In this document: positions 1 to 64,000 of the stretch, piece after piece
How the letters are laid out: the number at the start of each line of letters is the position of its first letter
Numbering within the stretch: the stretch's first letter is position 1
Assembly (NCBI GenBank): GCA_016180645.1
Contig: JACPAV010000025.1
Span: 1-64,000, forward strand
DNA: 64,000 nucleotides
Direction: 5' to 3'
From: Nitrospirota bacterium
GTDB taxonomy: Bacteria; JACPQY01
Translations under genes and position numbers: made by a program
The notes under the pieces: model-generated
What the model saw: only the letters and a program-made list of their open reading frames with translations
What the model was told of the DNA's origin: nothing
Database searches by the model: none

Positions 1-301
1 GTGAGCACAAGACCTCGATTGCTCTTGGTTGTTTTCAAGATTCGAGGGCTTGCCGTGGCCATCGAAAGCATCGTACGCCGTGTCCGATAGATCGCAAGAG
101 CAATCAGTCACAAAGGAACGAAGTCAGAAGAAAGCTGTGAGTTTGCCCTCTTGGACGCCAATGGAGGCCACCGGCAGGGGTTTCGGGGCGTGCGCCAGAA
201 GACATACTCACTGGGAGTGGGTCAAGACACTCCCGATTGACCAGATTCGTAGGCCCGAACCTGCATCCTTGTCCTTGTGCCACGTAGCGAGCTTCCAGAC
301 T

Positions 302-330
302 CTCTGCTATGCGTAGCGCTTCGCAGAGCA
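302..330 (+). repeat. Repeat family F, copy 1
   Basis: A short imperfect palindrome, CTCTGC...GCAGAG, around GCGCTTCG. It recurs at 2991-3018, and both copies lie just upstream of a family A repeat. Confidence 0.6.
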
Positions 331-401
331 TAGTCGCAGCCGGAGCGTCTGCTTCGGCGGAGTAGGCACTTCGCAGAGTAGCATTTGTAGGGCAACCGCC
401 C

Positions 402-459
402 GTCCCCTCCGCTTCGCTCCACGGACGACGGGATGAAGAATCATGAGGTCCTTGCGTCG
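402..459 (+). repeat. Repeat family A, copy 1 (forward, intergenic)
   Basis: Near-consensus copy of the about 57 bp element that opens with CCCCTCCGCTTCGCTCC and closes with GGTCCTTGCGTCG. It is joined directly to a family D palindrome. Confidence 0.9.
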
Positions 460-486
460 TTTGTTTCAGGTGAAACAAACGCGGAG
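459..486 (+). repeat. Repeat family D, copy 1
   Basis: Perfect short palindrome GTTTGTTTCA / TGAAACAAAC followed by GCGGAG, abutting the end of a family A copy. The same A+D junction recurs at 17.74 kb and 37.49 kb. Confidence 0.8.
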
Positions 487-611
487 TATCCCAGGGCTCT
501 CGCGTGGGAATTTGACTGACATCACCAAGACTTGACTGCGTTCCGTGGCACGCCATTGCGGATAGGGAGGGTATGGAAAAGACGAAACAGCCAAAGAGAG
601 AGAAACAAGTC

Positions 612-672
612 GGCGGGCCGGGTCGGCCATCGTGGCCGCTTCCGGCACCGCTTCGGCGTCCTGCCGGCGGGC
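612..672 (-). repeat. Repeat family C, copy 1 (reverse, intergenic)
   Basis: About 60 bp GC-rich element with the core GCGGTGCCGGAAGCGGCCA on the minus strand. Related copies lie at 23208-23266 and 25571-25626. Confidence 0.85.
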
Positions 673-839
673 AAAAACATGCCGCCGCAGGGACGGGAAG
701 GACAGCAGTAGCAACCCTCGGATACCTGATCGCGGCAGCCCTCAGACGGCGGTTGCAGGGTCAGCTACAGAGGGTTGAACTGGTTCTTCAGTGGCCCCAC
801 GGGCGTCACGCATCCGAGGCGATCGCCGCCTGGTAGCCC

Positions 840-920
840 ATGATCCCACCACTTACAACAGCCGCCGCGGGCGGCTTGGGTCTTCGGCCGCAAAGCGGCC
901 GGTTGGAGGTGGTGGGATGA
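840..920. repeat. Repeat family B, copy 1, ending at the primase start codon
   Basis: Palindromic element opening ATGATCCCACCAC and closing GGAGGTGGTGGGATGA. The ATG in the closing arm (917-919) is the start codon I choose for the primase, and the GGAGG in the same arm serves as its ribosome-binding site. Confidence 0.9.
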
Positions 921-2245
921 GCCAAGATGCGTTTGACGCCGTCAAGCGGCTCATCCCGATCGAGGACGTCGCAAGGGATCTGGGGATCGACATTACGGGA
1001 CCCGGACGCGCGCGATGCTTCAACACAAACAAAGGCCACCACCGCGACCCCAGCCGCGACAACCACCCAAGTCTCCACTTCCTAAAGGGGAACAAAGGCT
1101 ACGGACACTACCACTGTCGGGTGTGCGGGAAGGACACCAGCGGCAGCGTCATCGACCTCGTCATGGCCATTCAGGGAAAAACGGCCCATGAAGCGATCGA
1201 TTGGCTGAAGGATCGTTACAAAAGATACCTGCCGAGTCAGACTGCAACCCACCAAGCGACCCCGCCGAGTTTACCTCACCCCCCATCGCCCAGCGGGGCG
1301 GCTGAAACCTCATCCCTGCCTGCGCCGCGCCCGGCGCGGCAGGCAGGCATCGCTCCCGTGAACCTTCGTGTTCCCACGAGCGACGAGGACAGCCGCCCCA
1401 CACCGGGCGGGGACCCATCCTCCGCAGTAGCTGCTACGGAGGGGGAAGCGGGCAAGAAGCAGGCAGGGGCCTCTGCAGCGTTGATCTACGCGCGCGTCAT
1501 GGAACTCTGCCCTCCGGGTCCCAGGCTGTATGGCTACCTGGAAAAGGAGCGCGGCATCCCCGGAAGCGTCACGAAAACGCTTCCGATGGGTTGGATCGAA
1601 GACGACCGGCAGGTCATGAACACGCTGCGCCGCGAGTTCAGCGAAGAGGAACTTCTCGCCTGCGGGGTCCTCACCGTGAGCAACGCCCAAAAGGGCAACA
1701 AGGATGCGCGGCCGTTTTCGGTTCTGTGGAACATGAAGCTTGCATTCCCCTTCTACTGGGGGAGCGAGATCACCTGGATCCAGTTCCGAAGAGACATCGC
1801 GATGGATACAAAGCCCGAAAAAGGCCCGAAATTCCTGAACGTGGGCATGCCGCTCCAGTATCCCTACAACGCGAACGCAGCCGTCCATTCGGAAGAAATC
1901 TACATCTCCGAAGGGATTCTGGACCTCGCGCAGCTCGTCGTGCTCGGGGTGAAGAACGGCGTAGCGCTTCCAGGCGCCGACATGTTCAAGGACCACTTCA
2001 TCCCGTGGCTTCACGAATGCGGCGTAAAGAGGGTGCACATGTGTTTCGACGCCGACCCTACGGGAACCAAGCACACCCTCGACATCGCCGGAAAACTTCT
2101 CAGGGCCGGTTTCCTGACCACGGCTGCGATCCTCCCGATGGACGAGGACGTCAATTCGTTCTGGCGGGGACATCCGGAAAACGGCGGTAAATCGGATGGC
2201 GACGCCACGAGAGCGCAGGCAGCCGACGGGGCGATAGCGGCGTGA
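917..2245 (+). CDS. DNA primase-like protein (CHC2 zinc finger + Toprim)
   Basis: Predicted to make RNA primers for DNA synthesis, probably for replication or transfer of a mobile element. From the ATG at 917 it is 442 aa. A CHC2-type zinc finger fills residues 30-75, with Cys34 and the late pair HYHCRVCG. A Pro/Ala-rich linker (about 107-195) contains a hairpin-forming stretch resembling repeat C. A Toprim domain follows, with its acidic residue in ISEGILDL (about 331) and the CFDADPTG motif (about 376). There is no DnaB-binding C-terminal domain, so it is shorter than chromosomal DnaG and fits phage or plasmid primases. The frame stays open upstream to 791, but that part encodes only repeat B and lacks zinc-finger similarity. 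The start lies in repeat B behind GGAGG. The family call is firm; the role is inferred. Confidence 0.88.
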   Translation: MSQDAFDAVKRLIPIEDVARDLGIDITGPGRARCFNTNKGHHRDPSRDNHPSLHFLKGNKGYGHYHCRVCGKDTSGSVIDLVMAIQGKTAHEAIDWLKDRYKRYLPSQTATHQATPPSLPHPPSPSGAAETSSLPAPRPARQAGIAPVNLRVPTSDEDSRPTPGGDPSSAVAATEGEAGKKQAGASAALIYARVMELCPPGPRLYGYLEKERGIPGSVTKTLPMGWIEDDRQVMNTLRREFSEEELLACGVLTVSNAQKGNKDARPFSVLWNMKLAFPFYWGSEITWIQFRRDIAMDTKPEKGPKFLNVGMPLQYPYNANAAVHSEEIYISEGILDLAQLVVLGVKNGVALPGADMFKDHFIPWLHECGVKRVHMCFDADPTGTKHTLDIAGKLLRAGFLTTAAILPMDEDVNSFWRGHPENGGKSDGDATRAQAADGAIAA

Positions 2246-2273
2246 ATCCGCAGTAGGGAGGGAGAAAGGAAGG

Positions 2274-2939
2274 ATGCAGGACAGCGCATTGGAAACAGGG
2301 TCCGGTGGGAGCGTGCAATCCCGAGTGCCGAATGAGGGGTTACCTCAGCCGGAACAGGTGGGACAAGATCCCGCCATGGCTCCGGTCGCGAGCGGCCCTG
2401 CCAACGACTTGGGAGCGACCGAGAACCGAATGAAGGTCATCCGCGACGAGGCCCTTCGCGACGCCCCGCTGGGAATCCCAAGCATGTACTACCAAAGACA
2501 CACCGGCTACGGGCCGCTGCACGTCACGATCGTAGACCGAGACCACCGGCCGATCCGTGTCTTCGCCAACCTTCCCCCGCTCGGCACGGAAATCTCAGCC
2601 CTCACGGCCGTCATGGGGATCCTTCTATCGAAGTACCTTGAAATCGGCGGCGACCCGGTCCGGATCGTCAAGCACCTCAACTCCGTCAAGGGCGACCGGC
2701 CCCTGGGATTCGGTCCCCACCGGATCGATTCCATCGCGCACGCCGTGGGCGAGTGCCTGAAGGAGCATCTTCGGCGGCGCGGGCTGATGATCCCACCACC
2801 TGCAACCGGCTCGCCGGGCGAGCCGAACAGCCCCGATGCCGCTTCGCGGCCTGTTGCAGGTGGTGGGATGACGGGGCCCCGAGCGCTCATCAGGAGCCCA
2901 AAGGACCCGAGAGGAGGAGCCATCGAAGACGTAGGCTAA
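2274..2939 (+). CDS. Orphan TSCPD-like protein with a repeat-derived C-terminus
   Basis: A 221-aa protein 28 nt downstream of the primase, preceded by AGGGAGGGAGAAAGG. Residues 80-165 (PLHVTIVDRD, SALTAVMGILLSKYLEIGGD, VRIVKHLNSVKGD) resemble the TSCPD domain found at the C-terminus of adenosylcobalamin-dependent ribonucleotide reductases and as stand-alone proteins. No reductase gene is in the window, so a nucleotide-metabolism role is only suggested by the fold. The N-terminal 55 residues look disordered. Residues 172-200 are the in-frame translation of a complete family B repeat (2787-2871), so the tail is partly built from a mobile repeat. The domain call rests on reading the sequence and would need a profile search. 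Confidence 0.6.
   Translation: MQDSALETGSGGSVQSRVPNEGLPQPEQVGQDPAMAPVASGPANDLGATENRMKVIRDEALRDAPLGIPSMYYQRHTGYGPLHVTIVDRDHRPIRVFANLPPLGTEISALTAVMGILLSKYLEIGGDPVRIVKHLNSVKGDRPLGFGPHRIDSIAHAVGECLKEHLRRRGLMIPPPATGSPGEPNSPDAASRPVAGGGMTGPRALIRSPKDPRGGAIEDVG
2787..2871. repeat. Repeat family B, copy 2, in frame inside a gene
   Basis: Full palindrome TGATCCCACCACCTG ... CAGGTGGTGGGATGA. It is translated without a stop as part of the C-terminal tail of the TSCPD-like protein. Confidence 0.92.
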
Positions 2940-2990
2940 TTCACCCAAGGATGCAACCCTCAACAAGGTTGCCCCCGTACTACATGGGAA

Positions 2991-3018
2991 CTCTGCTTTG
3001 CATAACGCTTCGCAGAGC
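2991..3018 (+). repeat. Repeat family F, copy 2
   Basis: CTCTGC...GCAGAG palindrome matching 302-330 with a few changes, again just ahead of a family A repeat. Confidence 0.6.
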
Positions 3019-3030
3019 GAAAAGCGCTGC

Positions 3031-3163
3031 GTCCCCTCCGCTCGTGGGCCTTGCAGGGCTTCGCGCAAGGCCCACGTCCACGGACGACCCCCTTCGGGGG
3101 CGGCGGGCGGAAGGGCATGGGGATCAGCGCCGCGAGATGAAGAATCATCCGGTCCTTGCGTCG
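3031..3163 (+). repeat. Repeat family A, copy 2: enlarged and nested
   Basis: The family A ends are present but split. A second palindrome (arms CGTGGGCCTTGC / GCAAGGCCCACG, about 3042-3075) interrupts the left part. A further insert of about 44 nt, CCCTTCGGGGGCGGCGGGCG onward, separates the middle from the right end. The same 44-nt insert occurs in the copy at 17637-17739. Confidence 0.8.
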
Positions 3164-3360
3164 TAGCACGGATGCTCTTTGACAATTCGATAGCCATAGC
3201 TTCACCGCTTTGAGCGGTGAGGGCGGAATCACTTCCGCGAATCGAACGGGTCCCAGACGGAATCCGGAGCGGACACGGGTGCGTCCGTCCCTCCCCGGAC
3301 AGGCAAGGCTGGAAAAGGTCTTGCCCGGCCGGGGGAGGGCGGATGAAAGAGAGGAACGAT

Positions 3361-4542
3361 ATGCAGACACCCCTCAAACCACTGTTCGAACCGGAACCGA
3401 TGAACGACCAAGAATCCTCCATCGTGTCGTGGGACACCTGGGGAACCAAGGGATTCGAGATGATCAGCATCGAGGACACCCTCGAGGACATGCTCGATCT
3501 CTCCCCCGAGGCCCAGGAGGTCTTCGACACGCTGGGTTTCGATCTCCTGCTGGACGCCATCCACAAGATGCGCCATCCGGAGACCTCGAACGCGGAGCTC
3601 GACGCATGGATCGCAAGGGAGCGCAGGAAACTGGAGGAAATCCAGACGGCGCTGATTCCGGTCCTGCAGCGACTCCGGGACAAAGGATTCACGTTCGGTC
3701 CCGACTACTGGGAAAAGGCCGACGAGGCCGATCCCATTCCGAAGATTGCCGCGGAGGAGCTGCCCGAATTGTGGATCGAGCCACTGGCTCGCATCCTCAT
3801 CGGACAGGCCCCGCCGGAGGCCTTGGTGCTCCTGGCCGACTTCGCCAAACGGTGTACACCGAAAGGCATGCCGGCTCGGGAGCCCTTCAGAGACCTCTGG
3901 AGGCTGAGAGACACGGGTGAAGAGGTTGCCCCCTTCGAACGCCGGAGCGCCGGTCTTCGAGGACTACTCATGATGGACGAAATCCTGGAGTGGGCGATGG
4001 CCCACCGGGACCGCCTGACTGAGATCCTTGATCGCCGCGCGCCGAGCTACGAGGAGGTTCACCTCAAGGTGACGAGTTGGCTGCGCTCCCTGCAGCGGCA
4101 CCGGTTTGCGCTACCTGGGGAGAGGATGACGGCAAACGACATCTTCTTCTTTGCGCTTCCGGCGCTGCTCAGAGAGTCCTGCGACCGGCTCCTGAGAACC
4201 ATCTTCCGGCCCGATCTCAAGCCCGGCTCCGTGAAACTGAGCGAAACCGGCCAATCGCTGCTGCCGTGGATCGCCAATGCGGTCCCCGGGGCGCGCGGCG
4301 CGGCGCTCAGGCTCTTCGGATCCATCCCCCAGCCCTCGAAAGAGGACGAGTGGGGAACCTTCTTCGGGATTGCCGATCCGCGGAAATCCCCCGGTCTGGC
4401 GCGGATGTTGGGTATCCAAATCGGTACCGCATGGGCCGAGATGACGGGACAGCCCGTCGGGCTTGCCATCTGGAGATGCCGAAACGGATCCCCGCCGCGT
4501 GAAGACCAGGACACGGGAAGAGAGCGTCCACGGAGACAGTAG
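3361..4542 (+). CDS. Hypothetical protein, 393 aa
   Basis: I do not recognise this protein. It is soluble and acidic at the N-terminus, with no signal peptide or membrane span. Residues 25-60 are strongly acidic (ISIEDTLEDMLDLSPEAQEV). A likely helical, partly coiled-coil section follows (LDAWIARERRKLEEIQ). I place the start at the ATG at 3361, behind GAGAGGAACG; an in-frame ATG at 3343 is possible and would add six residues. It lies between the primase pair and the DUF3150-like gene, so it probably belongs to the same replication/maintenance block of the element. Codon use and the length of the frame support a real gene. Confidence 0.7.
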   Translation: MQTPLKPLFEPEPMNDQESSIVSWDTWGTKGFEMISIEDTLEDMLDLSPEAQEVFDTLGFDLLLDAIHKMRHPETSNAELDAWIARERRKLEEIQTALIPVLQRLRDKGFTFGPDYWEKADEADPIPKIAAEELPELWIEPLARILIGQAPPEALVLLADFAKRCTPKGMPAREPFRDLWRLRDTGEEVAPFERRSAGLRGLLMMDEILEWAMAHRDRLTEILDRRAPSYEEVHLKVTSWLRSLQRHRFALPGERMTANDIFFFALPALLRESCDRLLRTIFRPDLKPGSVKLSETGQSLLPWIANAVPGARGAALRLFGSIPQPSKEDEWGTFFGIADPRKSPGLARMLGIQIGTAWAEMTGQPVGLAIWRCRNGSPPREDQDTGRERPRRQ

Positions 4543-4892
4543 ATCCTGTCGCCCAACGCCTTCTTCCAAAACAGTAACCCGCCACGTCTCGTGAACGTGA
4601 CGCTGGGCGGGTAACCACGTCTTCGTGATTCCCGCCCTCCCCTCTCAAAGCTATGAAGCAGTCGTACAAACGCTCAGCCCTCGCACGCCCCGCGGAGAGG
4701 TCTGTGCTGAAGGAGCACCATGCGCGCCCCCTGCGCTCCGCTCCGGGGACGACGGAAGGAATCGTTATGGGGTCCCTGCGTCGAGAGAAGACTCCCCCTT
4801 GGGGAAGGAGATAGTCCCGGGCGCGCGCGGGAGACGTGTTATGATTTGCGAACACAACTGGACATGAAAGAGAGCATGAAAGGAAGGCAAGG
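4543..4892. other. Intergenic region with a hairpin and a family A repeat
   Basis: No gene seen. Just after the preceding stop, ACCCGCC and GGCGGGT (about 4577-4614) can pair and may act as a terminator or processing site. A family A repeat fills 4723-4783. A ribosome site AAGGAAGGCAAGG precedes the next gene. Confidence 0.5.
4723..4783 (+). repeat. Repeat family A, copy 3 (variant, intergenic)
   Basis: A variant of A with GGGGACGACGGAAGGAATC in the middle and TGGGGTCCCTGCGTCG at the end. The same variant occurs at 23315-23373. Confidence 0.85.
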
Positions 4893-5720
4893 ATGAACAC
4901 AGAGGATCAGAATCGCGAGGAGGCTGCGAAGGAATACTACTCCGTGGTCCGGATCAAGATCCTCGAAGGGGAGGAGCGGGACGTCCGGACGGAAATCCTG
5001 AACGACTTGAAGCGGCCGCCGAGCGTCCGGGTCTTTACAGGGCTCCCGGACCCGGCGCTCATGACCGTGCTTCGTGAGCCGGATCCGCGGATGGAGATCA
5101 CGCACATGAACGGAGAAGCCGAACCGCTCGATCTCATCGACTACCACCACATCTACTGCGGCCGGTGTGGCCGGTGCGGGTCGTTCTACGGTCAGTGGGG
5201 AGCGTACGACGACTCCGCGTGGACCCGCGCCGGGGCGTTCAGCATCGTACAGATGCAGAATGTCCTCGAAGGCGGGAAGCGGGCCGTTGCGGATCTGCCG
5301 GGCGTCGGATGCCCGTGCTTCGACGGAGAGGCCGACAGGTGGGCGGAAGCATCTCCGGAGGGAATGGTGAGACGTGCGGGCACGTACTACGGGGCGGTCT
5401 TGGAGGAGATGGGAGAGAAGGAGGGGGCGGCGGCCGTGCGGGACTTGGGTGGCGCCGGTGAAGGGAAGGGGATGGATATCGAGGCGTGGCGGCTGAGCGC
5501 GGGTCCGTATCGGGAGTGGTGGGTCGGTCGATCGGCCGCGGCCGTGCGGCACATTCCGTGGGGGTGGTGGATGCGTCTGATCACCATGAAGCTGCCGGCG
5601 ACGGCGAAAATGGCCTTGGCCATGAAGAGCAAGGCGGAGGCCGCAGGAGTGGATGCGGAGACCCTCCTGTCGCGGGCCACGGAAAACGCGAGAATCAGGC
5701 GGCGGAGAGTGACCCATTAA
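4893..5720 (+). CDS. Hypothetical protein with a CxxCxxC cysteine cluster
   Basis: A 275-aa protein of unknown function. Residues 88-96 read YCGRCGRCG, a tight cysteine cluster of the kind used for zinc or an iron-sulfur cluster, and GCPCF follows around residue 138. No radical SAM or ferredoxin spacing is present. The second half has Trp-rich helical stretches (EWWVGR, IPWGWWMRL) but no clear membrane span. The start is an ATG 7 nt behind GGAAGGCAAGG. It sits in the same orientation as its neighbours in the 0.9-8.4 kb block, without overlap. Base composition matches the neighbours. Metal binding is an inference from the cysteines alone. Confidence 0.68.
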   Translation: MNTEDQNREEAAKEYYSVVRIKILEGEERDVRTEILNDLKRPPSVRVFTGLPDPALMTVLREPDPRMEITHMNGEAEPLDLIDYHHIYCGRCGRCGSFYGQWGAYDDSAWTRAGAFSIVQMQNVLEGGKRAVADLPGVGCPCFDGEADRWAEASPEGMVRRAGTYYGAVLEEMGEKEGAAAVRDLGGAGEGKGMDIEAWRLSAGPYREWWVGRSAAAVRHIPWGWWMRLITMKLPATAKMALAMKSKAEAAGVDAETLLSRATENARIRRRRVTH

Positions 5721-5756
5721 GTGCAACCGACGAAGTATCCGCGCGCGGGGCAGTGA

Positions 5757-5821
5757 ACCCCGTTAGAGGCCCGCACGAGAAAAAGATACCCCGTGGCAAA
5801 CCACGGGGCCTCTAACGGGGT
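5757..5821. repeat. Nested perfect hairpin
   Basis: Arms ACCCCGTTAGAGGC and GCCTCTAACGGGGT pair perfectly (14 bp) across about 37 nt. Inside, CCCCGTGG-CAAA-CCACGGGG forms a second stem that shares four G residues with the outer arm, so the two stems compete. It lies 37 nt past the stop of the preceding gene and could be a transcription terminator, although no U tract follows. The motif CTCTATAACGGGGTG near 17810 is a partial match. Confidence 0.75.
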
Positions 5822-5973
5822 GAAGGGGGAGAAGGGGTCGGCCTTGAAGTTTGCGAAAAAGGGGGGGGCTTCGAAGATGCAGCTGGCTGGGGGAGGATCA
5901 TGGAAGAAGCCGCCATCGAGGCGGACAAAGAACGAAGTCGCGTGGCGATCCAGGCGGAAAGGAGGCTTGAGAG

Positions 5974-7305
5974 ATGAGCAAAGACGAATTGGGGCAGGCG
6001 GCTACAGCGGGAGCGACGGCCGGTGCGCCGGCGGAGCGGGACGGGCGACGCAAGGACCGTATCACCCCTCTGATCGTCGTCCCTGAAGCGGAGCGGAAGG
6101 GGAGCGGGGGGGCCAGGCGGCAGGAGCAGGTGTTTCAGGAAGGGTGGCTCGTGGCGGCGTCGATCGGCTACTACCGGGGGCAGGAGTCGGTCTCCCCGGA
6201 GGATCTGGGCCTCGAATGGAAAGGAGTTCCGGACTACATCCGGGATCTGGGACATGTCCGCGTGCTTCCCGAGGGGGCACTGAGGCCGCTGACGCGGGTG
6301 GAAGGGGATACGCGCCGGCAGGTGGGTGGCCTATCGCTACGGTTTCCGCTGACGCACGCGAGGTACGTTCCGGTGAGAGCCATCCCGATGCTGGAAACGG
6401 CGGTAGAGGAGTGCGAGAAGCGGTTCTGGGCGGGGATCGAGGTCTTTGCATCGGGTCTTCCCGGCTACAGGGAGGAAATGATACCGGTATTCCGAAAGGG
6501 TGCGGAAGTGATCCTTGTGGAGAGGGCGTCGTTGATTGCCGAGAAGGAAGGATTCGTGGAGCGGTACGTCGAGCGGATGGAGAAGCTGTTCCCGACGGCG
6601 GAGGTGATCGAGAAGCGGGCTTGGTTCAAGATCGACATGTTCCAGGTCCAGATCCCAAGCCGCATGGTGGTGGATCGACTGATTGAGGAAGGGACGTTGA
6701 CGGGACTCGGGGAACAGATCTCGCAGCGGCTTCAGGGGTCACTCATGAAACTGGACTTCTTCACGAAGAGCATGGAGATCCAGCTCGCCGCCCGGACGAT
6801 GGGGATCGTGCGCCGGATTACGGGGGCGGCGAGACGGGGACAGGGAGTGGGGCGACGCGACACGATGAGGCTCCTCGAGAAGGCGGATCGGCTGGACGTG
6901 CTGAACGCGCCCGGCTTGGAGGCGGTCCGGAGGGTCATCGAGGTCGTGCGGGGGAGAGCGGACGGCACGAGGCTGGTGCGGAACGTGGTTCGGGAGATGA
7001 GCGAGGCGCTCGTGGAGGAAGAAGCGTGGCTTGGGATGAAGCTGGGAGGTGTGGAGGATCTGCCGAGTTTTCTGCGGGATGACGTGGTGAGCGAGGTGCG
7101 GAGCGTTCTTGGGGAGGTTGAGGAGGACGGCGAGGAAGGTGGGAAGACATCTGCGGCTGTGGGGGGAGCAGAGGAGGAAGGCGACGACGAGGGATCGGCG
7201 GAGGGCGAGCATGTGGCGAATGAATCCGAGGGCACGCTGGAAGAGACGGGCGGGGGAGGATCCAATGGGGAGTGGGGAGCCGGGGATGGGGCGCGAGGAG
7301 AATGA
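5974..7305 (+). CDS. DUF3150-like protein of mobile elements
   Basis: A 443-aa protein starting at an ATG behind GGAGGCTTGAGAG. Residues 53-170 (LVAASIGYYRGQESVSPEDL, RVLPEGALRPLTRVEGDTRR) and the following helical region resemble DUF3150 proteins, which occur on plasmids and integrative elements next to replication and ATPase genes and have no known activity. Residues 25-43 are the translation of a family A repeat in reverse orientation (RKDRITPLIVVPEAERKG), an in-frame insertion near the N-terminus. From about residue 375 the tail is almost only Glu, Asp and Gly, suggesting a disordered acidic tail. No membrane span. The family assignment is moderate; the repeat insertion is directly visible. 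Confidence 0.65.
   Translation: MSKDELGQAATAGATAGAPAERDGRRKDRITPLIVVPEAERKGSGGARRQEQVFQEGWLVAASIGYYRGQESVSPEDLGLEWKGVPDYIRDLGHVRVLPEGALRPLTRVEGDTRRQVGGLSLRFPLTHARYVPVRAIPMLETAVEECEKRFWAGIEVFASGLPGYREEMIPVFRKGAEVILVERASLIAEKEGFVERYVERMEKLFPTAEVIEKRAWFKIDMFQVQIPSRMVVDRLIEEGTLTGLGEQISQRLQGSLMKLDFFTKSMEIQLAARTMGIVRRITGAARRGQGVGRRDTMRLLEKADRLDVLNAPGLEAVRRVIEVVRGRADGTRLVRNVVREMSEALVEEEAWLGMKLGGVEDLPSFLRDDVVSEVRSVLGEVEEDGEEGGKTSAAVGGAEEEGDDEGSAEGEHVANESEGTLEETGGGGSNGEWGAGDGARGE
6046..6102 (-). repeat. Repeat family A, copy 4 (reverse, in frame inside a gene)
   Basis: Reverse-orientation copy that begins CGACGCAAGGACCG and ends in GGAGCGGAAGGGG. It is read through in frame within the DUF3150-like protein. 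Confidence 0.9.
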
Positions 7306-7328
7306 TTGGGGTGCGGGTGAGCAGGCGA

Positions 7329-7384
7329 CGACGCCAAGACCCCATGGTTTTTCATCTCGTCGTCCGTGGAGCGGAGTGGAGGGG
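7329..7384 (-). repeat. Repeat family A, copy 5 (reverse, intergenic)
   Basis: Near-consensus reverse copy (TTTTTCATCTCGTCGTCCG in the middle) directly downstream of the DUF3150-like gene. Confidence 0.92.
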
Positions 7385-7446
7385 ATGATCGAAAGGGGAA
7401 TGGTTCACAAACCCGTTGTCTTGAGGGTGAGCGTTGCGTGAGGTGT

Positions 7447-7514
7447 TCATCCCACCACCTGAAACGGGCGCGCGAGCGCCCCGTTCCGGGTCGGTTTCAG
7501 GTGGTGGGATCATG
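7447..7514. repeat. Repeat family B, copy 3, ending at the radical SAM start codon
   Basis: Palindrome ATCCCACCACCTGAAACG ... TTTCAGGTGGTGGGATCATG. The ATG at 7512 is the start chosen for the next gene; AGGTGGTGGG acts as its ribosome site. Confidence 0.9.
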
Positions 7515-8444
7515 ATCGTCAATCTCGTTCAGGTTGATGGGAAGCTTCCGAATCTGGCACTCATGAAGCTGTCGGCCTGGCATAAGAGTCGGGGGGACGG
7601 GGTTCGACTGAACTCCATGGGGAGGGCCGACCGGACGTACGTGTCGTCGGTGTTCTCCTGGTCCGAGGCGAAGAGACGCAGGTGGACAGCGTTGTATCCG
7701 GATGCGATTACGGGGGGATCGGGATTCGATCCCGCCGTACGGCTGCCGGAGGAGATTCAATGGATGAAACCGGATTTCGACCTCTTTCCCGAGTACCCGG
7801 CCTGTGTGGTCTACTCGTATGAGCGGTGCCCAAGGAAGTGCGGATTTTGCGTGGTGCCGGGACAAAACATCCCGGAATACCACTCGAGCGTTCGGCGGCT
7901 TTGGGACGGGAAGCGGAGGATCATGGAGTTCCTGGACAACAACCCCATGGCGGACCCGGAGTGGCCCAAGACGGTTCGAGAACTTCAGGAGCTGGATCTG
8001 TCTTCGCGTTGGCACGGGCTGGATATTCGTTTGGTTTCTGAAACAAACGCTCTCCTTCTGGCGGGTCTAAGGATCGACGGATACCTGCACTTTGCCTTTG
8101 ATCATGTCGGGATGGCGAAGTTGGTCGGTCGGAATGTGGATCTGCTGTGTGGGGCGGGGATCGGCAAGCGGCGGCTGATGTTCTATGTGCTGACGAACTA
8201 CGACTCGACGTTCGAGGAGGATGTGGAACGGGTGGAGATCCTGCGTTTGTTGGGCGTATTGCCGTACGTGATGGTCTACGAGAAGGGGCAGGCCCCTGCA
8301 AGGGCGCGGGCGTTTCAGCGGTGGGTCAACCGCAGGTATTACAATTTCATCCCGTGGGGGGAATATCGGCATGGCAGGTGGCCCGAAACAGAGCGCCGGG
8401 AGGGTGAGCAGTTGTCGATGTACGTTCAGGAGCCGGCGGTATGA
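7512..8444 (+). CDS. Radical SAM family protein
   Basis: A 310-aa protein with the radical SAM cysteine motif CPRKCGFC (CxxxCxxC, about residues 108-115), which binds the 4Fe-4S cluster that cleaves S-adenosylmethionine. The N-terminal 90 residues (NLALMKLSAWHKSRGD) resemble the cobalamin-binding-like leader seen in B12-dependent radical SAM enzymes and in phage-borne relatives, although the full DxHxxG motif is absent. The substrate cannot be told. The frame is open back to 7434, but the upstream part encodes only repeat B, so I start at ATG 7512 at the repeat edge. A family D-like palindrome at 8030-8050 reads LVSETNA within the gene. It is the last gene before the restriction island. Confidence 0.82.
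   Translation: MIVNLVQVDGKLPNLALMKLSAWHKSRGDGVRLNSMGRADRTYVSSVFSWSEAKRRRWTALYPDAITGGSGFDPAVRLPEEIQWMKPDFDLFPEYPACVVYSYERCPRKCGFCVVPGQNIPEYHSSVRRLWDGKRRIMEFLDNNPMADPEWPKTVRELQELDLSSRWHGLDIRLVSETNALLLAGLRIDGYLHFAFDHVGMAKLVGRNVDLLCGAGIGKRRLMFYVLTNYDSTFEEDVERVEILRLLGVLPYVMVYEKGQAPARARAFQRWVNRRYYNFIPWGEYRHGRWPETERREGEQLSMYVQEPAV
8030..8050 (+). repeat. Possible family D palindrome inside the radical SAM gene
   Basis: GTTTGGTTTCTGAAACAAAC nearly matches the D palindrome and is read as LVSETNA. Other D copies, read in the corresponding frame, give VSPETNA or VSGETNA. This could be chance. Confidence 0.35.
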
Positions 8445-8868
8445 AGTTGGGGCGTCTTGAATGGGTATGTAGGGGGGGGTGCAATGATTCCGAAAGCGGC
8501 AGCAAGGGGTGAACGCAAGTGACGGGTGGTAGAGCGGAAAGGTGTCTGATGGACGAGAGTTCATGCCTGAAGGCCGTTTACGCGGAGATGGTACGCCGGG
8601 GTGTCAGAGTTGGGCGAAGGAACTCACGGATATGGCAGTACTCAACACCAGCCATGGATGGTGCGGCGCCCCGCCCTCCGGGCCGACTACCATGGGAGGC
8701 CACTGAAGGCTGGGTGCCACCTTTGCGGAGCGCCCAAGGTGACGGGTATGCTGGAATACGTGAGGTCAGATCTGCCTTTCCGACCCGGTCGTTTTGAGCG
8801 AGCGTCATTATTTACCATTGTGAACCTACCCTGAGTGGTGTAGGTTCCGGGATGGATACGTTTTCGTA
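8445..8868. other. Intergenic boundary before the restriction island
   Basis: No gene is supported; the short frames here have no ribosome site or family match. Two inverted repeats are visible: CACCTT/AAGGTG at 8718-8741 and GAACCTAC/GTAGGTTC at 8822-8847. The second lies 21 nt before the next start and may be a terminator or operator. No A, B or C repeats occur from here to 17.6 kb. Confidence 0.55.
8822..8847. promoter_or_regulatory. Inverted repeat just upstream of the helicase-nuclease gene
   Basis: Perfect 8-bp arms GAACCTAC and GTAGGTTC separated by 10 nt, ending 21 nt before the ATG at 8869. A candidate operator or short hairpin; no protein partner is known. Confidence 0.4.
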
Positions 8869-11856
8869 ATGGGCATGGCACGGCAGGTAGTCATCGACAA
8901 CCCGATTCTGAATTCACCTTATGAGGAACCGTGCCGACATTTTCGATTCACCGACGAGGGGATCAGCAGTGAAATCGTAGAGTCCCGCCGGGTAAGCTCC
9001 TATTTCGTACCGATTCCCCGGCCAAAGAAACGGGGGAAACAGCTCTCCTTCGAGACGGAATGGACCCAAGATCGAATCGAGGAGAATAGGTTCATAAACC
9101 GTGTTCGCGAGCGGGTCCGGATCTGGCGCGGCGGGGGCCACATGGGGGTAACCAGAACCAGCACCGAACTTCTTCAATACTGGCGGCGTCAGGAAAGAAT
9201 CCGTCGGTTGTTTTTCTGTCAAATCGAAGCCATTGAGACCGCTATCTACGTGATGGAGGTAGCGGGGAGATACGGAGATGCCTGGATAGAGAACGAACTC
9301 CAGGAACAGAATCGACTTTCGAATCCGCTTCTCCACCGGATGGCATTCAAGATGGCGACCGGCAGCGGCAAGACCGTCCTCATGGCGATGCTGATTGCGT
9401 GGCACGTTCTGAACAAAGTTTCCAACCCGCAGGACAGTCGTTTTTCCGACACGTTCCTGGTCGTGACGCCCGGGATCACCATCCGCGACCGACTGCGCGT
9501 GCTCCTGCCCAGCGACCCCAGCAATTATTACCGTGAACACGATCTCGTGCCCATCGGACTCATGGACACCTTGGGCCGAGCGAAGATCATCATTACCAAT
9601 TTTCATGCCCTCAAGCCCCGCGCATTGGTAGAGGCGGGAAAGCTCACAAGAAGTATTCTGCTGCGAAACAACGGCGATGCGTTCACGGAAACTCCTGATC
9701 AAATGGTTCGTCGAGTCTGTCGGGAACTGGGCAACAAGAAAAACATTGTTGTTCTGAACGACGAGGCCCATCACTGCTACAGACGAAAGCCCGATGGTGA
9801 AGGTGAGCAACTCTCAGGCGAAGAGCGCCGCGAAGCCGAGAAAAGGGAGGAAGAAGCCCGGATCTGGATCTCGGGTCTTGAAGCCGTGAAAGCCAAGATC
9901 GGTTTGAAGGTCGTCTACGACCTCTCGGCCACCCCCTTCTTCCTTCGGGGATCTAGCTATCCGGAAGGCACGCTCTACCCGTGGGTGATATCCGACTTTT
10001 CGCTCATCGATGCCATCGAATCCGGTATCGTAAAAGTTCCACGGGTACCGGTGGCGGACGACTCCATGACGGGCGACCAGCCGACTTATCGGGACCTGTG
10101 GTTCAGGATTCGGGATCAGTTGCCAAAGAAAGGCCGGGGACGGCAGGCGGTCGAAGGAGAACCCAACATCCCGACGGAACTCGAGGGTGCCTTGCAGAGT
10201 CTGTACGGGAACTATGAGAAGCGGTACAAACGATGGGAGGGAAGTGCGAATTCTCAGGGGGACGGACGGACGCCGCCCGTTTTCATTGTCGTCTGCAACA
10301 ACACGAATGTGTCCAAGCTGATCTATGACTACATCGCCGGTTGGGAAAAGAAACTTCCCGATGGATCCACGGTGGCTGTGCCCGGAAAGCTCCCCATATT
10401 CAGCAACGAATTGAATGGCCGATGGTCCGATCGCCCAAAGACAATCTTGATCGACAGTGAGGAGTTGGAGTCCGGAGACGCGCTCAGTCCGGAATTCAAG
10501 AAAATTGCCGCTCGTGAAATTGAGGAGTTCAAGTCCGAATATAGGCGCAGGTTTCCGGGGCGGGATGTCGATGCCTTGACCGAGCAGGATCTCCTGCGGG
10601 AGGTGATGAATACGGTAGGGAAGGCCGGAAAACTGGGCGAGCAGATCAGATGCGTCGTCTCCGTCTCCATGCTCACGGAAGGTTGGGATGCGAACACCGT
10701 CACGCATATTCTGGGCGTCCGTGCTTTTGGGACCCAGCTTCTTTGCGAGCAGGTGGTCGGTCGCGGCCTGCGCCGCATGAATTACACTCTGGACAACACA
10801 GGGAAATTCTCCCCGGAATACGCGGAAGTGTACGGTGTGCCTTTTTCATTCATTCCGTGCGCGGGGACAACCGAAGGCCCCACGGACACCCCTCAACCTA
10901 CACGAGTCAGGGCTCTTGAAGATCGGCTTGAACTTGAAATCACGTTCCCTCGACTTCTCGGTTACCGATATGACATTGAACGGGAGAGGATCTCCGCGCG
11001 CTTCACGGAAGAATCTCAGTTGGCGATATCTACAAAAGACATCCCTACGCGTACGGAGAACGCGCCAATCGTCGGAGAGACAACGCTTCACACACTCTAC
11101 GGGCTGAAAGAGAAGCGCGAGCAGGAAATTGACTTCAAGCTCGCACAACAGGTTCTGGAACGATACTTTCGTGATGAGGAGGGCCAACCGAAAATCTGGT
11201 GCTTTCCTGAACTGCTTCAGATTGCGCGCGAGTGGCGCCAAACCTGCCTGACCTGCAAGGACAATACGTTCCCCCAGATGCTGCTCCTGATCGAACCCGC
11301 CCACAACGCCTCAGAACGGATTTACCGTGCAATCGTGGCCACAGCCAATGGAAACAAGACATTGAAGCCCATTCTTCGGCCCTACGACACCGTCGGCTCA
11401 ACGCGCTATGTTGACTTCACGACCCTTCGGGACACCTACCTAACCAATCCCCGGAAGTCGCATGTCTCGCACGTGGTGCTGGACAGCGATTGGGAGGCAA
11501 AACTCGCGCAGAGTTTGGAAGACATGCCGGAAGTCGTCTGCTACGTCAAGAACGACACCCACCAGCCCGGTTTCAGTATTCCCTACACCTTGAGCGGGGA
11601 GGAGCATCCGTACATTCCGGACTTCGTGATCCGGTTTAGCGATGGACAGGGCGAAGGTGACCTTCTGAACCTTATCCTGGAAGTCACCGGCGAGCGGAAG
11701 AAGGACAAGGAAGCGAAGGTGTCCACCGCGAAGAACCTGTGGATTCCCGCCGTCAATAACCACGGAGGATATGGGCGCTGGGCGTTTATCGAGATTTCGG
11801 ATCCTTGGAACGCGCAGAATTTGATTCGGGCGGAAGTGAAATCGAGGCGCGGATGA
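8869..11856 (+). CDS. Type III-like restriction enzyme: SF2 helicase with C-terminal nuclease
   Basis: A 995-aa protein of the large DEAD/DEAH helicase-nuclease family (BPTD_3080-like) related to type III Res subunits. Visible motifs are Walker A MATGSGKT (about 161), DEAH in LNDEAHHCY (about 297), LSATPFF (about 353) and motif VI QVVGRGLRR (about 627). Near the C-terminus, DWEAKLAQ, PDFVIR (about 916) and LILEVTG (about 936) have the spacing of a PD-(D/E)XK nuclease. It should translocate on or remodel DNA and cut unmodified invader DNA, with the methyltransferase encoded three genes downstream as partner. The start is an ATG at 8869 with a second ATG two codons on; neither has a strong ribosome site. 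Its end overlaps the next gene as ATGA. Confidence 0.88.
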   Translation: MGMARQVVIDNPILNSPYEEPCRHFRFTDEGISSEIVESRRVSSYFVPIPRPKKRGKQLSFETEWTQDRIEENRFINRVRERVRIWRGGGHMGVTRTSTELLQYWRRQERIRRLFFCQIEAIETAIYVMEVAGRYGDAWIENELQEQNRLSNPLLHRMAFKMATGSGKTVLMAMLIAWHVLNKVSNPQDSRFSDTFLVVTPGITIRDRLRVLLPSDPSNYYREHDLVPIGLMDTLGRAKIIITNFHALKPRALVEAGKLTRSILLRNNGDAFTETPDQMVRRVCRELGNKKNIVVLNDEAHHCYRRKPDGEGEQLSGEERREAEKREEEARIWISGLEAVKAKIGLKVVYDLSATPFFLRGSSYPEGTLYPWVISDFSLIDAIESGIVKVPRVPVADDSMTGDQPTYRDLWFRIRDQLPKKGRGRQAVEGEPNIPTELEGALQSLYGNYEKRYKRWEGSANSQGDGRTPPVFIVVCNNTNVSKLIYDYIAGWEKKLPDGSTVAVPGKLPIFSNELNGRWSDRPKTILIDSEELESGDALSPEFKKIAAREIEEFKSEYRRRFPGRDVDALTEQDLLREVMNTVGKAGKLGEQIRCVVSVSMLTEGWDANTVTHILGVRAFGTQLLCEQVVGRGLRRMNYTLDNTGKFSPEYAEVYGVPFSFIPCAGTTEGPTDTPQPTRVRALEDRLELEITFPRLLGYRYDIERERISARFTEESQLAISTKDIPTRTENAPIVGETTLHTLYGLKEKREQEIDFKLAQQVLERYFRDEEGQPKIWCFPELLQIAREWRQTCLTCKDNTFPQMLLLIEPAHNASERIYRAIVATANGNKTLKPILRPYDTVGSTRYVDFTTLRDTYLTNPRKSHVSHVVLDSDWEAKLAQSLEDMPEVVCYVKNDTHQPGFSIPYTLSGEEHPYIPDFVIRFSDGQGEGDLLNLILEVTGERKKDKEAKVSTAKNLWIPAVNNHGGYGRWAFIEISDPWNAQNLIRAEVKSRRG

Positions 11857-12686
11857 GATCGTTTTCGTTCGACGAAATCGGGTACTGGACTGAAATCAAG
11901 CTCGAAATCATTCGAAAGTATGCCGTAGAGTATTCCAAGATTCTGGCCGCTCAACGACCGATTCGGCGGCACGTCTACATAGATGCCTTTGCGGGGGCGG
12001 GACACCACATGTCGAAACGATCCGGCCGGCTTGTTGCCGGTAGCCCGCTTAATGCACTCGACATTCAACCCCCTTTCAGCGAGTTACATTTCATTGACCT
12101 CCACGGCGGAAAGGCTGGTGCTCTCCGGAAACTGGCGGGTGATCGGAATGACGTTTTCGTGCACGAGGAGGACGCGAACACGGTTCTTTTGAGGGATTGT
12201 TTCAGGCGATGTCGGTTCGAGGACTACAGCCGGGGGCTGTGCATTCTCGACCCGTATAGCATTGCCGTAGATTGGAAGATCCTCGCGACGGCGGGCAAGA
12301 TGAAATCGGTTGAAGTGTTCTACAGTTTCATGATCATGGATGCGAACATGAACGTCCTGTGGACAAATCCCGATAAGGTTGCCAAGAATCAGGCGATCCG
12401 GCTGGATGCGGTGTGGGGCGACCGATCTTGGCGTTCGGTCGCCTATCCCAAATCCCGTGGCCTATTCGGGGAGATGGAGGAGAAAGCGGGAAATGAAGAA
12501 ATAGCTGAGGCATTCAGGAAACGCTTGATTGATGTAGCCGGTTTCAAATTCGCACCGAAACCCATGCCAATGCGAAACAGCAAGGGAGCCGTGGTTTACT
12601 ACCTTTACTTTGCCTCCCCAAACAGGACAGGGGCCAAAATCGTGAAGAGCATCTTTGATAAGTACCGGTCGATGGGCATCCGCTGA
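11853..12686 (+). CDS. tcmP: Three-Cys-motif partner protein (TcmP family)
   Basis: A 277-aa protein of the TcmP family. These are named for sitting next to three-Cys-motif (Gp37/Gp68-like) proteins, as here. The N-terminal EIKLEIIRKYAVEYSKIL and the following VYIDAFAGAGHH are characteristic; the latter resembles the AdoMet-binding loop of methyltransferases. LCILDPYSIAVDW is a later conserved stretch. Its reaction is unknown. I start at the ATG at 11853, which overlaps the helicase stop (ATGA) and indicates translational coupling; an in-frame ATG at 11805 lies inside the helicase gene. It ends on the same base at which the next gene begins. Confidence 0.85.
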   Translation: MRSFSFDEIGYWTEIKLEIIRKYAVEYSKILAAQRPIRRHVYIDAFAGAGHHMSKRSGRLVAGSPLNALDIQPPFSELHFIDLHGGKAGALRKLAGDRNDVFVHEEDANTVLLRDCFRRCRFEDYSRGLCILDPYSIAVDWKILATAGKMKSVEVFYSFMIMDANMNVLWTNPDKVAKNQAIRLDAVWGDRSWRSVAYPKSRGLFGEMEEKAGNEEIAEAFRKRLIDVAGFKFAPKPMPMRNSKGAVVYYLYFASPNRTGAKIVKSIFDKYRSMGIR

Positions 12687-13438
12687 TGGCCACCAAATCC
12701 TCAATCGAATGGACGGAATCGACGTGGAACCCCCTCACGGGGTGCAGCAAGACGAGTCCAGGATGCGACAATTGCTACGCGGAGCGGATGGCGCGGCGAC
12801 TTCACGCGATGGGGCAGCCGCATTACGCGAAGGGATTCGAACTTTCGCTCCACGAGGACGCCCTGGGATTGCCGCTCCGATGGAAAATGCCACAAACGAT
12901 CTTCGTCAATTCGATGAGCGATCTCTTCCACCAGGACGTACCCGTCGCGTTCATCCAGAAAGTGTTTGACGCGATGCGACGGGCTTCTTGGCACCGGTTT
13001 CAAATCCTGACGAAACGGTCCCGCAGGCTCTTGGAGTTGAGTCCCGATCTACCTTGGTCGCCCAACATCTGGATGGGCGTGAGCGTCGAGAAATCCAGTT
13101 ACGGCTTCAGAGTCGATCACCTGCGTCGGACTGGGGCACACACCAAATTCCTCTCGTTGGAACCGCTTCTTGGCCCGTTTCCAGCTCTTGATTTGGAGGC
13201 CATCGACTGGGTGATTGTGGGTGGAGAGTCGGGGCCGGGGGCACGGCCAATGGACCCGGCTTGGGTTATCGAAGTCCGCGATCAATGCCGTGCGTCCGGC
13301 GTGGCATTTTTCTTCAAGCAGTGGGGAGGTGTCTGGAAGAAGAAGACCGGTCGCCTGCTCGAAGGCAGAACATGGGACGAAATGCCCAGGGTCCACATGC
13401 CTCCAATCGATACAGGGCGTGAATTCGCATGGGCGTGA
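12686..13438 (+). CDS. Phage Gp37/Gp68-like three-Cys-motif protein
   Basis: A 250-aa member of the Gp37/Gp68 (DUF5131) family. The N-terminal IEWTESTWNPLTGC and CDNCYAERMA carry the diagnostic cysteines, arranged like a radical SAM-type cluster (CxxxxxxCxxCY). MSDLFH, LTKRS and DWVIVGGESGPGARPM are further family landmarks. These proteins are common in phages and mobile elements and pair with TcmP; a radical SAM-like activity has been suggested from the motif but I know of no proven reaction. Start and stop are tight: the ATG shares its A with the end of the TcmP stop codon, and the methyltransferase starts 13 nt after its stop. Confidence 0.87.
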   Translation: MATKSSIEWTESTWNPLTGCSKTSPGCDNCYAERMARRLHAMGQPHYAKGFELSLHEDALGLPLRWKMPQTIFVNSMSDLFHQDVPVAFIQKVFDAMRRASWHRFQILTKRSRRLLELSPDLPWSPNIWMGVSVEKSSYGFRVDHLRRTGAHTKFLSLEPLLGPFPALDLEAIDWVIVGGESGPGARPMDPAWVIEVRDQCRASGVAFFFKQWGGVWKKKTGRLLEGRTWDEMPRVHMPPIDTGREFAWA

Positions 13439-13451
13439 CGGAAGATTCTCT

Positions 13452-16067
13452 TTGAAACAGAAGAAACACAAACCTTCCACCTACGTCGCATCCGTCCGCC
13501 ACAAGGACAAGCGGGCGAATATCCCGACGAAAGAACTGCGGGACTTCGTCAAGGAGGACGAGGAAAAGCCAAAGAAGGTACTGTATCCCCGCGACCCGTC
13601 CCTCGATCCTCAGTTGGTTTGGAAGGGGAAGGACGAGCAGGATCAGCACCCGCTGGAGGTTCCGGCTGTTCCCATATACATCCAGGAGAAGATCCACCCG
13701 CAGGCCATCATCGAGCAGGTGCGCGCCGAGGCGCGGAAGGACGCGCCGGGCCAGGCGGAACTTTTCGCGGATTTCAACGGGATCAAGTTCGAGGATTTGG
13801 TGGACTTCTACCGGCACAAGGACGGTGTCAACTGGGCCAACCGAATGATTCTTGGTGATTCTCTTCTGGTAATGACCTCCCTCGCCGAAAAGGAGGGACT
13901 GAAGGGCAAGGTGCAGTGTATCTACTTCGATCCTCCCTACGGGATCAATTTCGGCTCGAACTGGCAGGTCTCCACCCGCAAACGCGACGTCAAAGACGGG
14001 AAAGCCGAGGACACCACCCGCCAGCCCGAACAAATCCGGGCCTTCCGCGACACATGGAAACTCGGCATCCATTCCTATCTCGCCTACCTCCGCGACCGGC
14101 TCACCGCCGCCCGCGAACTCCTCACCGAAAGCGGCAGCATCTTCGTCCAAATCGGTGATGAAAACGTCCACCTCGTGCGCTGCGTGATGGACGAAGTGTT
14201 TGGAAGCGAGAATGCAGTAGTATCCATCATCGTTAAGAAGAAAGGAGCGACGACTGAAACCGACCCAGTTAATGATTTCCTGCTCTGGTTTGCCAAAGAT
14301 CGTGAGCATCTAAGGACGAGACGGCTCTTTCTGGACCGGCCAACGCCAGAGGACGACACCAAGTTCAACACGTTGATCTCACCAAAAGGAAAGCACGTTC
14401 GCGTAAAGGACTGCGAGGAAGGCGAGGTCGCGACACTCTTAGCAGAGGGTTACAAATGGGCGCGAGTAAATTGGCCGCTTGTTAGCCAAGATCCAAGTCC
14501 TCGCAGTCAAGACTTCGTCTGGAACGGTAAGCGGTTTCAATGCGGCAAAACCCGTCACTGGACATACGACCCAGAAACACAAATGGAGCGTCTCGCAATT
14601 GCAGATCGTTTGTTTGACGGCGGAGGCGAATCGCTTGGCGGTGTTGTCTATTGGGATGACTGGCCATTTATTGCGTCTTCAAACATTTGGGAAGATGTAA
14701 AAGGTGAGGAAGAAGCCATTTACGTTGTTCAAACATCTCGCAAGATTATTGAGCGTTGCCTTCTCGTTACGACCGACCCCGGCGACCTGGTGCTCGACCC
14801 GACGTGCGGCAGCGGCACGACGGCGTATGTGGCGGAGCAGTGGGGACGGCGCTGGATCACGATCGACACCAGCCGCGTCGCCATCGCGCTGGCGCGCACC
14901 CGCCTGATGGCCGCCAAGTATCCGTATTTCCTCCTTTCCGATTCGCCCGAAGGTATCAGAAGAGAGGCGGAGTTGACCGGCAAAGTCCCACTGGAATACA
15001 AAACGGAGAACGACATCAAGAAGGGCTTTGTCTACAAGCGCGTCCCGCACGTCACGCTCAAGTCCATCGCCAACAATCCCGACATCAAAGAGGGGATGAC
15101 TCGCGAGCAGATAGACGCCACCATCGCCCGCCACGCCGAGACCGAATACCTCTACGACCAGCCTTACGAAGACGGCAAACGCATCCGCGTCACCGGCCCG
15201 TTCACGGTCGAAAGCCTGTCACCGCATCGCGTCCTCGCCACCGACACCGAACGCCCGACCTCCGAAGTCGCCGGGCGGAAAGACAGCTCCGTCGGCCAGT
15301 TCGAACCGATGATCATCGAAAATCTGGGAAAGGCAGGCGTACAGAACCGCGTAAAAAATGAGCGGCTGACTTTCGACCGCCTTGAACCCTTCGCCGGAAC
15401 ATGGCTTCACGCGGTGGGCGAATACGCTGAGAATGGGAAGCGTCGCCGCGTAGCCGTCTCCATCGGACCGGAGCACGGTACGGTTGGGCCGGAGCAGGTG
15501 AAGGAAGCTGCCAAGGAGGCCGTTCAAGGCGTGGGGTATGATTTGCTGGTCGTATGCGGCTTTGCTTTCGACCCCCATGTTTCTGAAGAAGCAAAACGTT
15601 ATGGCAAACTCACTGTCCTGACCGCACGCATGAATCCCGACCTCGCCATGGGTGACGAACTATTGAAGAAGACAGGTGCCGGCAACCTTTTCATGGTTTT
15701 CGGTGAACCGGATCTCGACGTCACCAAGAAGGACGACAAGGTCATCGTGACCATCAAGGGGCTGGATGTTTACGACCCGACCACGGGTCAGATTCGAAGC
15801 AACTCTACGGCCGACATCGCCTGCTGGTTCATCGACACGAACTACAACGGCGAGAGCTTCTTCGTACGCCACGCCTATTTCACCGGTGCGGGTGAACCCT
15901 ACGACAAGTTGAAGCGGGCCTTGCGTGCCGACATCGACGAATCCGCTTGGACCGCCCTCTATCGCACCGTGAGTCTCCCGTTCGAGAAACCGAAAACCGG
16001 CAAGATCGCCATCAAAGTCATCAACCACTACGGCGACGAAGTCCTGAAGTTGTTTCCTCTGAAATGA
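13452..16067 (+). CDS. Site-specific DNA methyltransferase (type III Mod-like)
   Basis: An 871-aa beta-class DNA amino-methyltransferase. Catalytic motif IV is DPPY (about 159) and the AdoMet-binding motif I is DPTCGSGTT (about 448), in the order typical of type III Mod and other beta-class N6-adenine/N4-cytosine enzymes. The region between (about 250-440) should hold the target-recognition part. The long C-terminal section (about 500-871) is larger than in classical Mod proteins. It is expected to protect host DNA from the helicase-nuclease encoded at 8.9 kb. The frame opens upstream inside the previous gene. I choose TTG at 13452 because GGAAG lies 7 nt ahead and the protein then begins with a Lys-rich stretch; a GTG or ATG further in is possible. 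Confidence 0.87.
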   Translation: MKQKKHKPSTYVASVRHKDKRANIPTKELRDFVKEDEEKPKKVLYPRDPSLDPQLVWKGKDEQDQHPLEVPAVPIYIQEKIHPQAIIEQVRAEARKDAPGQAELFADFNGIKFEDLVDFYRHKDGVNWANRMILGDSLLVMTSLAEKEGLKGKVQCIYFDPPYGINFGSNWQVSTRKRDVKDGKAEDTTRQPEQIRAFRDTWKLGIHSYLAYLRDRLTAARELLTESGSIFVQIGDENVHLVRCVMDEVFGSENAVVSIIVKKKGATTETDPVNDFLLWFAKDREHLRTRRLFLDRPTPEDDTKFNTLISPKGKHVRVKDCEEGEVATLLAEGYKWARVNWPLVSQDPSPRSQDFVWNGKRFQCGKTRHWTYDPETQMERLAIADRLFDGGGESLGGVVYWDDWPFIASSNIWEDVKGEEEAIYVVQTSRKIIERCLLVTTDPGDLVLDPTCGSGTTAYVAEQWGRRWITIDTSRVAIALARTRLMAAKYPYFLLSDSPEGIRREAELTGKVPLEYKTENDIKKGFVYKRVPHVTLKSIANNPDIKEGMTREQIDATIARHAETEYLYDQPYEDGKRIRVTGPFTVESLSPHRVLATDTERPTSEVAGRKDSSVGQFEPMIIENLGKAGVQNRVKNERLTFDRLEPFAGTWLHAVGEYAENGKRRRVAVSIGPEHGTVGPEQVKEAAKEAVQGVGYDLLVVCGFAFDPHVSEEAKRYGKLTVLTARMNPDLAMGDELLKKTGAGNLFMVFGEPDLDVTKKDDKVIVTIKGLDVYDPTTGQIRSNSTADIACWFIDTNYNGESFFVRHAYFTGAGEPYDKLKRALRADIDESAWTALYRTVSLPFEKPKTGKIAIKVINHYGDEVLKLFPLK

Positions 16068-16083
16068 ACCGAAGCCGTTTCTT

Positions 16084-16839
16084 ATGGCGAAATCATTGCT
16101 CGACATAGCCCCCGAGCCGAAAGCCATATTCGACGTGACGCCCGAAGAACTGGCGGGAGTCGTGCTGGAATATTTGAATTCCCTGTCTGATAACGAGCGT
16201 GGGCAACTCAACCGGAACAATTTCAGTTTGCATGTCCAAGACACCTACAGGCGAGTCTCTCGCAATCTCGAACCGAAGATTTCCGAGGCGTACATGGAAG
16301 CATGGGTGTGGCTGGAACGGGAAGGAATGATCGCTCCGACCCCAGGCCGACAGGGAGAATGGGTTTTCTTAACGCGGAAGGGCCGACAATATCAGAACCC
16401 GACAGACCTCTCAGCCTACCGGATCGCAGCCTCGCTCCCGAGGGAGATGCTCCATTCCCTTGTTGCAGAAAAAGCGTGGCCCCTGTTCATGAGGGCCGAA
16501 TATGACACCGCCGTTTTCCAAGCGTTCAAGGAAGTGGAAGTAGCGGTGAGAAAGGCAGGTGGCTTTGCCCTAACCGATATTGGGGTGGACCTAATGCGAA
16601 AGGCATTCAACCCAACGGATGGGCCATTCGCCGATCACTCGCGACCTGCCCCCGAGCGGGAGGCTGTGGCGCATTTGTTTGCCGGATCCATCGGTTTGTT
16701 CAAGAACCCTCACAGCCATCGAAACGAACCGATCACAAATGTCCAGGAGGCATTTGAAATGCTGGTAATTGCCGGCCACCTCCTGCGGATTCTTGATTCT
16801 CGCTCAGAGTCACCAAAGGCAGGGCCTCGTGGCTCGTGA
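16084..16839 (+). CDS. TIGR02391/Ymh family protein
   Basis: A 251-aa protein with the signature of the TIGR02391 (Ymh) family near its C-terminus: AGSIGLFKNPHSHR at about residues 198-211, followed by a helical segment ending in LVIAGHLLRIL. Such proteins are scattered through mobile elements and defence islands and are often next to restriction genes. Their biochemical role is unknown; the conserved NPHSHR patch resembles HEPN-like nucleases, but that is a suggestion only. The start at 16084 is 16 nt after the methyltransferase stop, so it is likely co-transcribed with the restriction operon and is its last gene. Confidence 0.78.
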   Translation: MAKSLLDIAPEPKAIFDVTPEELAGVVLEYLNSLSDNERGQLNRNNFSLHVQDTYRRVSRNLEPKISEAYMEAWVWLEREGMIAPTPGRQGEWVFLTRKGRQYQNPTDLSAYRIAASLPREMLHSLVAEKAWPLFMRAEYDTAVFQAFKEVEVAVRKAGGFALTDIGVDLMRKAFNPTDGPFADHSRPAPEREAVAHLFAGSIGLFKNPHSHRNEPITNVQEAFEMLVIAGHLLRILDSRSESPKAGPRGS

Positions 16840-16945
16840 CAGAAACCACACGTAGCAATCCGTTTCAGGCGCATCCACCATGCTGATACGGTTGCTGACG
16901 CAAATCGCTCTACTCGCGAGTCCAATGCAGTTGTGGGGCTGGGGC

Positions 16946-17461
16946 TCAGGACAGGAGCTTGGAAACGGCGACGAGGAGTACAAGCTGAACGACCCACCCG
17001 ACGGCGCAGACGGCCACGGCCCGAAGGGTGCTCGTGTAGTCGAGCGCCTGACGGACGGCGATGACCATGCTCGCCAGCATCCAGATGCCGGCGACGAAAA
17101 ACACGATGGACTGGACTCCGGGGATGACACCCAGCACCCGGATTGCTCCGGGTGCGCTTGAGAAGCCGATCGTTCGCAGGAGTTCACCGACGTCCGACTG
17201 GGTCTGAGGGCTTGGCAGGATCTTGGTGCCTATGACGTAGGTGAGGAGGGCCCAGACAAACCAGCTACCCACGGCGACGATCGAGCCGATGAGAATCCCG
17301 GTGGTCCCCACAGCCGAGATGGACCCGATGGCTGCGGCGATGGCTGAAAGCGCGACGACGACGAGCGCCTGGCCTGTGGCGCTCTTGTCGGCTTCGACTT
17401 CTTCGTAGAGAGCGGCTTCGAGTTTGGCGGCTCGAAGCATGCGCGGGAACAGATTCGACAT
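16946..17461 (-). CDS. Yip1-like integral membrane protein
   Basis: A 171-aa membrane protein read from the minus strand, convergent with the restriction operon. After a charged N-terminus (residues 1-28) it has five hydrophobic segments: ALVVVALSAIAAAIG, ILIGSIVAVGSWFVWALLTY, a short one near IRVLGVIPG, FFVAGIWMLASMVIAV and VCAVGWVVQLVLLVAV. The layout and the pre-TM motif resemble bacterial YIP1 domain proteins. No function is known for bacterial members. I see no link to its neighbours. The start ATG is the first in the frame and fits the usual N-terminal length. Confidence 0.72.
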   Translation of the reverse strand: MSNLFPRMLRAAKLEAALYEEVEADKSATGQALVVVALSAIAAAIGSISAVGTTGILIGSIVAVGSWFVWALLTYVIGTKILPSPQTQSDVGELLRTIGFSSAPGAIRVLGVIPGVQSIVFFVAGIWMLASMVIAVRQALDYTSTLRAVAVCAVGWVVQLVLLVAVSKLLS

Positions 17462-17636
17462 GTCGCGTCACGCTATCAGATCGGTGGAGGATACTCAATT
17501 TGAAGTCTACCGGGAGCCTTTTTCACGGTTTAGAATGACAGACCTTCCCACAGGGCTTTCCCTGCCCCCGCCGCCCGGTTCCTTAGGGTGGTAGGCAGGG
17601 CGCGGTACGGGGACGGTTCCGCAGTCACGGATTGTC

Positions 17637-17739
17637 GTCCCCTCCGCTCCGCTGCACGGACGACTCCCTTCGGGGGCGGCGGGCGGAAGGGCATGGGGAT
17701 CAGCGCCGCGAGATGAAGAATCATGGGGGCCTTGCGTCG
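17637..17739 (+). repeat. Repeat family A, enlarged copy (same 44-nt insert as copy 2)
   Basis: Family A ends with the CCCTTCGGGGGCGGCGGGCG insert in the middle, but without the extra nested palindrome seen at 3042-3075. It is followed immediately by family D. Confidence 0.88.
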
Positions 17740-17741
17740 CC

Positions 17742-17813
17742 GGTTTGTTTCACCTGAAACAAACGCGGAGGAATCGCGGGTGGGTGTGCGTGAATGTGTG
17801 CATGATTTCGCCT
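17742..17813 (+). repeat. Repeat family D, copy 2
   Basis: GTTTGTTTCACCTGAAAC then AAACGCGGAGGAATCG and a G/T-rich tail. It matches 37492-37558 over about 60 nt. It lies upstream of the start of the giant lipoprotein gene. Confidence 0.85.
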
Positions 17814-17856
17814 CTATAACGGGGTGCCGTGGCATGGACTTGCGAGAAGAGGGGGC

Positions 17857-20800
17857 ATGGCAACCAAGAGATGCCCGAAGACAGAGGGGGGCAAAGGGCT
17901 TGGAAAGTTCTCCATAACGGGAATCCCATGCCTTCAGCCCATCCTTGGTATTGTAAGTTTGATGGTCGCGGGTTGCGGAGGCGGCCTTCCGGACGTGGTC
18001 GTGCCGCTCAGGCCCGAGCGGGCGGGGATGCTGAGTCGCGTGGAATGGAACGTCGTGGATTCGGAAGGGGAGAGGGCGGAGGTCGATATCGTTCGCCTGG
18101 AGGATCCCAAGTCAGAAAACCGCGCCCCCTCCGCTTCGCTCCAGGGACGACGAGATGAAGAATCATGGGATCCTCGCGTCGAGGAGCGGAGCGGGCTGGT
18201 TCTCGGTGATGCTCTCAACCGAAAAGGTACTTATCTTGTGATGCAAGCGGCCGGCGTGCCGGTGGCCATTGTTGCCGGTCATCCGCCGGTCATCGAGTGG
18301 CTCGACCCGGACCATGACCGGGTGGACAGTCTCACGGAGCTCCTGCTGCAGACGGATCCGACGCAGGTGGATGTCACGGCGGGGTCGGACGCGGTGAGGA
18401 GGGTCGAAAGGGAATCCTACGCTTTTGCGTCGGACCTCCCGGTGAAGGAGCGGGGGAAAAAGGAAAAGTGGGTGTACGGCCGCGAGGGGCGTATTTTGTT
18501 CGAGAGCGGTGAAAGCGCCCGGGCGGATCTCGCTCGCTGGTGGAAGGGGCCGGGGAAAGACAATACGTGCGCGGAGGCAGCACCCGGAGACGCTTGGGAA
18601 ATGCACGAGGTGGGCTGCGACGTTGGCTCGTTGAACATGAGCGACGGTTGGCACACGGTCTGGGCGGAAGACGTTCTGACGTTTCGGATCGGGCGGCCGG
18701 TGCCGGCCACGGTGGTCAAGACTCGCGAAGACGGCATGGATTTTCTGTGCCAGGGGGATGAAAAACTATTCGGCCCAAGCCTGTGCTACGAGCAGTGCTC
18801 GGTCGGGGCCATCGGATTTCGGTCGTGCGGGAGCGTCGACTACGTCTCGACGGGTCCGGGGATCGCCGCGGTGCGCGTGCGATCGGTGGAGGCGGGCGGA
18901 GCCATCGACCTGACGGGAGCCACGGTGCCGTACCGGAGCGTGGCGCGGGCGGTGGGACGCCAAGGCCGCGAAGAAATTCGGTTGTCGCCCGGGCGGGGCG
19001 ATCTCCTCAAATACTGTGCGGATGGAAAAGGGGGTTGCGAGCCGACGAAGCCGCACACGGAGATCTTGCGGCTCTCCTGCAAGGCATCCGGGTGCAAGTA
19101 TTTCGTCAACACGGTTCAGGAGCGACGGGAGAGACTGTCGGCGCCACGGCAGCAGAGCCTCGTGGTCATCGACGGCGATGCGCCGACGGCGCAGTACACC
19201 CCCGAGACGGGATGGTTGGGCTCCTCCGGGACGTATGAAGTCAAGGGCCATGATGCCAGTTCCCCCCTGATCGGTTTGTACTACTGTGCGGCCGGAGCGG
19301 GGGCGCCGCCTTGTGAAGGCGACCCAGCCGACTACGACCGGCTGATTGCAGCGGAGGGTACGGGGGGCCAAACCGTGCAGGATGGGTACGGCTTTACGTT
19401 TACGTTTACGGGGGCGCTACTCCAGGAGTTGGCGACGCAGTCTTGCGCGGGGCTTGGAGCGTGCACGATGCGGCTGGCCGGCGTGGTCATGGACAGCGCG
19501 GGGAACCCCAGCGTGAAGATCGAGGCGGTGGTGAAGCGGGACGTGAGCGTGCCGATCGTAACGGCCTACGCGCCGGAGTACACGACGGAGGCCGCGGCCA
19601 CGGTGAAGTTCAGCATGACCGATACGGGCTCGGGACCGGCGAAGGTACGGCACTGCATGGCCGCGCAGGGGAGTGATACGTGCGAGCCGGCGACGGAGAC
19701 CAACGTGGACGAAACCGGCTCGGCCGAGGTCACGGTGGACTCGCGAAGCAGCGTGGACGTCGTCACGGTGGTGTACGAGGGCCTGGACCAACTGGGCAAT
19801 GTTTCGACGCGGGGGAGCGTCGTCCTGAAATTTGACGGCTCTGGACCGATGGTACAGATGCCGAGCCCGGGCGTGTACGGCCCGGGGCCGAAGGCGGTGT
19901 CCGCGACGGATGCATCGGGCGCGGGACTGGATCGGGTGGTGGTGTGCGTGGTGACCGTGGACATGAATGCATGCCCTGAAAAAGGGTATGCGGTCCAGCC
20001 GTCAAGCGGGGTGGATCCGCTGGAATTTACGGTGGACGTGACATGCCAGGAGGGGGATCTGTGCGCACGGTGGATCCTGGCGAAGGCGTTCGACCGGGCG
20101 GGGAACGCGGGGGCCTGGGCGAAAACGAAACTGAGCATCGATCAGAGGGCGCCCGCGATCACGATTGAAGGGCCGGCGGGTCAGCTCCTGGCCTCGAAAG
20201 CGGAATTCAAAATCACATCGGCGGACGGAACCGGAGAGAGCGGCGTGGCGAAGGTCACGTTCTGCACGGGGGCGAATGGGGCGTGCGACGCGGCATCCGG
20301 CCAGAACGTGCCGGCGGGTGGCCGCGTCACGCTGGAGGGAGACAAAGACGTCTTCAGCTGGCGATGGCTCTGCGTGCGGAGTTCCGACCGGATCGGGAAC
20401 GCGGCGAGCCGCTGCGTTCGGGCGGGATTCGACCATGTGACGGGGGCGTGCGCGATCGAGAATGGAGGAGGACGGTGGATGCGGTGGACGAGCGACGTGC
20501 CGCTGTCGAGCTGCGTCGAGCCGGGCCAGGATGAGTTTCTGGGGGACTCGGGGAAGGATCTTGTGCGCGAACCCTTCGGGGCGCGCGTGGCCTACTGCAT
20601 TACGAATGAAGGTGGGACGTGCGTGCCAAATGGGTCAAAGACCGTTGCGGTTGACGCGGCATCGCGGAGGGCGGCGATGCCAATCGGGGAATTCGGCTGC
20701 GGAGCGGGGGAGGGGTGTGCGAAGGCGGTGTTTTTCCGCATGGAGGACAAATTCGGCAACGTGGGGAAGGTCGAGTCCGGTGCGGTTCGGATCGACCTCC

Positions 20801-23193
20801 AGGCGCCTGAACTGATGGCGCTCCTCAGCGGCACGACGCTGACCGTGAATGTGAGTGACGGACATTCGGGAGCGGCGCTCGTGCGGTATCACGCCTGGGT
20901 GTCCGGAGGCTTCAGACCGGAGGCGAACACGGAATGGGATTTCTACGTACCCTCGGAGGGGGGCGGAGGGGCTGGGGCGGCGCAGATGTACGAGGCGGGG
21001 AACTGGCTGAACCTGTCCGGAGTGGGAACGGTGACGGTCAATAGTCACGCGATCCTCTGTGGAAGGGTTGACCGGAGCGCGGGGAGCACCGACTGCACGG
21101 TAACCATCGAATACAAGGTGCGGGACGCGGCCGGGAACGAGTCGACGGGGGGTACTGGAAGCACGGGAAGCAAGGTCAAGGTGGGTCAGATCAGCGACGG
21201 GGGAGTGAAGGACGAAGGCGCGCCCGTGATTGTGGGAGGCAAGGTCTACGAGGGATTGTACGAGTCGTCCCCTCCGCTTCGCTCCACGGACGACGGGATG
21301 AAGAATCATTCGGTCCTTGCGTCGGCTGAGCACGACATCGAGGTATGGGCGGGCGGCGGGTTGCCGGTAAGCGTGAGATTCAAAGACGGGCTGGTGAACG
21401 CGAAGAATGAACCCACCGGGACGTCAGCCGTGGACTATGTGCGGTTCGATCTCTTCTGGGGTTTCGACGGAAGTCAGGCCTGCTCGGAGAGCTACCGCGT
21501 AAAGTGGGAGTGCAGTGGTAATTGGACGTGCGTGATGCCGAAGGATCCGAAGCCGGCGACGGAGCTCCTGGGAATTGCGTACATGAGACCGCTGTCCGGG
21601 GGCGAGCGGGCATGGACGGGAAGTCTGAACATCGACCTGGCGAAGATCATGGGTACGGACCAATACCGGGGGGACCAGGTGGATCCGGCGGTAAATTCGG
21701 CGGCCCAGGCGAAGCAAGCTCCGGGGCGCGTTCCGCGGCGTTGGTTTGTTCGGGCGAAGGCGGTGGACGTGTACGGCAATGTGTCGGCCTGCGCGGCCTC
21801 AAATGGGTTCTACCCCTACGAAGTCCGCGGCGAAGGGGGTGACGCGCATCTCAAATTCCTTCAGATGAGCGCAAACCTGGGCTCGGCTGAGAACGTGCTC
21901 TTTGGACGATTCAAATCATTCGGCGACGCCTACCGTTCGAAATCGGAAAGCGTGATTGCGCTCAAAGACTGGACGCCCCCCGCGGAACTGGGATGGAACA
22001 GCGGTTCGATAGCCACGACGCGGAGGACGGTGCGCGCGCTGGCGGCGAACGAGGACAAGGACGCCCGGTACTGGGTGAGCTCGGTGACGTACAACCAAGA
22101 TACTACAAACGGCCTGTACTTAACGCTGCAGCACTCGCTTTGGCTGGACAAAATTCGCAAAAGTGATGGAGGCCGGAGGACGTGCTTCGTGGGGAAGGCC
22201 CCATGGATGATCGTACCCAAGAATGCAGCGGTTCCGGATCCGCACGGCTGGAGTGCGGTACTTCCGAGTGGGAAGGTCTTGGTGTCTGGGGTTTTCTACA
22301 ATGCCGATTCAACGTATTCAGATGGCTACCACGCCGCGGCGGTCCGGGGCGTGTTGGATCCGGCGATGATGGAAAAGCAGCCGGCGCCGACGGAGGAGGA
22401 TCCGCAGAGGATGGTGGATTCGCCGCGTTGCGGCTCCTCGATCGATGAGGTTCTCCGGCGGGCGGAGAAGGCGAGAAACCCGAGCTGCACGGGTGCGTGC
22501 GAGCCGAGCTTCTATACGTTCATTTACTTCGTGCAATCGTCGGACAGGGGGCCTCTGTGGCCGTCCTATAGCGAGGGAGCATCCAGCTACGAAGGTCCCC
22601 AGGGAGATGGCTACGAGCGTACGGTGCTGACCGCTCCGAGCCCCTACGGCGATGGACACGTATTCTACGGGGCGCTGATCTACTCCGACTACTTGGAGAG
22701 CTCCGGGTATGTCCCGCGGATCGTGCTCGACTGGGAGGGCCGGGCGGAGAAGGCATACGGCGAGGGACAGTTTTCGGATGGGAACGTGCTCGAACTGGCC
22801 GGTATGAAGTGCCGAGACGCCGCCTTGGCGGCCGATCCTGATTTCGGTCTGATTGTGCGGAGTCCTTACGGGCTCACGAACTACCCGTGGTTTCGGCCGG
22901 TGTCGGCGAGAGTGTTTTCCTCCGCATCCTGCGGCATCCACCTCTTCTGCGCCAAACCGGAGGGCGGGGGCCAGCACATCTGGACGATGGATCCGCTCGT
23001 GAAGGAACAGCCGGGCACGCCCTACAAGGCGGTAGCCGCAAACAAGGGCGCGGTGTGGAAACGTGAGGACTACGCGTTCAGGGACGTGACGATGGACCAG
23101 ATGTGCAATCTTCACGTCCTGGACGATGGATCGGGATCCGCGTATCAGCCGTCGAACCTCCGATACCGGGTGGACCCAGCTAGGTGGTGGTAG
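17857..23193 (+). CDS. Giant lipoprotein with bacterial Ig-like repeats
   Basis: A 1778-aa exported protein. The ATG at 17857 follows GAGGGGGC; a hydrophobic signal ending LMVAGCGGG (about residue 37) looks like a lipobox. The body is a series of about 90-100 residue Ig-like/beta-sandwich repeats, each ending in a DxxGN motif (DSAGNPS, DQLGNVS, DRAGNAG, DRIGNAA, DKFGNVG, DAAGNES, DVYGNVS), with paired cysteines. A C-terminal section of about 450 residues has a different, propeller-like look. Family A repeats are read in frame at residues 89-108 (SASLQGRRDEESWDPRVE) and 1136-1156 (SPPLRSTDDGMKNHSVLAS). Likely a surface adhesin or envelope structure. It is the first of four consecutive exported proteins and resembles the product of 41560-45912. 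Confidence 0.8.
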   Translation: MATKRCPKTEGGKGLGKFSITGIPCLQPILGIVSLMVAGCGGGLPDVVVPLRPERAGMLSRVEWNVVDSEGERAEVDIVRLEDPKSENRAPSASLQGRRDEESWDPRVEERSGLVLGDALNRKGTYLVMQAAGVPVAIVAGHPPVIEWLDPDHDRVDSLTELLLQTDPTQVDVTAGSDAVRRVERESYAFASDLPVKERGKKEKWVYGREGRILFESGESARADLARWWKGPGKDNTCAEAAPGDAWEMHEVGCDVGSLNMSDGWHTVWAEDVLTFRIGRPVPATVVKTREDGMDFLCQGDEKLFGPSLCYEQCSVGAIGFRSCGSVDYVSTGPGIAAVRVRSVEAGGAIDLTGATVPYRSVARAVGRQGREEIRLSPGRGDLLKYCADGKGGCEPTKPHTEILRLSCKASGCKYFVNTVQERRERLSAPRQQSLVVIDGDAPTAQYTPETGWLGSSGTYEVKGHDASSPLIGLYYCAAGAGAPPCEGDPADYDRLIAAEGTGGQTVQDGYGFTFTFTGALLQELATQSCAGLGACTMRLAGVVMDSAGNPSVKIEAVVKRDVSVPIVTAYAPEYTTEAAATVKFSMTDTGSGPAKVRHCMAAQGSDTCEPATETNVDETGSAEVTVDSRSSVDVVTVVYEGLDQLGNVSTRGSVVLKFDGSGPMVQMPSPGVYGPGPKAVSATDASGAGLDRVVVCVVTVDMNACPEKGYAVQPSSGVDPLEFTVDVTCQEGDLCARWILAKAFDRAGNAGAWAKTKLSIDQRAPAITIEGPAGQLLASKAEFKITSADGTGESGVAKVTFCTGANGACDAASGQNVPAGGRVTLEGDKDVFSWRWLCVRSSDRIGNAASRCVRAGFDHVTGACAIENGGGRWMRWTSDVPLSSCVEPGQDEFLGDSGKDLVREPFGARVAYCITNEGGTCVPNGSKTVAVDAASRRAAMPIGEFGCGAGEGCAKAVFFRMEDKFGNVGKVESGAVRIDLQAPELMALLSGTTLTVNVSDGHSGAALVRYHAWVSGGFRPEANTEWDFYVPSEGGGGAGAAQMYEAGNWLNLSGVGTVTVNSHAILCGRVDRSAGSTDCTVTIEYKVRDAAGNESTGGTGSTGSKVKVGQISDGGVKDEGAPVIVGGKVYEGLYESSPPLRSTDDGMKNHSVLASAEHDIEVWAGGGLPVSVRFKDGLVNAKNEPTGTSAVDYVRFDLFWGFDGSQACSESYRVKWECSGNWTCVMPKDPKPATELLGIAYMRPLSGGERAWTGSLNIDLAKIMGTDQYRGDQVDPAVNSAAQAKQAPGRVPRRWFVRAKAVDVYGNVSACAASNGFYPYEVRGEGGDAHLKFLQMSANLGSAENVLFGRFKSFGDAYRSKSESVIALKDWTPPAELGWNSGSIATTRRTVRALAANEDKDARYWVSSVTYNQDTTNGLYLTLQHSLWLDKIRKSDGGRRTCFVGKAPWMIVPKNAAVPDPHGWSAVLPSGKVLVSGVFYNADSTYSDGYHAAAVRGVLDPAMMEKQPAPTEEDPQRMVDSPRCGSSIDEVLRRAEKARNPSCTGACEPSFYTFIYFVQSSDRGPLWPSYSEGASSYEGPQGDGYERTVLTAPSPYGDGHVFYGALIYSDYLESSGYVPRIVLDWEGRAEKAYGEGQFSDGNVLELAGMKCRDAALAADPDFGLIVRSPYGLTNYPWFRPVSARVFSSASCGIHLFCAKPEGGGQHIWTMDPLVKEQPGTPYKAVAANKGAVWKREDYAFRDVTMDQMCNLHVLDDGSGSAYQPSNLRYRVDPARWW
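18123..18181 (+). repeat. Repeat family A, copy 6 (in frame inside the giant lipoprotein)
   Basis: Consensus copy read in the second forward frame, giving SASLQGRRDEESWDPRVE. Confidence 0.93.
21266..21324 (+). repeat. Repeat family A, copy 7 (in frame inside the giant lipoprotein)
   Basis: Consensus copy read in the first forward frame, giving SPPLRSTDDGMKNHSVLAS, between two Ig-like units. Confidence 0.93.
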
Positions 23194-23207
23194 CGGTGAG
23201 AAACCTT

Positions 23208-23266
23208 CCCGCGCGCAGGACGCGCAAGCGGTGCCGGCAGCGGCCAGGATGGCCGACCCGGCCCGG
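23208..23266 (+). repeat. Repeat family C, copy 2
   Basis: CCCGCGCGCAGGACGCGC then GCGGTGCCGGCAGCGGCCAG. It lies just past the stop of the giant lipoprotein, between it and the chosen start of the next gene. Confidence 0.88.
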
Positions 23267-23314
23267 CATACACGATGGCGCGGACGCCCTCCTTTCATGG
23301 TCCCATACCGTCCT

Positions 23315-23373
23315 GGCCCCCTGCGCTCCGCTCCGGGGACGACGGAAGGAATCGTTATGGGGTCGCCGCGTCG
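23315..23373 (+). repeat. Repeat family A, copy 8 (variant) ending at a start codon
   Basis: Same variant as copy 3 (GACGACGGAAGGAATCG). Its terminal GCCGCGTCG lies 2 nt before the ATG at 23376. Confidence 0.9.
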
Positions 23374-23375
23374 GC

Positions 23376-26363
23376 ATGGGACTGACGCTACTTCTTGCTT
23401 TAGCGGGAACGCCGGCGTGCAGCGGCGAAGGGCACGGAGGACAGCTTCCGAGTCTGGTTCTACTCACGCCGCGGGTGCGGAACGGTCAGGAGATCAAGGT
23501 GCAGGTTCGGTCGTTCGTAGAAGGCGCCGAGGTGACGATCGATGCGTCGGCGCTCGATTCGGAGTTCGGGCCGACCCGAAAGACCGAGGTGCGGACGCGG
23601 GAGGACGGTGTTTACGAAGCTGCGTACGTCGTGGCGGCCGAAAATCGAAACGTGGACGGAGCGTATGCGGTTCGCGTCCGCGTGAGGATGCCGGAGGGGG
23701 ATTTTGCGGCATCGGAGGAGTTCACGGTGAAGCTGGAAAACGGAGCGACGCACGGATGGGTCGTCTCGTTCGAGGCGACCGCGGGAGAGGCGGCGGGGCC
23801 GGACGGGTATCGGTCGGTCGGTCGCCTGGTGGTGGCGGCGCGGGAGGACGGTGTTCTGAGGGCGCTTGCGATCCGGTCCCGTCCGGTCGCCGGACCTCAG
23901 GCGGGCGGAGGCGCGGTAAAGAGCGAAAGGATGCGGGGGGAATGGCGGCTGGCGAGCGGAGTGGCCGGGAGCGAAGTCTTGGATTTTACACCGGGGGCAA
24001 CGGCGGACGGACAGCCGAAATGGGACGTCGCTCTGGGCGGAGAGGGTCTTCCCGTCGAAAAAGGGATGCATCGATGGAGTCTCCTCCTGCGGAGAGCCTG
24101 CGGCGAGGCTGGAGAGGCGCCGGCGCTTGAGATGAGCGCCGAGGACGTGATGGTCGTAAACGGCGTGGGCCAGGTGATTGAAGTTCAGGGTGTCCCGGTG
24201 ACGATTAGGATCGAGGAGGCCGTCTCGCTGGTGGAGCGGTGGTCGCTCAGCCTGGCGGCATTCGAAGCGTTTCCAAGAGTCCTGGGTGCAGCCGATTTGG
24301 AGAGCAGCGAGTGGGGGGATGAACTCCTGGTGTTCGGTGGGCATGGCGGCCGGCGGATTTCGAGGATCGAGCTGGATGCATCGGCGGGGGCCCGGGAGGC
24401 GGGGAGGTGGGAATCGATCAAGGGCCGGAGACTCGTGTCGGCAGCGACGGCAAACCTGGACGGCGACGAGAAGGTTGACGTGATTGCGACGGATGAGACG
24501 GGGGGTATTCAGGTGTTTTTCAATGCGGATGCGGAAGGGAGGATGCCAATCCTCTGGACGGGTGAGCCAGGGCTTGAGGTCGTGGGAGGGACTTTCGACG
24601 CCGACGGGAATGGTCTTGGCGACTATGCGTTTTTCAACAAATCGACGGGCTCGCTCTGGATTGGGCCGAGCCGGCCTGACGGGGTGAGCAAGGCAGTGGG
24701 TTCGGTGGAAGCGCCCCCTCCGCTTCGCTCCGGGGACGACGATCAGAACGGTCATGCGGTCCTTGCGTCGCCGACCTTCGTAAAGGGGTCGCTGGGGCAG
24801 GGGCCGTTCGCCGGGGTGTGGGCGGTCGACGTGGACGGCGACGGCGTGAGCGAGCTGATGGCGGCGGCTTCGTCGGGACGTCGGAGCTGGATGACGCTTT
24901 ACCGGCGATCCGGTGAGACAGGGCGATACGAAGGAGGCCGGTCGGCCGGATTCGGGAAAGGCGCTCTGCAGTTCTCAGGGCCGTGCGAGGGGTGCGACCG
25001 GGAGGATGGGGCGTGGGCGGCCGTCGTTCTGGACGGAGGCGAAGTGAAACTCCTGCATGTCACGGCGCAGGGCGAGTGGGCCGTGGCGTGGTCGAGGGAT
25101 GTGGGGCGCGGAGCGAGGAAGATTGCCGTGCTGCCGGACGGAGATGTGGCGGTATCGATTTCGAGCGGGGTGGTGGTCCTCGATTCCGGGGGTGAGCGCC
25201 CCGTAACGGGGGTTGATCGGGAGCCGGATTGGATGGGGGCGGCAAGGGCACGGGGATGCGCGGGTTGCGGGGGGGATTTCGCGGTCGGGTATGAGGAAGG
25301 CTTGGACGTCGTCTCAGGGGCGGGCGGGGTCTGGTCGGTGTCAAGGTCCTCGGGGTCAGGATTTTATCCCACGCGCGTGGCCACCGAAAACGGGGCAGGA
25401 CTTTGGTTTGCTGGGAACGGAACCAGCGCACAGCACCTATCGGTGGAGTATGGCCGGCCGGGCGGACTGACGGCCGTGAGCACGAAAGGGCGGATCCTCG
25501 GGGCAGCGGCCTTGAGTGGGGGCGTGGCGCTGCTTCAGGAGAATGTAGTTGAGATTGTGGGACGGCGCTGCCCGCCCGCAGGACGCGGAAGCGGTGCCGG
25601 AAGCGGCCAGGATGGCCGACCCGGCTTGGCCGTGGAGTGTCCGGAACAAGGGCGAGAGGTGGCGCTCCCAAAGGGAGAATGGAGCGCGATCGCGAGCGGC
25701 GATCTGGACGGCGACGGCGAAAACGAATTGGTTGTGGCCCCGAAGGTTGGGGGAAGGTGGCTTTTCATGAAGGACGAGGGGGGGCCGCTGGCCAGTTCCG
25801 ATTTGGGCGTCCGTGCGGAGCGGATATTCGTAGAGGACCTCGATGGGGATGGCCTGGCGGAGATCGTTGCGCTTATGGAAAAGGAAGGCGCCATGGCGGT
25901 TATCGGCTTCGATGTGGCCGGGCGAACGCTCAGGGTGAGAGGGACCGCCCAGAGGGGTAGCGGGATGCGCGTGTTGGGTTGGGCGGGGAACGGACGGCTT
26001 GTGGCGGCGGGCTCGGGTTCTGTCGAGTTGGTCAAAATCGAGATGTCGGATGGACAAATCGCCGTCAAGAGATCGGGGGCAAGGGCGGTCACGGGCCTGC
26101 CGCTGGGCGCCGCTGAGGTGGGCATGGGTTCCGGATCGGGCGGACCGGAGCCATCCATGGGGGTCTTGATTGATCGGGCCGATGAGGGCAGGGCCCTGGG
26201 TCTCCTGTCCGGGGAGGCCGCGGAGAGCGGATGTCTGGGAGCGGTCGTGCGGGTTGATGCGGACGGCCTGGCAGCGGTGGATCTTAACGGAGATGGACGA
26301 AAGGAGCTGATCGCATGGAGTTCAACGAGTGGAGTGGTGAAGGGGTACGAGGTGCGGCCATGA
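23376..26363 (+). CDS. Exported FG-GAP/VCBS-repeat lipoprotein
   Basis: A 995-aa protein. The frame runs back to a GTG at 23184 that overlaps the previous stop, but that part encodes repeats C and A and would bury the signal peptide; I therefore choose ATG 23376, which puts GLTLLLALAGTPACSG at the N-terminus as a lipoprotein-type signal. The body contains DxDGDG calcium-binding loops of FG-GAP/VCBS repeats: NLDGDEKVD, DVDGDGVSE, DLDGDGENE, DLDGDGLAE and DLNGDGRKE, a beta-propeller of the integrin type. A family A repeat is read in frame at residues 445-465 (PPPLRSGDDDQNGHAVLAS) and a family C repeat at about 732-750 (CPPAGRGSGAGSGQDGRPG). Likely works at the surface with the upstream lipoprotein. 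Confidence 0.78.
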   Translation: MGLTLLLALAGTPACSGEGHGGQLPSLVLLTPRVRNGQEIKVQVRSFVEGAEVTIDASALDSEFGPTRKTEVRTREDGVYEAAYVVAAENRNVDGAYAVRVRVRMPEGDFAASEEFTVKLENGATHGWVVSFEATAGEAAGPDGYRSVGRLVVAAREDGVLRALAIRSRPVAGPQAGGGAVKSERMRGEWRLASGVAGSEVLDFTPGATADGQPKWDVALGGEGLPVEKGMHRWSLLLRRACGEAGEAPALEMSAEDVMVVNGVGQVIEVQGVPVTIRIEEAVSLVERWSLSLAAFEAFPRVLGAADLESSEWGDELLVFGGHGGRRISRIELDASAGAREAGRWESIKGRRLVSAATANLDGDEKVDVIATDETGGIQVFFNADAEGRMPILWTGEPGLEVVGGTFDADGNGLGDYAFFNKSTGSLWIGPSRPDGVSKAVGSVEAPPPLRSGDDDQNGHAVLASPTFVKGSLGQGPFAGVWAVDVDGDGVSELMAAASSGRRSWMTLYRRSGETGRYEGGRSAGFGKGALQFSGPCEGCDREDGAWAAVVLDGGEVKLLHVTAQGEWAVAWSRDVGRGARKIAVLPDGDVAVSISSGVVVLDSGGERPVTGVDREPDWMGAARARGCAGCGGDFAVGYEEGLDVVSGAGGVWSVSRSSGSGFYPTRVATENGAGLWFAGNGTSAQHLSVEYGRPGGLTAVSTKGRILGAAALSGGVALLQENVVEIVGRRCPPAGRGSGAGSGQDGRPGLAVECPEQGREVALPKGEWSAIASGDLDGDGENELVVAPKVGGRWLFMKDEGGPLASSDLGVRAERIFVEDLDGDGLAEIVALMEKEGAMAVIGFDVAGRTLRVRGTAQRGSGMRVLGWAGNGRLVAAGSGSVELVKIEMSDGQIAVKRSGARAVTGLPLGAAEVGMGSGSGGPEPSMGVLIDRADEGRALGLLSGEAAESGCLGAVVRVDADGLAAVDLNGDGRKELIAWSSTSGVVKGYEVRP
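24712..24770 (+). repeat. Repeat family A, copy 9 (in frame inside the FG-GAP lipoprotein)
   Basis: Read in the first forward frame as PPPLRSGDDDQNGHAVLAS. Confidence 0.93.
25571..25626 (+). repeat. Repeat family C, copy 3 (in frame inside the FG-GAP lipoprotein)
   Basis: Matches 23208-23266 and the reverse of 612-672; it is translated without a stop between two propeller repeats. Confidence 0.9.
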
Positions 26364-26432
26364 TCCCACCACCTGCCACCAGGTCGAAGACCTGCCTTCC
26401 GGTCCGCCTGAGGCGGACAGGTGGTGGGATGA
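26360..26432. repeat. Repeat family B, copy 4, bridging two genes
   Basis: Palindrome ATGATCCCACCACCTG ... CAGGTGGTGGGATGA. Its left end overlaps the stop of the FG-GAP gene and its right end supplies the ATG (26429) of the next gene. Confidence 0.92.
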
Positions 26433-27214
26433 AATCCCCCGGCTCCCGGATGAGACGCGAATGGGCTGCGATCGTTCTTGTGGTCGGATTGATTGTGATC
26501 ATGGAGAGGACGTCTTGGGGCTTCGCCACGAGCACGATGCGCGAGCGGGAGGTGAGTCTGGGGGCGCGAACAAGCCTGGAACGGGAGAACGTGCGGATGG
26601 CCGGCGTCGTGGGCGGCGCCGCAGTTCGGGCGGACCTCCCGGTTCACTACCTTGGAATCTTGGGAGAGGCAACCTACGGACTGACGAAGAGCCTCGACAT
26701 GGGCCTCAGCCTCGGAGCGGCGAAGATGAAAGGCCCCTGGGAGGAGGCGAAGGCGGACCAGGCCACGCTGATGACGGGCGGACTCCGCGTGAGGGGCACG
26801 GCCTGGTCGAATCATTCGGTTGAAGTGGGGTTTCTCGGAGACGTGCGATACCTGCCTTCGGTCGCGTTCAATGAAGACCTCCTCGTGGGGAATCTCCGGA
26901 TGCCGGGTCAGGTCGCGTTGAAGAACGTGTTTGCGACGGAACTCGGAACCGGCGTGACCTTCTGGCTGCGCACGGCCGGAAAGACCTGGGTGGCGCCGTA
27001 CGTGAGGGGATCCCTCCTGCCGATCGTGGCGCTTTCAGGGACGGTTCAGCAGGGGGAATTCGAAGCCAAGTCCGTTTCCAGACTCACGGCCGGACCGGAG
27101 AGGTTGTGGGGCGTGGCGACGGGGCTGGGAATCAATGTGAATCGGTTTTTCATAACGCCGGAGGTGCGGTTTTGGCCGATCGCCGGCGGCATCAAGTTGG
27201 AGATCCTGCTCTAG
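26429..27214 (+). CDS. Predicted outer-membrane beta-barrel protein
   Basis: A 261-aa protein starting at the edge of repeat B (AGGTGGTGGGATGA). A signal-anchor-like segment (AAIVLVVGLIVIMERTSWGFA, residues 13-33) is followed by a Ser/Gly/aromatic-rich region with alternating hydrophobic residues, for example GLTKSLDMGLSLGAAKM, VEVGFLGDVRYLPS and WVAPYVRGSLLPIVAL. It ends ITPEVRFWPIAGGIKLEILL, a typical terminal beta-strand pattern. I infer an outer-membrane barrel of about 8-10 strands, with the two upstream lipoproteins as partners. No family is recognised. The upstream in-frame extension to 26315 encodes the end of the previous gene's overlap and repeat B and is rejected. Confidence 0.65.
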   Translation: MKSPGSRMRREWAAIVLVVGLIVIMERTSWGFATSTMREREVSLGARTSLERENVRMAGVVGGAAVRADLPVHYLGILGEATYGLTKSLDMGLSLGAAKMKGPWEEAKADQATLMTGGLRVRGTAWSNHSVEVGFLGDVRYLPSVAFNEDLLVGNLRMPGQVALKNVFATELGTGVTFWLRTAGKTWVAPYVRGSLLPIVALSGTVQQGEFEAKSVSRLTAGPERLWGVATGLGINVNRFFITPEVRFWPIAGGIKLEILL

Positions 27215-27246
27215 GGGCGCACGGGTCGCTCAAAAGGAGGCTTGCG

Positions 27247-27783
27247 ATGAGAAGCACGAGGAAATGGCCGGTACGAATGGGAACGGCGGCGCTCTTGGGA
27301 TTGATCCTGGGCGGCTGCGCAACGACGAAGGGCGCGGGTCGGAAGGCGGACGACACGACGCTCTCCTGCCGGCAGGTGGGGGAAACCCTCCGCTGCTCGG
27401 GGCTTGAGGGGGGCTATGTGGAGTTTGCACCGGAACCTTTGGCCGTGGATCTGTCGGGCATGAAAAAGAAACGCGAGGCCTACGACGCCGGGTACCAGGC
27501 GGGCATGGAGAGCATGCACAAGATCCGGCAGGGCTACGAGGAGGGAGTGCGGTACGTGTTCAAGCGGCCGGTCTGGCAGAAGGTGAAGCTGCCGGCGGAG
27601 GTGAAGGACGGGGTGTTTCATCCGGAGCGGGAGGTCTACGTGCTCGTTGAACCGGGCCGCTACGAGCTCAAGGGGGGAGCGGTGTCCCCTCCGCTTCGCT
27701 CCACGGACGACGAGATGAAGAATCAGAGGGTCCTTGCGCCGGATGCGCCCTCTCCTGCGAGCGGAGCGGAAGGGCACGAATAG
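27247..27783 (+). CDS. Small lipoprotein with a repeat-derived C-terminus
   Basis: A 178-aa protein with a textbook ribosome site (AAAGGAGG, 7 nt before ATG 27247) and a clear lipobox, LILGGC (Cys about 22). The mature part has a Cys pair (LSCRQVGETLRCSG) and a helical, charged middle (KKKREAYDAGYQAGMESMHK). Residues 145-165 are a family A repeat in the first frame (SPPLRSTDDEMKNQRVLAP), and only 13 residues follow, so the C-terminus appears to have been rewritten by the insertion. Last gene of the exported-protein run from 17.9 kb. Function unknown; an envelope role next to the barrel protein is likely. Confidence 0.75.
   Translation: MRSTRKWPVRMGTAALLGLILGGCATTKGAGRKADDTTLSCRQVGETLRCSGLEGGYVEFAPEPLAVDLSGMKKKREAYDAGYQAGMESMHKIRQGYEEGVRYVFKRPVWQKVKLPAEVKDGVFHPEREVYVLVEPGRYELKGGAVSPPLRSTDDEMKNQRVLAPDAPSPASGAEGHE
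27683..27740 (+). repeat. Repeat family A, copy 10 (in frame at a C-terminus)
   Basis: Read as SPPLRSTDDEMKNQRVLAP close to the end of the small lipoprotein. Confidence 0.92.
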
Positions 27784-27915
27784 AGAAAGGGGAGACACGG
27801 TGAAATTGCCGACAATGAGATGAGTGAAAGAGGGGTCAGGAAAAAAGAGAAGTGAATTCAGATGTGCATGCATCACCGAGGAACGGACGGAATCCTCGCG
27901 TCAGCGTGAAGGTCA

Positions 27916-27973
27916 TTTCCCCGCTCGATGGTCTCTTGCGGCCGACAAGGGAACGATCGAGCGGGGAAAGGAG
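27916..27973 (+). promoter_or_regulatory. 14-bp hairpin leader next to the SD of SLOG gene 1
   Basis: TTTCCCCGCTCGAT (27916-27929) pairs perfectly with ATCGAGCGGGGAAA (27956-27969), and the Shine-Dalgarno GGAG (27970-27973) follows without a gap. The 26-nt loop contains GGTCTCTTGCGGCCG. The leader of the second SLOG gene (28937-28993) has the same layout and related sequence, so both probably control translation in the same way. Confidence 0.6.
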
Positions 27974-27983
27974 CTAGGCAACT

Positions 27984-28763
27984 ATGACACAGAATGGACC
28001 GACGAATCAGAAACCCCCTGAGGGGGGATTGGATCAGTCGTTCTATGTTGATAGTGTGAGCACACCCTCCATCCTACCAAGCGAGGCGGCGAAGATAACC
28101 CGCCTTGCGTTCCGGGAGCGGCTGTCTCTGGATTCGAGCGCAAAAGTGCTTGGGTTCTTGGGGCTGGCCAATGCGGAGGACATGGAGCTGGTGGGAGACC
28201 TCGACGCAATGGTCGGAGCGGTGAAACACCGCATGAGGACGCACCTACGGCGAAGGAGGCCGGATCTCGTGGTCACATGTTTGGCCGCTGGAGTCGACTT
28301 CTTGATGCTTGAGGTGTGTGAGGAAGAGGCTATCCCGTTTGTCGTGGTAGCGTTTCTTGACCGGGTGGACGTGGACCGGGACGGCAGCCGCGAAAGACTG
28401 GCGCGGCGACATGGTCTCATGTCCAAGGCAAGGCAGGTGGTATTCGTGGCGGACCCGCTGGATGCGGAAGGCGATGAGAAGGCGACCCGCTGGGTCGCGA
28501 CTCACGCGGACCGCGTCTACGCGATTTCCGGCGAAGTGACGGAGGAGTCGATGGCGCGGCTGGAAACAGCTCTCCGCGCCGGTTCTCCTGTCCGTGTCGA
28601 GCCGATTGAGTTCTGCGAGACTGTCTACGCCAAATGGGTGGACGACAGGTTTTGCGATCTCATGTTGGCGATCCAGCCCGGGGCCGCGGATGCGCACCAA
28701 ACCACGACGGAACAGACAAGCTGCAGTGCGACCGGTGGCGAGCCCCCGGCCGTAACGCAGTAG
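27984..28763 (+). CDS. SLOG-fold nucleotide-sensing protein, copy 1
   Basis: A 259-aa protein with a Rossmann-like SLOG (YpsA/DprA/LOG-type) core. VLGFLGLANAEDMEL (about 53) matches the first strand and loop. LVVTCLAAGVDFLMLEVCEE (about 92-111) matches the conserved glycine-containing helix, and IPFVVVAFLDRVD and VVFVADPLD continue the alternating strand-helix pattern. SLOG proteins bind or process nucleotides and NAD-derived ligands and are frequent in conflict systems. The C-terminal 25 residues look disordered. It heads an operon with a second SLOG gene and a NADAR-domain gene. Start ATG 27984 behind GGAG. The ligand is unknown, and the catalytic PGGxGT motif of the LOG branch is absent. 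Confidence 0.68.
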   Translation: MTQNGPTNQKPPEGGLDQSFYVDSVSTPSILPSEAAKITRLAFRERLSLDSSAKVLGFLGLANAEDMELVGDLDAMVGAVKHRMRTHLRRRRPDLVVTCLAAGVDFLMLEVCEEEAIPFVVVAFLDRVDVDRDGSRERLARRHGLMSKARQVVFVADPLDAEGDEKATRWVATHADRVYAISGEVTEESMARLETALRAGSPVRVEPIEFCETVYAKWVDDRFCDLMLAIQPGAADAHQTTTEQTSCSATGGEPPAVTQ

Positions 28764-28936
28764 CAGTCATGGGACGGCGATATCCCGCTCCGTCCGTCCC
28801 TCTGGGATGCATGCGGAAAACAATGAATAGGATGGAACGAACAAGAGCTCGCGGGGAGGCGCGAGAAGAGAAGGGTTCAACGGAAAGTCTATTTCGCATC
28901 TCTGTGGAACGGACCCGGAGAATAAGGGGGCGATCC

Positions 28937-28993
28937 TTTCCCGCCCGACCGGTCCCTGCCGAAGGGCGGGGGTCGATGGGGCGGGGAAAGGAG
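28937..28993 (+). promoter_or_regulatory. Paired-hairpin leader next to the SD of SLOG gene 2
   Basis: TTTCCCGCCC (28937-28946) can pair with GGGCGGGGAAA just before the GGAG ribosome site (one-base bulge), or with GGGCGGG at 28964-28970. The two stems exclude each other, as in an attenuator. The sequence lines up with 27916-27973 (TTTCCC...CGA...GGTC...CTTGC/CCTGC...GATnG...GCGGGGAAAGGAG). Confidence 0.55.
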
Positions 28994-28999
28994 AGAACC

Positions 29000-29677
29000 A
29001 TGAAGCAACCTGATGTCGCAGACGCAAAAGGCAGTCAGGGCAGTAGTCATGGACAGATCGTCATGGCGTCGTTTGAGTCGGCCGCGGTGACGAAGCGGGA
29101 TATCCTCCAATGGGCCGGAAAGGGCTCGGAGGGGATCATCCTTGCGGTTACCGGTCACCGGCCGGACAAGATCGGTGGCTACGACGAAACGCACCCCACA
29201 AGAAGGGCCGTAAGGACGGGGATCCGGAAGGTGCTCGAAGGCATTTCGCCGACGGTTGCGCTGAGCGGAATGGCGCTCGGCGTCGACCAGGATTTTGCCG
29301 AAGAGTGCATTTCCTTGGGGATCCCGTTCGTGGCGGTCGTTCCGTTTCGCGGTCAGGAAAACGTCTGGCGCGGCTACGCGCGCGAGCGGTGGCGGAACCT
29401 GCTGAGGCAGGCCGTCGCCGTCGTGAACGTGAGCCCGCCGCCCTACGCCGGCTGGAAGCTCCAGCGGCGGAACGAATGGATGGTGGACCGATGCGATGCG
29501 CTCCTTGCCGTGTACGACGGGTCTCCCGGCGGCACGCGCAACTGCGTTGAATACGCCGAAAAGAGGCGGTTCAGTGCGGAAAGGCTGCACATCCTCCGAC
29601 CGGGGGACTGTGTGGAATCGCAGAGTGTTCCGGCGGTCATGCCGGCGGAATACCAAACGGCTTGCGCACCATGCTGA
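29000..29677 (+). CDS. SLOG-fold protein, copy 2 (YpsA/DUF1273-like)
   Basis: A 225-aa protein. The N-terminal 40 residues are Ser/Gln-rich, then the core reads ILAVTGHRPDKIGGY (about 47), VALSGMALGVDQDFAEECIS (about 85-104), IPFVAVVPF and, near the end, NEWMVDRCDALLAVYDGSPG with GTRNCVEYAE. These are the landmarks of the YspA/YpsA (DUF1273) branch of SLOG proteins, where such residues line a nucleotide site. It starts at ATG 29000 behind AAAGGAGAG in the structured leader; the longer open frame upstream has no similarity. Its stop overlaps the start of the NADAR gene by 7 nt (ATGCTGA), so the two are probably translationally coupled. Confidence 0.82.
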   Translation: MKQPDVADAKGSQGSSHGQIVMASFESAAVTKRDILQWAGKGSEGIILAVTGHRPDKIGGYDETHPTRRAVRTGIRKVLEGISPTVALSGMALGVDQDFAEECISLGIPFVAVVPFRGQENVWRGYARERWRNLLRQAVAVVNVSPPPYAGWKLQRRNEWMVDRCDALLAVYDGSPGGTRNCVEYAEKRRFSAERLHILRPGDCVESQSVPAVMPAEYQTACAPC

Positions 29678-30462
29678 AGGTCTACACCAGTCGTGTAGGG
29701 TACACGGGCCCCTTGCCGCTCGACGTCACGATCAAGTCGGCGGGAGAGATGGGGCGCGCGTTTGCACCGACGAGTTGGGACATGGTCCTGGGTGCAAAGA
29801 GCGGCCGCATTCCTCACGATCAGTACCGAACTTGGTACGAGGACGTCCTCGACAAGAGCCGGAAGGCGCAGCCGTGGCACTGGGAGAATCTCCTCGGGCT
29901 GCCCCGGGTGGTGCTCATGTGTTACTGCACCTCCCCCTTGAATTGCCACCGACGATATCTGAGCGAATACCTCATGAAAACGTTCGGGGCATCGTATCAA
30001 GGTGAGGTGCCGGTAAACGGCAGCGATCTTCCGGAAAGGTTTCCATTCAGCAACTTCCAGCCTGTGCCGGTGAGCCACGAGGGGATTTTGTATCCCAGCG
30101 TGGAGCACTACTACCAGGCGATGAAGACGCTGGACCTGGCGGAGCGGAGACGCATCGCCCAGCTGCCCACGCCGGGAATGGCGAAGACGGCGGGGAAGAA
30201 GCTCTTCCACCGTCGGGATTGGGAACGGGTCAAGATCGAGGTCATGCGCGATGGCCTCAAGAAGAAGTTCTCGCCGGGGTCGGCCTATCTGGCGGCGCTC
30301 CTGAGAACAGGCAGTGATGAGGTGGTCGAATCGAACCGGTGGCACGATGTGTTCTGGGGACGGTGCATCTGTCTCCAGCACAACGGTGCCGGGGAGAACC
30401 AGCTTGGTCAGCTGCTCATGGAGCTCCGCACGGAGGCGCGATCGGCGGGGATGAACGCGTGA
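29671..30462 (+). CDS. DUF488-like domain fused to a NADAR (YbiA-like) domain
   Basis: A 263-aa two-domain protein. Residues 1-105 (VYTSRVGYTGPLPLDVTIKS, then MCYCTSPLNCHRRYLSEYL) match the DUF488-like proteins, with the CYC...CHR residues of that family. Residues 125-260 are a NADAR domain: FPFSNFQPVPVSHEGILYPS, VEHYYQAMKTLD, MRDGLKKKFS and NRWHDVFWGRC plus GENQLGQLLM. NADAR proteins act on ADP-ribose-linked or NAD-derived compounds; some remove ADP-ribose from guanine bases. With two SLOG genes upstream, a NAD/ADP-ribose sensing or repair role in defence or counter-defence is likely. Start ATG 29671 overlaps the previous stop; a TTG at 29662 is possible. Confidence 0.85.
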   Translation: MLKVYTSRVGYTGPLPLDVTIKSAGEMGRAFAPTSWDMVLGAKSGRIPHDQYRTWYEDVLDKSRKAQPWHWENLLGLPRVVLMCYCTSPLNCHRRYLSEYLMKTFGASYQGEVPVNGSDLPERFPFSNFQPVPVSHEGILYPSVEHYYQAMKTLDLAERRRIAQLPTPGMAKTAGKKLFHRRDWERVKIEVMRDGLKKKFSPGSAYLAALLRTGSDEVVESNRWHDVFWGRCICLQHNGAGENQLGQLLMELRTEARSAGMNA

Positions 30463-30540
30463 AATGGAAACGGCCCAAAGCCCGCCCGGGCCGTTCCATA
30501 GGGATGCGAAGCGAGAGGTGGACATGGGGAGAACGGGGCG

Positions 30541-30560
30541 ATGATCCCACCACCTGAAAT
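30541..30560 (+). repeat. Half copy of repeat family B
   Basis: ATGATCCCACCACCTGAAAT is the left arm only; no matching right arm is found nearby. Confidence 0.7.
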
Positions 30561-30690
30561 GTGAGACGTACACCCGACCGCTGGCATCTGGCGTGACAAG
30601 TATCAACTCTTCTCAATTCGGAGGTGATTCTCTCCTGGCGACGAGCGCATCACTCCCAGTGTGCCAGTGCCGTTCGCGTTGACGTTCTTC

Positions 30691-30840
30691 GGAACCCCTT
30701 AACCATCGGTTCCTCGTCAGAGATGAGTACGCTGTGAGGTGATAAAAAGGAGTTCACTCATGCAAGCCGCGTCCGGCGTGAACTTTGCGAACTGCGAACT
30801 GCGTCAAGATTCGAACCCGAGCGTCGGCGGGTGGGCTGCC
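30691..30840 (+). repeat. Diverged direct repeat, left copy
   Basis: GGAACCCC, ACCATCGGTTCCTCGTC, GTGAGGTGA, AAGGA.TTCA and later CAAGATTCG.ACCCGAGCGTC occur in the same order as at 36537-36680. The two copies bracket the minus-strand lipoprotein block. Confidence 0.65.
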
Positions 30841-31023
30841 ACGATACATTGTGGGTGATATTGCGGATGAGGACGTCGTTGAAGTGGTAGACGTAGCTCC
30901 CGGTGCAGCCAAGGGGATCGGTTGAAGAGACGAGGCGGTTCATCGTTTCTTCGCAGAGTCACCAGTCAAGCTGTGACCCTCAATCTTCAGGTCCGTCTTT
31001 CTATGACCGTTCGCGCAATTCGT

Positions 31024-32751
31024 TCAGAAAGGTGCGGCTGCGCACCCGAAGCCGACCGATTCTGTCTTCTCGCGTGAGGTGGGGTCCTCCATCTGGGCCG
31101 GGGAGGACAGCGCTTGCCTCGGCGGAGCCAGCGGAAACTTCACCGGGTCGTACTCGACAATCTGGTCGCTCACGTCGTACCCTAGTACCCCCAAGTACCC
31201 CCCGAAGCAGTAGATCTTCCCGTTGGCCGGCCCCACACAGGACAAATCGCTCCGCGCCGACGGCAGCTTGGCCGATTTCGTTGCAACGGTATCACCGGCC
31301 GGGTCGTACTCGACAATCTGGTCGAAGCGGCTGCCGCCGATCCCCCCCAAGCAGTAGATCTTCCCGTTGGCCGGCCCCGCACAGGACAAATCGCTCCGCG
31401 CCGATGGCAGCTTGGCCGATTTCGTTGCAACGGTATCACTGGCCGGGTTGTACTCAACAATCTGGTCGCTCACGTCCTGCCGTAGCACCCCCAAGGACCC
31501 CCCGAAGCAGTAGATCTTCCCGTTGGCCGGCCCCACACAGGACAAATCGCTCCGCGCCGACGGCAGCTTGGCCGATTTCGTTACAACGGTATCACCGGCC
31601 GGATCGTATTCGACGATCTCTTCATTGCCTACCCCCCCGAAGCAGTAGATCTTCCCGTTGGCCGGCCCCGCACAGGACAAATTGCTCCGCGCCGACGGCA
31701 GCCTGGCCGATTTCGTTACAACGGTATCGCTGGCCGGGTTGTACTCGACGATCTCGTAGACGCCCATGTGCGAAGTGCCCTTCAGCTCGGTCCCCCCGAA
31801 GCAGTAGATCTTCCCGTTGGCCGGCCCCGCACAGGACAAATCACCCCGCGCCGACGGCAGCTTGGCCGATTTGGTTGCCACGGTACGCCTGGCCGGGTCG
31901 TACTCGACGATCTGGTCTTCATATTCGAAGTAGCCAGCACCGCCGATCCCCCGCCCCCCGAAGCAATAGATCTTCCCATTGGCCGAGCCCGCACAGGACA
32001 AGTCCTCCCACCCGGCCGGTAGCTTGGCAACAACGGGCAGCGCGCAAGCGTCGTCGATCTCTCCGTCGCAATCGTTGTCCTTGCCGTCACAACTCTCGGC
32101 TGAAGGAGTGCCCGGCGTGGCATTGCATTCTGTGTCGGTCCCATCAGTCTTACACTTAAGAGTTCCGGCTTTCGCGCATTCCCCTACACCCACTGTACAG
32201 GAGGGGCCAATGTCGAACCCTTCGTCGACCTTTCCGTCGCAGTCGTTATCCACGTCGTCACATACCTCAGGATTACCGGGAAATGCCTTTCCTTTCGAAT
32301 CGTCACAGTCTCCCTGCTTGAAGCTGGAGTTTTGTCCACCACAGATATCCGTACTTCGTGGATTGCCACTCCCAAACCCATCTCCATCGCTGTCAACAAA
32401 ACCAACGCAGATCTCGATACGTTCAGACCGCTTTGGCCCATTGAAAGCGTGCAAGCGATACCTGCCCCCTTCACCACTTCCGTCCCGCCAACGGGTTGTA
32501 TCTCTTGGAAGACTTGCTATAGGGGAGAAGTTATTGCCTTGCCTCTCGGTCGATTTCTCGACAACAAAACCATCTTCAAAGTTTGAATCATCCTTCCATG
32601 TCAAAATGACGCTTCCTTGTTCAAAAGATGCGCCAAGGTCACTGGGTGGATCGGGCGTTGGATCGGCACCGAACATTTCAGCCAGCCCGCATGAGGGGAG
32701 TGCAAGTACAATGAGGTACAGAAAGGTTGTCCTGATCCCGCCTCTCAACAC
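31024..32751 (-). CDS. Lipoprotein with FN3-like domain, MopE motifs and Kelch repeats
   Basis: A 575-aa exported protein. I start it at GTG 32751, just after the end of the upstream gene, which gives TTFLYLIVLALPSCG as a lipoprotein signal; the open frame extends further but would overlap that gene. After the signal come a GADPTPDPPSDLG linker, an FN3-like domain (LTWKDDSNFEDGFVVEKSTE), the Ca-binding-like FVDSDGDGFG, and two MopE motifs (PEVCDDVDNDCDGKVDEG and CDGKDNDCDGEIDDAC). Six about 50-residue Kelch-type units follow, each with LSCAGPANGKIYCFGG and QIVEYDPA...VATKSAKLPSAR. The near-identity of the units suggests recent duplication. Its N-terminal half is a paralog of the lipoprotein at 34019-35689. 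Likely surface-exposed binding protein. Confidence 0.82.
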   Translation of the reverse strand: MLRGGIRTTFLYLIVLALPSCGLAEMFGADPTPDPPSDLGASFEQGSVILTWKDDSNFEDGFVVEKSTERQGNNFSPIASLPRDTTRWRDGSGEGGRYRLHAFNGPKRSERIEICVGFVDSDGDGFGSGNPRSTDICGGQNSSFKQGDCDDSKGKAFPGNPEVCDDVDNDCDGKVDEGFDIGPSCTVGVGECAKAGTLKCKTDGTDTECNATPGTPSAESCDGKDNDCDGEIDDACALPVVAKLPAGWEDLSCAGSANGKIYCFGGRGIGGAGYFEYEDQIVEYDPARRTVATKSAKLPSARGDLSCAGPANGKIYCFGGTELKGTSHMGVYEIVEYNPASDTVVTKSARLPSARSNLSCAGPANGKIYCFGGVGNEEIVEYDPAGDTVVTKSAKLPSARSDLSCVGPANGKIYCFGGSLGVLRQDVSDQIVEYNPASDTVATKSAKLPSARSDLSCAGPANGKIYCLGGIGGSRFDQIVEYDPAGDTVATKSAKLPSARSDLSCVGPANGKIYCFGGYLGVLGYDVSDQIVEYDPVKFPLAPPRQALSSPAQMEDPTSREKTESVGFGCAAAPF

Positions 32752-32785
32752 TCGCCTGCGGGAAGCATCGCGGATTCCAGGCGCA

Positions 32786-33544
32786 CTATTCCGGAACTGC
32801 CGCTCTGCCCCCAATGACCGTGCGTTCAATGTAGTTGTCCACTCCCATCGTCTTGCGAAGCTGGTAGTTGTACAGATCAGCATTCTCCTGCGCAAAGAAC
32901 GCTGGCGTCACCCTTTTCTTTCGGAGCTTGTATCCCATGGGAAACAAGATCCCGCTCGTACCCCCAAACGCCGCAGCTATTGGGAAAGCAAATATCACTC
33001 CAGCCACCTGGGCATCTTCTGACTTGCCTTTCTTCATCAGGTAGTCGCCCAGTAGTTGTGATCCCGTTCCGAGAACAGCCATCCACCATCCCGCTGTGAT
33101 AAGTTTCTCCGCTAGTTCCTCTCTTCCCTTTGCGATCGCCACAAGTTCCATCTGCTGGCTCTTTTCCCAGAACTGGGATTCCTTCAAGGGAACAATCCCC
33201 TCAAAAGGCGCCCATGTCTTGATTTGTGAGATGTTTGTGCTTTCAAACGAGCCAAACTTTCCGAGATTCGTTGAACTCTGCTTCACTTCGAGCTCCGTTG
33301 CACTTTCAATAGAGATCTTCCGTTCAATGTATGAGCGGTACTGCGTGACAACCTCATCGTCTTCCAACACGGGTGGGGACGCGGATTGTTCAACCGATTT
33401 CAGAGTCTCTTTTTTCAGGTGCTTTTGAATAATGTCGTCTTGTCCCCAAGCAGGGAAACCTGTAAAGGCCAAGACAACGAACAGCGCAACTGATGCTGCC
33501 CTCGTCGTCAGCCCCACCCTACGCGACCTACGTGTTTGTCTCAT
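32786..33544 (-). CDS. Exported protein of unknown function with two hydrophobic segments
   Basis: A 252-aa protein with a Sec-type signal peptide (ASVALFVVLAFTGFPAWGQ, cleavage likely after AWG). The mature part has a charged N-terminal half (YIERKISIESATELEVKQSS) and two hydrophobic stretches, LITAGWWMAVLGTGSQLLGD and VAGVIFAFPIAAAFGGTSG, which could be membrane spans. No family is recognised. It ends 34 nt before the start I chose for the Kelch lipoprotein on the same strand, so the two are probably an operon. Third positions look less GC-rich than in the tra-like genes, in line with separate acquisition of this block. Confidence 0.72.
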   Translation of the reverse strand: MRQTRRSRRVGLTTRAASVALFVVLAFTGFPAWGQDDIIQKHLKKETLKSVEQSASPPVLEDDEVVTQYRSYIERKISIESATELEVKQSSTNLGKFGSFESTNISQIKTWAPFEGIVPLKESQFWEKSQQMELVAIAKGREELAEKLITAGWWMAVLGTGSQLLGDYLMKKGKSEDAQVAGVIFAFPIAAAFGGTSGILFPMGYKLRKKRVTPAFFAQENADLYNYQLRKTMGVDNYIERTVIGGRAAVPE

Positions 33545-34018
33545 GGCACCTCCCGATACTTTACATTTCCACCATCAACGTGGCTCCTGTGATCTACGTG
33601 GTTGGCCAACCGCAATCTGTTATGAAAGCGGCTTGCAATTGCACTGAAAAGGAAGGGATGACCCGATATTTCCATATTGATATACTTGGCGCGGTCAACA
33701 TTTGAGCTTCTTGGGGGCCATCCCGTAGCTCCCGATTTTACATCGGGCGATAGATCGTCCTAGACCGCACCCGATTTCTTTGGACATTGGATTAGCGATG
33801 GTAGGATGGGTTTGACAGGAGGTGGCTATGTCCAAGAAATCGAACGGTGATGCAACCCCGGAGGCTCGCGAAGCGCTCACCGGCCGGCTTGATCTCCCCC
33901 GTCGAGATGTCCTTTACTTTTCCATTACCCATATCTCCTCCCTCCAATTACCTCCCCTCCTGACGCGGCAAAGCCGCGTTGAGAATCGACCATCGCTTTT
34001 CACTGATCCCACCCCCTG
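33545..34018. other. Intergenic region between the two lipoprotein operons
   Basis: No gene supported; a short plus-strand frame from about 33822 (KKSNGDATPEAREA) lacks similarity. A degenerate repeat-B-like stretch (TGATCCCACCCCCTG) lies at 33998-34013, beside the 3' end of the next minus-strand gene. Confidence 0.5.
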
Positions 34019-35689
34019 CTATTGCCCACCTGTGGTCGTCTTGAGGATCGTGCCGCCTAACCCTACCGCGTAGCCCGTGGTCGCGTCCACCGGGAAGTGG
34101 ACGGCATAGAGATGGTTGCTCGTTCCCGATGTCTGGGCGGTCCAAGTGGCGCCGCCGTCGGTCGTCTTGAGGATCTTGCCCGAATCCCCCACGGCGTAGC
34201 CCGTCGTCGCGTCCACAGGGAAGTGGACGGTGTAGAGCCAGTTCGTCGTCCCCGAGGTCTGGGCTACCCAATTGGCGCCGCCATTCGTCGTCTTGAGGAT
34301 CGTGCCATTCCCCCCCACCGCGTAGCCTGTGGTCACGTCCACAGGGAAGTGGACGGCACTGAGGTTGGAGCTCGTTCCCGATGTCTGGGCGGTCCAGGTG
34401 GCGCCGCCATTGGTCGTCTTGAGGATCGTGCCACCCACCCCCACGGCGTAGCCTGTGGTCGTGTCCACCGGGAAGTGGATGCCATAGAGGTAAAAGCCCG
34501 TTCCCGATGTCTGGGTCCAGGTGGTGCCGCCATCGGTCGTTTTGAGGATCGCGTTGCTTGGCCCCACGGCGTAGCCGGTCGTCGCATCCACAGGGAAGTT
34601 GACGGATTCGATCCCTTCGCTCGTCCCCGAGGTCTGGGCGGTCCAGGGCAGGGGGAGGGTCATCGCGCTCTTTTCCGTGGTGTTCGGATCCTCGTTGCCC
34701 TTTTCGTCCACGGCGCGGGCGACGAAGTAGTAGGTGGCGCCAGCGGTGTAACCCGTTGCGCGGTGGGAGGTGGCGCCGGCGGCGGTCGTGTACGTGGCGG
34801 TGAACGAACGCCCGCACGTTCCTGACGTGTTGGATTGGCAGATGCGGTAGATGATGTTAGCTGGCGCGCTCACATTGTCCGTCGCAGCCGCCCAAGCGAG
34901 GTCGATTTGGCTCCTAGAGACCCCCGTAGCCGAGGATAGGCCGGCAAAAGTTGGGGGTGTCGTGTCGCAGGCGTTGTCCGTTTGCCCGTCGCAGTCGTTG
35001 TCTTTGCCGTCGCAGATTTCGGCCACCGGGATCACCTCGCCGCTGCACGTTCCCCACTGGCCGCCCGAGCAGGTCTGGGAGCCAGCCTTGCAGACACCCG
35101 TGCCTTTCGTTTCGGAGGCACCACTGTAACAGCTTTGGATCAACCCGTCGGTGCAGGCACATCCCTCGTCCACACTCGCGTCGCAGTCGTTGTCTTTGCC
35201 GTCGCACTTTTCAGGATTCCCAGGGAAAACGTCACTATCGGAGTCTTTGCAGTCTCCGCCCACCAATAGAAGTGAGTCCGGCCCTGGGCAGGCCTCATAT
35301 GTCCCCGGCCACACGCCATACCCATCTCCGTCCCGGTCCTGGAAAAATAGACACCGCTCGGCCGCCGAAGATTTCTTGTTGCCCCTGACAGCATACACTC
35401 GGTAGCGGGCACCCTGAATTGTCTCTTCGGAAAATTCGGTACTGTTCTCAGGCAAACGGGCAAGAACTGAAAACCCTTCGCCTTGCGCTTCCGTGGATTT
35501 TTCTACGACATACCCTTTCTCGAAGTCCGAGTTGTCATTCCAATGCAGTCTTACCACGCCATCCTTATAGTCGACCCTGAAACCATCTGGCCCATCCGGT
35601 GTCGGATCCGCTCCAACCAGTTCCCCCACAGCCCCGCAGGATTGCACGCCGAGTGCGATCCCACAAAGAGCGAACAGCTTATATATCAT
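34019..35689 (-). CDS. Lipoprotein with FN3-like, MopE and BNR/YCF48-like repeats
   Basis: A 556-aa exported protein. ATG 35689 follows GGGGGA and gives the signal KLFALCGIALGVQSCG with a lipobox. It shares its N-terminal layout with the Kelch lipoprotein: GADPTPDGPDGF, LHWNDNSDFEKGYVVEKSTE, DRDGDGYG and two MopE motifs (CDGKDNDCDASVDEGC, CDGKDNDCDGQTDNAC). A second FN3-like domain follows. Then come six about 43-residue propeller repeats of the BNR/YCF48 kind (WTAQTSGTS, FPVDATTGYAVG, ILKTTDGGATW). So two paralogs share the membrane-proximal part but carry different propellers. The open frame extends 92 codons upstream, but that part lacks a signal and overlaps nothing meaningful. Confidence 0.83.
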   Translation of the reverse strand: MIYKLFALCGIALGVQSCGAVGELVGADPTPDGPDGFRVDYKDGVVRLHWNDNSDFEKGYVVEKSTEAQGEGFSVLARLPENSTEFSEETIQGARYRVYAVRGNKKSSAAERCLFFQDRDGDGYGVWPGTYEACPGPDSLLLVGGDCKDSDSDVFPGNPEKCDGKDNDCDASVDEGCACTDGLIQSCYSGASETKGTGVCKAGSQTCSGGQWGTCSGEVIPVAEICDGKDNDCDGQTDNACDTTPPTFAGLSSATGVSRSQIDLAWAAATDNVSAPANIIYRICQSNTSGTCGRSFTATYTTAAGATSHRATGYTAGATYYFVARAVDEKGNEDPNTTEKSAMTLPLPWTAQTSGTSEGIESVNFPVDATTGYAVGPSNAILKTTDGGTTWTQTSGTGFYLYGIHFPVDTTTGYAVGVGGTILKTTNGGATWTAQTSGTSSNLSAVHFPVDVTTGYAVGGNGTILKTTNGGANWVAQTSGTTNWLYTVHFPVDATTGYAVGDSGKILKTTDGGATWTAQTSGTSNHLYAVHFPVDATTGYAVGLGGTILKTTTGGQ

Positions 35690-35807
35690 TCCCCCGCAGC
35701 TTGGCAGGCGGGGGAGGCGGTGATTCTGCTCGCCACGCCGACGCTGGAAATCCCTCAAACATGTCCGCGGATACCCAAAATAAATTTGACGGCAATGGTG
35801 CCAAGAC

Positions 35808-36230
35808 TCATTGGCATTTGACACCACCCACTTGCTCGGGAACGGTACAGCCCCCGCCAGCAGTTCCCCCCGCGGCTTTACATGCACCAACGCAATACGT
35901 TTTTGCGCATCTGCACTTCTCTGTGTAACCTTCTTGCTGGCAAGCGGCAGCCCCCGCCACATCACTTATCTTGCTGCACGTTGCAAGTTTCTCCTGTGCT
36001 TTCAACGTACAATCGTTGAATTGAGCGCAGGGATTATTGGATGCAGCCGAAGCAGCAGATGTAGCCGCTGAACTTGCGTCTCCTTCATCTCCCCCACAAC
36101 TGAAGCTATTCAAGACCGCAATAGCGAGAAAAAAGACGGCAAGAACTCCAGTAACGGGAGGTTCTGTTAAGAGGTGTGCAAGCCGATATCTCCGATTTGA
36201 CTCCCGTTTTACCCCTGTGACGGTTTCCAT
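35808..36230 (-). CDS. Small cysteine-rich lipoprotein
   Basis: A 140-aa protein. A hydrophobic signal (VTGVLAVFFLAIAVLNSFSC) ends in a lipobox (FSCGG, Cys about 45). An Ala/Ser-rich linker follows, then eight or more cysteines in about 75 residues (NPCAQFNDC, ATCSKI, AACQQ, CRCAKTYCVGAC, GGGCTVPEQ), suggesting a disulfide-stabilised small domain. No family recognised. The N-terminus before the signal is long (about 25 residues), so the true start may be internal. It lies upstream of, and on the same strand as, the BNR lipoprotein, with 118 nt between them. Confidence 0.7.
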   Translation of the reverse strand: METVTGVKRESNRRYRLAHLLTEPPVTGVLAVFFLAIAVLNSFSCGGDEGDASSAATSAASAASNNPCAQFNDCTLKAQEKLATCSKISDVAGAAACQQEGYTEKCRCAKTYCVGACKAAGGTAGGGCTVPEQVGGVKCQ

Positions 36231-36621
36231 GACGGATGTGGCGATTGTAGCCTGGGCTGATACCTTGTCAAATGCCTCTTAACAGCCAGCCCGAGCATTT
36301 CAGGGTGAATCTGGCCATTTGGGTTGGGGGGCGTAATCCGCATAGAGTCGGAATTCGAGGGCCTCCCGGCCTGTAGGACCCGTTGACGGCCTTTCCGCGC
36401 TCCACCGCTCCTCGACCCATCACCCAGCGTGTGCCTCGGCTCTCCGAGCGTGCATGATCCCACCACCTGCAATCCGCCTGCGGCGGACTCGGAAAAGAGG
36501 CGCTTCTGCGCCTGTTGCAGGTGGTGGGATGATGAGGAACCCCTACCATCGGTTCCTCGTCGAAGGGGATGACCTCGCGGTGAGGTGAGCGGAAGGAATT
36601 CAGCAAGGCATCTTGTCTGCC
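36231..36621. other. Intergenic region with repeat B and the right-hand direct repeat
   Basis: Contains repeat B (36454-36532) and the right copy of the diverged direct repeat from 36536. No gene supported before 36622. Confidence 0.55.
36454..36532. repeat. Repeat family B, copy 5 (intergenic)
   Basis: ATGATCCCACCACCTGCAAT ... GTTGCAGGTGGTGGGATGA, a full palindrome with a second internal stem (CGCCTGCGGCGGACT / AGGCGC). Confidence 0.92.
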
Positions 36622-36680
36622 ATGAGCCTCGGGGACTCTTTCAAGATTCGCACCCGAGCGTCGCGCGGGCGAGGCGCAAT
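36536..36680 (+). repeat. Diverged direct repeat, right copy
   Basis: Matches 30691-30840: GGAACCCC, ACCATCGGTTCCTCGTC, GGTGAGGTGA, GGAAGGAATTCA and CAAGATTCGCACCCGAGCG in the same order. Confidence 0.65.
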
Positions 36681-36930
36681 CACGATTGGTTCCAATCTCT
36701 TCACCTCTCCGGCAAAGGAGGCGTACGGCACGGGGAACATGAAATCCGTCATGAACGGCGCCCTGACGATCGGGACGATCGAGGCTGCGGCGGACCCCTT
36801 CCTCTTCGGCCTCACGGCCGTCGAGTGGGCGATCCTGCACGCCCGGACCCTGCGGCGAACGCGAAGAGGCGCCGCAGGCTCAGGCCGAGTCCGCCCCACA
36901 ACGGAGCGAGCCACAACGGAAGCGGGGTGA
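36622..36930 (+). CDS. Possible small protein, unknown
   Basis: A 102-codon frame from ATG 36622. The sequence (SFKIRTRASRGRGAITIGSN, MKSVMNGALTIGTIEAAADP) looks like protein rather than noise. Its first 20 codons lie in the diverged direct repeat, whose partner at 30.8 kb has a broken version. The last 40 codons overlap a membrane-protein gene on the opposite strand, so the end may be spurious or the gene truncated. No family recognised; weak call. Confidence 0.35.
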   Translation: MSLGDSFKIRTRASRGRGAITIGSNLFTSPAKEAYGTGNMKSVMNGALTIGTIEAAADPFLFGLTAVEWAILHARTLRRTRRGAAGSGRVRPTTERATTEAG

Positions 36931-37384
36931 AGGCGGCGTACGTGTATCGAAACAACGAGAGATGGACGAGACCCAGTTCGATCGCCGCGTCCCCGACCAT
37001 GAATCCGGCCGCGACCATGAGGTCGCCGAGTCGCCGACAGAAGACGAGCCGCGCGGCGAGGTACGCAGCGACAACAACCGCCAACGCGACCTCCCGCGCG
37101 TGAAGGATCGCAGGCGCCGCGAATAGCGTGAGCAGGATCGTCGTCTCGAGGCCGACCTCGCGGCCCGTCGGAAGCATGGGCTGAGAAATGCGTCGTTCGA
37201 GCGCGCCGAAGCCGGCATTCGCGCCGAGGATCCCCGCGAAGTACACGGCCGCGATCCACACAGGAAGCGGGGCTCCTTCCGGAAGCGTCCATACGCGCGC
37301 CCGCAGGTGGACGGACTCCGCAACGAAACCGATCGCGCCCCCGATGGCGGCGAGGCCGATCGATCGCGCTACTTTGGCCGTCAC
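36812..37384 (-). CDS. Polytopic membrane protein, unknown
   Basis: A 190-aa hydrophobic protein on the minus strand with about five predicted spans: IGLAAIGGAIGFVAESV, WIAAVYFAGILGANAGFGAL, ETTILLTLFAAPAILHA, VALAVVVAAYLAARLVF with VAAGFMVGDAAIELGLVHL, and LPLWLAPLWGGLGLSLRRLF. It ends in a basic tail. No family recognised. It is divergent from the T4SS operon that follows. The 3' end overlaps a doubtful small plus-strand frame; the regular hydrophobic pattern makes this strand the more likely coding one. Confidence 0.62.
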   Translation of the reverse strand: MTAKVARSIGLAAIGGAIGFVAESVHLRARVWTLPEGAPLPVWIAAVYFAGILGANAGFGALERRISQPMLPTGREVGLETTILLTLFAAPAILHAREVALAVVVAAYLAARLVFCRRLGDLMVAAGFMVGDAAIELGLVHLSLFRYTYAAFTPLPLWLAPLWGGLGLSLRRLFAFAAGSGRAGSPTRRP

Positions 37385-37429
37385 GCGGCTATTCTACGCC
37401 TTTCAAGGGCGTATTTCGCCGCTCCGAGA

Positions 37430-37491
37430 GCGACCATCGGGGATACGAAGAAGCCGCTGGAAATGAATTGTTATGGGGTTCCTGCGTCGTG
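37430..37491 (+). repeat. Degenerate family A copy joined to family D
   Basis: Only the right half is recognisable (GAAATGAATTGTTATGGGGT, then CCTGCGTCG); it runs straight into the D palindrome as in copies 1 and 17637. Confidence 0.6.
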
Positions 37492-37558
37492 GCTTGTTTC
37501 ACCTGAAACAAACGCGGAGGAATCGGGGCGGGGTGTGTGTGAATAGACTCATCGTTAG
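37492..37558 (+). repeat. Repeat family D, copy 3
   Basis: CTTGTTTCACCTGAAACAA then ACGCGGAGGAATCGGGGCG; matches 17742-17813. It lies about 100 nt upstream of the T4SS operon. Confidence 0.85.
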
Positions 37559-37655
37559 AGAGGGTTCGGACGGTTGGTTGGCACCGGATTGCAATAGGGA
37601 AGGCGTGACGAATGAAGAACAAACGATTGCGGTCAGAAAGAGAGGTCAGACAGTC

Positions 37656-37958
37656 ATGAACAAGAACAGCAAGGACGACAAAACAAAGAGGGCCCGGATG
37701 CCTTTTCCATTCCCGATGCTGGGCGGAAGCCAGTCGGGCGTATCGGATCTCGAGGAGCTTTACGTCGACGCCCTCGCGGAGGGCGGCATGTGCGAAGCAC
37801 CGGAGCAGGATCGAACGGTGGAAATGCTGTCGATCGGCGGAACGACGGTGGTCCGGCGGGTGGGTCGGCGGTCGAGAGTCATCGTCCCCTCCGCTCCGCT
37901 CCACGGACGACGAGATGAAGAATCATGGGAACCTTACATCGAGGTCGATCTGGCGTGA
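37656..37958 (+). CDS. Small protein at the head of the T4SS operon, with repeat-derived C-terminus
   Basis: A 100-aa protein of unknown function. The start ATG 37656 lies 9 nt after AGAGAGG. The N-terminus is lysine-rich (KNSKDDKTKRARMPFPFP), the middle acidic (LEELYVDALAEGGMCEAPEQ). Residues 77-95 are a family A repeat read in the second forward frame (VPSAPLHGRRDEESWEP), and the gene ends six codons later. Its stop overlaps the GTG of the traE-like gene (GTGA), showing coupling. In F-type operons TraL or pilin normally precede TraE, but this protein has no membrane span and is not a convincing match to either. Confidence 0.6.
   Translation: MNKNSKDDKTKRARMPFPFPMLGGSQSGVSDLEELYVDALAEGGMCEAPEQDRTVEMLSIGGTTVVRRVGRRSRVIVPSAPLHGRRDEESWEPYIEVDLA
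37884..37940 (+). repeat. Repeat family A, copy 11 (in frame at a C-terminus)
   Basis: Consensus copy read in the second forward frame, close to the stop of the 100-aa protein. Confidence 0.93.
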
Positions 37959-38632
37959 GGACGAACTTGGGATCCCTGCTCGTTGCGCTCCGTGGTGGAA
38001 AGGCCGCGGGCGAGATGAAGCCCCATGGGGTCTCTGCGCCGAAACCGGCCCGGAAAAGCGCGGGGCGCTTCTTCGAGGTCTGGGGCGAGGCGGAGACGCG
38101 GTACGAGCACATGCGAGGACTCACCATTCTTTCCCTTCTGGTCGCGCTTGCGGCCGTGGGCCTGGCAGCCGTGCGGAAAGACCGGGTCTATGTGGTCCCG
38201 GGAGCTGCGGGGGTGACCAGACTCGGCGACGAATCGGCGGGACCGGCCTATGCGGTCGACGTGGCGAGGAGTTTTCTCACACAGTATGCGTCCTATCGGC
38301 CCGAGACGATCGAGGGGAACGTCCGATCGGCGCGGACGTACTTGGAGGAGCATCTCCTGGAACCTTTCGACAAGGCGACGATCCGCCAGGTGGAGCGGGC
38401 GAAGAGTCTGTCGCTGTCGCAGCATTTCTGGATCCGGCAGGAAACGGTGGAGCCGACGGGAAAAGATTACAAAGTGGTTCTGGTGGTGTGGCAGGAACTA
38501 TGGAGTCCGCGGGGCAAGGAGTGGGCCGGGACGTACCGGTACGAGATCAGTTTGAAGAAGGTGCCGGTCGCCGGACGGGATTTCCGGGGACTGGCGATCG
38601 TCAACATCGCCCAGCGACAGGAGGCGGCATGA
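37955..38632 (+). CDS. traE: TraE-like T4SS pilus-assembly protein
   Basis: A 225-aa protein like F-plasmid TraE (VirB5/VirB8-position, inner-membrane pilus-assembly factor). A single N-terminal span (LTILSLLVALAAVGLAAV, about 52-69) is followed by a periplasmic domain with YAVDVARSFLTQYASYRPET, NVRSARTYLEEHLL and WQELWSPRGKEWAGTYRYEI, the typical TraE pattern. I start at GTG 37955, coupled to the previous stop; ATG 38015 is an alternative that gives a more usual TraE length of about 205 aa. The extra N-terminal part (37966-38041) is a degenerate family A repeat. It ends overlapping the TraK start (ATGA). Confidence 0.78.
   Translation: MRTNLGSLLVALRGGKAAGEMKPHGVSAPKPARKSAGRFFEVWGEAETRYEHMRGLTILSLLVALAAVGLAAVRKDRVYVVPGAAGVTRLGDESAGPAYAVDVARSFLTQYASYRPETIEGNVRSARTYLEEHLLEPFDKATIRQVERAKSLSLSQHFWIRQETVEPTGKDYKVVLVVWQELWSPRGKEWAGTYRYEISLKKVPVAGRDFRGLAIVNIAQRQEAA
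37966..38041 (+). repeat. Degenerate family A repeat at the TraE N-terminus
   Basis: CGAGATGAAG, CCATGGGGTCTCTGCG and a TTGCGCTCC block are in the family A order, with an insertion between them. Read in frame if GTG 37955 is the true start. Confidence 0.55.
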
Positions 38633-39540
38633 ACGGGATGAGTGTCTGGCGGCGGATCCGGTGGGACGTGATCTTAGCCGTGGGCCTGGCGGCAGGGCTG
38701 ACGCGGGGAGCGGCGTTCGCAGTGGATCTCTCGGTACAGCCGTGGAGCCCGGGCAGGACGATCTACGTTCCTCTTCAGGTGGGCAATCCGATGAGCGTGA
38801 AATTTCCCGAAACCCCGAAGCAGTGCGCCGTCCACGACGAACAGCAGCTCACGGTGGAGTATTTCGGGAGGGAGGCCATCTTCAAGGCGCTCAGTTCTTT
38901 CAGCGCGAGCATCTTCTGCATGGACGTGAAGCAGAACACCTACGCGCTCAAAATGGAAACGACCCCCTACGCGGGACCCACGATGATCCAGATCGTCCCG
39001 GAGGAGGGTGCGCCGGTCGGCGCAAAAAGCGATGGGGGCCACGCGTTCTACGGACCCCTCAAGAGACTGCTCCTCGCCATGTACCATCAGCAGCCGCTTG
39101 CGGGCTACGAGATCGAGGTGACGAGCCGGGTGATCGTGGGATCGGAACCGGGATCGCTCCATGTTCGGCAGGTCATGCGGTACGTCTCCGACGTGAGCAA
39201 CCTGATCGGATACGTATTGGAAATTGAGAACCGTCTGCAGGGCCAGGCGCAGGCCGTGGCACCGAGGATGCTCAAGGTTCCGGGGAAGGTCGCGGCGGGC
39301 GTACGGGACATGTATCTCGCGCCGGCGGGGCCGGCGCCGACGCCCCCTCCGCTGCGCTCCGGGGACGATGAGTGGAAGAATCACGGGGTCTTTGCATCGC
39401 CGGAGGCGTACCTGGGTTATCCGACGAAGACGGTGGCGTGGATGGTGGTGGACCGCCGGGCGCTGCCGGAGGGACTCGACAAGGGGACGGACACGCTGCC
39501 GTTAACGGTGAATCCCGAGACGCGCAAGGACGGAGACTAG
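38629..39540 (+). CDS. traK: TraK-like T4SS secretin-type protein, with an in-frame repeat
   Basis: A 303-aa exported protein like TraK/VirB9 of F-type systems, which forms the outer-membrane core with TraB and TraV. A signal peptide (VILAVGLAAGLTRGAAFAVD) is followed by the TraK-like beta-domain: VPLQVGNPMSVKFPETPKQC, LTVEYFGREAIFKAL and TTPYAGPTMIQIVPEE. A family A repeat is read in frame at residues 237-257 (PPPLRSGDDEWKNHGVFAS), inside the second half and followed by conserved-looking sequence (YLGYPTKTVAWMVVDRRALP). So a core secretion protein carries an internal insertion. The start ATG 38629 follows AGGAGG and overlaps the traE stop. Confidence 0.78.
   Translation: MNGMSVWRRIRWDVILAVGLAAGLTRGAAFAVDLSVQPWSPGRTIYVPLQVGNPMSVKFPETPKQCAVHDEQQLTVEYFGREAIFKALSSFSASIFCMDVKQNTYALKMETTPYAGPTMIQIVPEEGAPVGAKSDGGHAFYGPLKRLLLAMYHQQPLAGYEIEVTSRVIVGSEPGSLHVRQVMRYVSDVSNLIGYVLEIENRLQGQAQAVAPRMLKVPGKVAAGVRDMYLAPAGPAPTPPPLRSGDDEWKNHGVFASPEAYLGYPTKTVAWMVVDRRALPEGLDKGTDTLPLTVNPETRKDGD
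39341..39399 (+). repeat. Repeat family A, copy 12 (in frame inside TraK)
   Basis: Read in the first forward frame as PPPLRSGDDEWKNHGVFAS. Confidence 0.92.
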
Positions 39541-39567
39541 CAAGAAGAGAAAGGTAGGAAGGAAACC

Positions 39568-41103
39568 GTGGAAGAAGGAGAAAGGGGCAAGACGGGTGGC
39601 GACGCGGGATCGATGCCGGGATCCTATGATTCTTCTCCTCATCGTCTCCGGAGAGAAGCGGAGGGGGCGCCGGTCGGTTCGGGAGCGGAGGATGGAACCG
39701 AGATTAGCGGGTCGTGCGCTGTCGGAGAGAGCAACCCGGGACCTGCGTCGGTGGCGGCGCAGGATCCCCATAACTATTCCCATCGCCGTCCCCGGAGCAA
39801 CGCAGAGTGGACGGAAAGAATGGACCTCACACTGAAAACCCACGGGCTTTCACGCCGGCAGGCGGTCGTGGGCGCAGGTCTTGTGCTGGCGGCCCTTATG
39901 GCGATCATCACGGCCGGGCGGGCAACCGGAGAGGCGCCGCCACTGGACGTTCTGAAGGAGGGCGTCGTAGGCGGTGCCGAGGCGCAGCCTACGGGGAAGG
40001 CTGTCCAAGCCGCGGTGAATTTGCCGCCCGTGCTGGGCGGCGCGGAGGGAATTGAGGGAGAGACGCCGGCGAAGCCGGAGGAGGATCCGGTAGCACGGTG
40101 GCGAGCGATGGGCGCCGAGGCTGAAGCGGCGGGAGGCGAGCAGAGGGCGGTAGTAAGAGCCGGAAGTGGGTTCGACTCCGCTCAGAATGCGGATGCGCTG
40201 ATCAACCGGGAGAAAATGAAGGATATGGAGCGACGCCTTGAGGAGTCGGAGGAGTCGAGGCACCAGCTGGAACTCTCCCTCATGAAGGAGATCGCCGAGC
40301 TGAAGAACAAGGCGGAGGGTGGGCGATCCATCACAACCATTTCAGGGAGCGGCGGGGCGTCCGGTTCGGAAGGCCACGCAGGCCACGAGGGCATGGCGGA
40401 GGCGCGACCGGTCGGGAGAGGGAAAATTATTGTGAACCCGAGCGCGGGCGCGGCTTCGGACGAGAGCGGCGTGTACTTTCCGAGCGGAAGTTTCGCGGCA
40501 GGCGTGCTGCTGACGGGTGCGCTCGCCCCGGATACGGATCAGCAGCTGCCGTACCCGCTGCTCGTGCGTCTGCAGGGTTCGTTCGTGGGACCGAACCGAT
40601 TCAAGATTCCGGCGCACGGGTGTTTCGCGCTGGGGCGGGCGAGCGGCCGGGCGGTGGCGAGGCGCGCGGAGATCCAGGTGTTTCAGATGAGCTGCGTCTA
40701 TGAGGACGGGACGTCGATGGACCGCAAGATCAACGGCTGGGTGTCGGGCGAAGACGGCATCCTGGGGGTGCCGGGTATTGTGGAGAACCATGACGGCCTG
40801 TACATCGCGGGGACGATTGCCGCCCGGACCGCGCAGGCGTTTTCGCAGGCGATTGCGGCGTCGCAGCTGACGACGCAGCTCACGCCGCTGGGCGGCGCTC
40901 AGCAGAAGGTGGACGGAAGTCTCGTGTCTTACGGGTTTTCGAGCGCGGGCGCGGGTTTCTTCGACTCGCTCGCAAAGATTATGGAAGAAAGGATCCGTCG
41001 CAACGTTCCGGTCATCAGAGTGGAACCGGGAAAGGAGATTCATGTCGTACTGGCTCAAGGTTTCGAGGGGATGCCCCCCGATCTGGCTCTTCCTGTGCAC
41101 TAG
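39568..41103 (+). CDS. traB: TraB-like (VirB10-type) T4SS channel protein
   Basis: A 511-aa protein like F-plasmid TraB, which spans the envelope and gates the secretion channel. GTG 39568 follows AGGAAGG. Residues 11-34 and 63-81 are two reverse family A repeats (SYDSSPHRLRREAEG; AQDPHNYSHRRPRSNAEW), so the cytoplasmic tail is largely repeat-derived. A membrane span (VVGAGLVLAALMAIITAG, about 96-113), a Pro/Ala-rich linker and a coiled coil (MKDMERRLEESEESRHQLEL) follow. The VirB10/TrbI domain has GVYFPSGSFAAGVLLTGALA, FVGPNRFKIPAHGCFALG and GVPGIVENHDGLYIAGT. The C-terminus overlaps the next gene by 62 nt. Confidence 0.84.
   Translation: MEEGERGKTGGDAGSMPGSYDSSPHRLRREAEGAPVGSGAEDGTEISGSCAVGESNPGPASVAAQDPHNYSHRRPRSNAEWTERMDLTLKTHGLSRRQAVVGAGLVLAALMAIITAGRATGEAPPLDVLKEGVVGGAEAQPTGKAVQAAVNLPPVLGGAEGIEGETPAKPEEDPVARWRAMGAEAEAAGGEQRAVVRAGSGFDSAQNADALINREKMKDMERRLEESEESRHQLELSLMKEIAELKNKAEGGRSITTISGSGGASGSEGHAGHEGMAEARPVGRGKIIVNPSAGAASDESGVYFPSGSFAAGVLLTGALAPDTDQQLPYPLLVRLQGSFVGPNRFKIPAHGCFALGRASGRAVARRAEIQVFQMSCVYEDGTSMDRKINGWVSGEDGILGVPGIVENHDGLYIAGTIAARTAQAFSQAIAASQLTTQLTPLGGAQQKVDGSLVSYGFSSAGAGFFDSLAKIMEERIRRNVPVIRVEPGKEIHVVLAQGFEGMPPDLALPVH
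39600..39669 (-). repeat. Repeat family A, copy 13 (reverse, in frame inside TraB)
   Basis: Reverse copy with a slightly expanded right end (GACGCGGGATCGATGCCGGG), translated in the TraB N-terminus. Confidence 0.82.
39757..39809 (-). repeat. Repeat family A, copy 14 (reverse, variant, in frame inside TraB)
   Basis: Reverse variant copy (GATCCCCATAACTATTCCC, then CCCCGGAGCAACGCAGAG), translated in TraB 50 residues after copy 13. Confidence 0.75.
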
Positions 41104-41491
41104 CCTGGCGCTCTCGGCGTCCGTCGGCTGTTCCGCGCGGGCGCGAATGAGGACGCTGGGCGAGACGTACCGGGAGGCCCTTTCGGAAGGGACGCGCAAA
41201 GAGGGGCGGGCTTACCTGGACCAACTCCAGGTGGAGCGCCCGGCCGGGTTTGCCGAGCCGTTTACGCCCGTGAGAAGGAGCGAGGAGAGCCAAGCGTACT
41301 GGGTCGAGCCGTATTTTGCCGGGGAGGACGAGGCGCACGACGGCCACTGGATGGTGATCATCGTGAAAGGGAGTACATGGAATTCCGACCTGGTGCTGCA
41401 GAAGGGTCTGCTGGCGCTGCCGGGACCCACGATGCCGAAGCCTCCGAGAGCGATGGCGGACGAAGGGACGATGAACGGGGGCATCAAGTAA
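41042..41491 (+). CDS. Small lipoprotein at the TraV position
   Basis: A 149-aa protein with a signal peptide and lipobox (FLCTSLALSASVGCSA, Cys about 30), encoded directly after traB and overlapping it by 62 nt. In F-type systems this is the place of TraV, the lipoprotein that completes the TraB-TraK-TraV core. The length fits, but I see none of the paired cysteines of classical TraV, so only position and lipoprotein nature support that identity. The mature part (TYREALSEGTRKEGRAYLDQ; YWVEPYFAGEDEAHDGHWM) is not a family I recognise. Start ATG 41042 follows GGAAAGGAG. Confidence 0.62.
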   Translation: MSYWLKVSRGCPPIWLFLCTSLALSASVGCSARARMRTLGETYREALSEGTRKEGRAYLDQLQVERPAGFAEPFTPVRRSEESQAYWVEPYFAGEDEAHDGHWMVIIVKGSTWNSDLVLQKGLLALPGPTMPKPPRAMADEGTMNGGIK

Positions 41492-41559
41492 GAGGTGAAG
41501 GCAAAGGTGAGAAGGCAAAAGTGGGCGAGGGAGAAAGCGAGAATATCAACGTGCAGGAC

Positions 41560-44500
41560 ATGAAGAATCTGAAGAAACGGAAGGGCGCTTGGGCAGGCTC
41601 ACGACCTCATAAGGCGCTGAGTCAATCGAAGGGAGCGCAACCGAGCGGCGCCAGGACGGCACAGCCGTCCGGCCCTGCCTGCCGCGACGCCTCCGCGTCC
41701 TGCGGCGCAGGCAGGGACTCGCTGGACGCGACGAAGCGGGGCGTTCCCGTCTTGAGTTTCCTCCTGGCCGCGGCGGCGCTCTGCGGGACGGCGGCGTGCG
41801 CCCCGCCGGAGCCGGCGACGTACATCATCTATATCGAGGCGGAGAAGTCGCTCACGTCGGCGGTGGAGAGATTTGCGCCGGTGGCACGGATCGACCGGGG
41901 GGAGAGCGTGCTGGACGACGGCGTACCGGTGGGCTTCCAGATCGGCGAGGACGGCGCGTCGTATGTGTCGCTGGGATTCGAAGGTCGGCTTGGGAATGCG
42001 GAGGACCCGGTCACTCTGACGCTCCATGACCGGAGAGTGGATCTCATCGGCGTGAAGCTCATGCGGGCCAGGAACAGTGAGGGGGTCCTGACGCGGGACG
42101 GCGAGGCGACGGCGTTTCCCGATTCGGACGAGGACGGCGTGGAAAATCTCATCGAGGCGTATCTGGGGACGGATCCCTTCTCGAAAGGGCAAAGGCCGCC
42201 CGAGGACCAGGCGCAAAAGATTGCGGAGGATGTCTTTCCGGAACTGGCTTCTCAGCGAAAGGCGCGTAGCACCGGGAATACGGGAGGGGCTGGGGCCGGC
42301 GACCCCGGTGCGGGGGTCGATACGAAAATCACGACAAAACCTTCGAAGCCCGTGTCATCGGATGCCGTAACAATTCGGTTCATCGCGGTGGGGAAGGCGG
42401 AGGGGGCGAGGTTGGAATGTTCGGTGGACGACGGTGCGTTTGGGGAGTGTGTCTCGCCGCTGACGCTTACGGGCCTCGCGGAAGGGCCGCACCGGTTGCG
42501 GGTCAGGGCGGTCGCCGGCGACGGCGAGGTGGATGCGACGCCGGCGGAGGCCGTCGTCGTCGTGGACCGCACGCCACCCGCGACGAAAATCACGGGGACC
42601 CCATCGGGCGTGAAGAACGAGGGGAAAGTGTCTCTCCAGTTTGAGTCGACGGAGGCGGGGAGCGCATTCCTGTGTTCCGTGGATCAGAGCCCGGTGCAGG
42701 CGTGTTCGCCCGGTCAGGGAGTTTCAGTCGGATCGGACGGCCGCCACACCATTCGGGTCTTCGCCATGGATGCCGCGGGAAACCGGGATCCTGTAGGAGC
42801 GGAGGCGGTTGTGGATGTGGATCTGACGCCGCCGACGGTAAAGTGGCTTGCCGCGCCGGCCGCCGTGACGAACCGCACGGAGGTAACGGTGACGGCTGCC
42901 GCGGAGGACCGCGCGGGAGTCGCTGTGATCGAGTGCGCGGTGCGCGGTGCTGCCGAGAAGGATCAGTCGCCCCCTCCGCTGCGCTCCACGGACGACGAGA
43001 TGAAGAATCATGGGGTCTTTACGTCGCCCCGGTGGGAGGCCTGCGGGTCGGGCATGATGGTCCGGGGACTGGCGGAGGGCGCCTTCGTGGCCATGACCCG
43101 GGCGAAGGATCGGGCGGGAAACGTGAGTGCCGTTCTCGAAACAGCTTTCATCGTGGACCTCACGGCGCCGGCCGTTCGCATCAAGGAGGGGCCGGCCGAG
43201 GTCAGCGCGATGAAGCAGGTGTCGTTCGTCCTGGAAGGCTCGGAGGATGTAGAGACCTTCCGCTGCGGAATGGACGAAGAGTGGTCGGCCTGCGGGGGTA
43301 CCTGGAGCGTGCCGAGCGTGCCGGAGGGGCGCCACTTGGCGCAGGCCGAGGGCGTCGACAAGGCGGGTAACGTGGGCCGAAGCGAGGCGTACGCCTTTAC
43401 GATCGATCGATCGCCGCCGGAGATCCGGGTCGTGTCCGGGCCGGTGGATGGGACCAACCAGTCGTCGGTTGTCTTTCGGATGGGGATTACAGATGCGCTT
43501 TCGGGTGGGGCAAGGCTCGAGTGTTCCGCGGACGGCGGGGCGTTCAGCGATTGCCTGGAAAAGGGCGTGACGTTTTCAAGCCTGACGACCGGAGCGCACG
43601 TGCTCGCCGTGAGGGCGGCGGATGGAGCGGGGAATGCGGCGGCAAGCAAATTTACGTTTGTTGTGGACCGGACGGCGCCGACGGTGACGGCCTCCGTGGC
43701 GGCCGGCTGGCTCAAGTCGCCGGGGGCGGTGATGTTCTCGGCGGCCGACGACAGCGGCGTCGCCCCGGCGGTCGACTACTGTTTCGCTCTGGGGGCAGGG
43801 TCCTGTGTGCCGTCGGTTCGCGCGGTCGATGGAGTGGGAGAGATAAGCTGCGAGGCCGGGGCGATCTGCGAGGGAAACGTGCATTTCACGGCGGTGGACC
43901 GGGCGGGGAACCGCTCGGAGGTTGTGCGCGTAAGCGTCAAGGTGGATGCGCAGGGGCCTATGATCGGGGGGGATGTCGCGTTCACGATGATGGGGACGCG
44001 AGGCGCGAGTCTGAGCGCGCGATTCGATGACGCGGGTGTAGGCGAAGTGAAAGACTGTCTTCTTGAGTTTGCGGACTCCGCGGGCGTGACGAGTCAAACG
44101 AAAGCGGCGGTGGGTGGAGTGTGTTCGGTCTCGCGCGCATGCGAAAGAAAAGGACCACTCGTCTTGGGTGTCGTGGCGCTCGATGCGGTAGGGAACGGAT
44201 CGGCCCTGGTGGAAAGGACGATGACCTGCGATTCGGCGCCGCCCGCGACAAGTATTACGTTTGGGCCGGACGTGAAGGAGTCCCCCGGGAGGTTCATCGA
44301 CGGCGGGCCCGGGTTCACGACGAGACGCTACCCGTTCGCGGTGACGGACGGGGACGGTGTGGGGCCACGGGAGGTGCGCTACTGGGTGACGGGCATGAGC
44401 GGGGAGGCGAGCTGCTTGTGGACGAGCCCGGGAGGCTGCGGTTTCGAGGTTGCGTGTTTGGGTTCGGTTTGCCTCGGAACGGTCCGGTTCTACTCGGTCG

Positions 44501-45912
44501 ACCAGTTCGGGAATGAAGAGGCGCTGAAGGCGGTGGCTTATACCATCGATCGAAAGGGCCCGGTGTTCGCTTTCGTGGCCGACGGAGAACTGTACGGACG
44601 AGACGCGGCCGTTCTGTCTTCGAAAGGGGTGACGCTGCGCGCGTGCGGGAACTTCTATGCCAGCGACACGACGACCACGGTCGCGCGGTACGAGGCGGGT
44701 CTGTCACAGGGGGTGAGCGGCTGCGGGAGGTCCGACGTGTCGTTCGCGGGGATCTCGCCGTCCGACGCGCTTCGCCCGGCGGGATGCGTTTCAATGGCCG
44801 GTCGTCCGGCGAACAACCGGTACTGTTTCACGGTCAAGGCATACGACGAGTTTGGAAACGTCGGGTGTGCGTCGTCGTGCGACAGGGAGGCCGGGGTGTA
44901 CTTTTTCGACAATGGAGGACTGGGCCTGTTTTCGCCGGCGGAGGTCGTCGTGCAGAACCGGAGCGACGGGGCGAGTGTGATCAGTATCGGCGGACCCGAC
45001 AAAGTTGTCCGGTATAGCCCGCTCGCCGGCGGTTTCGAAAAGGTGACCGACCTGGCGCCGGTTGCGGCCGGTCCGGAGGCCGTTCGGATGGGCATCTTGG
45101 ACGACGGCTGCGTACAGACGTTCTACGAGACTCCGCTTCCCACGGAGGTGAGGGTTGTAGGCTGCCCGTCAATGGAAGAGGGAGTGCTCTCGGGGGCTGA
45201 GGCGCTCCTCGGAACGTCGAAGGGATCGTTTTGGGTCACAACGGGGGCCAATGCGCTCATAGGATTCGGCACATGGGATCCGGCGAAGGCCGTCGCCGTA
45301 AGCATGACGGATGTCCTGCCGCTACCGAAGGAGGGACTCACGCGCGCCCTGGCCTCGACGTCGTCGAGTTCGACGGCGCATGTAAAGTGGGTGGCCACGG
45401 GGGCGAGAAGCTCATCGCCAGGATCGGCTTTCTCCATTCGAAGAATCGTCCATCCGTCCCATGAGATTTCAATTCTTGATGCGTCGGCTCTCTCGGACGG
45501 CCAGAATACGTATGCGCTCGAGGGCATCGCGCTGGTCGTTGTCGAGGAGGCGGGCGAATCCCTCGTGATCGCGCAGGGTGTTCGGCAGACGAATTCGGGC
45601 TTCGTCCGGAAATTGTTCTACGGTTTTACGACTCCGGCTGGAACGGTTGCGATGAGGATACTGGGGGACGGGGCATCGGGTTTTCCGGTTGCGGCTGTCT
45701 TGCCAGGCGTGTGCAGCGACGCGAAGAGGATCGTCGTGGGAGTCGGCTCTGGGCTGATCCGCGGAAAACTGGACCTCGGGACGCGAGCGATTACGGGCAT
45801 CGAGACCAGCCAGTATCCGGGATGGGTGTTCCAGTCGCTTGGGGCCGACATGGAATGCCAAGTGTACGGCACCGTAATTGCGGATGGGGCACGATATGTC
45901 GTGACACCGTAA
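41560..45912 (+). CDS. Second giant lipoprotein with bacterial Ig-like repeats
   Basis: A 1450-aa exported protein. The frame extends upstream, but ATG 41560 is the first that avoids the previous gene. The signal peptide lies unusually far in (VLSFLLAAAALCGTAACAPP, lipobox Cys about 80), because about 20 residues of a family C-like repeat (41660-41716) sit in front of it; a later start is possible. After an EF-like DSDEDGVENLIEAYLGTDPF motif come about ten Ig-like units with the DxAGN ending (DAAGNRD, DRAGNVS, DKAGNVG, DGAGNAA, DRAGNRS, DQFGNEE). A family A repeat is read at 469-489 (SPPPLRSTDDEMKNHGVFTS). The last 300 residues look like a propeller. Similar in build to the protein at 17857-23193; position after the T4SS core suggests a transfer-related adhesin. 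Confidence 0.78.
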   Translation: MKNLKKRKGAWAGSRPHKALSQSKGAQPSGARTAQPSGPACRDASASCGAGRDSLDATKRGVPVLSFLLAAAALCGTAACAPPEPATYIIYIEAEKSLTSAVERFAPVARIDRGESVLDDGVPVGFQIGEDGASYVSLGFEGRLGNAEDPVTLTLHDRRVDLIGVKLMRARNSEGVLTRDGEATAFPDSDEDGVENLIEAYLGTDPFSKGQRPPEDQAQKIAEDVFPELASQRKARSTGNTGGAGAGDPGAGVDTKITTKPSKPVSSDAVTIRFIAVGKAEGARLECSVDDGAFGECVSPLTLTGLAEGPHRLRVRAVAGDGEVDATPAEAVVVVDRTPPATKITGTPSGVKNEGKVSLQFESTEAGSAFLCSVDQSPVQACSPGQGVSVGSDGRHTIRVFAMDAAGNRDPVGAEAVVDVDLTPPTVKWLAAPAAVTNRTEVTVTAAAEDRAGVAVIECAVRGAAEKDQSPPPLRSTDDEMKNHGVFTSPRWEACGSGMMVRGLAEGAFVAMTRAKDRAGNVSAVLETAFIVDLTAPAVRIKEGPAEVSAMKQVSFVLEGSEDVETFRCGMDEEWSACGGTWSVPSVPEGRHLAQAEGVDKAGNVGRSEAYAFTIDRSPPEIRVVSGPVDGTNQSSVVFRMGITDALSGGARLECSADGGAFSDCLEKGVTFSSLTTGAHVLAVRAADGAGNAAASKFTFVVDRTAPTVTASVAAGWLKSPGAVMFSAADDSGVAPAVDYCFALGAGSCVPSVRAVDGVGEISCEAGAICEGNVHFTAVDRAGNRSEVVRVSVKVDAQGPMIGGDVAFTMMGTRGASLSARFDDAGVGEVKDCLLEFADSAGVTSQTKAAVGGVCSVSRACERKGPLVLGVVALDAVGNGSALVERTMTCDSAPPATSITFGPDVKESPGRFIDGGPGFTTRRYPFAVTDGDGVGPREVRYWVTGMSGEASCLWTSPGGCGFEVACLGSVCLGTVRFYSVDQFGNEEALKAVAYTIDRKGPVFAFVADGELYGRDAAVLSSKGVTLRACGNFYASDTTTTVARYEAGLSQGVSGCGRSDVSFAGISPSDALRPAGCVSMAGRPANNRYCFTVKAYDEFGNVGCASSCDREAGVYFFDNGGLGLFSPAEVVVQNRSDGASVISIGGPDKVVRYSPLAGGFEKVTDLAPVAAGPEAVRMGILDDGCVQTFYETPLPTEVRVVGCPSMEEGVLSGAEALLGTSKGSFWVTTGANALIGFGTWDPAKAVAVSMTDVLPLPKEGLTRALASTSSSSTAHVKWVATGARSSSPGSAFSIRRIVHPSHEISILDASALSDGQNTYALEGIALVVVEEAGESLVIAQGVRQTNSGFVRKLFYGFTTPAGTVAMRILGDGASGFPVAAVLPGVCSDAKRIVVGVGSGLIRGKLDLGTRAITGIETSQYPGWVFQSLGADMECQVYGTVIADGARYVVTP
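41660..41716 (+). repeat. Family C-like palindrome in a signal-peptide leader
   Basis: CCCTGCCTGCCGCGACGC and GCGTCCTGCGGCGCAGGCAG form an imperfect palindrome related to family C; a shorter relative lies in the primase linker (about 1318-1346). Confidence 0.55.
42968..43026 (+). repeat. Repeat family A, copy 15 (in frame inside the second giant lipoprotein)
   Basis: Read in the first forward frame as SPPPLRSTDDEMKNHGVFTS between two Ig-like units. Confidence 0.93.
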
Positions 45913-46003
45913 GGGGAGGCTGGGAATCAGCTTTGCCGGCTAGGGCCGCATGAGAATGGTGCGGTGATCTGGGCCGTCTCGCGGGAGATCACCCCATCCC
46001 TCG

Positions 46004-46231
46004 CTATCGAATCAGTCGATACGCGGCCACTTGGAGGGCGCGGGCCAGCTTCGCCAGCGTTCGAAGCGTGATGTTTGCCGACCGGGAACGGGTGGATTCC
46101 AGGCGCTGGTAGTACTTGTAGGGGATCCCGAACCGCTCCATGTCCTCCTGGGTGAGGCCCCGCTGCTCTCGGAATCGCCGGAGGTTCCGGGCGAGCCGCG
46201 CGCGGACGGCTGCGTAACGGTCGGTCGCCAT
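46004..46231 (-). CDS. Small XRE-family DNA-binding regulator
   Basis: A 75-aa protein that is little more than a Cro/CI-type helix-turn-helix: LRRFREQRGLTQEDMERFGI (recognition helices about 16-35), YYQRLESTRSR and LRTLAKLARALQV. It is read from the minus strand and is divergent from the response-regulator gene. The start ATG 46231 was chosen because the open frame upstream crosses the intergenic palindrome. It probably controls that divergent promoter through the 22-bp palindrome at 46265-46286, which is inferred from position only. Confidence 0.82.
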   Translation of the reverse strand: MATDRYAAVRARLARNLRRFREQRGLTQEDMERFGIPYKYYQRLESTRSRSANITLRTLAKLARALQVAAYRLIR

Positions 46232-46264
46232 GGCGCGAATGGTAGCCAGACGGCTTGACCGTAA

Positions 46265-46286
46265 ACACCCCAATATATTAGGGTGT
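46265..46286. promoter_or_regulatory. Palindromic operator candidate between XRE and response-regulator genes
   Basis: ACACCC and GGGTGT flank an AT-rich centre (AATATATT). It lies between two divergent starts (46231 and 46302), in the right place for an operator and overlapping promoter. Confidence 0.6.
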
Positions 46287-46301
46287 ACGGATGGGCTACG
46301 A

Positions 46302-46724
46302 ATGGATAAACTTCCGGAACTAGGCATGGACGCCACCCACGCGCAAGGATTACGCCGCTCGCCCTTCGGACCCGTGGTTCTCATCGTGGACGATGATGAT
46401 CAGATCCGAAGCCTGCTCCGCCGGCTCCTTTCAGGGCGCTGCCGGTGCATCGAGGCGGCGGATGGAACGGAGGGATACGCGCTCGCGCTCCGCGAAACCC
46501 CGGACATCATCCTCACGGACCATGAGATGCCGGGTCTCAAGGGGGCCGACCTTTGCCGTACGATTCGCGGTTCTCCCGCCCTGGCCGGAACGAAGATCAT
46601 CCTCATGAGCGGGACGTTTTCGGGCGAGGGGGCCTCTCCCGAGAAGGCGAGTGGGTGCGATGCCTTCCTCAAGAAGCCGTTCGACCCGCAGGAACTCTAC
46701 GAAACCCTGGGGCTTGGGGCCTGA
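46302..46724 (+). CDS. Single-domain response regulator
   Basis: A 140-aa protein consisting of one receiver domain and a 24-residue leader. VVLIVDDDDQIRSLL gives the acidic pocket, ILTDHEMPG the phosphoacceptor Asp (about 72), LMSG the switch residue and FLKKPFDPQE the conserved Lys. No output domain, so it acts as a phosphotransfer partner or through protein binding, most likely with the hybrid kinase encoded 400 nt downstream. ATG 46302 is taken as start; ATG 46326 is an alternative. Confidence 0.87.
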   Translation: MDKLPELGMDATHAQGLRRSPFGPVVLIVDDDDQIRSLLRRLLSGRCRCIEAADGTEGYALALRETPDIILTDHEMPGLKGADLCRTIRGSPALAGTKIILMSGTFSGEGASPEKASGCDAFLKKPFDPQELYETLGLGA

Positions 46725-47126
46725 AGACGGTTGTGTGACCGCGGGGTGACCTCCCTCCACGCCATGCCCCGGCGCGAGCGGACCGTGGATCGGAGCAATT
46801 CCGTCATCGACTCTGGACAGTGCGACGCGAGGGCATGACGGGCGGTTCAATTCAACCTGCACCGAGGCCATTTCACATGCAGCCCTTCCTGGGCCACTTT
46901 TGCGTGGGCCCTCGCCGTCATTATCCCTCACAAAGCGGTTACCGGCTTGTGGGCTGAGCCGGTCATCCTTGGTGAGCCGGAAAAGGAGGCGCACCTTGAT
47001 GGCCGTCATAGGCAATCGGAATCCGGTGAGCGCATACTTTGTGCCAAGGAGGAAGCTGGTATGCGCAGTCCGCGCGGGTCTTGGATCAGCCGGCGAGGTA
47101 ACCCTGTCAGGGGAGGAGACTCCGGC
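46725..47126. other. Long leader upstream of the hybrid kinase
   Basis: About 400 nt without a supported gene. An open frame joined to the kinase runs from 46947, but it lacks domain similarity. Several short complementary stretches (GGTGAGCCGG twice; AACCCTGTCAGGGGAGG) suggest a structured leader, without matching any riboswitch class I can recognise. Confidence 0.45.
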
Positions 47127-49076
47127 ATGACGAACGCCGCACAACCCACTCCCCCAGGACCAATTCCGAACGAAGTGCTGGGTGAACTTCTGCAACACCA
47201 GTCGCTGGTCGGCCTCTACATGCTTCAAGGCGCAAGATTCCGGTATGCCAACGAGAGGATGGCGGAGATGCTCGGGTATTCCCTCCAGGAGCTCCTCGAC
47301 ATTCCCTCGTTCATGGAACTGGTTGTCGAAGAGGACCGTTCCCTCGTTGCGGAGAAAATGCGTCGGAGACTCGCGGGCGAATCGGCCGCCGAGGAGTATG
47401 TCATCCGAGTTCGGACCAAGAGCGGGGCGATCCGACACATCGAGGTCCACGGCGCCGCCACGCCATTGGACGGTGCGCGGGCCATCTTCGGTGTCGCCAT
47501 CGACGTAACGCCTCAGTGGGCTCTGGACGACTTGCTGAGTATTCCCGAAGTCGCCCTACGACATATCCTCGACCTCTCGAACGATTCGATCGCTCTCCAC
47601 GACATCGACAGCTTCGCCGTGGTCGAAGCCAACAACAAGTTCTACGAGTTGCACGGGTACGCCCCCGAGGAAGCCGGCAGGATAAGGATCGACGATCTCG
47701 GTACCAACCAGGCGCCCTATTCCAAGGATGAACTCCTGCCCATCATCGAGCGGGTTAGGGGGGGGGAGCCCCGGACCTTCGAGTGGCTCACCAGGCACAA
47801 GTCCGGCCGCATCTTCCCTGTGGAAGTAAGCCTGTGGCGCACCACGGTCAAGGGACGGGACAGAATCCTGGCCGTTGTCCGCGACCTGACGAAACAGAAG
47901 GCCCTTGAAGACCGGCTCGTGCGATCGCAAAAGCTGGAGGTGGTCGGAAGGCTGGCCGCCGGGATCGCGCACGATTTCAACAACAACCTGACAACCATCC
48001 TGGGGTACGCCGATCTTCTATCACGAGAACTGGAAGCGGGATCCGAACCGGGCCGCTACGCCGCCGAGATCAGAGATTCCGCCAAGCGGGCTTCAGCGGT
48101 CTCTCAGAGGCTGCTGACCTTCAGCCGGAGGGAACTCGTCAAGCCCGTGGAGCTTGAGTTGAATGCGGCGATTTCCGACCTCGAAAAGACATTCAGGCGT
48201 CTCATCGGCGAGAACATCGAGTTGCGGGTTACGCCCTGCATCGAGCGCTGCTGGATCAAGGCCGACCCGGGACAACTTGAGCAGGTGCTTCTCAACCTGG
48301 TCATCAATGCAAGGGACGCCATGCCTGACGGCGGGACACTGGCCATCGAAACCAAGAGGGGCATGTCCGCCGGCGCCGGCCCGGCGGCCGATCGCACCGC
48401 GCGGGAACCGTTTATCCAGGTGTCCGTAACGGACACGGGAACCGGCATGACGCAAGAGACCCAGGCCCGCCTCTTCGAACCGTTTTTCACCACCAAGGAA
48501 GAAGACAAGGGAACGGGGTTGGGGCTGTCTACAAGCCGTGAGATTGTGAGGCAGATGGGAGGCGAGATAAAGGTGTGGAGCGAACCCGGCCGGGGATCAA
48601 GATTCGAAGTCCATTTGCCTCAAGCACTCCATGCGACCCTCTCCACTCATCCGAAAGTGCATCCCGCCCCGCGGGGGGGGAGGGAAACAGTCCTTCTCGT
48701 CGAGGACGACGATCAGATCCGGGATCTCGCCGTTCGGTTCCTGCGGATGTCGGGCTACAAGGTCATCGAGGCGTGCGATGGAGTGGAGGCTCTGGAGTTG
48801 TCGGAACGCCATTCGGAAGCCATCGACCTTCTTGTCACGGATGTTGTGATGCCTCGCAAGGGAGGCTGGGAGCTGGCCGCCGAACTGCACGCATCACGAC
48901 CGGAAACGAAAACCCTTTACATGACCGGATATGTGGACAACGCCTTCATGAGCCAAAGGCTCGGCGAGTTGGGGAGGTCGCTGGTTCGGAAGCCGTTTAC
49001 GTTGGACGATCTCGGTCGCTCTGTCCGCGAGGCTTTGGGCGCCGACTCTCGGGATCGATCCTCGGAGTCTGCCTGA
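47127..49076 (+). CDS. Hybrid sensor histidine kinase (PAS-PAS-HisKA-HATPase-REC)
   Basis: A 649-aa soluble sensor. ATG 47127 follows GGGGAGGAGA. Two PAS domains (about 20-135 and 140-260; FRYANERMAEMLGYS, FYELHGYAPEEAGRIR) should sense a signal. The HisKA H-box is LAAGIAHDFNNNLTTILGYA (about 275-294). The ATPase has N-box VINARDAMPDGG, DTGTGM and GTGLGLS. A C-terminal receiver domain (about 521-645) has VLLVEDDDQIRDLA, phosphoacceptor Asp in LLVTDVVMP (about 570) and VRKPFTLDDL. No membrane span. Likely works with the upstream single-domain response regulator in a cytoplasmic phosphorelay; the signal is unknown. Confidence 0.92.
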   Translation: MTNAAQPTPPGPIPNEVLGELLQHQSLVGLYMLQGARFRYANERMAEMLGYSLQELLDIPSFMELVVEEDRSLVAEKMRRRLAGESAAEEYVIRVRTKSGAIRHIEVHGAATPLDGARAIFGVAIDVTPQWALDDLLSIPEVALRHILDLSNDSIALHDIDSFAVVEANNKFYELHGYAPEEAGRIRIDDLGTNQAPYSKDELLPIIERVRGGEPRTFEWLTRHKSGRIFPVEVSLWRTTVKGRDRILAVVRDLTKQKALEDRLVRSQKLEVVGRLAAGIAHDFNNNLTTILGYADLLSRELEAGSEPGRYAAEIRDSAKRASAVSQRLLTFSRRELVKPVELELNAAISDLEKTFRRLIGENIELRVTPCIERCWIKADPGQLEQVLLNLVINARDAMPDGGTLAIETKRGMSAGAGPAADRTAREPFIQVSVTDTGTGMTQETQARLFEPFFTTKEEDKGTGLGLSTSREIVRQMGGEIKVWSEPGRGSRFEVHLPQALHATLSTHPKVHPAPRGGRETVLLVEDDDQIRDLAVRFLRMSGYKVIEACDGVEALELSERHSEAIDLLVTDVVMPRKGGWELAAELHASRPETKTLYMTGYVDNAFMSQRLGELGRSLVRKPFTLDDLGRSVREALGADSRDRSSESA

Positions 49077-49200
49077 GGGCCTGACGCCCCCAGATCGGCT
49101 GCAATCGAAAACCAAATCAATGGTAAGCGCGGCCCATGCGATCTTTCCGCGGCGGCCGATTCCTTGTTGGTTTCCGGTGGAATGTTGGTCCAAAACAAGA

Positions 49201-49247
49201 GGCGCGGGCCCCCTGCGAGGATACGGGGGAGCGAAGAGGCCCGCGCC
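49201..49247 (+). terminator. Repeat family E hairpin, copy 1 (terminator-like)
   Basis: GGCGCGGGCC (49201-49210) pairs with GGCCCGCGCC (49238-49247). The whole 47-nt unit recurs reversed at 54651-54696 with very few changes, including the loop. Confidence 0.7.
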
Positions 49248-49741
49248 GTAAAGACTTCTTGGGGGGATGATGCGTCTCCCCCACTACGGGCTCGATTCTA
49301 GTCCCGGCAGGTAAATTGTCAACTGGGGTGATGTCCTTACTCGCAGTGGTGTTGTGAGAACCGGAACCTCCTTATCGACATGGGACGATGGCCCGTCCCC
49401 TTCTGACCTTGGCGCCTCATCTTCCCGCAGGAAGCACTTTGTCTCTCTTTCCCGTCTCACGCGCGATTTCTTGGGAGAGGATCTTTGGAAGTTGTTTGAT
49501 GAGCGCCCAACGGGCCCGCGCCAGGAATTCTTTCAGCCCCATTGCATGAAGGTGGCGCTCTTGCCATCCAGGTAGAACGGCGTCCGGTCGGGGATCGGTC
49601 AGGTCCGGCGATCGGAGTCGGAGGCGATTGGACGCGAGGTGGGAGACGAAGGCCATGTTTCCTGTGGGGTGACTGCGCGCGTTTCGCGGAACCAACGCGG
49701 CAAACCGGCGGGATTGACGATGAGTTCAATATATGCTACAC

Positions 49742-49759
49742 ATTTACCCTATGGTAAAT
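49742..49759. promoter_or_regulatory. Palindrome at the start of the abiE operon
   Basis: ATTTACC-CTAT-GGTAAAT, in an AT-rich stretch just before or over the first codons of the AbiEi-like gene. AbiEi antitoxins repress their own promoters by binding inverted repeats, so this is a good operator candidate. Confidence 0.6.
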
Positions 49760-49762
49760 ATT

Positions 49763-51400
49763 ATGCATACAGGCCGGCGCACTGGAAGGATTCCGGTCGC
49801 AGATCTTGAACAAGAGGCGGTAGGGGGGATCCTCCAGCTCATCTCGCATATCGGAGTCAAGGTCAGGCAGGACAGGAGGCCGAGGCGGGAGCGGGGGGGT
49901 GGGGGCATCGGGTGGGACCGCGTGCTGAGGGCCCGGCACGGGGGGGAGGAGGCCCGGATCGGGATTCGGATCGTACGAAGAGGCGAGCCGAGTGCTGTCC
50001 TCGAGGCGATCGGCGTGATTTCGCTCATCAGAAAGAGGCCGGGCGAGCATGCGACGCGGCCCATCATCTTCGCCCCGTCTCTGACGGAGCGGGCCATGGA
50101 GCTCTGCGACGAAGCGGATGTGGGCTACCTGGATCGCCTCGGAAACGTCGCGGTGCGATTTCTGAACGTGGTTGTGCAGAAGGAAAAGGAAAAAAGCATG
50201 CCCTGGCCCAGACGCGAGCTTCGGCATCTCTTCGCGCCCAAGACATCGAGGGCCATTCGGGTCCTGCTTACAGCCCCGGCCCGAGCGTGGACCCAGAAGG
50301 GGCTGGCGGACGAAGCGGACGTCAACATTGCCCTTGTCAACCGCTTGGTGAGACGGCTCAAGGTCGAGGGACTCGTCGCCCTATATCACAAGCGATGGAT
50401 CGTGACGGACCCGAAGACGCTCCTGGGAAGGTGGCTTCAGGCGTACGCCTTCGGGGACGCACATCTGAGCCTGCCCTGTTTCGATGTGCAAGGGGCGCAG
50501 GGACTCTACCGAGGTCTGCGGGATCTCGCCGAGAAGCGCGGGCTGCGGTGGGCCGTGACGCTCTACTCGGGCGCGAACATGCGGTCCCCCTTTACGACGG
50601 CGCAGGTCACGCATGTCTACATCGGGGGGGCGGACGTGCATGAAACGGCGGAGGCGCTCGAGTTGAGGCCGGTCGGGAAGGGTGCAAACGTGGTCCTCAT
50701 CGAGCCGGGGGATGAGGGTGTGTTCCACGGCGCACGGGAGATTGAGGGCGTTCCCGTTGTGTCTGATCTTCAACTCTACCTGGACCTGAAGACATCCGGA
50801 GGGCGGGCTGCGGAGCAGGCCGAGCACTTGGTGGAGAAGGGACTCGTGGCGGCCGCGAAAGAGTGCGCCGCCCCCCCCTTGGGGATCGTCCTGGGAGGCA
50901 TCCCTTCGGATGTGGGTGGAGAGGATGACGGCGCGCCCGGCGATCGGGCGGCGCAGGCGGTTTTGCTTGTCGAAAGGGAGATCGAGAAAACCATGACTCG
51001 GGGCAAGTCGCGGGGGAGTAGGAGAGCCGAATGGCTGCGCGCGACCTTGTGGCTCCTCCGCCTCCAAGCGGCGATGGAGGAGGACCGGAAGCATTTCCTC
51101 GAGTCGGCGGAGCGGATCGTGTCAACCGATACGGCGACCGACGCCTTGGAGGCGCGGGGACTCTTGGATGGAGCGCTGGTGTCGTATGGGCGGGCGCTGC
51201 GCAACGGCCTGAAGGCGAGGTGGGAGACGGATCCTCATGATCGTAAGCACTATCGGGCGGACTTTCAGCGGCAGCTGCGCCTTCTGTTGAACGTGGAGAG
51301 TCAGCCGACGTGGCTGAGGCCGTGGATCGAGCGTCTCAAGACATGGTCCGAAGACGAATCCCGCGGAGTGGGGGAGAAGGGCGATGGCGGAGCCGCGTAG
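49763..51400 (+). CDS. abiEi: AbiEi-like antitoxin/transcriptional regulator, enlarged
   Basis: A 545-aa protein, much longer than typical AbiEi antitoxins (about 200-280 aa). A winged-helix segment (WTQKGLADEADVNIALVNRL, VRRLKVEGLVALYHKRWIV, about 170-215) is the DNA-binding part, followed by an AbiEi-like C-terminal region (VTLYSGANMRSPFTTAQVTH, VYIGGADVHETAEAL, GVPVVSDLQLYLDL). The last about 150 residues (AEWLRATLWLLRLQAAMEED, LLDGALVSYGRALRNGLKAR) form an extra helical domain of unknown role. I place the start at ATG 49763, just after the palindrome, possibly on a leaderless mRNA; ATG 49733 or 49751 are alternatives. Overlaps the toxin gene by 17 nt. Confidence 0.75.
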   Translation: MHTGRRTGRIPVADLEQEAVGGILQLISHIGVKVRQDRRPRRERGGGGIGWDRVLRARHGGEEARIGIRIVRRGEPSAVLEAIGVISLIRKRPGEHATRPIIFAPSLTERAMELCDEADVGYLDRLGNVAVRFLNVVVQKEKEKSMPWPRRELRHLFAPKTSRAIRVLLTAPARAWTQKGLADEADVNIALVNRLVRRLKVEGLVALYHKRWIVTDPKTLLGRWLQAYAFGDAHLSLPCFDVQGAQGLYRGLRDLAEKRGLRWAVTLYSGANMRSPFTTAQVTHVYIGGADVHETAEALELRPVGKGANVVLIEPGDEGVFHGAREIEGVPVVSDLQLYLDLKTSGGRAAEQAEHLVEKGLVAAAKECAAPPLGIVLGGIPSDVGGEDDGAPGDRAAQAVLLVEREIEKTMTRGKSRGSRRAEWLRATLWLLRLQAAMEEDRKHFLESAERIVSTDTATDALEARGLLDGALVSYGRALRNGLKARWETDPHDRKHYRADFQRQLRLLLNVESQPTWLRPWIERLKTWSEDESRGVGEKGDGGAA

Positions 51401-52241
51401 CCCGGAAATAACGCGGGCCTTGGAGGAGGTTCTCGTCGAGATCCTGACGCACCTGGGCCGGTACGCCGAGCACATGGTGGTGGTTGGGGGGATGGGTACT
51501 TACCTGCTCATCCGGGACCACGTGGGGCCGGAGGGATACATCGGGACGCGGGACATCGATCTCTTGGTGAATCCCTCGGAGATCCCGGGGACGGTGTATG
51601 CGCGGATCAGCGAGATCCTGTCGGACCACGGTTTCCAGCAGAAGAAGGACCTGCTGGGAAAGCCAATCCCAAGCATTTTCGTGCGGACCAAACTCCTTCC
51701 CGGAGAGGGCGTTTGGGACGAGGAAATCGATTTCCTGGCTCCCGAGTACGGGGGGTCGGGCCGGAAACGGCGGCATCAGCGCGTGCAGGATCTTCTGGCC
51801 CGCAAGGTTCGGGGTGGAGACTTGGCGTTGGAGGGGGCGATGACGGTCCCTGTGCGGGGCGTGCTTCCCTCGGGTGCGCCGCAGACAAGATCCATCCGTG
51901 TCGCTTCGCCTGCATCGCTTCTCGTCATGAAGGCGGTCACGTTCGGCGATCGGAAGGAGGACAAGGACGCGTATGACATTGTCATGCTTCTGCGCCATGC
52001 TCCGGGAGGGCTGGATTCGGCGGTGGAGTACTTCACGGTTCATGGCTCACACGGTTTGGTGAGGGAGGCCGTGCGAGTACTGGAGGAGGCGTTTGGAGGA
52101 TCGGATTCGATCGGCCCGGCGGGGGCGGCATCCAGCATGGGGGCCACCGGCCCCGAGGTCAGAGCCCAGGATAGGCAGTTGGCGTTCGAGGTGGTGCAGA
52201 GGTTTCTCAAGCGTATTTGGAGGGGCGGAGGAGCGCCATGA
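51384..52241 (+). CDS. abiEii: AbiEii-like nucleotidyltransferase toxin
   Basis: A 285-aa protein of the AbiEii nucleotidyltransferase family, the toxin of type IV toxin-antitoxin systems. MVVVGGMGTYLLIRD (about 32-46) and GTRDIDLLVNP (about 53-63) give the GS/GG and DxD active-site pattern; EEIDFLAPE (about 113) supplies the third acidic residue, and DRKEDKDAYDIVMLL (about 190) is the conserved Lys/Asp-containing motif. AbiEii-type enzymes transfer nucleotides to tRNA 3' ends or similar targets, which is notable given the tRNA array 10 kb away. ATG 51384 lies within the end of the antitoxin gene, so the two are coupled. Confidence 0.83.
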   Translation: MAEPRSPEITRALEEVLVEILTHLGRYAEHMVVVGGMGTYLLIRDHVGPEGYIGTRDIDLLVNPSEIPGTVYARISEILSDHGFQQKKDLLGKPIPSIFVRTKLLPGEGVWDEEIDFLAPEYGGSGRKRRHQRVQDLLARKVRGGDLALEGAMTVPVRGVLPSGAPQTRSIRVASPASLLVMKAVTFGDRKEDKDAYDIVMLLRHAPGGLDSAVEYFTVHGSHGLVREAVRVLEEAFGGSDSIGPAGAASSMGATGPEVRAQDRQLAFEVVQRFLKRIWRGGGAP

Positions 52242-52539
52242 CTTGGATGGAGTGATGGGGGCCTTGCCGTTTTTGCGCGGCATGTTGGGCGCCGACTTCC
52301 CAGAGGGAACGCCCTCTCCCCATCCCAATCCCATCCAAAACCAAGAAGGAAAAAGAATCCATTGAAAGAGATTGCGAAGAAGAGGCCTGTTCCTCTGGGA
52401 AGCGTACACCCCGCAACATTTCCCCTGCCCTGTGGTAGGATCAGCCGGAGTGGAGAGAAAGAACGTGTCCCGTCAAACGGGAGGACGTGTCACCCCATGC
52501 AACGGGGCAAGCTGTCCCGCGTGATCGGAGGTCAACACA
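52242..52539. other. Intergenic leader with two small hairpins
   Basis: No gene supported. CCCGT-CAA-ACGGG (about 52470-52482) and CCCC-ATGCAA-CGGGG (about 52493-52507) lie ahead of the ribosome site GGAGG of the next gene. They may be a leader structure; no known riboswitch is recognised. Confidence 0.4.
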
Positions 52540-52743
52540 ATGATGACGGTGCCCAAGAAGGAATTCGTTGAAGGCTACTCCGTCTGGGTCGGCGACGACA
52601 CGCCGATCGATCTCAAGGTGAGAATTCTCGCCGCGATTGCGAGCTACCAGATGGGAATCAAAAGCATGGACAGAACGCTCAAGCTCTACGGAGAAAACTG
52701 GACCGCCCAGTTCGAGAGGGAAGGGGTGGTGAGATTGCAATAA
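52540..52743 (+). CDS. Small protein, 67 aa
   Basis: A short protein with a strong ribosome site (ATCGGAGGTCAACACA before ATG 52540; a second ATG follows at once). It contains VEGYSVWVGDDTPIDLKVRI and an amphipathic helix, then YGENWTAQFEREGVVRLQ. No signal peptide or membrane span, and no family recognised. It is followed after two bases by another small frame and probably shares its mRNA. I trust it because of the ribosome site and the sharp start. Confidence 0.68.
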   Translation: MMTVPKKEFVEGYSVWVGDDTPIDLKVRILAAIASYQMGIKSMDRTLKLYGENWTAQFEREGVVRLQ

Positions 52744-52745
52744 CC

Positions 52746-52856
52746 ATGGAACAGGGGCAACTGTTCAAACCCTCCGCCGACACGGTCCTTCCCACCGACG
52801 CGGAAAGCGAAGTGGAGCGCCCACTGCGGGATTTCGCGAAGATCCCCGCGGAATGA
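52746..52856 (+). CDS. Very small protein, 36 aa
   Basis: ATG 52746 lies two bases after the stop of the 67-aa gene, suggesting reinitiation. The product (GQLFKPSADTVLPTDAESEV, then ERPLRDFAKIPAE) is acidic and Pro-rich. It is followed within three bases by a hairpin (GCCGGA/TCCGGC, 52861-52878). No family recognised; a tentative call. Confidence 0.45.
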   Translation: MEQGQLFKPSADTVLPTDAESEVERPLRDFAKIPAE

Positions 52857-52860
52857 TGCA

Positions 52861-52878
52861 GCCGGACTTCCATCCGGC
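52861..52878. terminator. Short hairpin after the small-gene pair
   Basis: GCCGGA-CTTCCA-TCCGGC. It lies between the end of the plus-strand small genes and the end of a minus-strand gene, so it could serve as a two-way terminator; no U tract. Confidence 0.45.
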
Positions 52879-52895
52879 CGCATACCATCGCGATC

Positions 52896-53228
52896 CTACG
52901 CTGTGAGGGATCCAAGGCCCTCCGGACCGGTCATGGTCTGGAGAGAGTGGAGAATGTCCTTGGGGACAGGCAGGAGCTTCCCTCCCGCGAAGGCAAGCGT
53001 GATGCGCTCGTAGTCGGGGTAGAGTACGGCCGTGTGGAAGGATCGCCGCCTGTATGCAAAGAACTCGTCCATCGCCACCTGGAGGACTTCCTTGGGATCG
53101 GGGGCGTGGATGGTGAACGCGACGCTGAACGGTCCGAGGTCGCGCCCGTGATGCCTGGCGGTGTAGGGAATCCTCACGAGGGAGCGAGCGGGCGCCTTCG
53201 CTTCGAGCTTCGCCATGGCGAGATCCAT
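52896..53228 (-). CDS. Hypothetical protein, 110 aa
   Basis: A minus-strand protein with no family I recognise. It has a mixed strand/helix pattern: SLVRIPYTARHHGRDLG, FSVAFTIHAPDPKEVLQVAM, DEFFAYRRRSFHTAVL, then YERITLAFAGGKLLPVPKDI. It looks like a small folded alpha/beta protein. Divergent from the 53387 gene with a 158-nt spacer that should hold both promoters. ATG 53228 is the first start; an internal ATG four codons in is equally possible. Confidence 0.58.
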   Translation of the reverse strand: MDLAMAKLEAKAPARSLVRIPYTARHHGRDLGPFSVAFTIHAPDPKEVLQVAMDEFFAYRRRSFHTAVLYPDYERITLAFAGGKLLPVPKDILHSLQTMTGPEGLGSLTA

Positions 53229-53386
53229 TGTAACCTGCCGACAGGGTCGGTGGAAGTGGAAAAGGGGTATTGCAACGGTTTCCGAAGTGGGTTACAAGTG
53301 CGGGGCTTTGCGACCTGCCTCCAAGAGTAGTTATAACCAATGGGGAGAGGCTGGAGCGAGAGCAATGGAATGAAGGAGGATGATTC

Positions 53387-53812
53387 GTGGCAAAACCAAA
53401 GAGAAAGAAAGCCAGGGGCAAGGTCATCCTGGCAGGTGAGTACGCGCGCAAGTCACTAGCCGCGCTCAGACCGTCGTCGATCAACGATCTGGTCAAGAAA
53501 GTGAAGGCCGTCACTGGGCGCAGACTCGCGTTTGCAACGGCGAAGGCCCTGTATCAGGAGTTCCGATCCAAGGTGGGCGCTTCGGCCCCGGCAGACGAAA
53601 GGCCGGCACCCCGGCGGATCCCTCGACCAACCCGTCGGGCGGTGTCACCACAGAACGGCGAGCAGTACTTGGTGGTGACGAGGGACCGGGGCTTCAGGCT
53701 TGAAGTCCTGCGCTACATGGACAAGGGGCAGGCGGAGAGAAAGGCAACCGAGATGATCGGAGCGGGGCGAAAAACGCGCGTCCTGGTCGCGAACCTGAGA
53801 GAGGAGGAGTGA
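53387..53812 (+). CDS. Basic small protein, 141 aa
   Basis: GTG 53387 follows GGAGGATGATTC. The N-terminus is strongly basic (KPKRKKARGK). A helical domain follows (YARKSLAALRPSSINDLVKK, VTGRRLAFATAKALYQEFR), then a Pro/Arg linker (PAPRRIPRPTRRA) and a small C-terminal domain (GEQYLVVTRDRGFRLEVLRY). No family recognised. The basic head and linker suggest nucleic-acid binding. It stops one base before the next gene's ATG, so it leads a compact three-gene run of small basic proteins (to 54338). Confidence 0.66.
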   Translation: MAKPKRKKARGKVILAGEYARKSLAALRPSSINDLVKKVKAVTGRRLAFATAKALYQEFRSKVGASAPADERPAPRRIPRPTRRAVSPQNGEQYLVVTRDRGFRLEVLRYMDKGQAERKATEMIGAGRKTRVLVANLREEE

Positions 53813-53813
53813 G

Positions 53814-53969
53814 ATGGCACAGAAAAAGCCTTTTGGCGGCATGACAATCGACTTTGGAGGCCGCAAAGAAAGTATTGAGAGCGTCTTCGGAACGGGGGCT
53901 CTCAAGCCCAGCGACATGACGAAGAAGCTCTGGTCCTTCATCAAGTCCAAGAAGCTCATCAGGAAGTAG
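53814..53969 (+). CDS. 51-aa protein with a SWIB-like C-terminal motif
   Basis: ATG 53814 lies one base after the previous stop and behind GAGGAGG. The product contains TGALKPSDMTKKLWSFIKSK, matching the central helix region of SWIB/MDM2 domains (typically KPSEL..KLWEYIK). It is far shorter than a full SWIB domain (about 75 aa), so it is either a minimal version or a remnant. SWIB-type proteins are rare in bacteria and known mainly from Chlamydiae and a few others. The similarity is read by eye. Confidence 0.55.
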   Translation: MAQKKPFGGMTIDFGGRKESIESVFGTGALKPSDMTKKLWSFIKSKKLIRK

Positions 53970-54020
53970 TCGCCTTTTCGGTCCGAGAGGACCGCCGGGG
54001 TACTGAACCGATTCTCTGGG

Positions 54021-54338
54021 TTGAAGAGCACAAGTAAGAGCCGGCGGCGGCCTGTCCCCACCGCGCCGCTGGGGGCGGCTGGGCCGGCAACGAGGGAAAC
54101 CGTCGAAGCGCGGCTCAAGGCGGCGGCCGACCGTATGGTATGGGCTCTGGAGTCGGCGCTCAAGGTTGCGGCGGCGCCTCGTGACAAGCGGAAAGCGCGG
54201 AAGATTCTCCGGATAGCCCGCCACCTCAAGAAGAGCGCCTACAAGGCGCTGGGTGAAGTCGCGCCCGAGGTCGATCGTCCCACGCGAGTCGAAGGCTTCA
54301 AGAAGCCGCTCAAGGCGCTATCGCGCAAACTTCAGTAG
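54021..54338 (+). CDS. Small Lys/Arg-rich protein, 105 aa
   Basis: A very basic, Ala-rich protein (STSKSRRRPVPTAPLG; MVWALESALKVAAAPRDKRK; RIARHLKKSAYKALGEVAPE) that resembles histone H1-like or other DNA-compacting bacterial proteins in composition only. TTG 54021 is the first start and has no strong ribosome site; an internal ATG (about 54135) is possible. It follows the SWIB-like gene by 51 nt on the same strand. Confidence 0.5.
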   Translation: MKSTSKSRRRPVPTAPLGAAGPATRETVEARLKAAADRMVWALESALKVAAAPRDKRKARKILRIARHLKKSAYKALGEVAPEVDRPTRVEGFKKPLKALSRKLQ

Positions 54339-54392
54339 GATCCGACGTCTTGGCGCGATCGGAAGGGATCGGGGCATTCCGCCGCTCAAGCC

Positions 54393-54456
54393 ATGATCCC
54401 ACCACCTGTCACCAAGTCGAAGACTTGCCTTTCGGCAGTGACAGGTGGTGGGATGA
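54393..54456. repeat. Repeat family B, copy 6 (intergenic, short)
   Basis: ATGATCCCACCACCTGTCAC ... GTGACAGGTGGTGGGATGA. The shortest complete copy; its spacer contains the same AAGTCGAAGACTTGCC block as copy 4. Confidence 0.93.
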
Positions 54457-54650
54457 TTGACAAACCACCTTTCGTTGGTACGATGCAGTGACGGCATTGG
54501 GGGTGGAGTGATGACGATGAACACGCCGACAGAAGAGTCTGGGCGATGCGGATCCCGGATGACGGGACGCGCGTCCGAAGTGAGCCAAATCGGCCATGGG
54601 CGGAGTCGTTGGCGGAGGTTGGAGTGTCCAACTTCCGAGTAGAGATGCAT

Positions 54651-54696
54651 GGCGCGGGCCCCGTTCGCTCCCCGTTCCTCGCAGGGGGCCCGCGCC
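54651..54696 (-). terminator. Repeat family E hairpin, copy 2 (terminator-like)
   Basis: Reverse complement matches 49201-49247 nearly base for base (GGCGCGGGCCCCCTGCGAGG, then GGGGAGCGAA, then GGCCCGCGCC). Confidence 0.7.
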
Positions 54697-54742
54697 TCTT
54701 CCTTCCTGACCCCGTCGCCCTCGCCCACGTGACGGCCTTCCC

Positions 54743-54949
54743 ATGAGAGCACACATCCTTTCCGGACCAAACTCCGCGACTTGGCGAACATGCGCGCGTT
54801 GCCATGTGACCCTGCTGGGCGGCGGTTTTCGCTGCCGACACTGCCGGATGCTCTTGCCAAGCCTGAACAGGCGGAGCGGCATGCTCACGTTCGTTCTCCT
54901 CGCACTTTCAACGCTCGCTGTAGCTCTGGCCTTACGCAGCCAGGGCTGA
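54743..54949 (+). CDS. Small zinc-ribbon membrane protein
   Basis: A 68-aa protein with two CxxC pairs (TCARCHVTLLG and FRCRHCRMLL, a small zinc ribbon) followed by one membrane span (LTFVLLALSTLAVALAL). Similar small zinc-ribbon/TM proteins are common and mostly uncharacterised. A diverged second copy with a shifted frame lies at 60109-60322. It is convergent with the minus-strand nucleoside hydrolase-like gene, leaving 12 nt between the stops. Confidence 0.65.
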   Translation: MRAHILSGPNSATWRTCARCHVTLLGGGFRCRHCRMLLPSLNRRSGMLTFVLLALSTLAVALALRSQG

Positions 54950-54961
54950 TCCCCCACCACC

Positions 54962-56011
54962 TCAGGGGCGCGACAAAAGATCCATGAACAGCTGCTTGAA
55001 CCTCTCTGTGTCCAGATCCTCCCAAACCGTGACGGGAGAACGCCCATCCGATTCCTGCAGGACGACGGTTCTGCCCCAGTCCTCCGACCCTGGGTCCGTG
55101 ACGATGCGGATGAACCGGGTGGAGCTTTTTGTGAGAAGAGAAGGATCGAGTTCGCACAGGATGCCGATCGAACCGTAGGGATAGAATCCTCCCGCCACGG
55201 CCTCCATGATCGAGAGCCACGAAGAGGCGCGCTCGGTGAGGAATTCGGCAAGAAGCGTTCCACTGGATTCGAGCCTCTCGAAATCGGCCCGCGTGACGAC
55301 GGTATCCATCGTGATGTCCAGGGGGACGAGGACCGCTCGTTGCGCGTTCCGGAGGACGTACTCCGCGGCCTGCGGGTCGAACCCCACGTTTGCCTCCGCC
55401 CGGAACCGGAGCGGCACGTTGCCCGCGACGTCCACGGCCCCGCTCACGATGATGAGTCTCCCAAGATTCCCCGCGAAATCCGGATCCGCCATCATGGCCG
55501 TTGCAATATTGGTGAGGGATCCCTGGGCGAAGAGCGTAATGGCCCCCGGATGCTCTTTCACAACCGCGACGAGAAACCGCGAGGCCTCCGTCTCCTCCCC
55601 CAGCCGGCTCGCCCGATCGGCGCCCGCGTAGACGGGGACCTTCGCGTGGCCGGCCACCGAGAGGACCTCTTTGGCCACACGGACTTCATCGTTCAGCGTC
55701 CCGTTCCCGAAGACGATCGTGAGTCCGAGGAGCCTCACGTCCTCCCTTCTCGTGAGGACGGCAATGTCGAACCCGTCATCCACCTCCGAGATCGGGGTGA
55801 GGTCGATCGTGGGATCGGAGTCCATCACGACGAGCCGCCGGTCGTCCGGAGCGTTCTCCTGGCAGCAGGTGAGAGCGAGAATTCCGATTGCGGCGCAAAG
55901 AAAGGAAGCTGTGAGCCGGTCACGCCAACGGCGTGCCTGCCCGGATGATCCCTGCATCGGAACGGCGCGGGACGGGGCTTCAGAACGCGCGTCCGCCGGC
56001 CGGCGGATCAT
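54962..56011 (-). CDS. Nucleoside hydrolase-like lipoprotein
   Basis: A 349-aa protein of the inosine/uridine-preferring nucleoside hydrolase fold. The hallmark Asp cluster near the N-terminus appears as VVMDSDPTIDLTPISEVDDG (about 62), followed by AVLTRREDVRLLGLTIVFGN. ITLFAQGSLTNIATAM is the usual substrate-pocket helix and VPLDITMDTVV carries the later conserved stretch. The Asp cluster is less compact than the standard DTDPGxDDA, so activity is uncertain. A signal and lipobox (AAIGILALTCCQEN, about 47-52) suggest it is exported and anchored. ATG 56011 lies at the edge of repeat B, whose arm (GGTGGTGGGATGA on this strand) provides the ribosome site. A later start at an internal ATG is possible. 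Confidence 0.78.
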   Translation of the reverse strand: MIRRPADARSEAPSRAVPMQGSSGQARRWRDRLTASFLCAAIGILALTCCQENAPDDRRLVVMDSDPTIDLTPISEVDDGFDIAVLTRREDVRLLGLTIVFGNGTLNDEVRVAKEVLSVAGHAKVPVYAGADRASRLGEETEASRFLVAVVKEHPGAITLFAQGSLTNIATAMMADPDFAGNLGRLIIVSGAVDVAGNVPLRFRAEANVGFDPQAAEYVLRNAQRAVLVPLDITMDTVVTRADFERLESSGTLLAEFLTERASSWLSIMEAVAGGFYPYGSIGILCELDPSLLTKSSTRFIRIVTDPGSEDWGRTVVLQESDGRSPVTVWEDLDTERFKQLFMDLLSRP

Positions 56012-56092
56012 CCCACCACCTCCCACAGGCCGCAGAGCGGCCTCGGATCTAGCGGCTCGCTTGGCGAGCCGGTGGGAGGTGGTGGGATCATA
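56007..56092. repeat. Repeat family B, copy 7, supplying a minus-strand start codon
   Basis: Full palindrome ATCATCCCACCACCTCCCAC ... GGGAGGTGGTGGGATCAT. The left end gives the ATG (56011) of the nucleoside hydrolase-like gene; the right end overlaps the 3' end of the SEC-C gene. Confidence 0.92.
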
Positions 56093-57635
56093 GGCCGGCG
56101 CGGCTCAGAAGCCTGCGCACGGCGTCCACCCCGACTTCCAAATCCGACTTGGACAGAATCCGGTCGATCGTGTGGGGCCTAATCTCTGTCTCCACCTTGG
56201 CGCGAGCCCGATCGGTAAGCTCTTGCGAAACGGCGAGGTCCTTCGCGGCCGTTCCGATCTTGTCCGCCTGTTCCTCCGTGAGCGGCACGGCCCCCCAGCG
56301 CCTGAGCTGCTCCCTGTAGAGGCCAAGGTAGTAGAACCTTTCTTCAAGAACGTTTTCCATCCTTGAGACCAGAGCGTCATCCAGCGAACCCGGCTTGCGG
56401 CTCCCTTCGAGAATGATGCTGAAGAACTCCCGGCTGTCGGAGGCGAGGCGCTTCAAGTTGGATGCGACGGGGTCGAGCATTTCGAGCGGCTGGAACTGGG
56501 GATCTCCTTCGGGCGGCTTCCAGCGGCCGGAACCGGCGCGTGATGGCGTGGGGCCCGCGGCCTTGTTGCGGATCTCCTGTCCGCCTTGGCGGAACGCGGG
56601 TAGGCTCGCCGATTTGGTGGCGGTCCGGCAGCAGAACTTGTATTTCTTGCCGCTCCCGCAAGGGCAGGGGGCGTAGACATCGCCTGGAGGCATGCCGACC
56701 CCAGGCGTCACGTCCCGCCCTTTCAGGAGGTCTTCGGGAGCGAAACCGAGATTGTCCAGGTCGAGGTTCCCGTCGGCAAAATCACCCGCAAGGACGGAAC
56801 TGAGCGACCCCAGCATGGACTCGCTCTCCTTGCGCATCTGGTCCAGACGGTCTGTACCCACCCGGTGGAGGAGATCGTTGAGCGGCCCCCGGTTGCCGTT
56901 TTCCGCCTCGCGGCACGCCGCGTTGAACTCGTTCGAGATCTCGCCCCACTTTTCGCGCCACGCGGCCATGAGACCATCGCGATCCCGCACGCGCTCCTCG
57001 TGTGAGGAGGGACTCGCGACGGTTTCGGCAGGAGGCGTGAACGAGAGATCGAACCGCGCCCGTTCTTTCGCGTCGCCCAGGAGCGACGTCAGGAACCGGC
57101 TGCGGGCCGATCGGCCGACCTCCCGGAAGCCCTCGAAGGCCTTGGGAGAAAGATCCCGAACGTGTGCGAAGACGCGCGAGACCTTAAGGATGCCCTCCTG
57201 GACCGACGCGAGAACGCGGGCCATGTCGTCCCACGATTCTCGAATGAGGTCTTCATTGATTTCGGGCATCGTGGCCTCGGCGAAACCGAGCCGCCTGCGG
57301 ATCGCGGGTGGGGCCAGGATCGGGTAGACCCCCATGCGCTTCATGACGAGTTTCAGGCGGAAAGAGAGCATTTCCGTCAGGCCGAAGGCGAGGTCAACCC
57401 ACTCGGTGAACTTTCCGACTGATTTTTCGCGCTCCAACCGGAACCACTCGGAAGCATGCGGATACTCGTCGCGCGTGACGACCTTCTCCCCGGCAGGATC
57501 GGAACGCTTGCCGACCTCGGTGATGGCGAGACCGCGTGTCCGCGCGTCATCGAGGAGTTTGTCCAGGTGGGCGAAGACGAGAGGGAGATCCTCCTCGGTC
57601 ACGACCAAGTTGCGCGCGGGACACTTTTCAGCCAC
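56088..57635 (-). CDS. SEC-C motif protein, unknown function
   Basis: A 515-aa protein with a SEC-C zinc motif in the middle (CPCGSGKKYKFCC, about 322-336), a metal-binding module shared with SecA and many uncharacterised proteins. The flanking parts are helical: WVDLAFGLTEMLSFRLKLVM, RESWDDMARVLASVQEGILK, FEGFREVGRSARSRF and, near the end, RMENVLEERFYYLGLYREQL. The protein at 60773-62227 shares these landmarks but lacks the SEC-C motif, so the two are diverged paralogs. I start at GTG 57635, behind GGAGG; the frame upstream runs into the divergent glycosidase gene. Its stop lies in repeat B. Confidence 0.72.
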   Translation of the reverse strand: MAEKCPARNLVVTEEDLPLVFAHLDKLLDDARTRGLAITEVGKRSDPAGEKVVTRDEYPHASEWFRLEREKSVGKFTEWVDLAFGLTEMLSFRLKLVMKRMGVYPILAPPAIRRRLGFAEATMPEINEDLIRESWDDMARVLASVQEGILKVSRVFAHVRDLSPKAFEGFREVGRSARSRFLTSLLGDAKERARFDLSFTPPAETVASPSSHEERVRDRDGLMAAWREKWGEISNEFNAACREAENGNRGPLNDLLHRVGTDRLDQMRKESESMLGSLSSVLAGDFADGNLDLDNLGFAPEDLLKGRDVTPGVGMPPGDVYAPCPCGSGKKYKFCCRTATKSASLPAFRQGGQEIRNKAAGPTPSRAGSGRWKPPEGDPQFQPLEMLDPVASNLKRLASDSREFFSIILEGSRKPGSLDDALVSRMENVLEERFYYLGLYREQLRRWGAVPLTEEQADKIGTAAKDLAVSQELTDRARAKVETEIRPHTIDRILSKSDLEVGVDAVRRLLSRAGL

Positions 57636-57756
57636 CGGGATCCTCCATTGCGTGCCGTACCACGGCACATGCCGGGCCGTCAAGGTGAAGCACCGAAATC
57701 CGAGCGTTGAGTGCCTGGCCCCGGAAGGACATAATCCGGGCGTGGATTGGAGAATC

Positions 57757-59106
57757 ATGCTGACGGTCTTTCTGCTGCTTGCACCCGCCGGTGTCGGTTG
57801 CGCGGGTGACGGTGAGACATGCGGTTCGTCGGCGTCCTCCGTGACGCCGTTCCGCGCGGGAAAAGACTTCATCTACGACGCCTCGGAGAGGGTCACAATT
57901 CCGAGAGGTGTGAACGTCCCCGGCAACTACGACTATCCGTTCAAGTACACATCGGCGGATCTGGACCTGATCGCCTCTTTCGGCTTCAACTTCATCCGGC
58001 TCGGGATTTCCTGGAAGCACATGGAGCCGAAGGAAGGGACCTATGACATGGCGCACGTCGATCAATACCGAAACTTCATCCGTGAGGCGGGTGAGCGCGG
58101 CATCTATGCCATGATCGAGGTCCACCAAGTCAACTGGTGCATGAAAGGGGGCGACGTCCCCGAATGGATGTGCGAGGAAATACCCCCATTGTGGGACGAC
58201 CTCGGGACGATCCTTAAAGAGGCTGACCGCTTCTGGAAAAGCGAGGAACTTCGGGCCAAACTCATTCGCTTCTGGATATTTCTGGCTCGGAACTTCAACG
58301 ATCTTGACTCCCTTTTCGGCTATGACATCCTCAACGAGCCCACATCGAGTTACGGCATCCTTTTCGGGGAATTCGAGAAGTGTTGCCTCTTCCCCTTCTA
58401 CCGGAACGTCATTTCAGCCATAAGAGAGGTCGACTCGCGCAGACCCATTGCTCTGGAGCCGAACGTCCTTTCCACCGCGCTTCGCGACTACACCGAGCCC
58501 TTCCCCTACGACAACCTGCTGTTCTCGCCGCATCCCTACTTTCCCCACACCTACGGGGGGCAAGGGCTCATCATCTTGGCGAAAGAAACGCCTGTAGACA
58601 TCAGGGAAAAGTATGGGAGGTACGTCCAAGAGGCGAAAGTCATGGGCGTTCCTGTCCTTGTGGGCGAATACGGGGGTCCGGAAGAAGACAAGCATGACTT
58701 TGTGCCCGCGTGGTTGGAAGAAAGCCATCGAATGCAGGACCAGTATCTGTTGGGAGCCGCCTACTGGGTGTATAACCCCGACGACACGATGTGGTCCATC
58801 GTAGACAGGAACAGAACCCCGAAGCCCTACTATCTTGAGCGGCTCCGGCGACCCTACCCGAGATTCACCGCCGGCATCCCGCTCTCGCTTTCCTTCGACC
58901 GTTCGGAGGGGCACTTTTCCTACTCGTACGCGCCGTCCGGCGGCTCGTGCGGCACGACGGAGATATTCCTGCCGCAGGCCATGATGGAAACGGGCCACCT
59001 GCGCGTGGCGGGGGCGCGAAAATGGTCGTACGATCCGAGCCGGGAGGTGCTCGCTGTCGGGAGCGCGAGGGCGAAAGAAGTCCATGTCGAAATCGCGTCC
59101 GAGTAG
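57757..59106 (+). CDS. GH5-family glycosidase lipoprotein (endoglycoceramidase-like)
   Basis: A 449-aa exported enzyme. ATG 57757 follows TTGGAG; the signal ends LLAPAGVGC, a lipobox. The TIM-barrel has RGVNVPGNYDYPFKYTSADL, FGFNFIRLGISWKHMEP (strand 2 and its conserved Arg), acid/base Glu in GYDILNEPTS (about 194) and nucleophile Glu in VGEYGGPEED (about 303). The C-terminal beta-domain (SLSFDRSEGHFSYSYAPSGG) resembles that of endoglycoceramidases and related GH5 enzymes that act on glycolipids. The substrate cannot be fixed from sequence. Its end overlaps the next lipoprotein gene by 23 nt. Confidence 0.85.
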   Translation: MLTVFLLLAPAGVGCAGDGETCGSSASSVTPFRAGKDFIYDASERVTIPRGVNVPGNYDYPFKYTSADLDLIASFGFNFIRLGISWKHMEPKEGTYDMAHVDQYRNFIREAGERGIYAMIEVHQVNWCMKGGDVPEWMCEEIPPLWDDLGTILKEADRFWKSEELRAKLIRFWIFLARNFNDLDSLFGYDILNEPTSSYGILFGEFEKCCLFPFYRNVISAIREVDSRRPIALEPNVLSTALRDYTEPFPYDNLLFSPHPYFPHTYGGQGLIILAKETPVDIREKYGRYVQEAKVMGVPVLVGEYGGPEEDKHDFVPAWLEESHRMQDQYLLGAAYWVYNPDDTMWSIVDRNRTPKPYYLERLRRPYPRFTAGIPLSLSFDRSEGHFSYSYAPSGGSCGTTEIFLPQAMMETGHLRVAGARKWSYDPSREVLAVGSARAKEVHVEIASE

Positions 59107-59968
59107 GAGACTTGCGCGCCGCCTGCTGGTTCTCGCGTCGGTCGGGGTGCTCGTTTCCTGTGGCGGGGAAAGTGGTCCTGCCGCCGTGGACACGGGCCGG
59201 ACAGAGATGGAGGGCCTTGTGGCCTGGACGAAAAATCCATCGCTTCAGAAAGGACTGGGGCTGTGGGAAGCGCGGACGTTCTGTTGGACGATCGGCGGGG
59301 ACTGTCGAGACAACATTCGGTCAAGCCGGGCGGAGTGGACGGGGGACGGGAACGTGTATCTGCGGGCCGAGGATGAGAACATGGGAGACCTCGGAACTCA
59401 CGTGGCCGCCCTCACCCAGGGGACGGATTTCGACGGTCACCCTCGGGGGACGTCGCTGCTGCAGATCAGGAACGGCGATGTTGAAGCGGCGTACATTCTG
59501 TTCGACCGCTCCGACGCGGGCGCCACGGGCTGCTCCGGCGTTGCCGGTTCGGGCAACATCATCAATTTCTGGCTCCGCCATCCTGAAACGGGCGCCCGCT
59601 GGGTGACGGACTTCTACTTCGAGACGGTCGGCCTAAACGCCGGCTTCGGGGAGCGGGCCGCGCCGCACAACGAGTTCGTCCAGGAAAGGACCCTGCTCGG
59701 CATCGACTGGTACGCCTACCAGTTCGAAATCACCAAGTTCCCCGACTACTGGAGCAAGACCGTCGACGCCGAAGGTGTGGAACACTGGGTCATCAACTTG
59801 AAGGCGTTGCTCGACCGGGGCGCGGCGTTCTCCGGACGGGACCTGAAGAACTATGTTTGGCACTACGTCGAAGTGGTCTCGGAGAACGTCTGCGCCGGAG
59901 GGAAAGTCGGCGAAAGCGCCTCTTGGCAGCGCGTCCACTATTTCGAAATCCGGATGAAGCTTCGCTGA
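59084..59968 (+). CDS. Lipoprotein of unknown function next to the glycosidase
   Basis: A 294-aa protein with a clear lipoprotein signal (LLVLASVGVLVSCGGESG, Cys about 24). The mature part has WTKNPSLQKGLGLWEARTFC, WTGDGNVYLRAEDENMGD, INFWLRHPETGARWVTDFYF and HYFEIRMKLR, a beta-rich, aromatic pattern like a carbohydrate- or lipid-binding sandwich domain. I do not recognise the family. ATG 59084 lies inside the end of the glycosidase gene, so the two are translationally coupled and presumably act on the same envelope or host glycan. Confidence 0.72.
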   Translation: MSKSRPSRRLARRLLVLASVGVLVSCGGESGPAAVDTGRTEMEGLVAWTKNPSLQKGLGLWEARTFCWTIGGDCRDNIRSSRAEWTGDGNVYLRAEDENMGDLGTHVAALTQGTDFDGHPRGTSLLQIRNGDVEAAYILFDRSDAGATGCSGVAGSGNIINFWLRHPETGARWVTDFYFETVGLNAGFGERAAPHNEFVQERTLLGIDWYAYQFEITKFPDYWSKTVDAEGVEHWVINLKALLDRGAAFSGRDLKNYVWHYVEVVSENVCAGGKVGESASWQRVHYFEIRMKLR

Positions 59969-60108
59969 TGCGACGCCGTCCGATCCTCGACCGGGGAGAC
60001 GTCTCTTACCTGTATAGGTCAGGCCACTTCGCTCGGTGCGAGGGGATAGCCAGGATAGCGTGTCGCACGTTACCCCCACCGGGGGCCTGGGATACAGGCC
60101 AGAGCGGT

Positions 60109-60322
60109 ATGCATGAAAGGGCTTGCGCGGGTCATCGGGAACAGTTGGCGATATGCGTTCGTTGCCACGTAACCCTCTGCGGTCGCGAGGTCCGATGCCG
60201 CCATTGTAGGATGCTTTTCCCGACCGTGAATCCGCCGGCTGGCGGAGAGCGGCGCGCTCATGGCAGTTCTCCTGGCCCTTTCCGCTTTCGCCGTGGGCTT
60301 GGCGCTTTGAATCCAGGGCTGA
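60109..60322 (+). pseudogene. Frameshifted copy of the small zinc-ribbon membrane protein
   Basis: Aligned with 54743-54949. The N-terminal half (CVRCHVTLCG, VRCRHCRMLF) is read from ATG 60109, but the membrane span (MAVLLALSAFAVGLAL) is in another frame because of a net 2-nt gain near GCGGAGAGCGGCGC. The end (CCAGGGCTGA) matches again. It could be a recent decay or a programmed shift; decay is more likely. Its second half lies opposite the minus-strand zinc-finger gene. Confidence 0.6.
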
Positions 60323-60710
60323 TGGCGTCGCTTGCGGTCTTGCTCTGAGCCGGAAACCTCAGCCGATCCACCGCCGCGGCCAATTCCTCTGTCTTTCGCT
60401 CCCTCGCGTACTCGGCAAGCTGCCCAACGGTCTCGTCGGGGAGCGGCAGCGCGGCACCGAGCATCCGGACCAGACACCGCTTGCAGACCCTTGTGGAAGG
60501 GATCCGCATCCCTTCCTTTTCGTTCTGGTAGTAGGTTTCGCCCTCCCGGATCTTGGCGCGGCAGTCGCAACGGTGCTCTTTGCGCGCCTGGACGGGACGG
60601 AATTCCCAGAAAGCGCGGCCGATGCGGTTGAACAGCGTAAGGGCATTCTGAAAACTCCCCTCCGAACTGAAGAAGGAATGCCATGACCGGTCGAGTCTGG
60701 CGCGCGTCAC
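60258..60710 (-). CDS. Zinc-finger-like protein, 150 aa
   Basis: A minus-strand protein with two cysteine pairs: HRCDCRAKIREGETYYQNE and RVCKRCLVRM (about residues 45-80). This arrangement recalls small phage and mobile-element zinc proteins. NRIGRAFWEFRPVQARK precedes it; the end (PSPRRKRKGPGE) is basic. The start is unclear: GTG 60710 is used here, but the frame is open further up and a neighbouring frame also reads plausibly (VEWPDHCPQCAAGDARQ), so a frameshift or an overlapping small gene is possible. It lies 62 nt downstream of the 60773 gene on the same strand. Confidence 0.5.
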   Translation of the reverse strand: MTRARLDRSWHSFFSSEGSFQNALTLFNRIGRAFWEFRPVQARKEHRCDCRAKIREGETYYQNEKEGMRIPSTRVCKRCLVRMLGAALPLPDETVGQLAEYARERKTEELAAAVDRLRFPAQSKTASDAISPGFKAPSPRRKRKGPGELP

Positions 60711-60772
60711 CTGCTGCGCACTGCGGGCAGTGGTCTGGCCATTCGACGAGGGCAGCCGGCGTGGTTTTCGGC

Positions 60773-62227
60773 TCAGGCGTGCCGCTCTTCCACCTTCTCC
60801 ACGAAGGCGAGAACTCTCGCGGCGAGTTCCCGGCCCCTGTGGACAGCGGCCTCGAACGCCCGGAGTTCCTCTCCACGCCCCTCGACGGCCGGATCCCCTC
60901 TCCACGCGTCCAGAAGGCGGCAGTACGCCAGGAGGGACTGGTTGTTCTGGGACCACCCCGAACGAATCCGACCGCAGACAACCGGATGGAGCGACCCTCT
61001 CAGGCGCGCGGCCTCCTCGATGATCCCGGCGAAGAAAACGGCGTTATCGAGCCAAGTCCCGACTTTTTCGCGAAGCTTCGGGAACTCATCGGAGGAGGGA
61101 ACAAGCGGATTGCCGTACCGGTCGGTCGGAGGCAGATCGAGCAGCTCGGGCCCGCTCCCGTCCAAACCGGGCTCGCCGAAAACCTGCCTGCGAATCCGGT
61201 TCACCGCGCCGATGATTTCCTTCAGGAAAGGCGACGGCGCAAAATCGGTCTCCTTGAGGTCTCCCGTCTGGAGGGCTTCGGCGACAAGAGACATAATCTG
61301 AAGCTGGAGCGCTTCGTGCTCCCGGAGCATCTCCTCGCGTTCATGTTCGGGTAAGGTATGAGCCACGCGGCGCGCCGCGGACTCGCCTCCCGAGACCTGA
61401 GCCGCCTGAACTTGCTTGAAGACCGATCCCCATCTCTCCTCGAAGACCTGGCGCCGCGCCATGAAGCTCACCCACCGAGGGTCACCCCAGTCAACCTGTC
61501 CGCGTCGCTCCGGACGGGGGCCGACGTAGTTGCCTTCCTTGTCGCGCCAGAGGGGCCAGTGAGGAACGAGTCGACGGTCCCGGAACTCTTTGTCCCTGAT
61601 ATAGCGCATGTAGAAAACGCTGCCGATCGCGCGACCAAGCTCCCGATACCCCTTGAACAGATGGGGGAACTCCACCGGCAGGCGTTCGAACGCCTTCGAG
61701 GCCGGCAGCCGATAGGTGAGAACGGAGGCGGCGATCCGACACATCTCGTCCCAATGCTCCTCGAAGTGCTTCTTCTTCACTACGCCTCCGAAACATTTCT
61801 GCGCCTTGGGCGGCAGCTTCTGGCCGGGCATGGAGTAGAGCTTGAAGGTGCTCCCCGGGGAGAGGAAGAGATGGAGCTCGAAGCCCATCAGGTGCATGAA
61901 ACCGAACGCGCAGTCGATCACTTCGCTCCTCGGTATCCCGGGCGGCCATCCCCGGACGGCGTCGCCCCCGCCCAGTTCGTAGTCCACGGGCATGGCCGCG
62001 ACGATTTCCTCTTCCTCGTTCCGAGGGAGCTTCGCGAGCGTCGTCCCCTGGCTTTCCGCGCGGTTCTTGAACCCGTCAATCAATCTGAAGGCGATAGGGA
62101 TCTCGGACTCGTGCGCGACGAAGATTTTCGGGATGGAAGTGAGCTTCTCCTCCAACGATCCTCCGACTCCGCTTTCGTAGCACTTGACCCGCCGCGCGTC
62201 AACGGCATCCACCCACGGGTGTTGCAC
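60773..62227 (-). CDS. Paralog of the SEC-C protein without the SEC-C motif
   Basis: A 484-aa protein. FGFMHLMGFELHLFLSPGST, HFEEHWDEMCRIAASVLTYR, FKGYRELGRAIGSVFYMRYI and, near the end, FFAGIIEEAARLRGSLHPVV with SLLAYCRLLDAWRG line up with the SEC-C protein encoded at 56088-57635 in the same order. In place of SEC-C it has a different middle (EKLTSIPKIFVAHESEIPIA precedes the shared part). No function is known. The start GTG 62227 is the first in the frame and lies about 120 nt from the last tRNA; a later start is possible. A large open frame on the other strand is a shadow of this gene. Confidence 0.7.
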   Translation of the reverse strand: MQHPWVDAVDARRVKCYESGVGGSLEEKLTSIPKIFVAHESEIPIAFRLIDGFKNRAESQGTTLAKLPRNEEEEIVAAMPVDYELGGGDAVRGWPPGIPRSEVIDCAFGFMHLMGFELHLFLSPGSTFKLYSMPGQKLPPKAQKCFGGVVKKKHFEEHWDEMCRIAASVLTYRLPASKAFERLPVEFPHLFKGYRELGRAIGSVFYMRYIRDKEFRDRRLVPHWPLWRDKEGNYVGPRPERRGQVDWGDPRWVSFMARRQVFEERWGSVFKQVQAAQVSGGESAARRVAHTLPEHEREEMLREHEALQLQIMSLVAEALQTGDLKETDFAPSPFLKEIIGAVNRIRRQVFGEPGLDGSGPELLDLPPTDRYGNPLVPSSDEFPKLREKVGTWLDNAVFFAGIIEEAARLRGSLHPVVCGRIRSGWSQNNQSLLAYCRLLDAWRGDPAVEGRGEELRAFEAAVHRGRELAARVLAFVEKVEERHA

Positions 62228-62345
62228 GCCTGCGTACCCCTGTTCAACCGGTGCGTCAAAAGCCGGTCCCGCATGCCGGAGGAATATCGAGCCGAAGGCG
62301 CAACGTTCGGCCTCGTCTCCCCGACAGAACCGTCACTTGAACTTC

Positions 62346-62419
62346 CGGTCCCGGCCGGACTTGAACCGGCTTTCTCCGCCTTGACGGGGCGGCGTCTCGA
62401 CTGCTTCGACTTCGGGACC
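62346..62419 (-). tRNA. tRNA-Asp(GTC)
   Basis: Acceptor GGTCCCG/CGGGACC, anticodon stem CCGCC/GGCGG, T-arm GCCGG-TTCAAGT-CCGGC and discriminator G. The anticodon loop is CCGTCAA, so base 33 is C instead of the nearly universal U. No CCA encoded. The D-loop lacks the usual GG. Confidence 0.85.
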
Positions 62420-62422
62420 CTC

Positions 62423-62461
62423 GCTCCTGCCCGGATTGGAACCGAGGTCTACGGCAGGAGC
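62423..62461 (-). other. tRNA-like minihelix (remnant)
   Basis: GCTCCTGC pairs with GCAGGAGC around a T-arm-like CGG-TTCCAAT-CCG, but there is no D-arm or anticodon arm. It lies exactly between tRNA-Asp and tRNA-Glu. Either a tRNA that lost its middle or an acceptor/T-arm minihelix. Confidence 0.5.
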
Positions 62462-62471
62462 CTGGAAACTG

Positions 62472-62543
62472 TGGCCCGTGCGAGAGTCGCACTCGCTTCA
62501 CCGGATTGAAAGTCCAGTATCCTAACTCGTAGACGAACGGGCC
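62472..62543 (-). tRNA. tRNA-Glu(TTC)
   Basis: Acceptor GGCCCGT/ACGGGCC, anticodon loop CTTTCAA on stem CTGGA/TCCGG, T-arm GCGAG-TGCGACT-CTCGC and discriminator A. No CCA encoded. Confidence 0.92.
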
Positions 62544-62544
62544 G

Positions 62545-62617
62545 TGGCTCGAAAAGGATTCGCACCTTTGCCTGCGCCTTATGAGAGCGCCGTGCCTGCT
62601 GATTACACCATCGAGCC
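62545..62617 (-). tRNA. tRNA-Met(CAT), elongator type
   Basis: Acceptor GGCTCGA/TCGAGCC, anticodon loop TCTCATA on GGCGC/AGGCG (imperfect), T-arm AAAGG-TGCGAAT-CCTTT and discriminator A. A lysidine-modified Ile(CAT) cannot be excluded, but Ile(TAT) is also present in the array. Confidence 0.85.
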
Positions 62618-62619
62618 TC

Positions 62620-62694
62620 TGGTAGCGGGTCCAGGATTTGCACCTGGGATCTCGTGGTTATGAGCCACGCGAGATACTACTTCTCCAACCCGCG
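62620..62694 (-). tRNA. Initiator tRNA-fMet(CAT) with encoded CCA
   Basis: 5' CGCGGGT faces 3' ACCCGCT, leaving base 1 (C) unpaired with base 72 (T), the hallmark of bacterial initiators. TGGAG follows, the anticodon loop is CTCATAA on CGTGG/CCACG, and the T-arm is CCAGG-TGCAAAT-CCTGG. The 3' ACCA is encoded. Confidence 0.88.
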
Positions 62695-62699
62695 ATCAG

Positions 62700-62784
62700 G
62701 AGCTCGACTATTGAAAGTAGTGTGGTAGGTTATCGCTCGCGCATTCGCGGGCGATCTTCGTAGAAGGATTCCGCGCCCATCCGG
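62700..62784. other. Spacer with a strong hairpin
   Basis: ATCGCTCGCG-CATT-CGCGGGCGAT (about 62731-62754) is a 10-bp stem with one mismatch. It may separate or process the tRNA transcripts. No tRNA fold found here. Confidence 0.55.
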
Positions 62785-62855
62785 ACACGGCTGCGGGAGT
62801 TGCACCCGCCTGATGTGGGTTGCAGCCACACGCCTACCTGCTCGGCCAAGCCGTG
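62785..62855 (-). tRNA. tRNA-Cys(GCA)
   Basis: Acceptor CACGGCT/AGCCGTG, anticodon loop CTGCAAC on TGTGG/CCACA, T-arm GCGGG-TGCAACT-CCCGC and discriminator T, as expected for Cys. Confidence 0.92.
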
Positions 62856-62919
62856 CGCGGATAAACGCGGACTACAGTCCGTCTCGAAAGAAATCGTTAC
62901 AGCCATCGTGTGATCTCCG

Positions 62920-62992
62920 CTGGGGAGGTGGGTCTCGATCCCACAACTTCCTGATTAACAGTCAGGCCCGTTGCCGATTGCGGTACTCCCCA
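62920..62992 (-). tRNA. tRNA-Asn(GTT)
   Basis: Acceptor TGGGGAG/CTCCCCA, anticodon loop CTGTTAA on CCTGA/TCAGG, T-arm GTGGG-ATCGAGA-CCCAC and discriminator G. Confidence 0.93.
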
Positions 62993-63084
62993 GCGCAGAC
63001 CACGCGCCAGAGAGTTCCTATTGCCCGGACCCAGTTTCTTCATGCCCATCATGGTACTCCTTTCGTCATTCTCTCGTCAAACTT

Positions 63085-63155
63085 CAGGGAAGCAGGGACT
63101 CGAACCCTGGTCTGCGCTTTTGGAGAGCGCATGATTGGCCGCCATCTTCCTCCCC
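63085..63155 (-). tRNA. tRNA-Trp(CCA)
   Basis: Acceptor GGGGAGG/CTTCCCT (two G-U pairs), anticodon loop CTCCAAA on GCGCT/AGCGC, T-arm CAGGG-TTCGAGT-CCCTG and discriminator G. The D-arm is short. Confidence 0.86.
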
Positions 63156-63158
63156 TGT

Positions 63159-63230
63159 TCGGCGCGGGAAGGTACGATCTTCCGTCTGTCGGTTATAAGC
63201 CGACTGCTCTCCCTATTGAGCTACACGCCG
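63159..63230 (-). tRNA. tRNA-Ile(TAT)
   Basis: Acceptor CGGCGTG/CGCGCCG, D-arm GCTCAATAGGGAGAGC, anticodon loop CTTATAA on GTCGG/CCGAC, T-arm GGAAG-ATCGTAC-CTTCC and discriminator A. It reads the rare ATA codon directly, a type rare on chromosomes but common in phage and plasmid arrays. Confidence 0.92.
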
Positions 63231-63237
63231 TAACCTT

Positions 63238-63323
63238 CGGAAGGTGAGGGAATTGAACCCCCGCCGGACGTGCCGGGATCGGTTAGCAACCGATTGCGAC
63301 AAACCGACATTCGCCTACCTTCC
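63238..63323 (-). tRNA. tRNA-Ser(GCT)
   Basis: Long-variable-arm tRNA: acceptor GGAAGGT/ACCTTCC, anticodon loop TTGCTAA on ATCGG/CCGAT, variable arm around CCGG...CCGG, T-loop TTCAATT and discriminator G. Confidence 0.92.
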
Positions 63324-63327
63324 AAGC

Positions 63328-63402
63328 TGGAGCCTCCGGCCAGTATTGATCTGGCTTCTCCGCGTTACGAGTGCGGTGCATCACCTTTTATGCTTCAGAG
63401 GC
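63328..63402 (-). tRNA. tRNA-Thr(CGT) with encoded CCA
   Basis: Acceptor GCCTCTG/CGGAGGC, anticodon loop CTCGTAA on CCGCA/CGCGG (one mismatch), T-arm GCCAG-ATCAATA-CTGGC, discriminator T and then encoded CCA. Confidence 0.9.
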
Positions 63403-63405
63403 ACG

Positions 63406-63477
63406 AGCCGCCGGAGGGCGTCGATCCCTCTTTTCCTGGGTACAGGCCAGGCGTCTTTCCATCTCGACCTCAGCGGC
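63406..63477 (-). tRNA. tRNA-Thr(TGT)
   Basis: Acceptor GCCGCTG/CGGCGGC, anticodon stem CCTGG/CCAGG, T-arm GAGGG-ATCGACG-CCCTC. The anticodon loop is CCTGTAC, so base 33 is C. Confidence 0.87.
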
Positions 63478-63484
63478 AGAACTT

Positions 63485-63555
63485 TGCGGGAGCGGGGACT
63501 TGATCCCCGGCTTCAGGCTTGGAAGGCCCGCTTGCTTCCACTACAACACTCCCGC
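63485..63555 (-). tRNA. tRNA-Gly(TCC)
   Basis: Acceptor GCGGGAG/CTCCCGC, anticodon loop CTTCCAA on CGGGC/GCCTG, T-arm CGGGG-ATCAAGT-CCCCG and discriminator A. Confidence 0.93.
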
Positions 63556-63562
63556 TCATGTT

Positions 63563-63631
63563 TGCGCGGGGCCGGCCTCGATCCGGCATGGACCTGTGTG
63601 TAGGACAGGCGGCTCTCCATTCACCCCGCAC
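63563..63631 (-). tRNA. tRNA-Val(TAC)
   Basis: Acceptor GTGCGGG/CCCGCGC, anticodon stem CCTGT/ACAGG, T-arm GCCGG-ATCGAGG-CCGGC and discriminator A. The loop is CCTACAC with C at base 33. The D-arm is short (about 12 nt). Confidence 0.82.
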
Positions 63632-63736
63632 CAATCCCGAAACAAGCGTGTTGATGTTGAAAACACGAAAGGCGAAGCCGCCTTCGGCTACAAATCAACA
63701 CCTGTGCAGACGCAAACACAGGATTGGTGCGGGGTT
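63622..63736. repeat. Large inverted repeat abutting tRNA-Val
   Basis: CCCCGCACCAATCC (63624-63637) and GGATTGGTGCGGGG (63721-63734) are perfect complements about 83 nt apart. The interior folds further: GTGTTGAT/ATCAACAC, GGCGAAGCCGCCTTCGGC and CCTGTG/CACAGG. The left arm overlaps the first bases of tRNA-Val, so it could compete with tRNA folding. Confidence 0.7.
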
Positions 63737-63756
63737 CGCCTACCCGCGCTTCAAAT

Positions 63757-63832
63757 TTGCGGAGTGCGGGCTTCGATCCCCACCCTTCCGCATACCAAAC
63801 GGACGCACATCCAACCGTGCTCTAGCGGCGAA
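63757..63832 (-). other. Degenerate tRNA-like sequence (Thr GGT?)
   Basis: A D-arm-like GCACGGTTGGATGTGC and an anticodon arm TCCGT-TTGGTAT-GCGGA (anticodon GGT, Thr) are clear, but the acceptor ends do not pair and the T-stem is poor. Probably a decaying tRNA. Confidence 0.4.
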
Positions 63833-63836
63833 ACTT

Positions 63837-63923
63837 CGGAGAGGGTGGGATTCGGACCCACGTCCGCCGGTCGGCGGATTCGGTTTTCAGGACCGATGCC
63901 TTCAACCACTCGGCCACCTCTCC
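63837..63923 (-). tRNA. tRNA-Ser(TGA)
   Basis: Acceptor GGAGAGG/CCTCTCC, D-arm GCCGAGTGGTTGAAGGC, long variable arm (CCGCCGACCGGCGG), T-arm GTGGG-TCCGAAT-CCCAC and discriminator G. The anticodon loop is CCTGAAA on TCGGT/ACCGA, so base 33 is C. Confidence 0.93.
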
Positions 63924-63931
63924 CAACTTGG

Positions 63932-64000
63932 CGGTAGCGGGAGGGGTCGAACCTCCAGTCCACGTCTTCACGGGACGCCGCCTTTCCACGACGGCGGTTT
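63932..64000 (-). tRNA. tRNA-His(GTG), 5' part beyond the window
   Basis: T-arm GGAGG-TTCGACC-CCTCC, anticodon stem GCGTC/GACGT with loop CCGTGAA (anticodon GTG, C at base 33) and 3' acceptor strand CGCTACC. The 5' acceptor strand lies past base 64000. Confidence 0.75.

Follow-up and report, generated by a model that had tools for sequence, protein, structure and literature searches.

The first 64,000 nt of a contig from a Nitrospirota bacterium (contig C25; this whole stretch is hereafter the window) contain a short repeat that lies both between genes and within unrelated protein genes. This raises the question of what kind of DNA can enter genes without breaking their reading frames and, if it is mobile, how it moves. 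The left-end motif of the repeat is matched 17 times in the window against 0.95 expected, and the right-end motif 16 times against 3.7 expected. A covariance model, R1, built from an alignment of 27 element copies, recovers, within the window, 13 full-length copies with strong scores, one that has diverged and several that are partial or interrupted. The count of about 18 in an initial annotation of this DNA is right if full, diverged and partial copies are taken together. The elements are:

402-459, plus strand: intergenic copy, the 57-nt unit being 403-459; R1 83.5 bits
3079-3163, plus strand: interrupted element, with a truncated copy inside at GGACGAC and the outer halves on either side; R1 match at 3087-3160
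4726-4783, plus strand: intergenic copy, neither side coding; R1 74.2 bits
6046-6103, minus strand: copy in frame near the N-terminus of a DUF3150 protein gene (5974-7305, plus strand); R1 65.5 bits
7329-7386, minus strand: intergenic copy; R1 74.0 bits
17637-17739, plus strand: interrupted element, of which 85 nt match 3079-3163 at 95%
18124-18181, plus strand: copy in frame +0 of a giant lipoprotein gene (17824-23193), peptide APSASLQGRRDEESWDPRVE; R1 85.2 bits
21267-21324, plus strand: copy in frame +1 of the same giant lipoprotein gene, peptide SSPPLRSTDDGMKNHSVLAS
23316-23373, plus strand: copy immediately before the codon (23376) at which an FG-GAP lipoprotein probably starts
24713-24770, plus strand: copy in frame +1 of the FG-GAP lipoprotein gene (23184-26363)
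27684-27741, plus strand: copy that makes up the tail of a small lipoprotein (ORF 27106-27783) at its C-terminus
37460: partial or interrupted element matched by R1
37884-37941, plus strand: copy that makes up the C-terminus of ORF 37473-37958
38009-38040, plus strand: element remnant, 3' half; R1 25.4 bits
39342-39399, plus strand: copy in frame +1 of a TraK-like gene (ORF 37915-39540), peptide TPPPLRSGDDEWKNHGVFAS
39611-39668, minus strand: copy between TraK and TraB, before the likely TraB start (39821)
39755-39812, minus strand: diverged copy that adjoins the likely TraB start on its upstream side
42969-43026, plus strand: copy in frame +1 of an Ig-like (Big) lipoprotein gene (41377-45912), peptide SPPPLRSTDDEMKNHGVFTS

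Five of these copies (18124, 21267, 24713, 39342 and 42969) lie in one open frame with coding potential on both sides. In the DUF3150 gene the coding potential spans copy 6046, and there is a good RBS upstream of the ATG at 5974. With copies 27684 and 37884 this makes eight in-gene copies where at least ten had been reported; the rest are not supported. The peptides of the window copies had been read correctly. The two copies assigned to TraB (39611 and 39755) are upstream of its likely start, and in the FG-GAP lipoprotein copy 24713 is within the gene while copy 23316 precedes the probable start. All three of these copies sit where there is no coding potential, and the start codons are likely downstream. 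Copies 23316-23373 and 39755-39812 end a few bases from a probable start codon, and they may serve as leader sequence or affect translation at the adjoining start.

A profile search of the host genome (4.72 Mb, 65 contigs) and of relatives, as had been suggested, shows how widely the element is spread. In the host, R1 finds at least 131 copies at E <= 2.2e-5, a threshold to be read with the roughness of R1 E-values in mind, and these are on nearly all contigs. The host sequence was read in stretches picked around strong R1 matches (~0.6 Mb), and the sample of copies therefore favours strong ones. The one same-family relative, G001 (3.3 Mb), has few copies, with about 11 matches, five of them at E <= 1e-4 with stricter filters; judged by Tgt, G001 is the same as, or near-identical to, JACPQY010000024.1 (Nitrospirae bacterium NC_groundwater_665). 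R1 found no element copies in 58 further genomes, and exact element patterns went unmatched in the genomes of 84,980 other species and in viral contigs. A blastn search against plasmids found no element match, and Rfam contains no family that covers the element.

To see which reading frames the element takes, 100 copies with their flanks were scored for codon usage in six frames. Same-frame coding on both sides with the element open was found in 23, and none of the 23 has a stop in that frame (p = 6e-4, given how often a random frame of the copies is open). In 11 copies same-strand coding is in different frames on each side, which may mean either neighbouring or disrupted genes, in three the flanking coding is on opposite strands and in 63 at least one side is non-coding, most copies lying between genes. 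The frames used within genes are -2 (11 copies), +1 (6), -0 (3), +0 (2) and -1 (1). The third forward frame (+2) had been described as closed by a stop and never used; its use is indeed 0/23 genome-wide, but 70% of copies have it open. The peptides of five window copies are alike (SPPLRSTDDEMKNHGVLAS), as would be expected if the repeat were a conserved protein motif or domain. To this explanation we give virtually no probability, because five of the six reading frames are used, both orientations occur and the majority of copies lie between genes or run antisense to the gene beside them. The repeat is one of DNA, as was first proposed.

The host genes are diverse. Copies are found in the genes for tRNA-guanine transglycosylase (tgt), SufD (sufD), an SDR and a molybdopterin oxidoreductase, and two copies each in those for MmgE/PrpD, a sigma-54 activator and a BcrA/D-DUF2229 CoA-enzyme activase; glycogen phosphorylase and an MMPL protein are further hosts. 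Genome-wide the hosts are largely chromosomal housekeeping genes, and not the conjugation genes to which the initial annotation drew attention. As 57 is a multiple of three, an insertion within a gene adds 19 codons without a frameshift. The 19-residue peptides are presumably translated, and the intact reading frames suggest that the host proteins are functional; the TGT match spans the insert with E = 1.9e-152.

Ortholog alignments, also proposed earlier as a check, identify empty sites. From the W of EWARR to the A of ALFGI the Tgt protein has 32 residues in the host and 13 in G001, and a short spacing of 14 residues is found in 46 of 81 sequences. The host Tgt is longer than that of G001 by exactly 19 residues, placed exactly on the element, and the sigma-54 activator is likewise longer by exactly 19 aa; PDB relatives of both proteins are without the segment. 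In the same comparison, for which G001 is the one relative, the excess is 21 aa in PrpD copy 2, 20 and 19 aa in the CoA activase and 23 aa in the oxidoreductase, values that appear to agree with 19 aa within alignment slack, and 11 aa in PrpD copy 1, which is off from 19. In tgt the net insert is 57 nt, with no target duplication. G001 has in-frame copies of its own in other genes (glycoside-hydrolase-like and SdhB-like, identified by eye). The empty sites in G001, together with its own copies, indicate that the unit has been inserted since the two genera parted.

These sites bear on the possibility that the repeat is a static REP-like functional sequence, kept by selection for protein binding, mRNA stability or termination, with the in-gene copies being incidental. 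Such roles have been credited to REPs (PMC3733652), and the majority of copies here are intergenic, as this would require. The absence of the unit from conserved genes of the sister genus at the tested sites, the nested and tandem insertions and the restriction to one lineage all argue against it, and we consider it quite unlikely. The same evidence is compatible with a secondary function, which intergenic copies may have.

The boundaries of the unit can be set from insertions of one element into another, because joining the flanks of the inner copy restores the interrupted outer element. The unit so defined comprises columns 2-58 of R1 and is exactly 57 nt, or 19 codons, in agreement with the length first reported. 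Seven nested copies (for example L070:13464-13521, L074:10768-10825 and L088:2501-2558) share one internal cut, after GGACGA or its equivalent, and one orientation. An inner unit resembles its outer unit no more than any other two copies resemble each other, and several units have nearer relatives at other sites, which suggests that the nested insertions were independent events. Amplification of a composite was rejected as their origin since the likeness of inner and outer units is only average, the exception being the two 85-nt composites. Tandem arrays with a 57-nt period, head to tail, are present on contigs C2, C3 and C13. Mobility had been inferred from copy number and scattered orientation, and the empty ortholog sites, nested insertions and tandem arrays now support it.

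Copies might also multiply by recombination or segmental duplication of existing ones, without transposition. The two 85-nt composites, which are 95% alike, and the tandem arrays could be produced in this way. The flanks beyond the junction, however, show no similarity or association, and in the two cleanest cases the insertions in housekeeping genes are exactly 57 nt. Since most copies have no shared flanks, recombination can cover only a minority of them, and we regard it as a very unlikely explanation of the whole.

On the left of the unit 42% of copies have YCG, where the genome figure is 5.6%, a target preference that is not fixed. The nested insertions run against this preference of the other copies, cutting the outer element's tag at CGA^CG. 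A symmetric target, with CGR on the right instead, was rejected, there being no enrichment (4/79). If the element were a conventional MITE that a double-strand (DDE) transposase moves with a 3-bp YCG target duplication, this would account for the presence of YCG on both sides of the unit and for the correlation between them (-1 vs 56, z = 5.4). The CG on the right, however, is 97-100% conserved and the YCG on the left is present in 42%, and they are therefore not equal duplicates. The right YCG is also paired with sequence inside the element, terminal inverted repeats are absent and the empty site in tgt has no YCG at the junction. Target-site duplication, which the initial annotation had proposed to look for, was rejected on the inequality of the two sides and on the tgt site, and a MITE of this kind seems to us unlikely.

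The pairing of the right end leads to the secondary structure of the element. On the strand opposite to the one first described, the GC-rich half (columns 24-2) forms a hairpin, T-CCCC-GRA-GC-GNA-GC-GRA-GGGG-R, in which pairing is kept better than on the given strand (98% vs 35% for the column pair 2-24, and 95% vs 78% for the pair 6-20). The loop is GNA in 88% of copies, and the variable columns 8, 13 and 18 are the middles of the three GNA triplets. Single-copy folding energies by standard methods are unremarkable. An inner hairpin, ATGA/TCAT, was rejected because pairing is kept in only 74%, and a GGAC/GTCC pairing because it is absent from the covarying pairs. Directly 5' of the hairpin is a CRYCG tag (columns 29-25 on the opposite strand), and a tag in this position is also seen in REPs and at IS200/IS605 ends (PMC8266576, PMC5934647).

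The strongest covarying column pairs of all are 27-56 (A-T or G-C) and 28-55 (C-G or T-A), such that CGRYG at columns 25-29 pairs with CRYCG at columns 54-58. Guide base 27 also covaries with the flank base at -1, which is not part of the element: T at -1 goes with A at 27 and C with G in 50 of the 62 copies with a pyrimidine at -1 (Fisher p = 3.2e-7, from the same copies that built R1, flank bases beyond column 1 being outside the model). For the other flank and junction positions tested against base 27 the next lowest p was 0.09. About one third of the flanks match the guide fully. The guide thus pairs with both presumed cleavage sites, one of them in the flank, as in IS200/IS605-type elements.

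The explanation that we favour, and consider probable, is a minimal non-autonomous, REP-like and guide-directed element of 57 nt, moved by a single-strand transposase supplied in trans and inserted without target duplication. Within this explanation its kinship with the Rickettsia palindromic elements is one of kind. We infer the single-strand mechanism, the strand and the enzyme, and the element may be active at present. Activity probably resides on the strand opposite to that first described, on which the unit would read 5'-CGRYG - ~24 nt - CRYCG - hairpin (T CCCC GRA GC GNA GC GRA GGGG R)-3'. An HUH/Y1 (TnpA-REP-like) enzyme would bind the tagged hairpin on single-stranded DNA. The CRYCG tag would act as a guide by pairing with CGRYG at the 5' end of the unit and with CGR in the 3' flank past the hairpin, and this pairing would set both cuts and free the 57-nt unit. 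The freed unit could then join a new site that offers a matching YCG, and selection would later remove copies that bring in stops or harm the protein. Two features fit this proposal poorly. Cleavage would fall 5' of CGR when read along the hairpin strand, a polarity opposite to that of IS608, in which the motif lies across the junction, and the nested insertions use CGA^CG.

There are seven Y1 transposase genes in the host genome, and only the locus on contig C34 has element copies near, at about chance level. At this locus (L109, G000:C34, 6213-8577) two adjacent Y1 transposase genes lie behind a WYL regulator, with element copies, one of them nested, 0.6-0.8 kb downstream. We note it as a candidate enzyme locus.

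The Rickettsia palindromic elements (RPEs) are palindromic sequences of ~150 bp (Ogata et al. 2000, reviewed in PMC10969869). The parallel with RPEs drawn in the initial annotation is apt for what the element does, since both are dispersed selfish DNA found between genes and in frame within many unrelated functional genes (PMC10969869). It does not extend to the sequence family: the element here is 57 nt and not ~150 bp, is GC-rich, has a short mixed hairpin and belongs to an unrelated lineage, and its guide/target covariation is without counterpart in the RPE descriptions consulted.

A further likeness is to the CGTC-tagged REPs, which include RPE-4 and RPE-6 of R. conorii (Di Nocera et al. 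2013, PMC3733652). These have 8-9 bp stems that begin with AT pairs, a loop of 4-5, a CCA-like tail and mostly head-to-head dimers, and are without a known transposase (PMC3733652). As in that family, the hairpin bears a CGTC-type tag at its foot (CGTCG, CATCG or CGCCG in this element) and there are many copies, some within genes, with no linked transposase. It departs from the family description in its 4-5 bp stem plus GRA/GRA, its GNA loop and the absence of a CCA tail, as well as in its monomeric 57-nt unit, in a second end that is complementary to the guide and in its head-to-tail arrays. Through its tag the element is nevertheless related in kind to the REP superfamily, of which RPE-4 and RPE-6 are members (PMC3733652).

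GTAG REPs are moved by TnpA-REP/RAYT, and their tag helps to select the cleavage site (PMC8266576). The element shares with them a short guide-like tag 5' of the hairpin, and its host encodes Y1 proteins, but the tag is different, and no RAYT set between element copies as in a REPtron was seen here. In IS608, of the IS200/IS605 family, a guide beside the hairpin pairs with the cleavage and target sites, and a changed guide leads to a changed target (PMC5934647). The present element also has a guide next to the hairpin that pairs with cleavage or target sites, although it is gene-less and has one hairpin for both ends. Coxiella QMITEs are 150-400 bp, have terminal inverted and direct repeats and hit functional genes at 3' ends only (PMC5896051); like them, the element is non-autonomous and sometimes adds in-frame segments.

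In-frame palindromic insertions were long held to be peculiar to Rickettsia, with scattered REP cases elsewhere. Intragenic REPs outside Rickettsia being already known (PMC3733652), the kind of element is known; the novelty lies in the lineage, in a frame-neutral unit with a fixed length of 57 nt and in the covariation of guide and target in an element with a single hairpin. It is conceivable, though we hold it only tentatively, that the element stands for a new class of minimal elements that transpose as single strands. In such a class a single tagged hairpin would do for both ends, the tag would read the landing site by base pairing, with the cut on the other side of the motif from that in IS608, and a frame-neutral 57 nt would give rise to 19-residue segments in conserved proteins lineage-wide. 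The same logic would then explain the movement of CGTC-tagged REPs and of some RPEs. As CGTC-type repeats come with no attached transposase, their mode of movement has been an open question. Exact empty sites, a defined unit and guide variation matched by the target make the mechanism testable with short oligonucleotides and a few candidate enzymes. Here mobile DNA adds 19-residue segments to conserved enzymes of an uncultured environmental lineage, a natural experiment in how much insertion a protein tolerates.

Several other features were observed in the window. Three parS-like palindromes, TTTGTTTCAnnTGAAACAAA, lie at 460-479, 17744-17763 and 37493-37512; in each case the right end of an element copy, whether full or partial, is no more than a few bases away. 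A second dispersed repeat, ATSATCCCACCACCTGMAAC, has 14 copies, mostly in inverted pairs with a spacing of 45-66 nt (840/902, 2787/2853, 7446/7494, 36454/36514, 54393/54438 and 56007/56072). The genes at 31143-32028 and 34026-34615 have long tandem repeats within them (75-nt-core and 126-nt units) and probably encode repeat-built surface proteins. An array of 12 tRNA genes (Rfam) is found at 62346-63923 on the minus strand, on the same contig as the conjugation genes.

Follow-up and report, generated by a model that had tools for sequence, protein, structure and literature searches.

Two neighbouring genes in a 64,000-nucleotide stretch of Nitrospirota DNA (the window) are each preceded by a hairpin at the ribosome site, which raises the question of what these leaders do to the mRNA that carries them. 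The preliminary description of the locus considered them to be related RNA elements and regarded an RNA sensor for a nucleotide-type ligand as an attractive possibility.

Genes of the two SLOG units

Both genes had been assigned to the SLOG superfamily. For gene 2 (29000–29677, plus strand, 225 aa) this is borne out by a match to PF06908 (E 4.5e-13), and the encoded protein is of the YpsA type, which is common in phages. Gene 1 (27984–28763, plus strand, 259 aa) has no Pfam match, yet hhalign relates it to the family of gene 2 with an E-value of 1.5e-5. Moreover, its AlphaFold model, which is of medium confidence (mean pLDDT 64.6), finds B. subtilis YpsA (2nx2) as the best Foldseek match (E 2.1e-5). 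Judged from profile alignment and predicted fold, gene 1 thus encodes a divergent SLOG protein; no close relatives of it were found in the phage, plasmid, viral or genome collections searched. The start of gene 3 (29671–30462, plus strand) overlaps the stop of gene 2, and its product combines a DUF488/DUF4326-like N-terminus with a NADAR domain (PF08719, E 1.1e-24; PF04343, 0.0011). Derivatives of NAD/ADP-ribose are the known or predicted targets of SLOG and NADAR proteins (PMC9503650). A further SLOG paralogue, located on contig C20 of the same genome, lacks a leader of this kind.

Structure of the leader hairpins

The leader hairpin of unit 1 (h1, 27910–27975, plus strand) is built around the perfect 14-bp stem reported previously, in which TTTCCCCGCTCGAT (27916–27929) pairs with ATCGAGCGGGGAAA (27956–27969). 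The sequence GGAG (27970–27973) follows directly 3′ of this core, and an imperfect extension of the stem reaches across the Shine-Dalgarno (SD) sequence. In the hairpin of unit 2 (h2, 28930–28995, plus strand) the bases AAAGGA of the SD are located within the stem. The folding z-scores are −6.3 for h1 and −4.7 for h2, and none of 200 shuffled sequences folds as well. Perfect stems of at least 14 bp with loops of up to 45 nt occur six times in the window, compared with a mean of 0.03 in Markov controls.

Both hairpins can be aligned without gaps over 66 nt with 39 identical positions, and they share a single pairing register (i+j=67). Within this register 11 pairs are unchanged, five differ on one side and two on both sides, the 18 pairs counted being those formed in both sequences, so that the structure was picked to fit both. 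This covariation comprises two sequences, which belong to the only two homologous units, none having been found in relatives. The local similarity between the leaders exceeds that of 500 out of 500 shuffles, even if the SD arm is left out, and no conserved junction or bulge is seen. The two hairpins are real, non-random and homologous, in agreement with the common origin proposed earlier, and the leader hairpin common to the two neighbouring SLOG units is ancient. Part of the original argument for homology was a conserved 13-mer, GCGGGGAAAGGAG. It is present in both leaders, but its right-hand 7–8 bases are the usual extended SD of this genome (of 13 plus-strand occurrences of AAAGGAG, about 8 are followed by an ATG), and the match is therefore weaker evidence of homology than it looks.

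Ribosome sites within the hairpins

In the predicted folds of both leaders the extended SD AAAGGAG lies inside a stable helix, as in hairpins that control translation by occluding the ribosome site. The SD of gene 1 (27967–27973, plus strand) is partly paired, its pairing being confined to the imperfect extension of the h1 stem, with a predicted opening cost of 5.8 kcal/mol, whereas the SD of gene 2 (28987–28993, plus strand) is paired in h2 at a predicted cost of 9.6 kcal/mol. The anatomy of the leaders hence supports the suggested role at the ribosome site. Competing stems for the left arm of the second leader, which had also been described, do exist. However, the best fold with a fully open SD arm is 31.1 kcal/mol worse than the locked one in leader 1 and 23.6 kcal/mol worse in leader 2, and in neither leader did any competing fold come closer than 20 kcal/mol to the locked structure. 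The competing stems of leader 2 thus do not represent a balanced switch. A sigma-70-like promoter was looked for and not found.

A duplicated unit bracketed by inverted boxes

Each hairpin is part of a larger arrangement, which consists of a 25–26-nt box, the hairpin, the SLOG gene (followed by the NADAR gene in unit 2), a short 3′ UTR and an inverted copy of the box. In unit 1, the 5′ box GCATGCATCACCGAGGAACGGACGGA (27866–27891, plus strand) is complementary at 23 of 26 positions to the 3′ box (28789–28814, minus strand), which follows the gene 1 stop at a distance of 25 nt; none of the three differences is a G-U wobble on the plus strand. The motif of this 5′ box is almost absent elsewhere in the genome. 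In unit 2, the 5′ box TTCGCATCTCTGTGGAACGGACCCGG (28893–28918, plus strand) is matched by an inverted copy 23 nt after the NADAR stop (30486–30510, minus strand), and here both differences are G-U wobbles, in addition to one bulge. The ends of the boxes were chosen by matching. In either unit the score of the box pair is reached by none of 300 shuffles, while a cross-unit comparison, unit 1 5′ side against unit 2 3′ side, yields noise.

The box sequences differ between the units and match within each unit. Accordingly, the predicted duplexes within the units (−41.7 kcal/mol in unit 1 and −46.8 kcal/mol in unit 2) are more stable than those across units (−27.9 and −25.4 kcal/mol). Folds of the whole transcripts, which assume that both boxes of a unit are located on one mRNA, pair the boxes with mean probabilities of 0.92 (unit 1) and 0.94 (unit 2) and retain the leader hairpins. 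Hairpins, boxes, the homology with its boundaries and the matching within units are properties of the sequence, and the folds are computed.

Beyond the boxes the homology between the units drops to noise, since the similarity is matched by 212 of 400 shuffles upstream and by 98 of 400 downstream. In the 3′ UTRs, by comparison, none of 400 shuffles reaches the observed value. As the homology holds in the 3′ UTR and ends at the boxes, the duplicated object appears to be a unit with defined ends. Sequence comparison hence supports a common origin of the whole unit, consisting of 5′ box, hairpin, SLOG gene, 3′ UTR and 3′ box, by duplication.

Proposed function of the units

The arrangement may best be understood as a pair of cis-acting locks on translation, each combining a hairpin over the SD with a helix that closes the 5′ UTR onto the 3′ UTR. 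A probability of about 0.48, that is slightly below even, is assigned to this reading. The leader hairpin would draw the SD into its stem and thereby shut the translation start of each SLOG mRNA, whereas the box upstream of the hairpin would pair with its inverted partner after the last stop codon and give the mRNA the form of a panhandle. Transcripts covering the full unit, for instance those arising by readthrough from neighbouring genes, would be poorly translated for as long as the structure stays closed and uncut. RNase III, partial transcription or decay, and antisense RNA are conceivable routes of release. RNA rather than DNA would be the active form, translation would be lowered, and as an outcome a mobile element could by default hold its proteins acting on NAD/ADP-ribose at low levels. 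In support of a lock on translation, the pairing register has been kept through seven changed pairs although the two SLOG proteins are only about 25% identical.

Each of the two devices has precedents. In phage T4, hairpins at the ribosome-binding site (RBS) keep readthrough transcripts of e and I-TevI silent, and the hairpins of e, soc, 49 and I-TevI resemble those described here, since they hold the SD immediately ahead of the start codon (PMC3014915). In contrast to T4, no late promoter is known inside the hairpins of the SLOG units, which possess a second, long-range helix. The 3′ UTR of icaR from Staphylococcus aureus pairs with the 5′ UTR (PMC3868564). Complementary 5′ and 3′ UTRs are found in both SLOG units, provided that each forms a single mRNA. 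However, the icaR motif pairs with the SD itself, while in both SLOG units the 5′ boxes lie upstream of the hairpins, so that the 3′ box pairs 80–90 nt upstream of the start and the SD is held by the local hairpin. In ISPpu9, the long 5′ UTR of the transposase mRNA likely folds over its own ribosome site and complementary sequences are present on both sides of the gene, as in the SLOG units (PMC8450116). The partners in ISPpu9 are separate small RNAs, in contrast to the SLOG boxes, which are located on one strand of one unit that contains no transposase.

If confirmed, two known devices, a hairpin at the ribosome site and pairing between 5′ and 3′ UTR, would be joined in one duplicated unit, which could provide a mobile element with a way to keep NAD/ADP-ribose-acting genes quiet. 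In place of a speculative sensor of nucleotides, the analysis proposes a lock on SLOG/NADAR cargo that is defined by its sequence and open to testing.

Alternative explanations

The sharp boundaries of the units are also what would be expected of mobile cassettes. Mobile insertion cassettes reportedly carry a passenger gene between inverted repeats and have no transposase. MIC231 is an example cited in PMC2266710. The main rival of a translation lock is therefore that the units are old, transposase-less cassettes, in which the boxes represent terminal inverted repeats and the hairpin insulates the gene against translation from outside transcripts. Unit homology ending exactly at inverted terminal boxes agrees well with such an origin, as do the location in a defence-rich, probably conjugative element and the RBS-masking hairpins known on transposase mRNAs (PMC8450116). 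The likeness to MIC231 is, however, limited to a gene enclosed by inverted repeats: the flanks differ and show no target-site duplication, and genome searches with the boxes and the hairpin revealed neither another copy nor a partner insertion sequence. Moreover, the boxes are unit-specific and have no end sequence in common. The cassette origin accounts for the sharp ends and leaves these absences unexplained; it is considered rather unlikely, while still being the strongest competitor.

Alternatively, hairpins and boxes could be functionless leftovers of a tandem duplication, with the shared SD and a high GC content mimicking conservation. The units are indeed adjacent paralogues, and 7–8 of the 13 identical bases belong to the common SD. 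Neutral DNA would, however, be expected to lose both the hairpin register and the matching of boxes within each unit by the time the proteins have diverged to the observed extent, and both have been kept, which makes this explanation a distinctly weaker one.

Perfect palindromes may be DNA sites, and inverted repeats around a gene may be inversion sites. Hairpin arms and boxes, being real inverted repeats, could accordingly serve as operator or recombination sites whose RNA folds are incidental. Against this, a spacing of 26 bp between the hairpin arms is large for a dimer site, three differences in 26 positions make the box copies poor candidates for a recombination crossover, and the plus-strand RNA folds better than the minus strand (−40.9 versus −33.2 and −45.5 versus −39.0). 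A role as DNA sites is thus improbable.

Search for homologues and for a riboswitch

A covariance model of h1 and h2 detected only these two copies in the 4.7-Mb genome, no real match in the only family-level relative of this genome and nothing convincing in 290 other genomes. Of the weak matches, three (G001, G099 and G103) were rejected as palindromes of G/C runs or chance, and another one (L216) because it is located inside a coding frame. The limitation to two hairpin copies also disposes of a dispersed palindromic repeat that would occur at unrelated genes, a possibility raised in the preliminary description. The same description had proposed a covariance search across SLOG/NADAR loci with the leaders as seed and had named the absence of covarying homologues beforehand as the refuting outcome; upstream of about 180 such loci no convincing covarying homologue was found. 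The conserved aptamer upstream of related genes across genomes that characterizes metabolite riboswitches is thus absent from this set. Neither hairpin matches Rfam at either of the two thresholds applied. The NAD+-I (nadA) riboswitch resembles the SLOG leaders in a stem that includes the ribosome site and in its NAD-related theme, and it is distinguished by ACANCCCC bulges in tandem stem-loops (PMC7297122); these bulges as well as tandem aptamers are absent from both leaders. Although the leader includes the ribosome site and the SLOG/NADAR proteins are linked to NAD/ADP-ribose derivatives (PMC9503650), sensing of NAD, ADP-ribose or a similar nucleotide is therefore highly improbable, given the lack of an Rfam match, of the NAD+-I bulge, of homologues, of a conserved junction or bulge and of an alternative fold within 20 kcal/mol.

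RBS hairpins at first appeared to be common before SLOG homologues (19% versus 2.8% and 15% versus 4%), an excess that vanished after removal of near-duplicates. In the dereplicated sets no enrichment is seen, with 0 of 26 viral and 4 of 44 genomic homologues as compared with 9 of 304 and 17 of 340 in the background, and several of the Clostridial cases resemble operator dyads. None of the SLOG homologues displays bracketing clearly above shuffles. An isolated look-alike, unrelated in sequence, precedes a SLOG homologue from Blastocatellia (L033:3877–3951), where a hairpin with 32-nt arms ends at the start codon and holds the SD in its stem.

Another gene of the window with the same anatomy

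Within the window, a third gene shares the anatomy of both SLOG units and is unrelated to them in sequence. This gene (3217–4542), the start of which is at 3343 or 3361, belongs to no assigned family. It is bracketed by unique inverted repeats of 34–35 nt, one at 3199–3232 on the plus strand and the other at 4625–4659 on the minus strand, 82 nt beyond the stop codon (4542). The predicted duplex between them amounts to −49.1 kcal/mol, with a mean pairing probability of 0.88. In between, a hairpin (3284–3345, plus strand) carries GGGGGAGGG in its 3′ arm and reaches a putative ATG at position 3343. The whole leader folds with −62.6 kcal/mol, and the z-score of the hairpin is −3.6 over the last 73 nt of the leader and −2.3 in a uniform scan.

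As a background, 380 kb taken from other contigs of this genome yielded 298 genes, only four of which are bracketed. The bracketing repeats are hairpin-like and recurrent within the background in every case, and an RBS hairpin with a z-score below −3 precedes none of the four genes. Because no background gene shows the combination at this threshold and dereplicated SLOG homologues have no excess of RBS hairpins, bracketing together with a hairpin seems to be a trait of this element rather than of the SLOG family. Tentatively, several genes of the element, namely the two SLOG units and one unrelated gene, might produce self-closing mRNAs, each with unit-specific covarying boxes and an RBS hairpin. 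This extension is held to be unlikely, somewhat less so than the cassette origin; if true, it would represent a general plan for locking the translation of cargo genes, which has not been described as such before.

The carrying element and other repeats

The window encodes proteins with a TrbI match and weak TraK matches, a Toprim protein, DUF3150, a type III restriction-modification pair and an AbiE-like pair, and is thus probably part of a defence-rich, conjugative element. The presence of a different palindromic repeat, GTAGGGGAGCATCTTCAGATGCTCCC, on other contigs of the genome (L228 and L235) points to the window as an element of its own.

Several other repeats were observed in the window. 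A dispersed hairpin family, ATCCCACCACCTG...CAGGTGGTGGGAT, occurs at 843–918, 2790–2869, 7449–7510, 36453–36534, 54393–54457 and 55999–56099. At two places, 917 (Toprim gene) and 56011 (minus strand), ribosome site and start codon would both be supplied by an arm of this hairpin. A second dispersed repeat of about 67 nt, CCCCTCCGCTTCGCTCCACGGACGACGAGATGAAGAATCATGGGG, is found at 401–445, 18123–18173, 21266–21309, 27684–27725, 37883–37933, 42968–43014 and other positions, mostly in one orientation and partly within reading frames. Tandem repeats of about 150 nt (31143–32028) are located in a minus-strand gene (frame 31024–32895) with kelch-like CAGPANGKIYCFGG repeats.

Finally, a cluster of at least 26 tRNA genes, every one of them encoded by the minus strand, occupies about 5.3 kb (62.4–64.0 kb of the window; L245:12471–17783, corresponding to 62.5–67.8 kb of contig C25). 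This array at the contig end, beside conjugation and defence genes, is possibly carried by a mobile element.

Follow-up and report, generated by a model that had tools for sequence, protein, structure and literature searches.

Large arrays of tRNA genes occur on mobile DNA, as on an integrative conjugative element of Acidithiobacillus; array A, the locus considered here, is likewise a large array, on mobile-element-like DNA. Textbooks treat residues U54-U55-C56 of the T loop and G18-G19 of the D loop as nearly invariant, and the contact between these loops, at the elbow, gives the tRNA its L shape. Non-canonical D and T loops occur in nature, for example in the staphylococcal cell-wall tRNA-Gly species; there the contact is lost in one isoacceptor, whereas in the arrays described below it is rebuilt in a whole set and the G19-C56 pair is kept.

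The closest described systems are the tRNA array units of mycobacterial chromosomes, phages and plasmids (PMC5966550; PMC12803027); the Acidithiobacillus array is mentioned in PMC5966550 as well. Like the present array, these units comprise dozens of tRNA genes (2–9 per kb) on mobile DNA (mobile-element-like DNA in the present case), are diverged from and redundant with the host set, cover nearly all amino acids, exist as syntenic variants and are suspected of an anti-defence role. The array belongs to a known class, and the novelty lies in its tRNAs: elbow recoding is not described in those papers, and array plasmids tested here have canonical elbows (145/154 TTC). Arrays A and B also differ from mycobacterial-type units in being paralogues within a single draft genome and in that the embedded HNH gene, typical of the class and not required for it, had no match in the tested ORFs of either array.

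Two further systems are relevant. Phage tRNAs that evade anticodon nucleases (PMC10264068) are likewise extra tRNAs with loop changes where tRNases read, and C33 is enriched in arrays A and B, but in the latter the D-loop/T-loop contact is also changed, in several linked ways. The UGNRA lonepair triloop, or T-loop motif (PMC2258182), has the arrangement U54 G55 C56 R57 A58 with an outside A (here A18), although it was described from riboswitches and other RNAs.

Array A, its second copy and the host tRNA set

The window analysed is a stretch of 64,000 nucleotides of contig C25 (67883 bp) from the draft assembly (65 contigs) of a Nitrospirota bacterium. Array A occupies positions 62346 to 67783 (5.4 kb, about 34 tRNA genes) and reaches the contig end. 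The same type of tRNA array unit, on DNA that is likewise mobile-element-like, is present in a second, diverged copy; this syntenic copy, array B, comprises about 33 tRNA genes in 4.1 kb and likewise lies at a contig end (C59). Each copy has at least 20 tRNA genes at 2–9 per kb, the density that characterizes tRNA array units. Counts of unusual tRNAs are lower bounds, since ARAGORN and Rfam are tuned to canonical tRNAs. BLAST comparison of both arrays with plasmids and phages gave single-tRNA matches only and no homologous array. A 266-aa ORF without a Pfam match lies inside array A.

Within the window, array A contains 15 tRNA genes with 14 anticodons, in exact agreement with the preliminary description (at least 15 tRNAs of 14 anticodons within 1.65 kb), and its continuation past the window, stated there as well, is borne out by the flanking scan to 67783. 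Twelve tRNAs between 62346 and 63923, all on the minus strand, exceed the Rfam gathering score (41.8 to 61 bits). The Trp and Ser-GGA genes were added by the whole-contig search and the interrupted Val-TAC gene by ARAGORN.

The last gene of the array is tRNA-Asp(GTC) (62346..62419, 52.1 bits, 97% identity to copy B). It adjoins a remnant consisting of a T arm and 3' acceptor half only (62420..62471, seen in the sequence, without an Rfam match). The elbow is A18/G55 by covariance-model (CM) alignment in the next three genes: tRNA-Glu(TTC) (62472..62543, 50.5 bits), elongator tRNA-Met(CAT) (62545..62617, 57.4 bits, G18 to A and UUC to UGC) and initiator-type tRNA-fMet(CAT) (62623..62694, 55.5 bits, 99% identity to copy B), which has a C1:U72 mismatch and an encoded CCA. 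tRNA-Cys(GCA) with T-loop UGC (62785..62855, 47.1 bits) is 100% identical to copy B. The T-loop AUC is found in tRNA-Asn(GTT) (62920..62992, 58.1 bits), tRNA-Ile(TAT) (63159..63230, 61 bits), tRNA-Thr(CGT) with encoded CCA (63331..63402, 46.9 bits), tRNA-Thr(TGT) with C33 on inspection of the anticodon loop (63406..63477, 45.1 bits) and tRNA-Gly(TCC) (63485..63555, 60.4 bits), and UCC in tRNA-Ser(TGA) (63837..63923, 58.9 bits). T loops are canonical in tRNA-Trp(CCA) (63085..63156, ARAGORN; Rfam 39.4 bits in the whole-genome search) and tRNA-Ser(GCT) (63238..63323, 41.8 bits). The D loop of tRNA-Val(TAC) (63563..63749) is interrupted, with a palindromic insertion of 111 bp at 63624..63734 flanked by 14-bp terminal inverted repeats (CCCCGCACCAATCC/GGATTGGTGCGGGG); ARAGORN recognizes the 3' part of this gene, and the homologue in copy B is uninterrupted. 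A degenerate Thr-GGT-like remnant (63757..63829, from sequence, without an Rfam match) and tRNA-Ser(GGA) with encoded CCA (63932..64000 in the window, extending to contig position 64020; 48.1 bits in the whole-genome search) complete this part; all these features are on the minus strand.

The presence of Ile(TAT) and of both Met types had been reported correctly, as had the initiator's C1:T72 mismatch and its encoded CCA. Encoded CCA had been considered limited to fMet and Thr(CGT) and taken as an indication of mixed origin. Since Ser-GGA and 2/44 host tRNAs also encode CCA, it is no such sign. Nor is an initiator uncommon in such arrays, as had been supposed: named phage and plasmid arrays among those examined contain one too.

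The host has 44 scattered tRNAs besides the arrays, with 43 anticodons and all amino acids, which makes the array redundant, an extra one and not the host's only copy of these tRNAs. No anticodon of array A is absent from the host, and nearly all amino acids are covered. Identity of array tRNAs to host isoacceptors is mostly 59–77% and never above 77%, below the 90% identity to the chromosomal set above which tRNAs count as recent duplicates; array tRNAs are not duplicates of host tRNAs. The array encodes a second, nearly complete set in parallel with the full set of the host.

The surrounding DNA contains TraE-like (37925..38632, plus strand, PF05309 1.3e-7) and TrbI/TraB-like (39568..41103, plus strand, PF03743 2.3e-13, NCBIfam TraB 1.6e-16) conjugation proteins on C25 and tyrosine recombinases on C59; no complete element was recovered. 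Array A is adjoined by a 484-aa ORF with partial similarity to the Tn3-transposase DDE domain (60773..62227, minus strand, PF01526 1.3e-16). The plus strand further carries Type III-like restriction (helicase) and methyltransferase genes (8869..16067; Pfam ResIII and N6_N4_Mtase, PADLOC MTase_III 1.3e-256), an AbiEi/AbiEii-like toxin-antitoxin pair (49733..52241; PF09952 3.8e-4, PF08843 8.5e-6) and a backbone gene without an assigned function (53387..53812), the DNA of which is 83% identical on the copy-B contig (blastn, ORF clustering). The earlier description is supported in part: the array is an extra one on a mobile-element-like contig (TraE, TrbI), while the arguments from mixed origin and initiator rarity fall away; a counter-defence role of the array is plausible. 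That description did not include array B, the insertions within tRNA genes or the main feature, the altered D-loop/T-loop contact.

The recoded elbow contact

The T-loop triplet TTC is present in 44/44 host tRNAs, 9/26 tRNAs of array A and 12/30 of array B, and the elbow is altered in 35 of the 56 array tRNAs. Rewriting affects T-loop residues U54 or U55, D-loop residue G18 and, in some of the tRNAs, U33. Altered T loops have UGC instead of UUC, with G18 replaced by A alongside, or AUC or UCC; many tRNAs of the last two kinds keep G18. C56 is unchanged in 56/56. The commonest rewrite is a compensated swap of G18-U55 for A18-G55, in which the outer G19-C56 pair, which forms the elbow's exposed platform (PMC4810234), is kept and the stems are intact (9/26 in array A, 7/30 in array B); both residues were placed by an independent covariance-model alignment. 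The swap fits the UGNRA lonepair-triloop motif, which combines a triloop G with an outside A (PMC2258182). C33 occurs in 7/33 tRNAs of array A, 10/31 of array B and 1/44 of the host, an enrichment consistent with the anticodon-loop evasion proposed for phage tRNAs (PMC10264068).

The stems of the array tRNAs are intact. Among 21 orthologous A/B tRNAs, 81 stem pairs with both sides changed stay paired and one does not; 90 of the 95 stem pairs differing between the copies still pair, 81 of them via double changes. Purifying selection acts on the stems, whereas particular positions of the loops have been rewritten. Several genes of each copy are interrupted by small palindromic insertions or degenerate.

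Swapped tRNA sets in phages and a MAG

Several phage contigs and one MAG array carry whole tRNA sets with the A18/G55 swap. Pattern scans revealed seven records (L236-L242), one of them carrying terminase and portal genes, with the swap in 181/199 tRNAs. Across 647 tRNAs, the identity of residue 18 covaries almost perfectly with that of residue 55 (179/6/1/452; Fisher p about 1e-150, which overstates independence as the sequences are related). In the MAG with a swapped array, 24/24 tRNAs sampled elsewhere in the bin are canonical. Initiator tRNAs are mostly canonical in the swapped viral sets, while that of array A is swapped. The swap does not extend to tmRNAs, which keep TTC in four swapped viral loci.

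Controls gave 200/205 TTC and 2 TGC in ten named phage arrays, and 145/154 TTC, 0 TGC and no A18/G55 in five plasmid arrays (2/359 in the fifteen known arrays together). Of 26 viral contigs chosen by a canonical initiator pattern, each with five or more tRNAs, none had a majority swap. In open-licence PMC full text, no publication was found on A18/G55 tRNA sets or on use of the UGNRA motif by tRNA sets.

The compensated bulk replacement of one of the two elbow contacts shows that the elbow is recodable across whole natural tRNA sets, and points to strong selection by something that reads the elbow. Swapped sets also offer natural elbow-orthogonal tRNAs and give the puzzle of why mobile elements carry tRNA arrays a testable handle.

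Possible selective agents

The recoding itself is observed; as to its cause, we tentatively favour, at somewhat short of even confidence, evasion, in which the parallel set would escape enzymes that recognize tRNAs by the canonical elbow. The swapped tRNAs would adopt the geometry of the UGNRA lonepair triloop and remain usable by RNase P and the ribosome, both of which contact G19-C56. The least certain step is that the rewrite would hide the set from enzymes recognizing the canonical elbow (U54-U55/G18) or the anticodon loop. Such readers could be tRNA-cutting or tRNA-modifying systems of defence and competition, or the element's own host shut-off enzyme, and element genes would still be translated while ordinary tRNAs are inactivated. 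The wider generalization is doubtful: phages and conjugative elements may run a second, A18-G55-recoded set with which they can still translate when host defences, or an attack by the element itself on host tRNAs, destroy or modify the canonical ones. If so, an elbow-reading tRNA-inactivating system awaits discovery on one side of the conflict. In line with evasion, the host has TruB and TrmFO, so that its canonical tRNAs are expected to bear T-loop modifications impossible for many array tRNAs.

Evasion is weakened by several observations. About one third of array A tRNAs remain canonical, and initiators are mostly canonical in viral sets yet swapped in array A. No elbow-reading enzyme was identified on the C25 and C59 contigs or beside the viral arrays, and several array genes are broken.

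Folding independent of modification, which requires no nuclease, is somewhat unlikely. The tRNAs could outpace TruB, TrmFO/TrmA and TrmH, or meet hosts of uncertain modification capacity, and an A18-G55 elbow, a GNRA-like composite, could fold well without pseudouridine-55, m5U54 and Gm18. Elbow modifiers act on precisely those positions that are swapped (PMC7912444), UGNRA triloops are common in RNAs lacking such modification (PMC2258182), and the swap is compensated rather than destructive. However, the AUC and UCC loops that keep G18 are not the UGNRA solution, and the initiator, equally open to hypomodification, is mostly canonical in viral sets. The presence of TruB and TrmFO in the host is a further point against it.

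Ordinary supplementation with tRNAs that suit the element's codon usage or add to its translation capacity, with neutral elbow changes, is a frequent explanation for phage and plasmid arrays (discussed in PMC5966550) and agrees with the coverage of nearly all amino acids. It is unlikely here: every array A anticodon is already in the host, and neutral change does not predict near-complete, compensated conversion in several independent sets. That C25 and C59 are phage or plasmid contigs assigned to the wrong host is quite unlikely; such a binning error would make the host comparison meaningless. The fragmented assembly and the location of both arrays at contig ends would permit it, but contigs C6, C12 and C13 carry copies of a short hairpin element that is also present as an insertion in array B, a palindromic element common to C25 and C59 is present on C20 too, and the elbow finding stands in other arrays regardless.

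A non-translational role is very unlikely. The control scan gave tRNA-Gly with altered D and T loops (L349), matching the staphylococcal species with their reported role in cell-wall synthesis, and decoys for tRNA-cutting enzymes would not need to be good translation substrates; the array, however, has tRNAs with matching anticodons for nearly all amino acids and retains G19-C56, and the L349 D loops are without R18-G19. Relaxed selection, by which the arrays would be baggage in decay and their odd loops signs of degeneration, is suggested by the broken genes of each copy but, being at variance with the retained stem pairing, the invariant C56 and the joint change of A18 and G55, is already disfavoured and highly improbable.

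Among neighbouring genes, the RNA ligase beside array B was rejected as a general partner of the arrays, since it is single-copy in the genome, has no relative in viral contigs and was absent from the swapped viral records in a search in which controls were likewise silent. The gene recurring beside swapped viral arrays, considered as a shared candidate tRNase, turned out to be an HNH endonuclease. RtcB is present in 1/7 viral records, and a Ro60/TROVE-like gene recurs in three.

Two copies of the tRNA array

The window is part (C25:1-64000) of a 4.7 Mb draft genome in 65 contigs. The dense minus-strand tRNA array described at 62346-64000 was borne out by Rfam and ARAGORN, as were its 15 genes of 14 anticodons, counting one interrupted gene and one truncated at the window end. 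Scanning of the flanking sequence confirmed that this array (array A) extends past the window: its last tRNA reaches 67783, and C25 ends at 67883. Val(TAC) is interrupted by 111 bp of inserted DNA carrying 14-bp inverted repeats (63624-63734), and Pro(GGG) is degenerate.

A second copy, array B, lies at the end of the 25.8-kb contig C59 (21594-25649). Gene order is mostly alike in both copies, and tRNA identity ranges from 58 to 100%. Between Phe and Arg(CCG), array A has a 266-aa ORF with no Pfam match (L009:5533-6333, contig 65533-66333), whereas array B carries Tyr, Arg and Gln tRNAs at this site. The final 99 bp of C25 and C59, 5' of the first tRNA, are identical, the pattern expected from an assembly break at a leader common to both arrays. 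A backbone gene is likewise common to the two contigs' copies (C25 53269-53956, 83% identity).

Gene damage is mostly at different places in the two arrays. Hairpin elements flanked by apparent 3-bp target duplications are found in Arg(ACG) (one) and Pro(CGG) (two) of array B, where a two-hairpin element of ~62 nt with AGGAY loops occupies C59 24878-24942, 25324-25386 and 25416-25478 inside tRNA genes. Its insertion points are the anticodon loop and the D loop, and further copies occur on C6, C12 and C13; the AGGAY loops resemble CsrA/Rsm binding sites.

By the preliminary description, its reading would fail if the array were the host's only copy of these tRNAs. This is excluded, since the genome outside the arrays has 44 tRNAs, which cover all 20 amino acids with 43 anticodons and count Ile(TAT) and an initiator among them; no anticodon of array A is missing from this set. 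Identity to host isoacceptors is mostly 59-77%, so the array tRNAs are not recent duplicates. The one same-family relative examined has 41 tRNAs and no sign of an array. Array B adds Arg(CCT) and TTA (ochre) anticodons, both absent from the host. The TTA tRNA (C59 23836-23910, L011:3836-3910) adjoins Gln(CTG), has similar loops and appears to be a Gln tRNA in ochre-suppressor form.

For the 21 tRNAs found in both copies, 17 stem pairs each were compared. Among the 95 pairs that differ, 81 two-sided and 9 one-sided changes still pair and 5 are unpaired, which amounts to purifying selection on tRNA structure.

The altered elbow in the arrays and elsewhere

The canonical contacts of the D and T loops include G18-U55, with UUC at T-loop positions 54-56. 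All 44 host tRNAs have UUC. According to ARAGORN, array A has UUC in 9 tRNAs, UGC in 9, AUC in 4 and UCC in 4; the counts for array B are 12, 7, 7 and 4, respectively. C56 is unchanged throughout. The UGC tRNAs have A at the expected G18 position: the D loop is unambiguously A18-G19 in 8/9 in array A (the ninth is AGG), and in array B it is A18-G19 in 5/7, AGG in one and GG in one. An Rfam covariance-model alignment, independent of this parsing, gave the same 18/55 positions for Met, fMet and Glu. U33 is present in 43/44 host tRNAs, and C33 in 7/33 (array A) and 10/31 (array B).

TTC occurs in 200/205 tRNAs of ten named phage arrays, with only two TGC tRNAs, both in Brevundimonas phage Kikimora, and in 145/154 tRNAs of five array plasmids (the remainder mostly ATC, TGC 0). 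Viral and genome contigs were searched with an A18/G55 tRNA-Leu pattern and a generic A18/G55 tRNA pattern. Near-total swaps were found in seven viral or MAG arrays (L237 36/38, L238 33/34, L240 32/35, L239 29/34, L236 18/21, L241 17/18, L242 16/19), frequencies which, for loci picked by this pattern, are distinct from prevalence. L242 encodes terminase and portal and is thus a tailed phage. L237 lies on a MAG contig that also encodes an ABC transporter; other tRNAs sampled from its bin are canonical (24/24).

Among the 199 tRNAs of the swapped sets, position 55 is changed in 182, 54 in 8, 56 in 1 and 58 in 4. The non-swapped exceptions are chiefly initiator tRNAs; Met-CAT is canonical in 8/11, mostly initiator-like. 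Over all groups, A18-G55 was counted 179 times, G18-G55 6, A18-U55 1 and G18-U55 452, counts which ignore kinship, so that their significance is overstated. A canonical initiator pattern, which does not select for the swap, brought up 26 viral contigs that have five or more tRNAs. No majority-swapped set was found among them; this selection would miss sets whose own initiator is altered. Given this result and the near-total conversion in the seven arrays, the swap looks rare, yet almost complete wherever present. Stranger tRNAs may escape tRNA finders.

Single tRNA-Leu(CAG) genes with A18/G55 occur in CPR bacteria (L108, L111 and L115, Candidatus Staskawiczbacteria; L106, Nealsonbacteria). The swapped viral loci L236, L239 and L240 also encode a tmRNA, whose T loop is canonical, as well as a Ro60/TROVE-like protein. 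On viral contig L349 from the control scan, four tRNA-Gly genes have T loops that read UGC/UGU and D loops without GG, and so resemble staphylococcal cell-wall tRNAs.

Possible role of the recoded elbow

All inference here rests on sequence. UGNRA is a lonepair triloop consensus whose closing U-A pair also closes the tRNA T loop, and its G often contacts an outside A to give a GNRA-like composite (PMC2258182). Since UGCRA with A18 matches this description, the A18/G55 swap is a plausible structural replacement for G18-U55. The exposed G19-C56 pair, a contact for the ribosome and other partners (PMC4810234), is retained.

U55 and G18 are the targets of TruB and TrmH (PMC7912444), and the swap eliminates both. 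AUC instead eliminates the m5U54 target and UCC the U55 target. All have in common that the canonical U54-U55/G18 signature is lost, by several routes. We read the recoded elbow as an escape from enzymes reading this signature, in keeping with immunity that targets tRNAs and with counter-measures by phage tRNAs (PMC10264068, PMC11555353, PMC12409363, PMC12851939). No elbow-reading enzyme was found in this analysis. The strongest rival to signature escape is that array tRNAs could fold independently of modification.

As an array, the tRNA cluster falls into a class already known (PMC5966550, PMC12803027). A search of open full texts brought up neither the recoded elbow nor complete tRNA sets sharing it; at this scope, their novelty is provisional.

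The carrier and its repeats

Near array B, C59 encodes an RNA ligase of the T4 Rnl1 type that has a KLDG motif (L010:17262-18443), the sole one in the genome, with a possible role in tRNA repair, as well as tyrosine recombinases, an AbiE pair and a Fic gene. C25 encodes TraE-like, TrbI/TraB-like and primase-like Toprim proteins, a type III restriction-like pair and an AbiE-like pair. No complete element was recovered, and we infer that the carrier of the arrays could be a conjugative element or plasmid. A YpsA/SLOG-family gene (window 28634-29677) adjoins a NADAR-domain gene (29662-30462).

MITE-like palindromic elements with ATCCCACCACCT ends lie at window 836-923, 2787-2875, 7447-7514 and 54390-54470 and also on C20 and C59; one is directly upstream of array B, and another accompanies the loss of Met/Glu in this array. 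A 58-59-nt repeat, reminiscent of gene-inserting palindromic elements, is scattered over ~15 window sites, several within long ORFs (401-459, 7328-7386, 18123-18181, 21266-21324, 24712-24770, 27684-27741, 37883-37941, 39341-39399, 42968-43026 and others).
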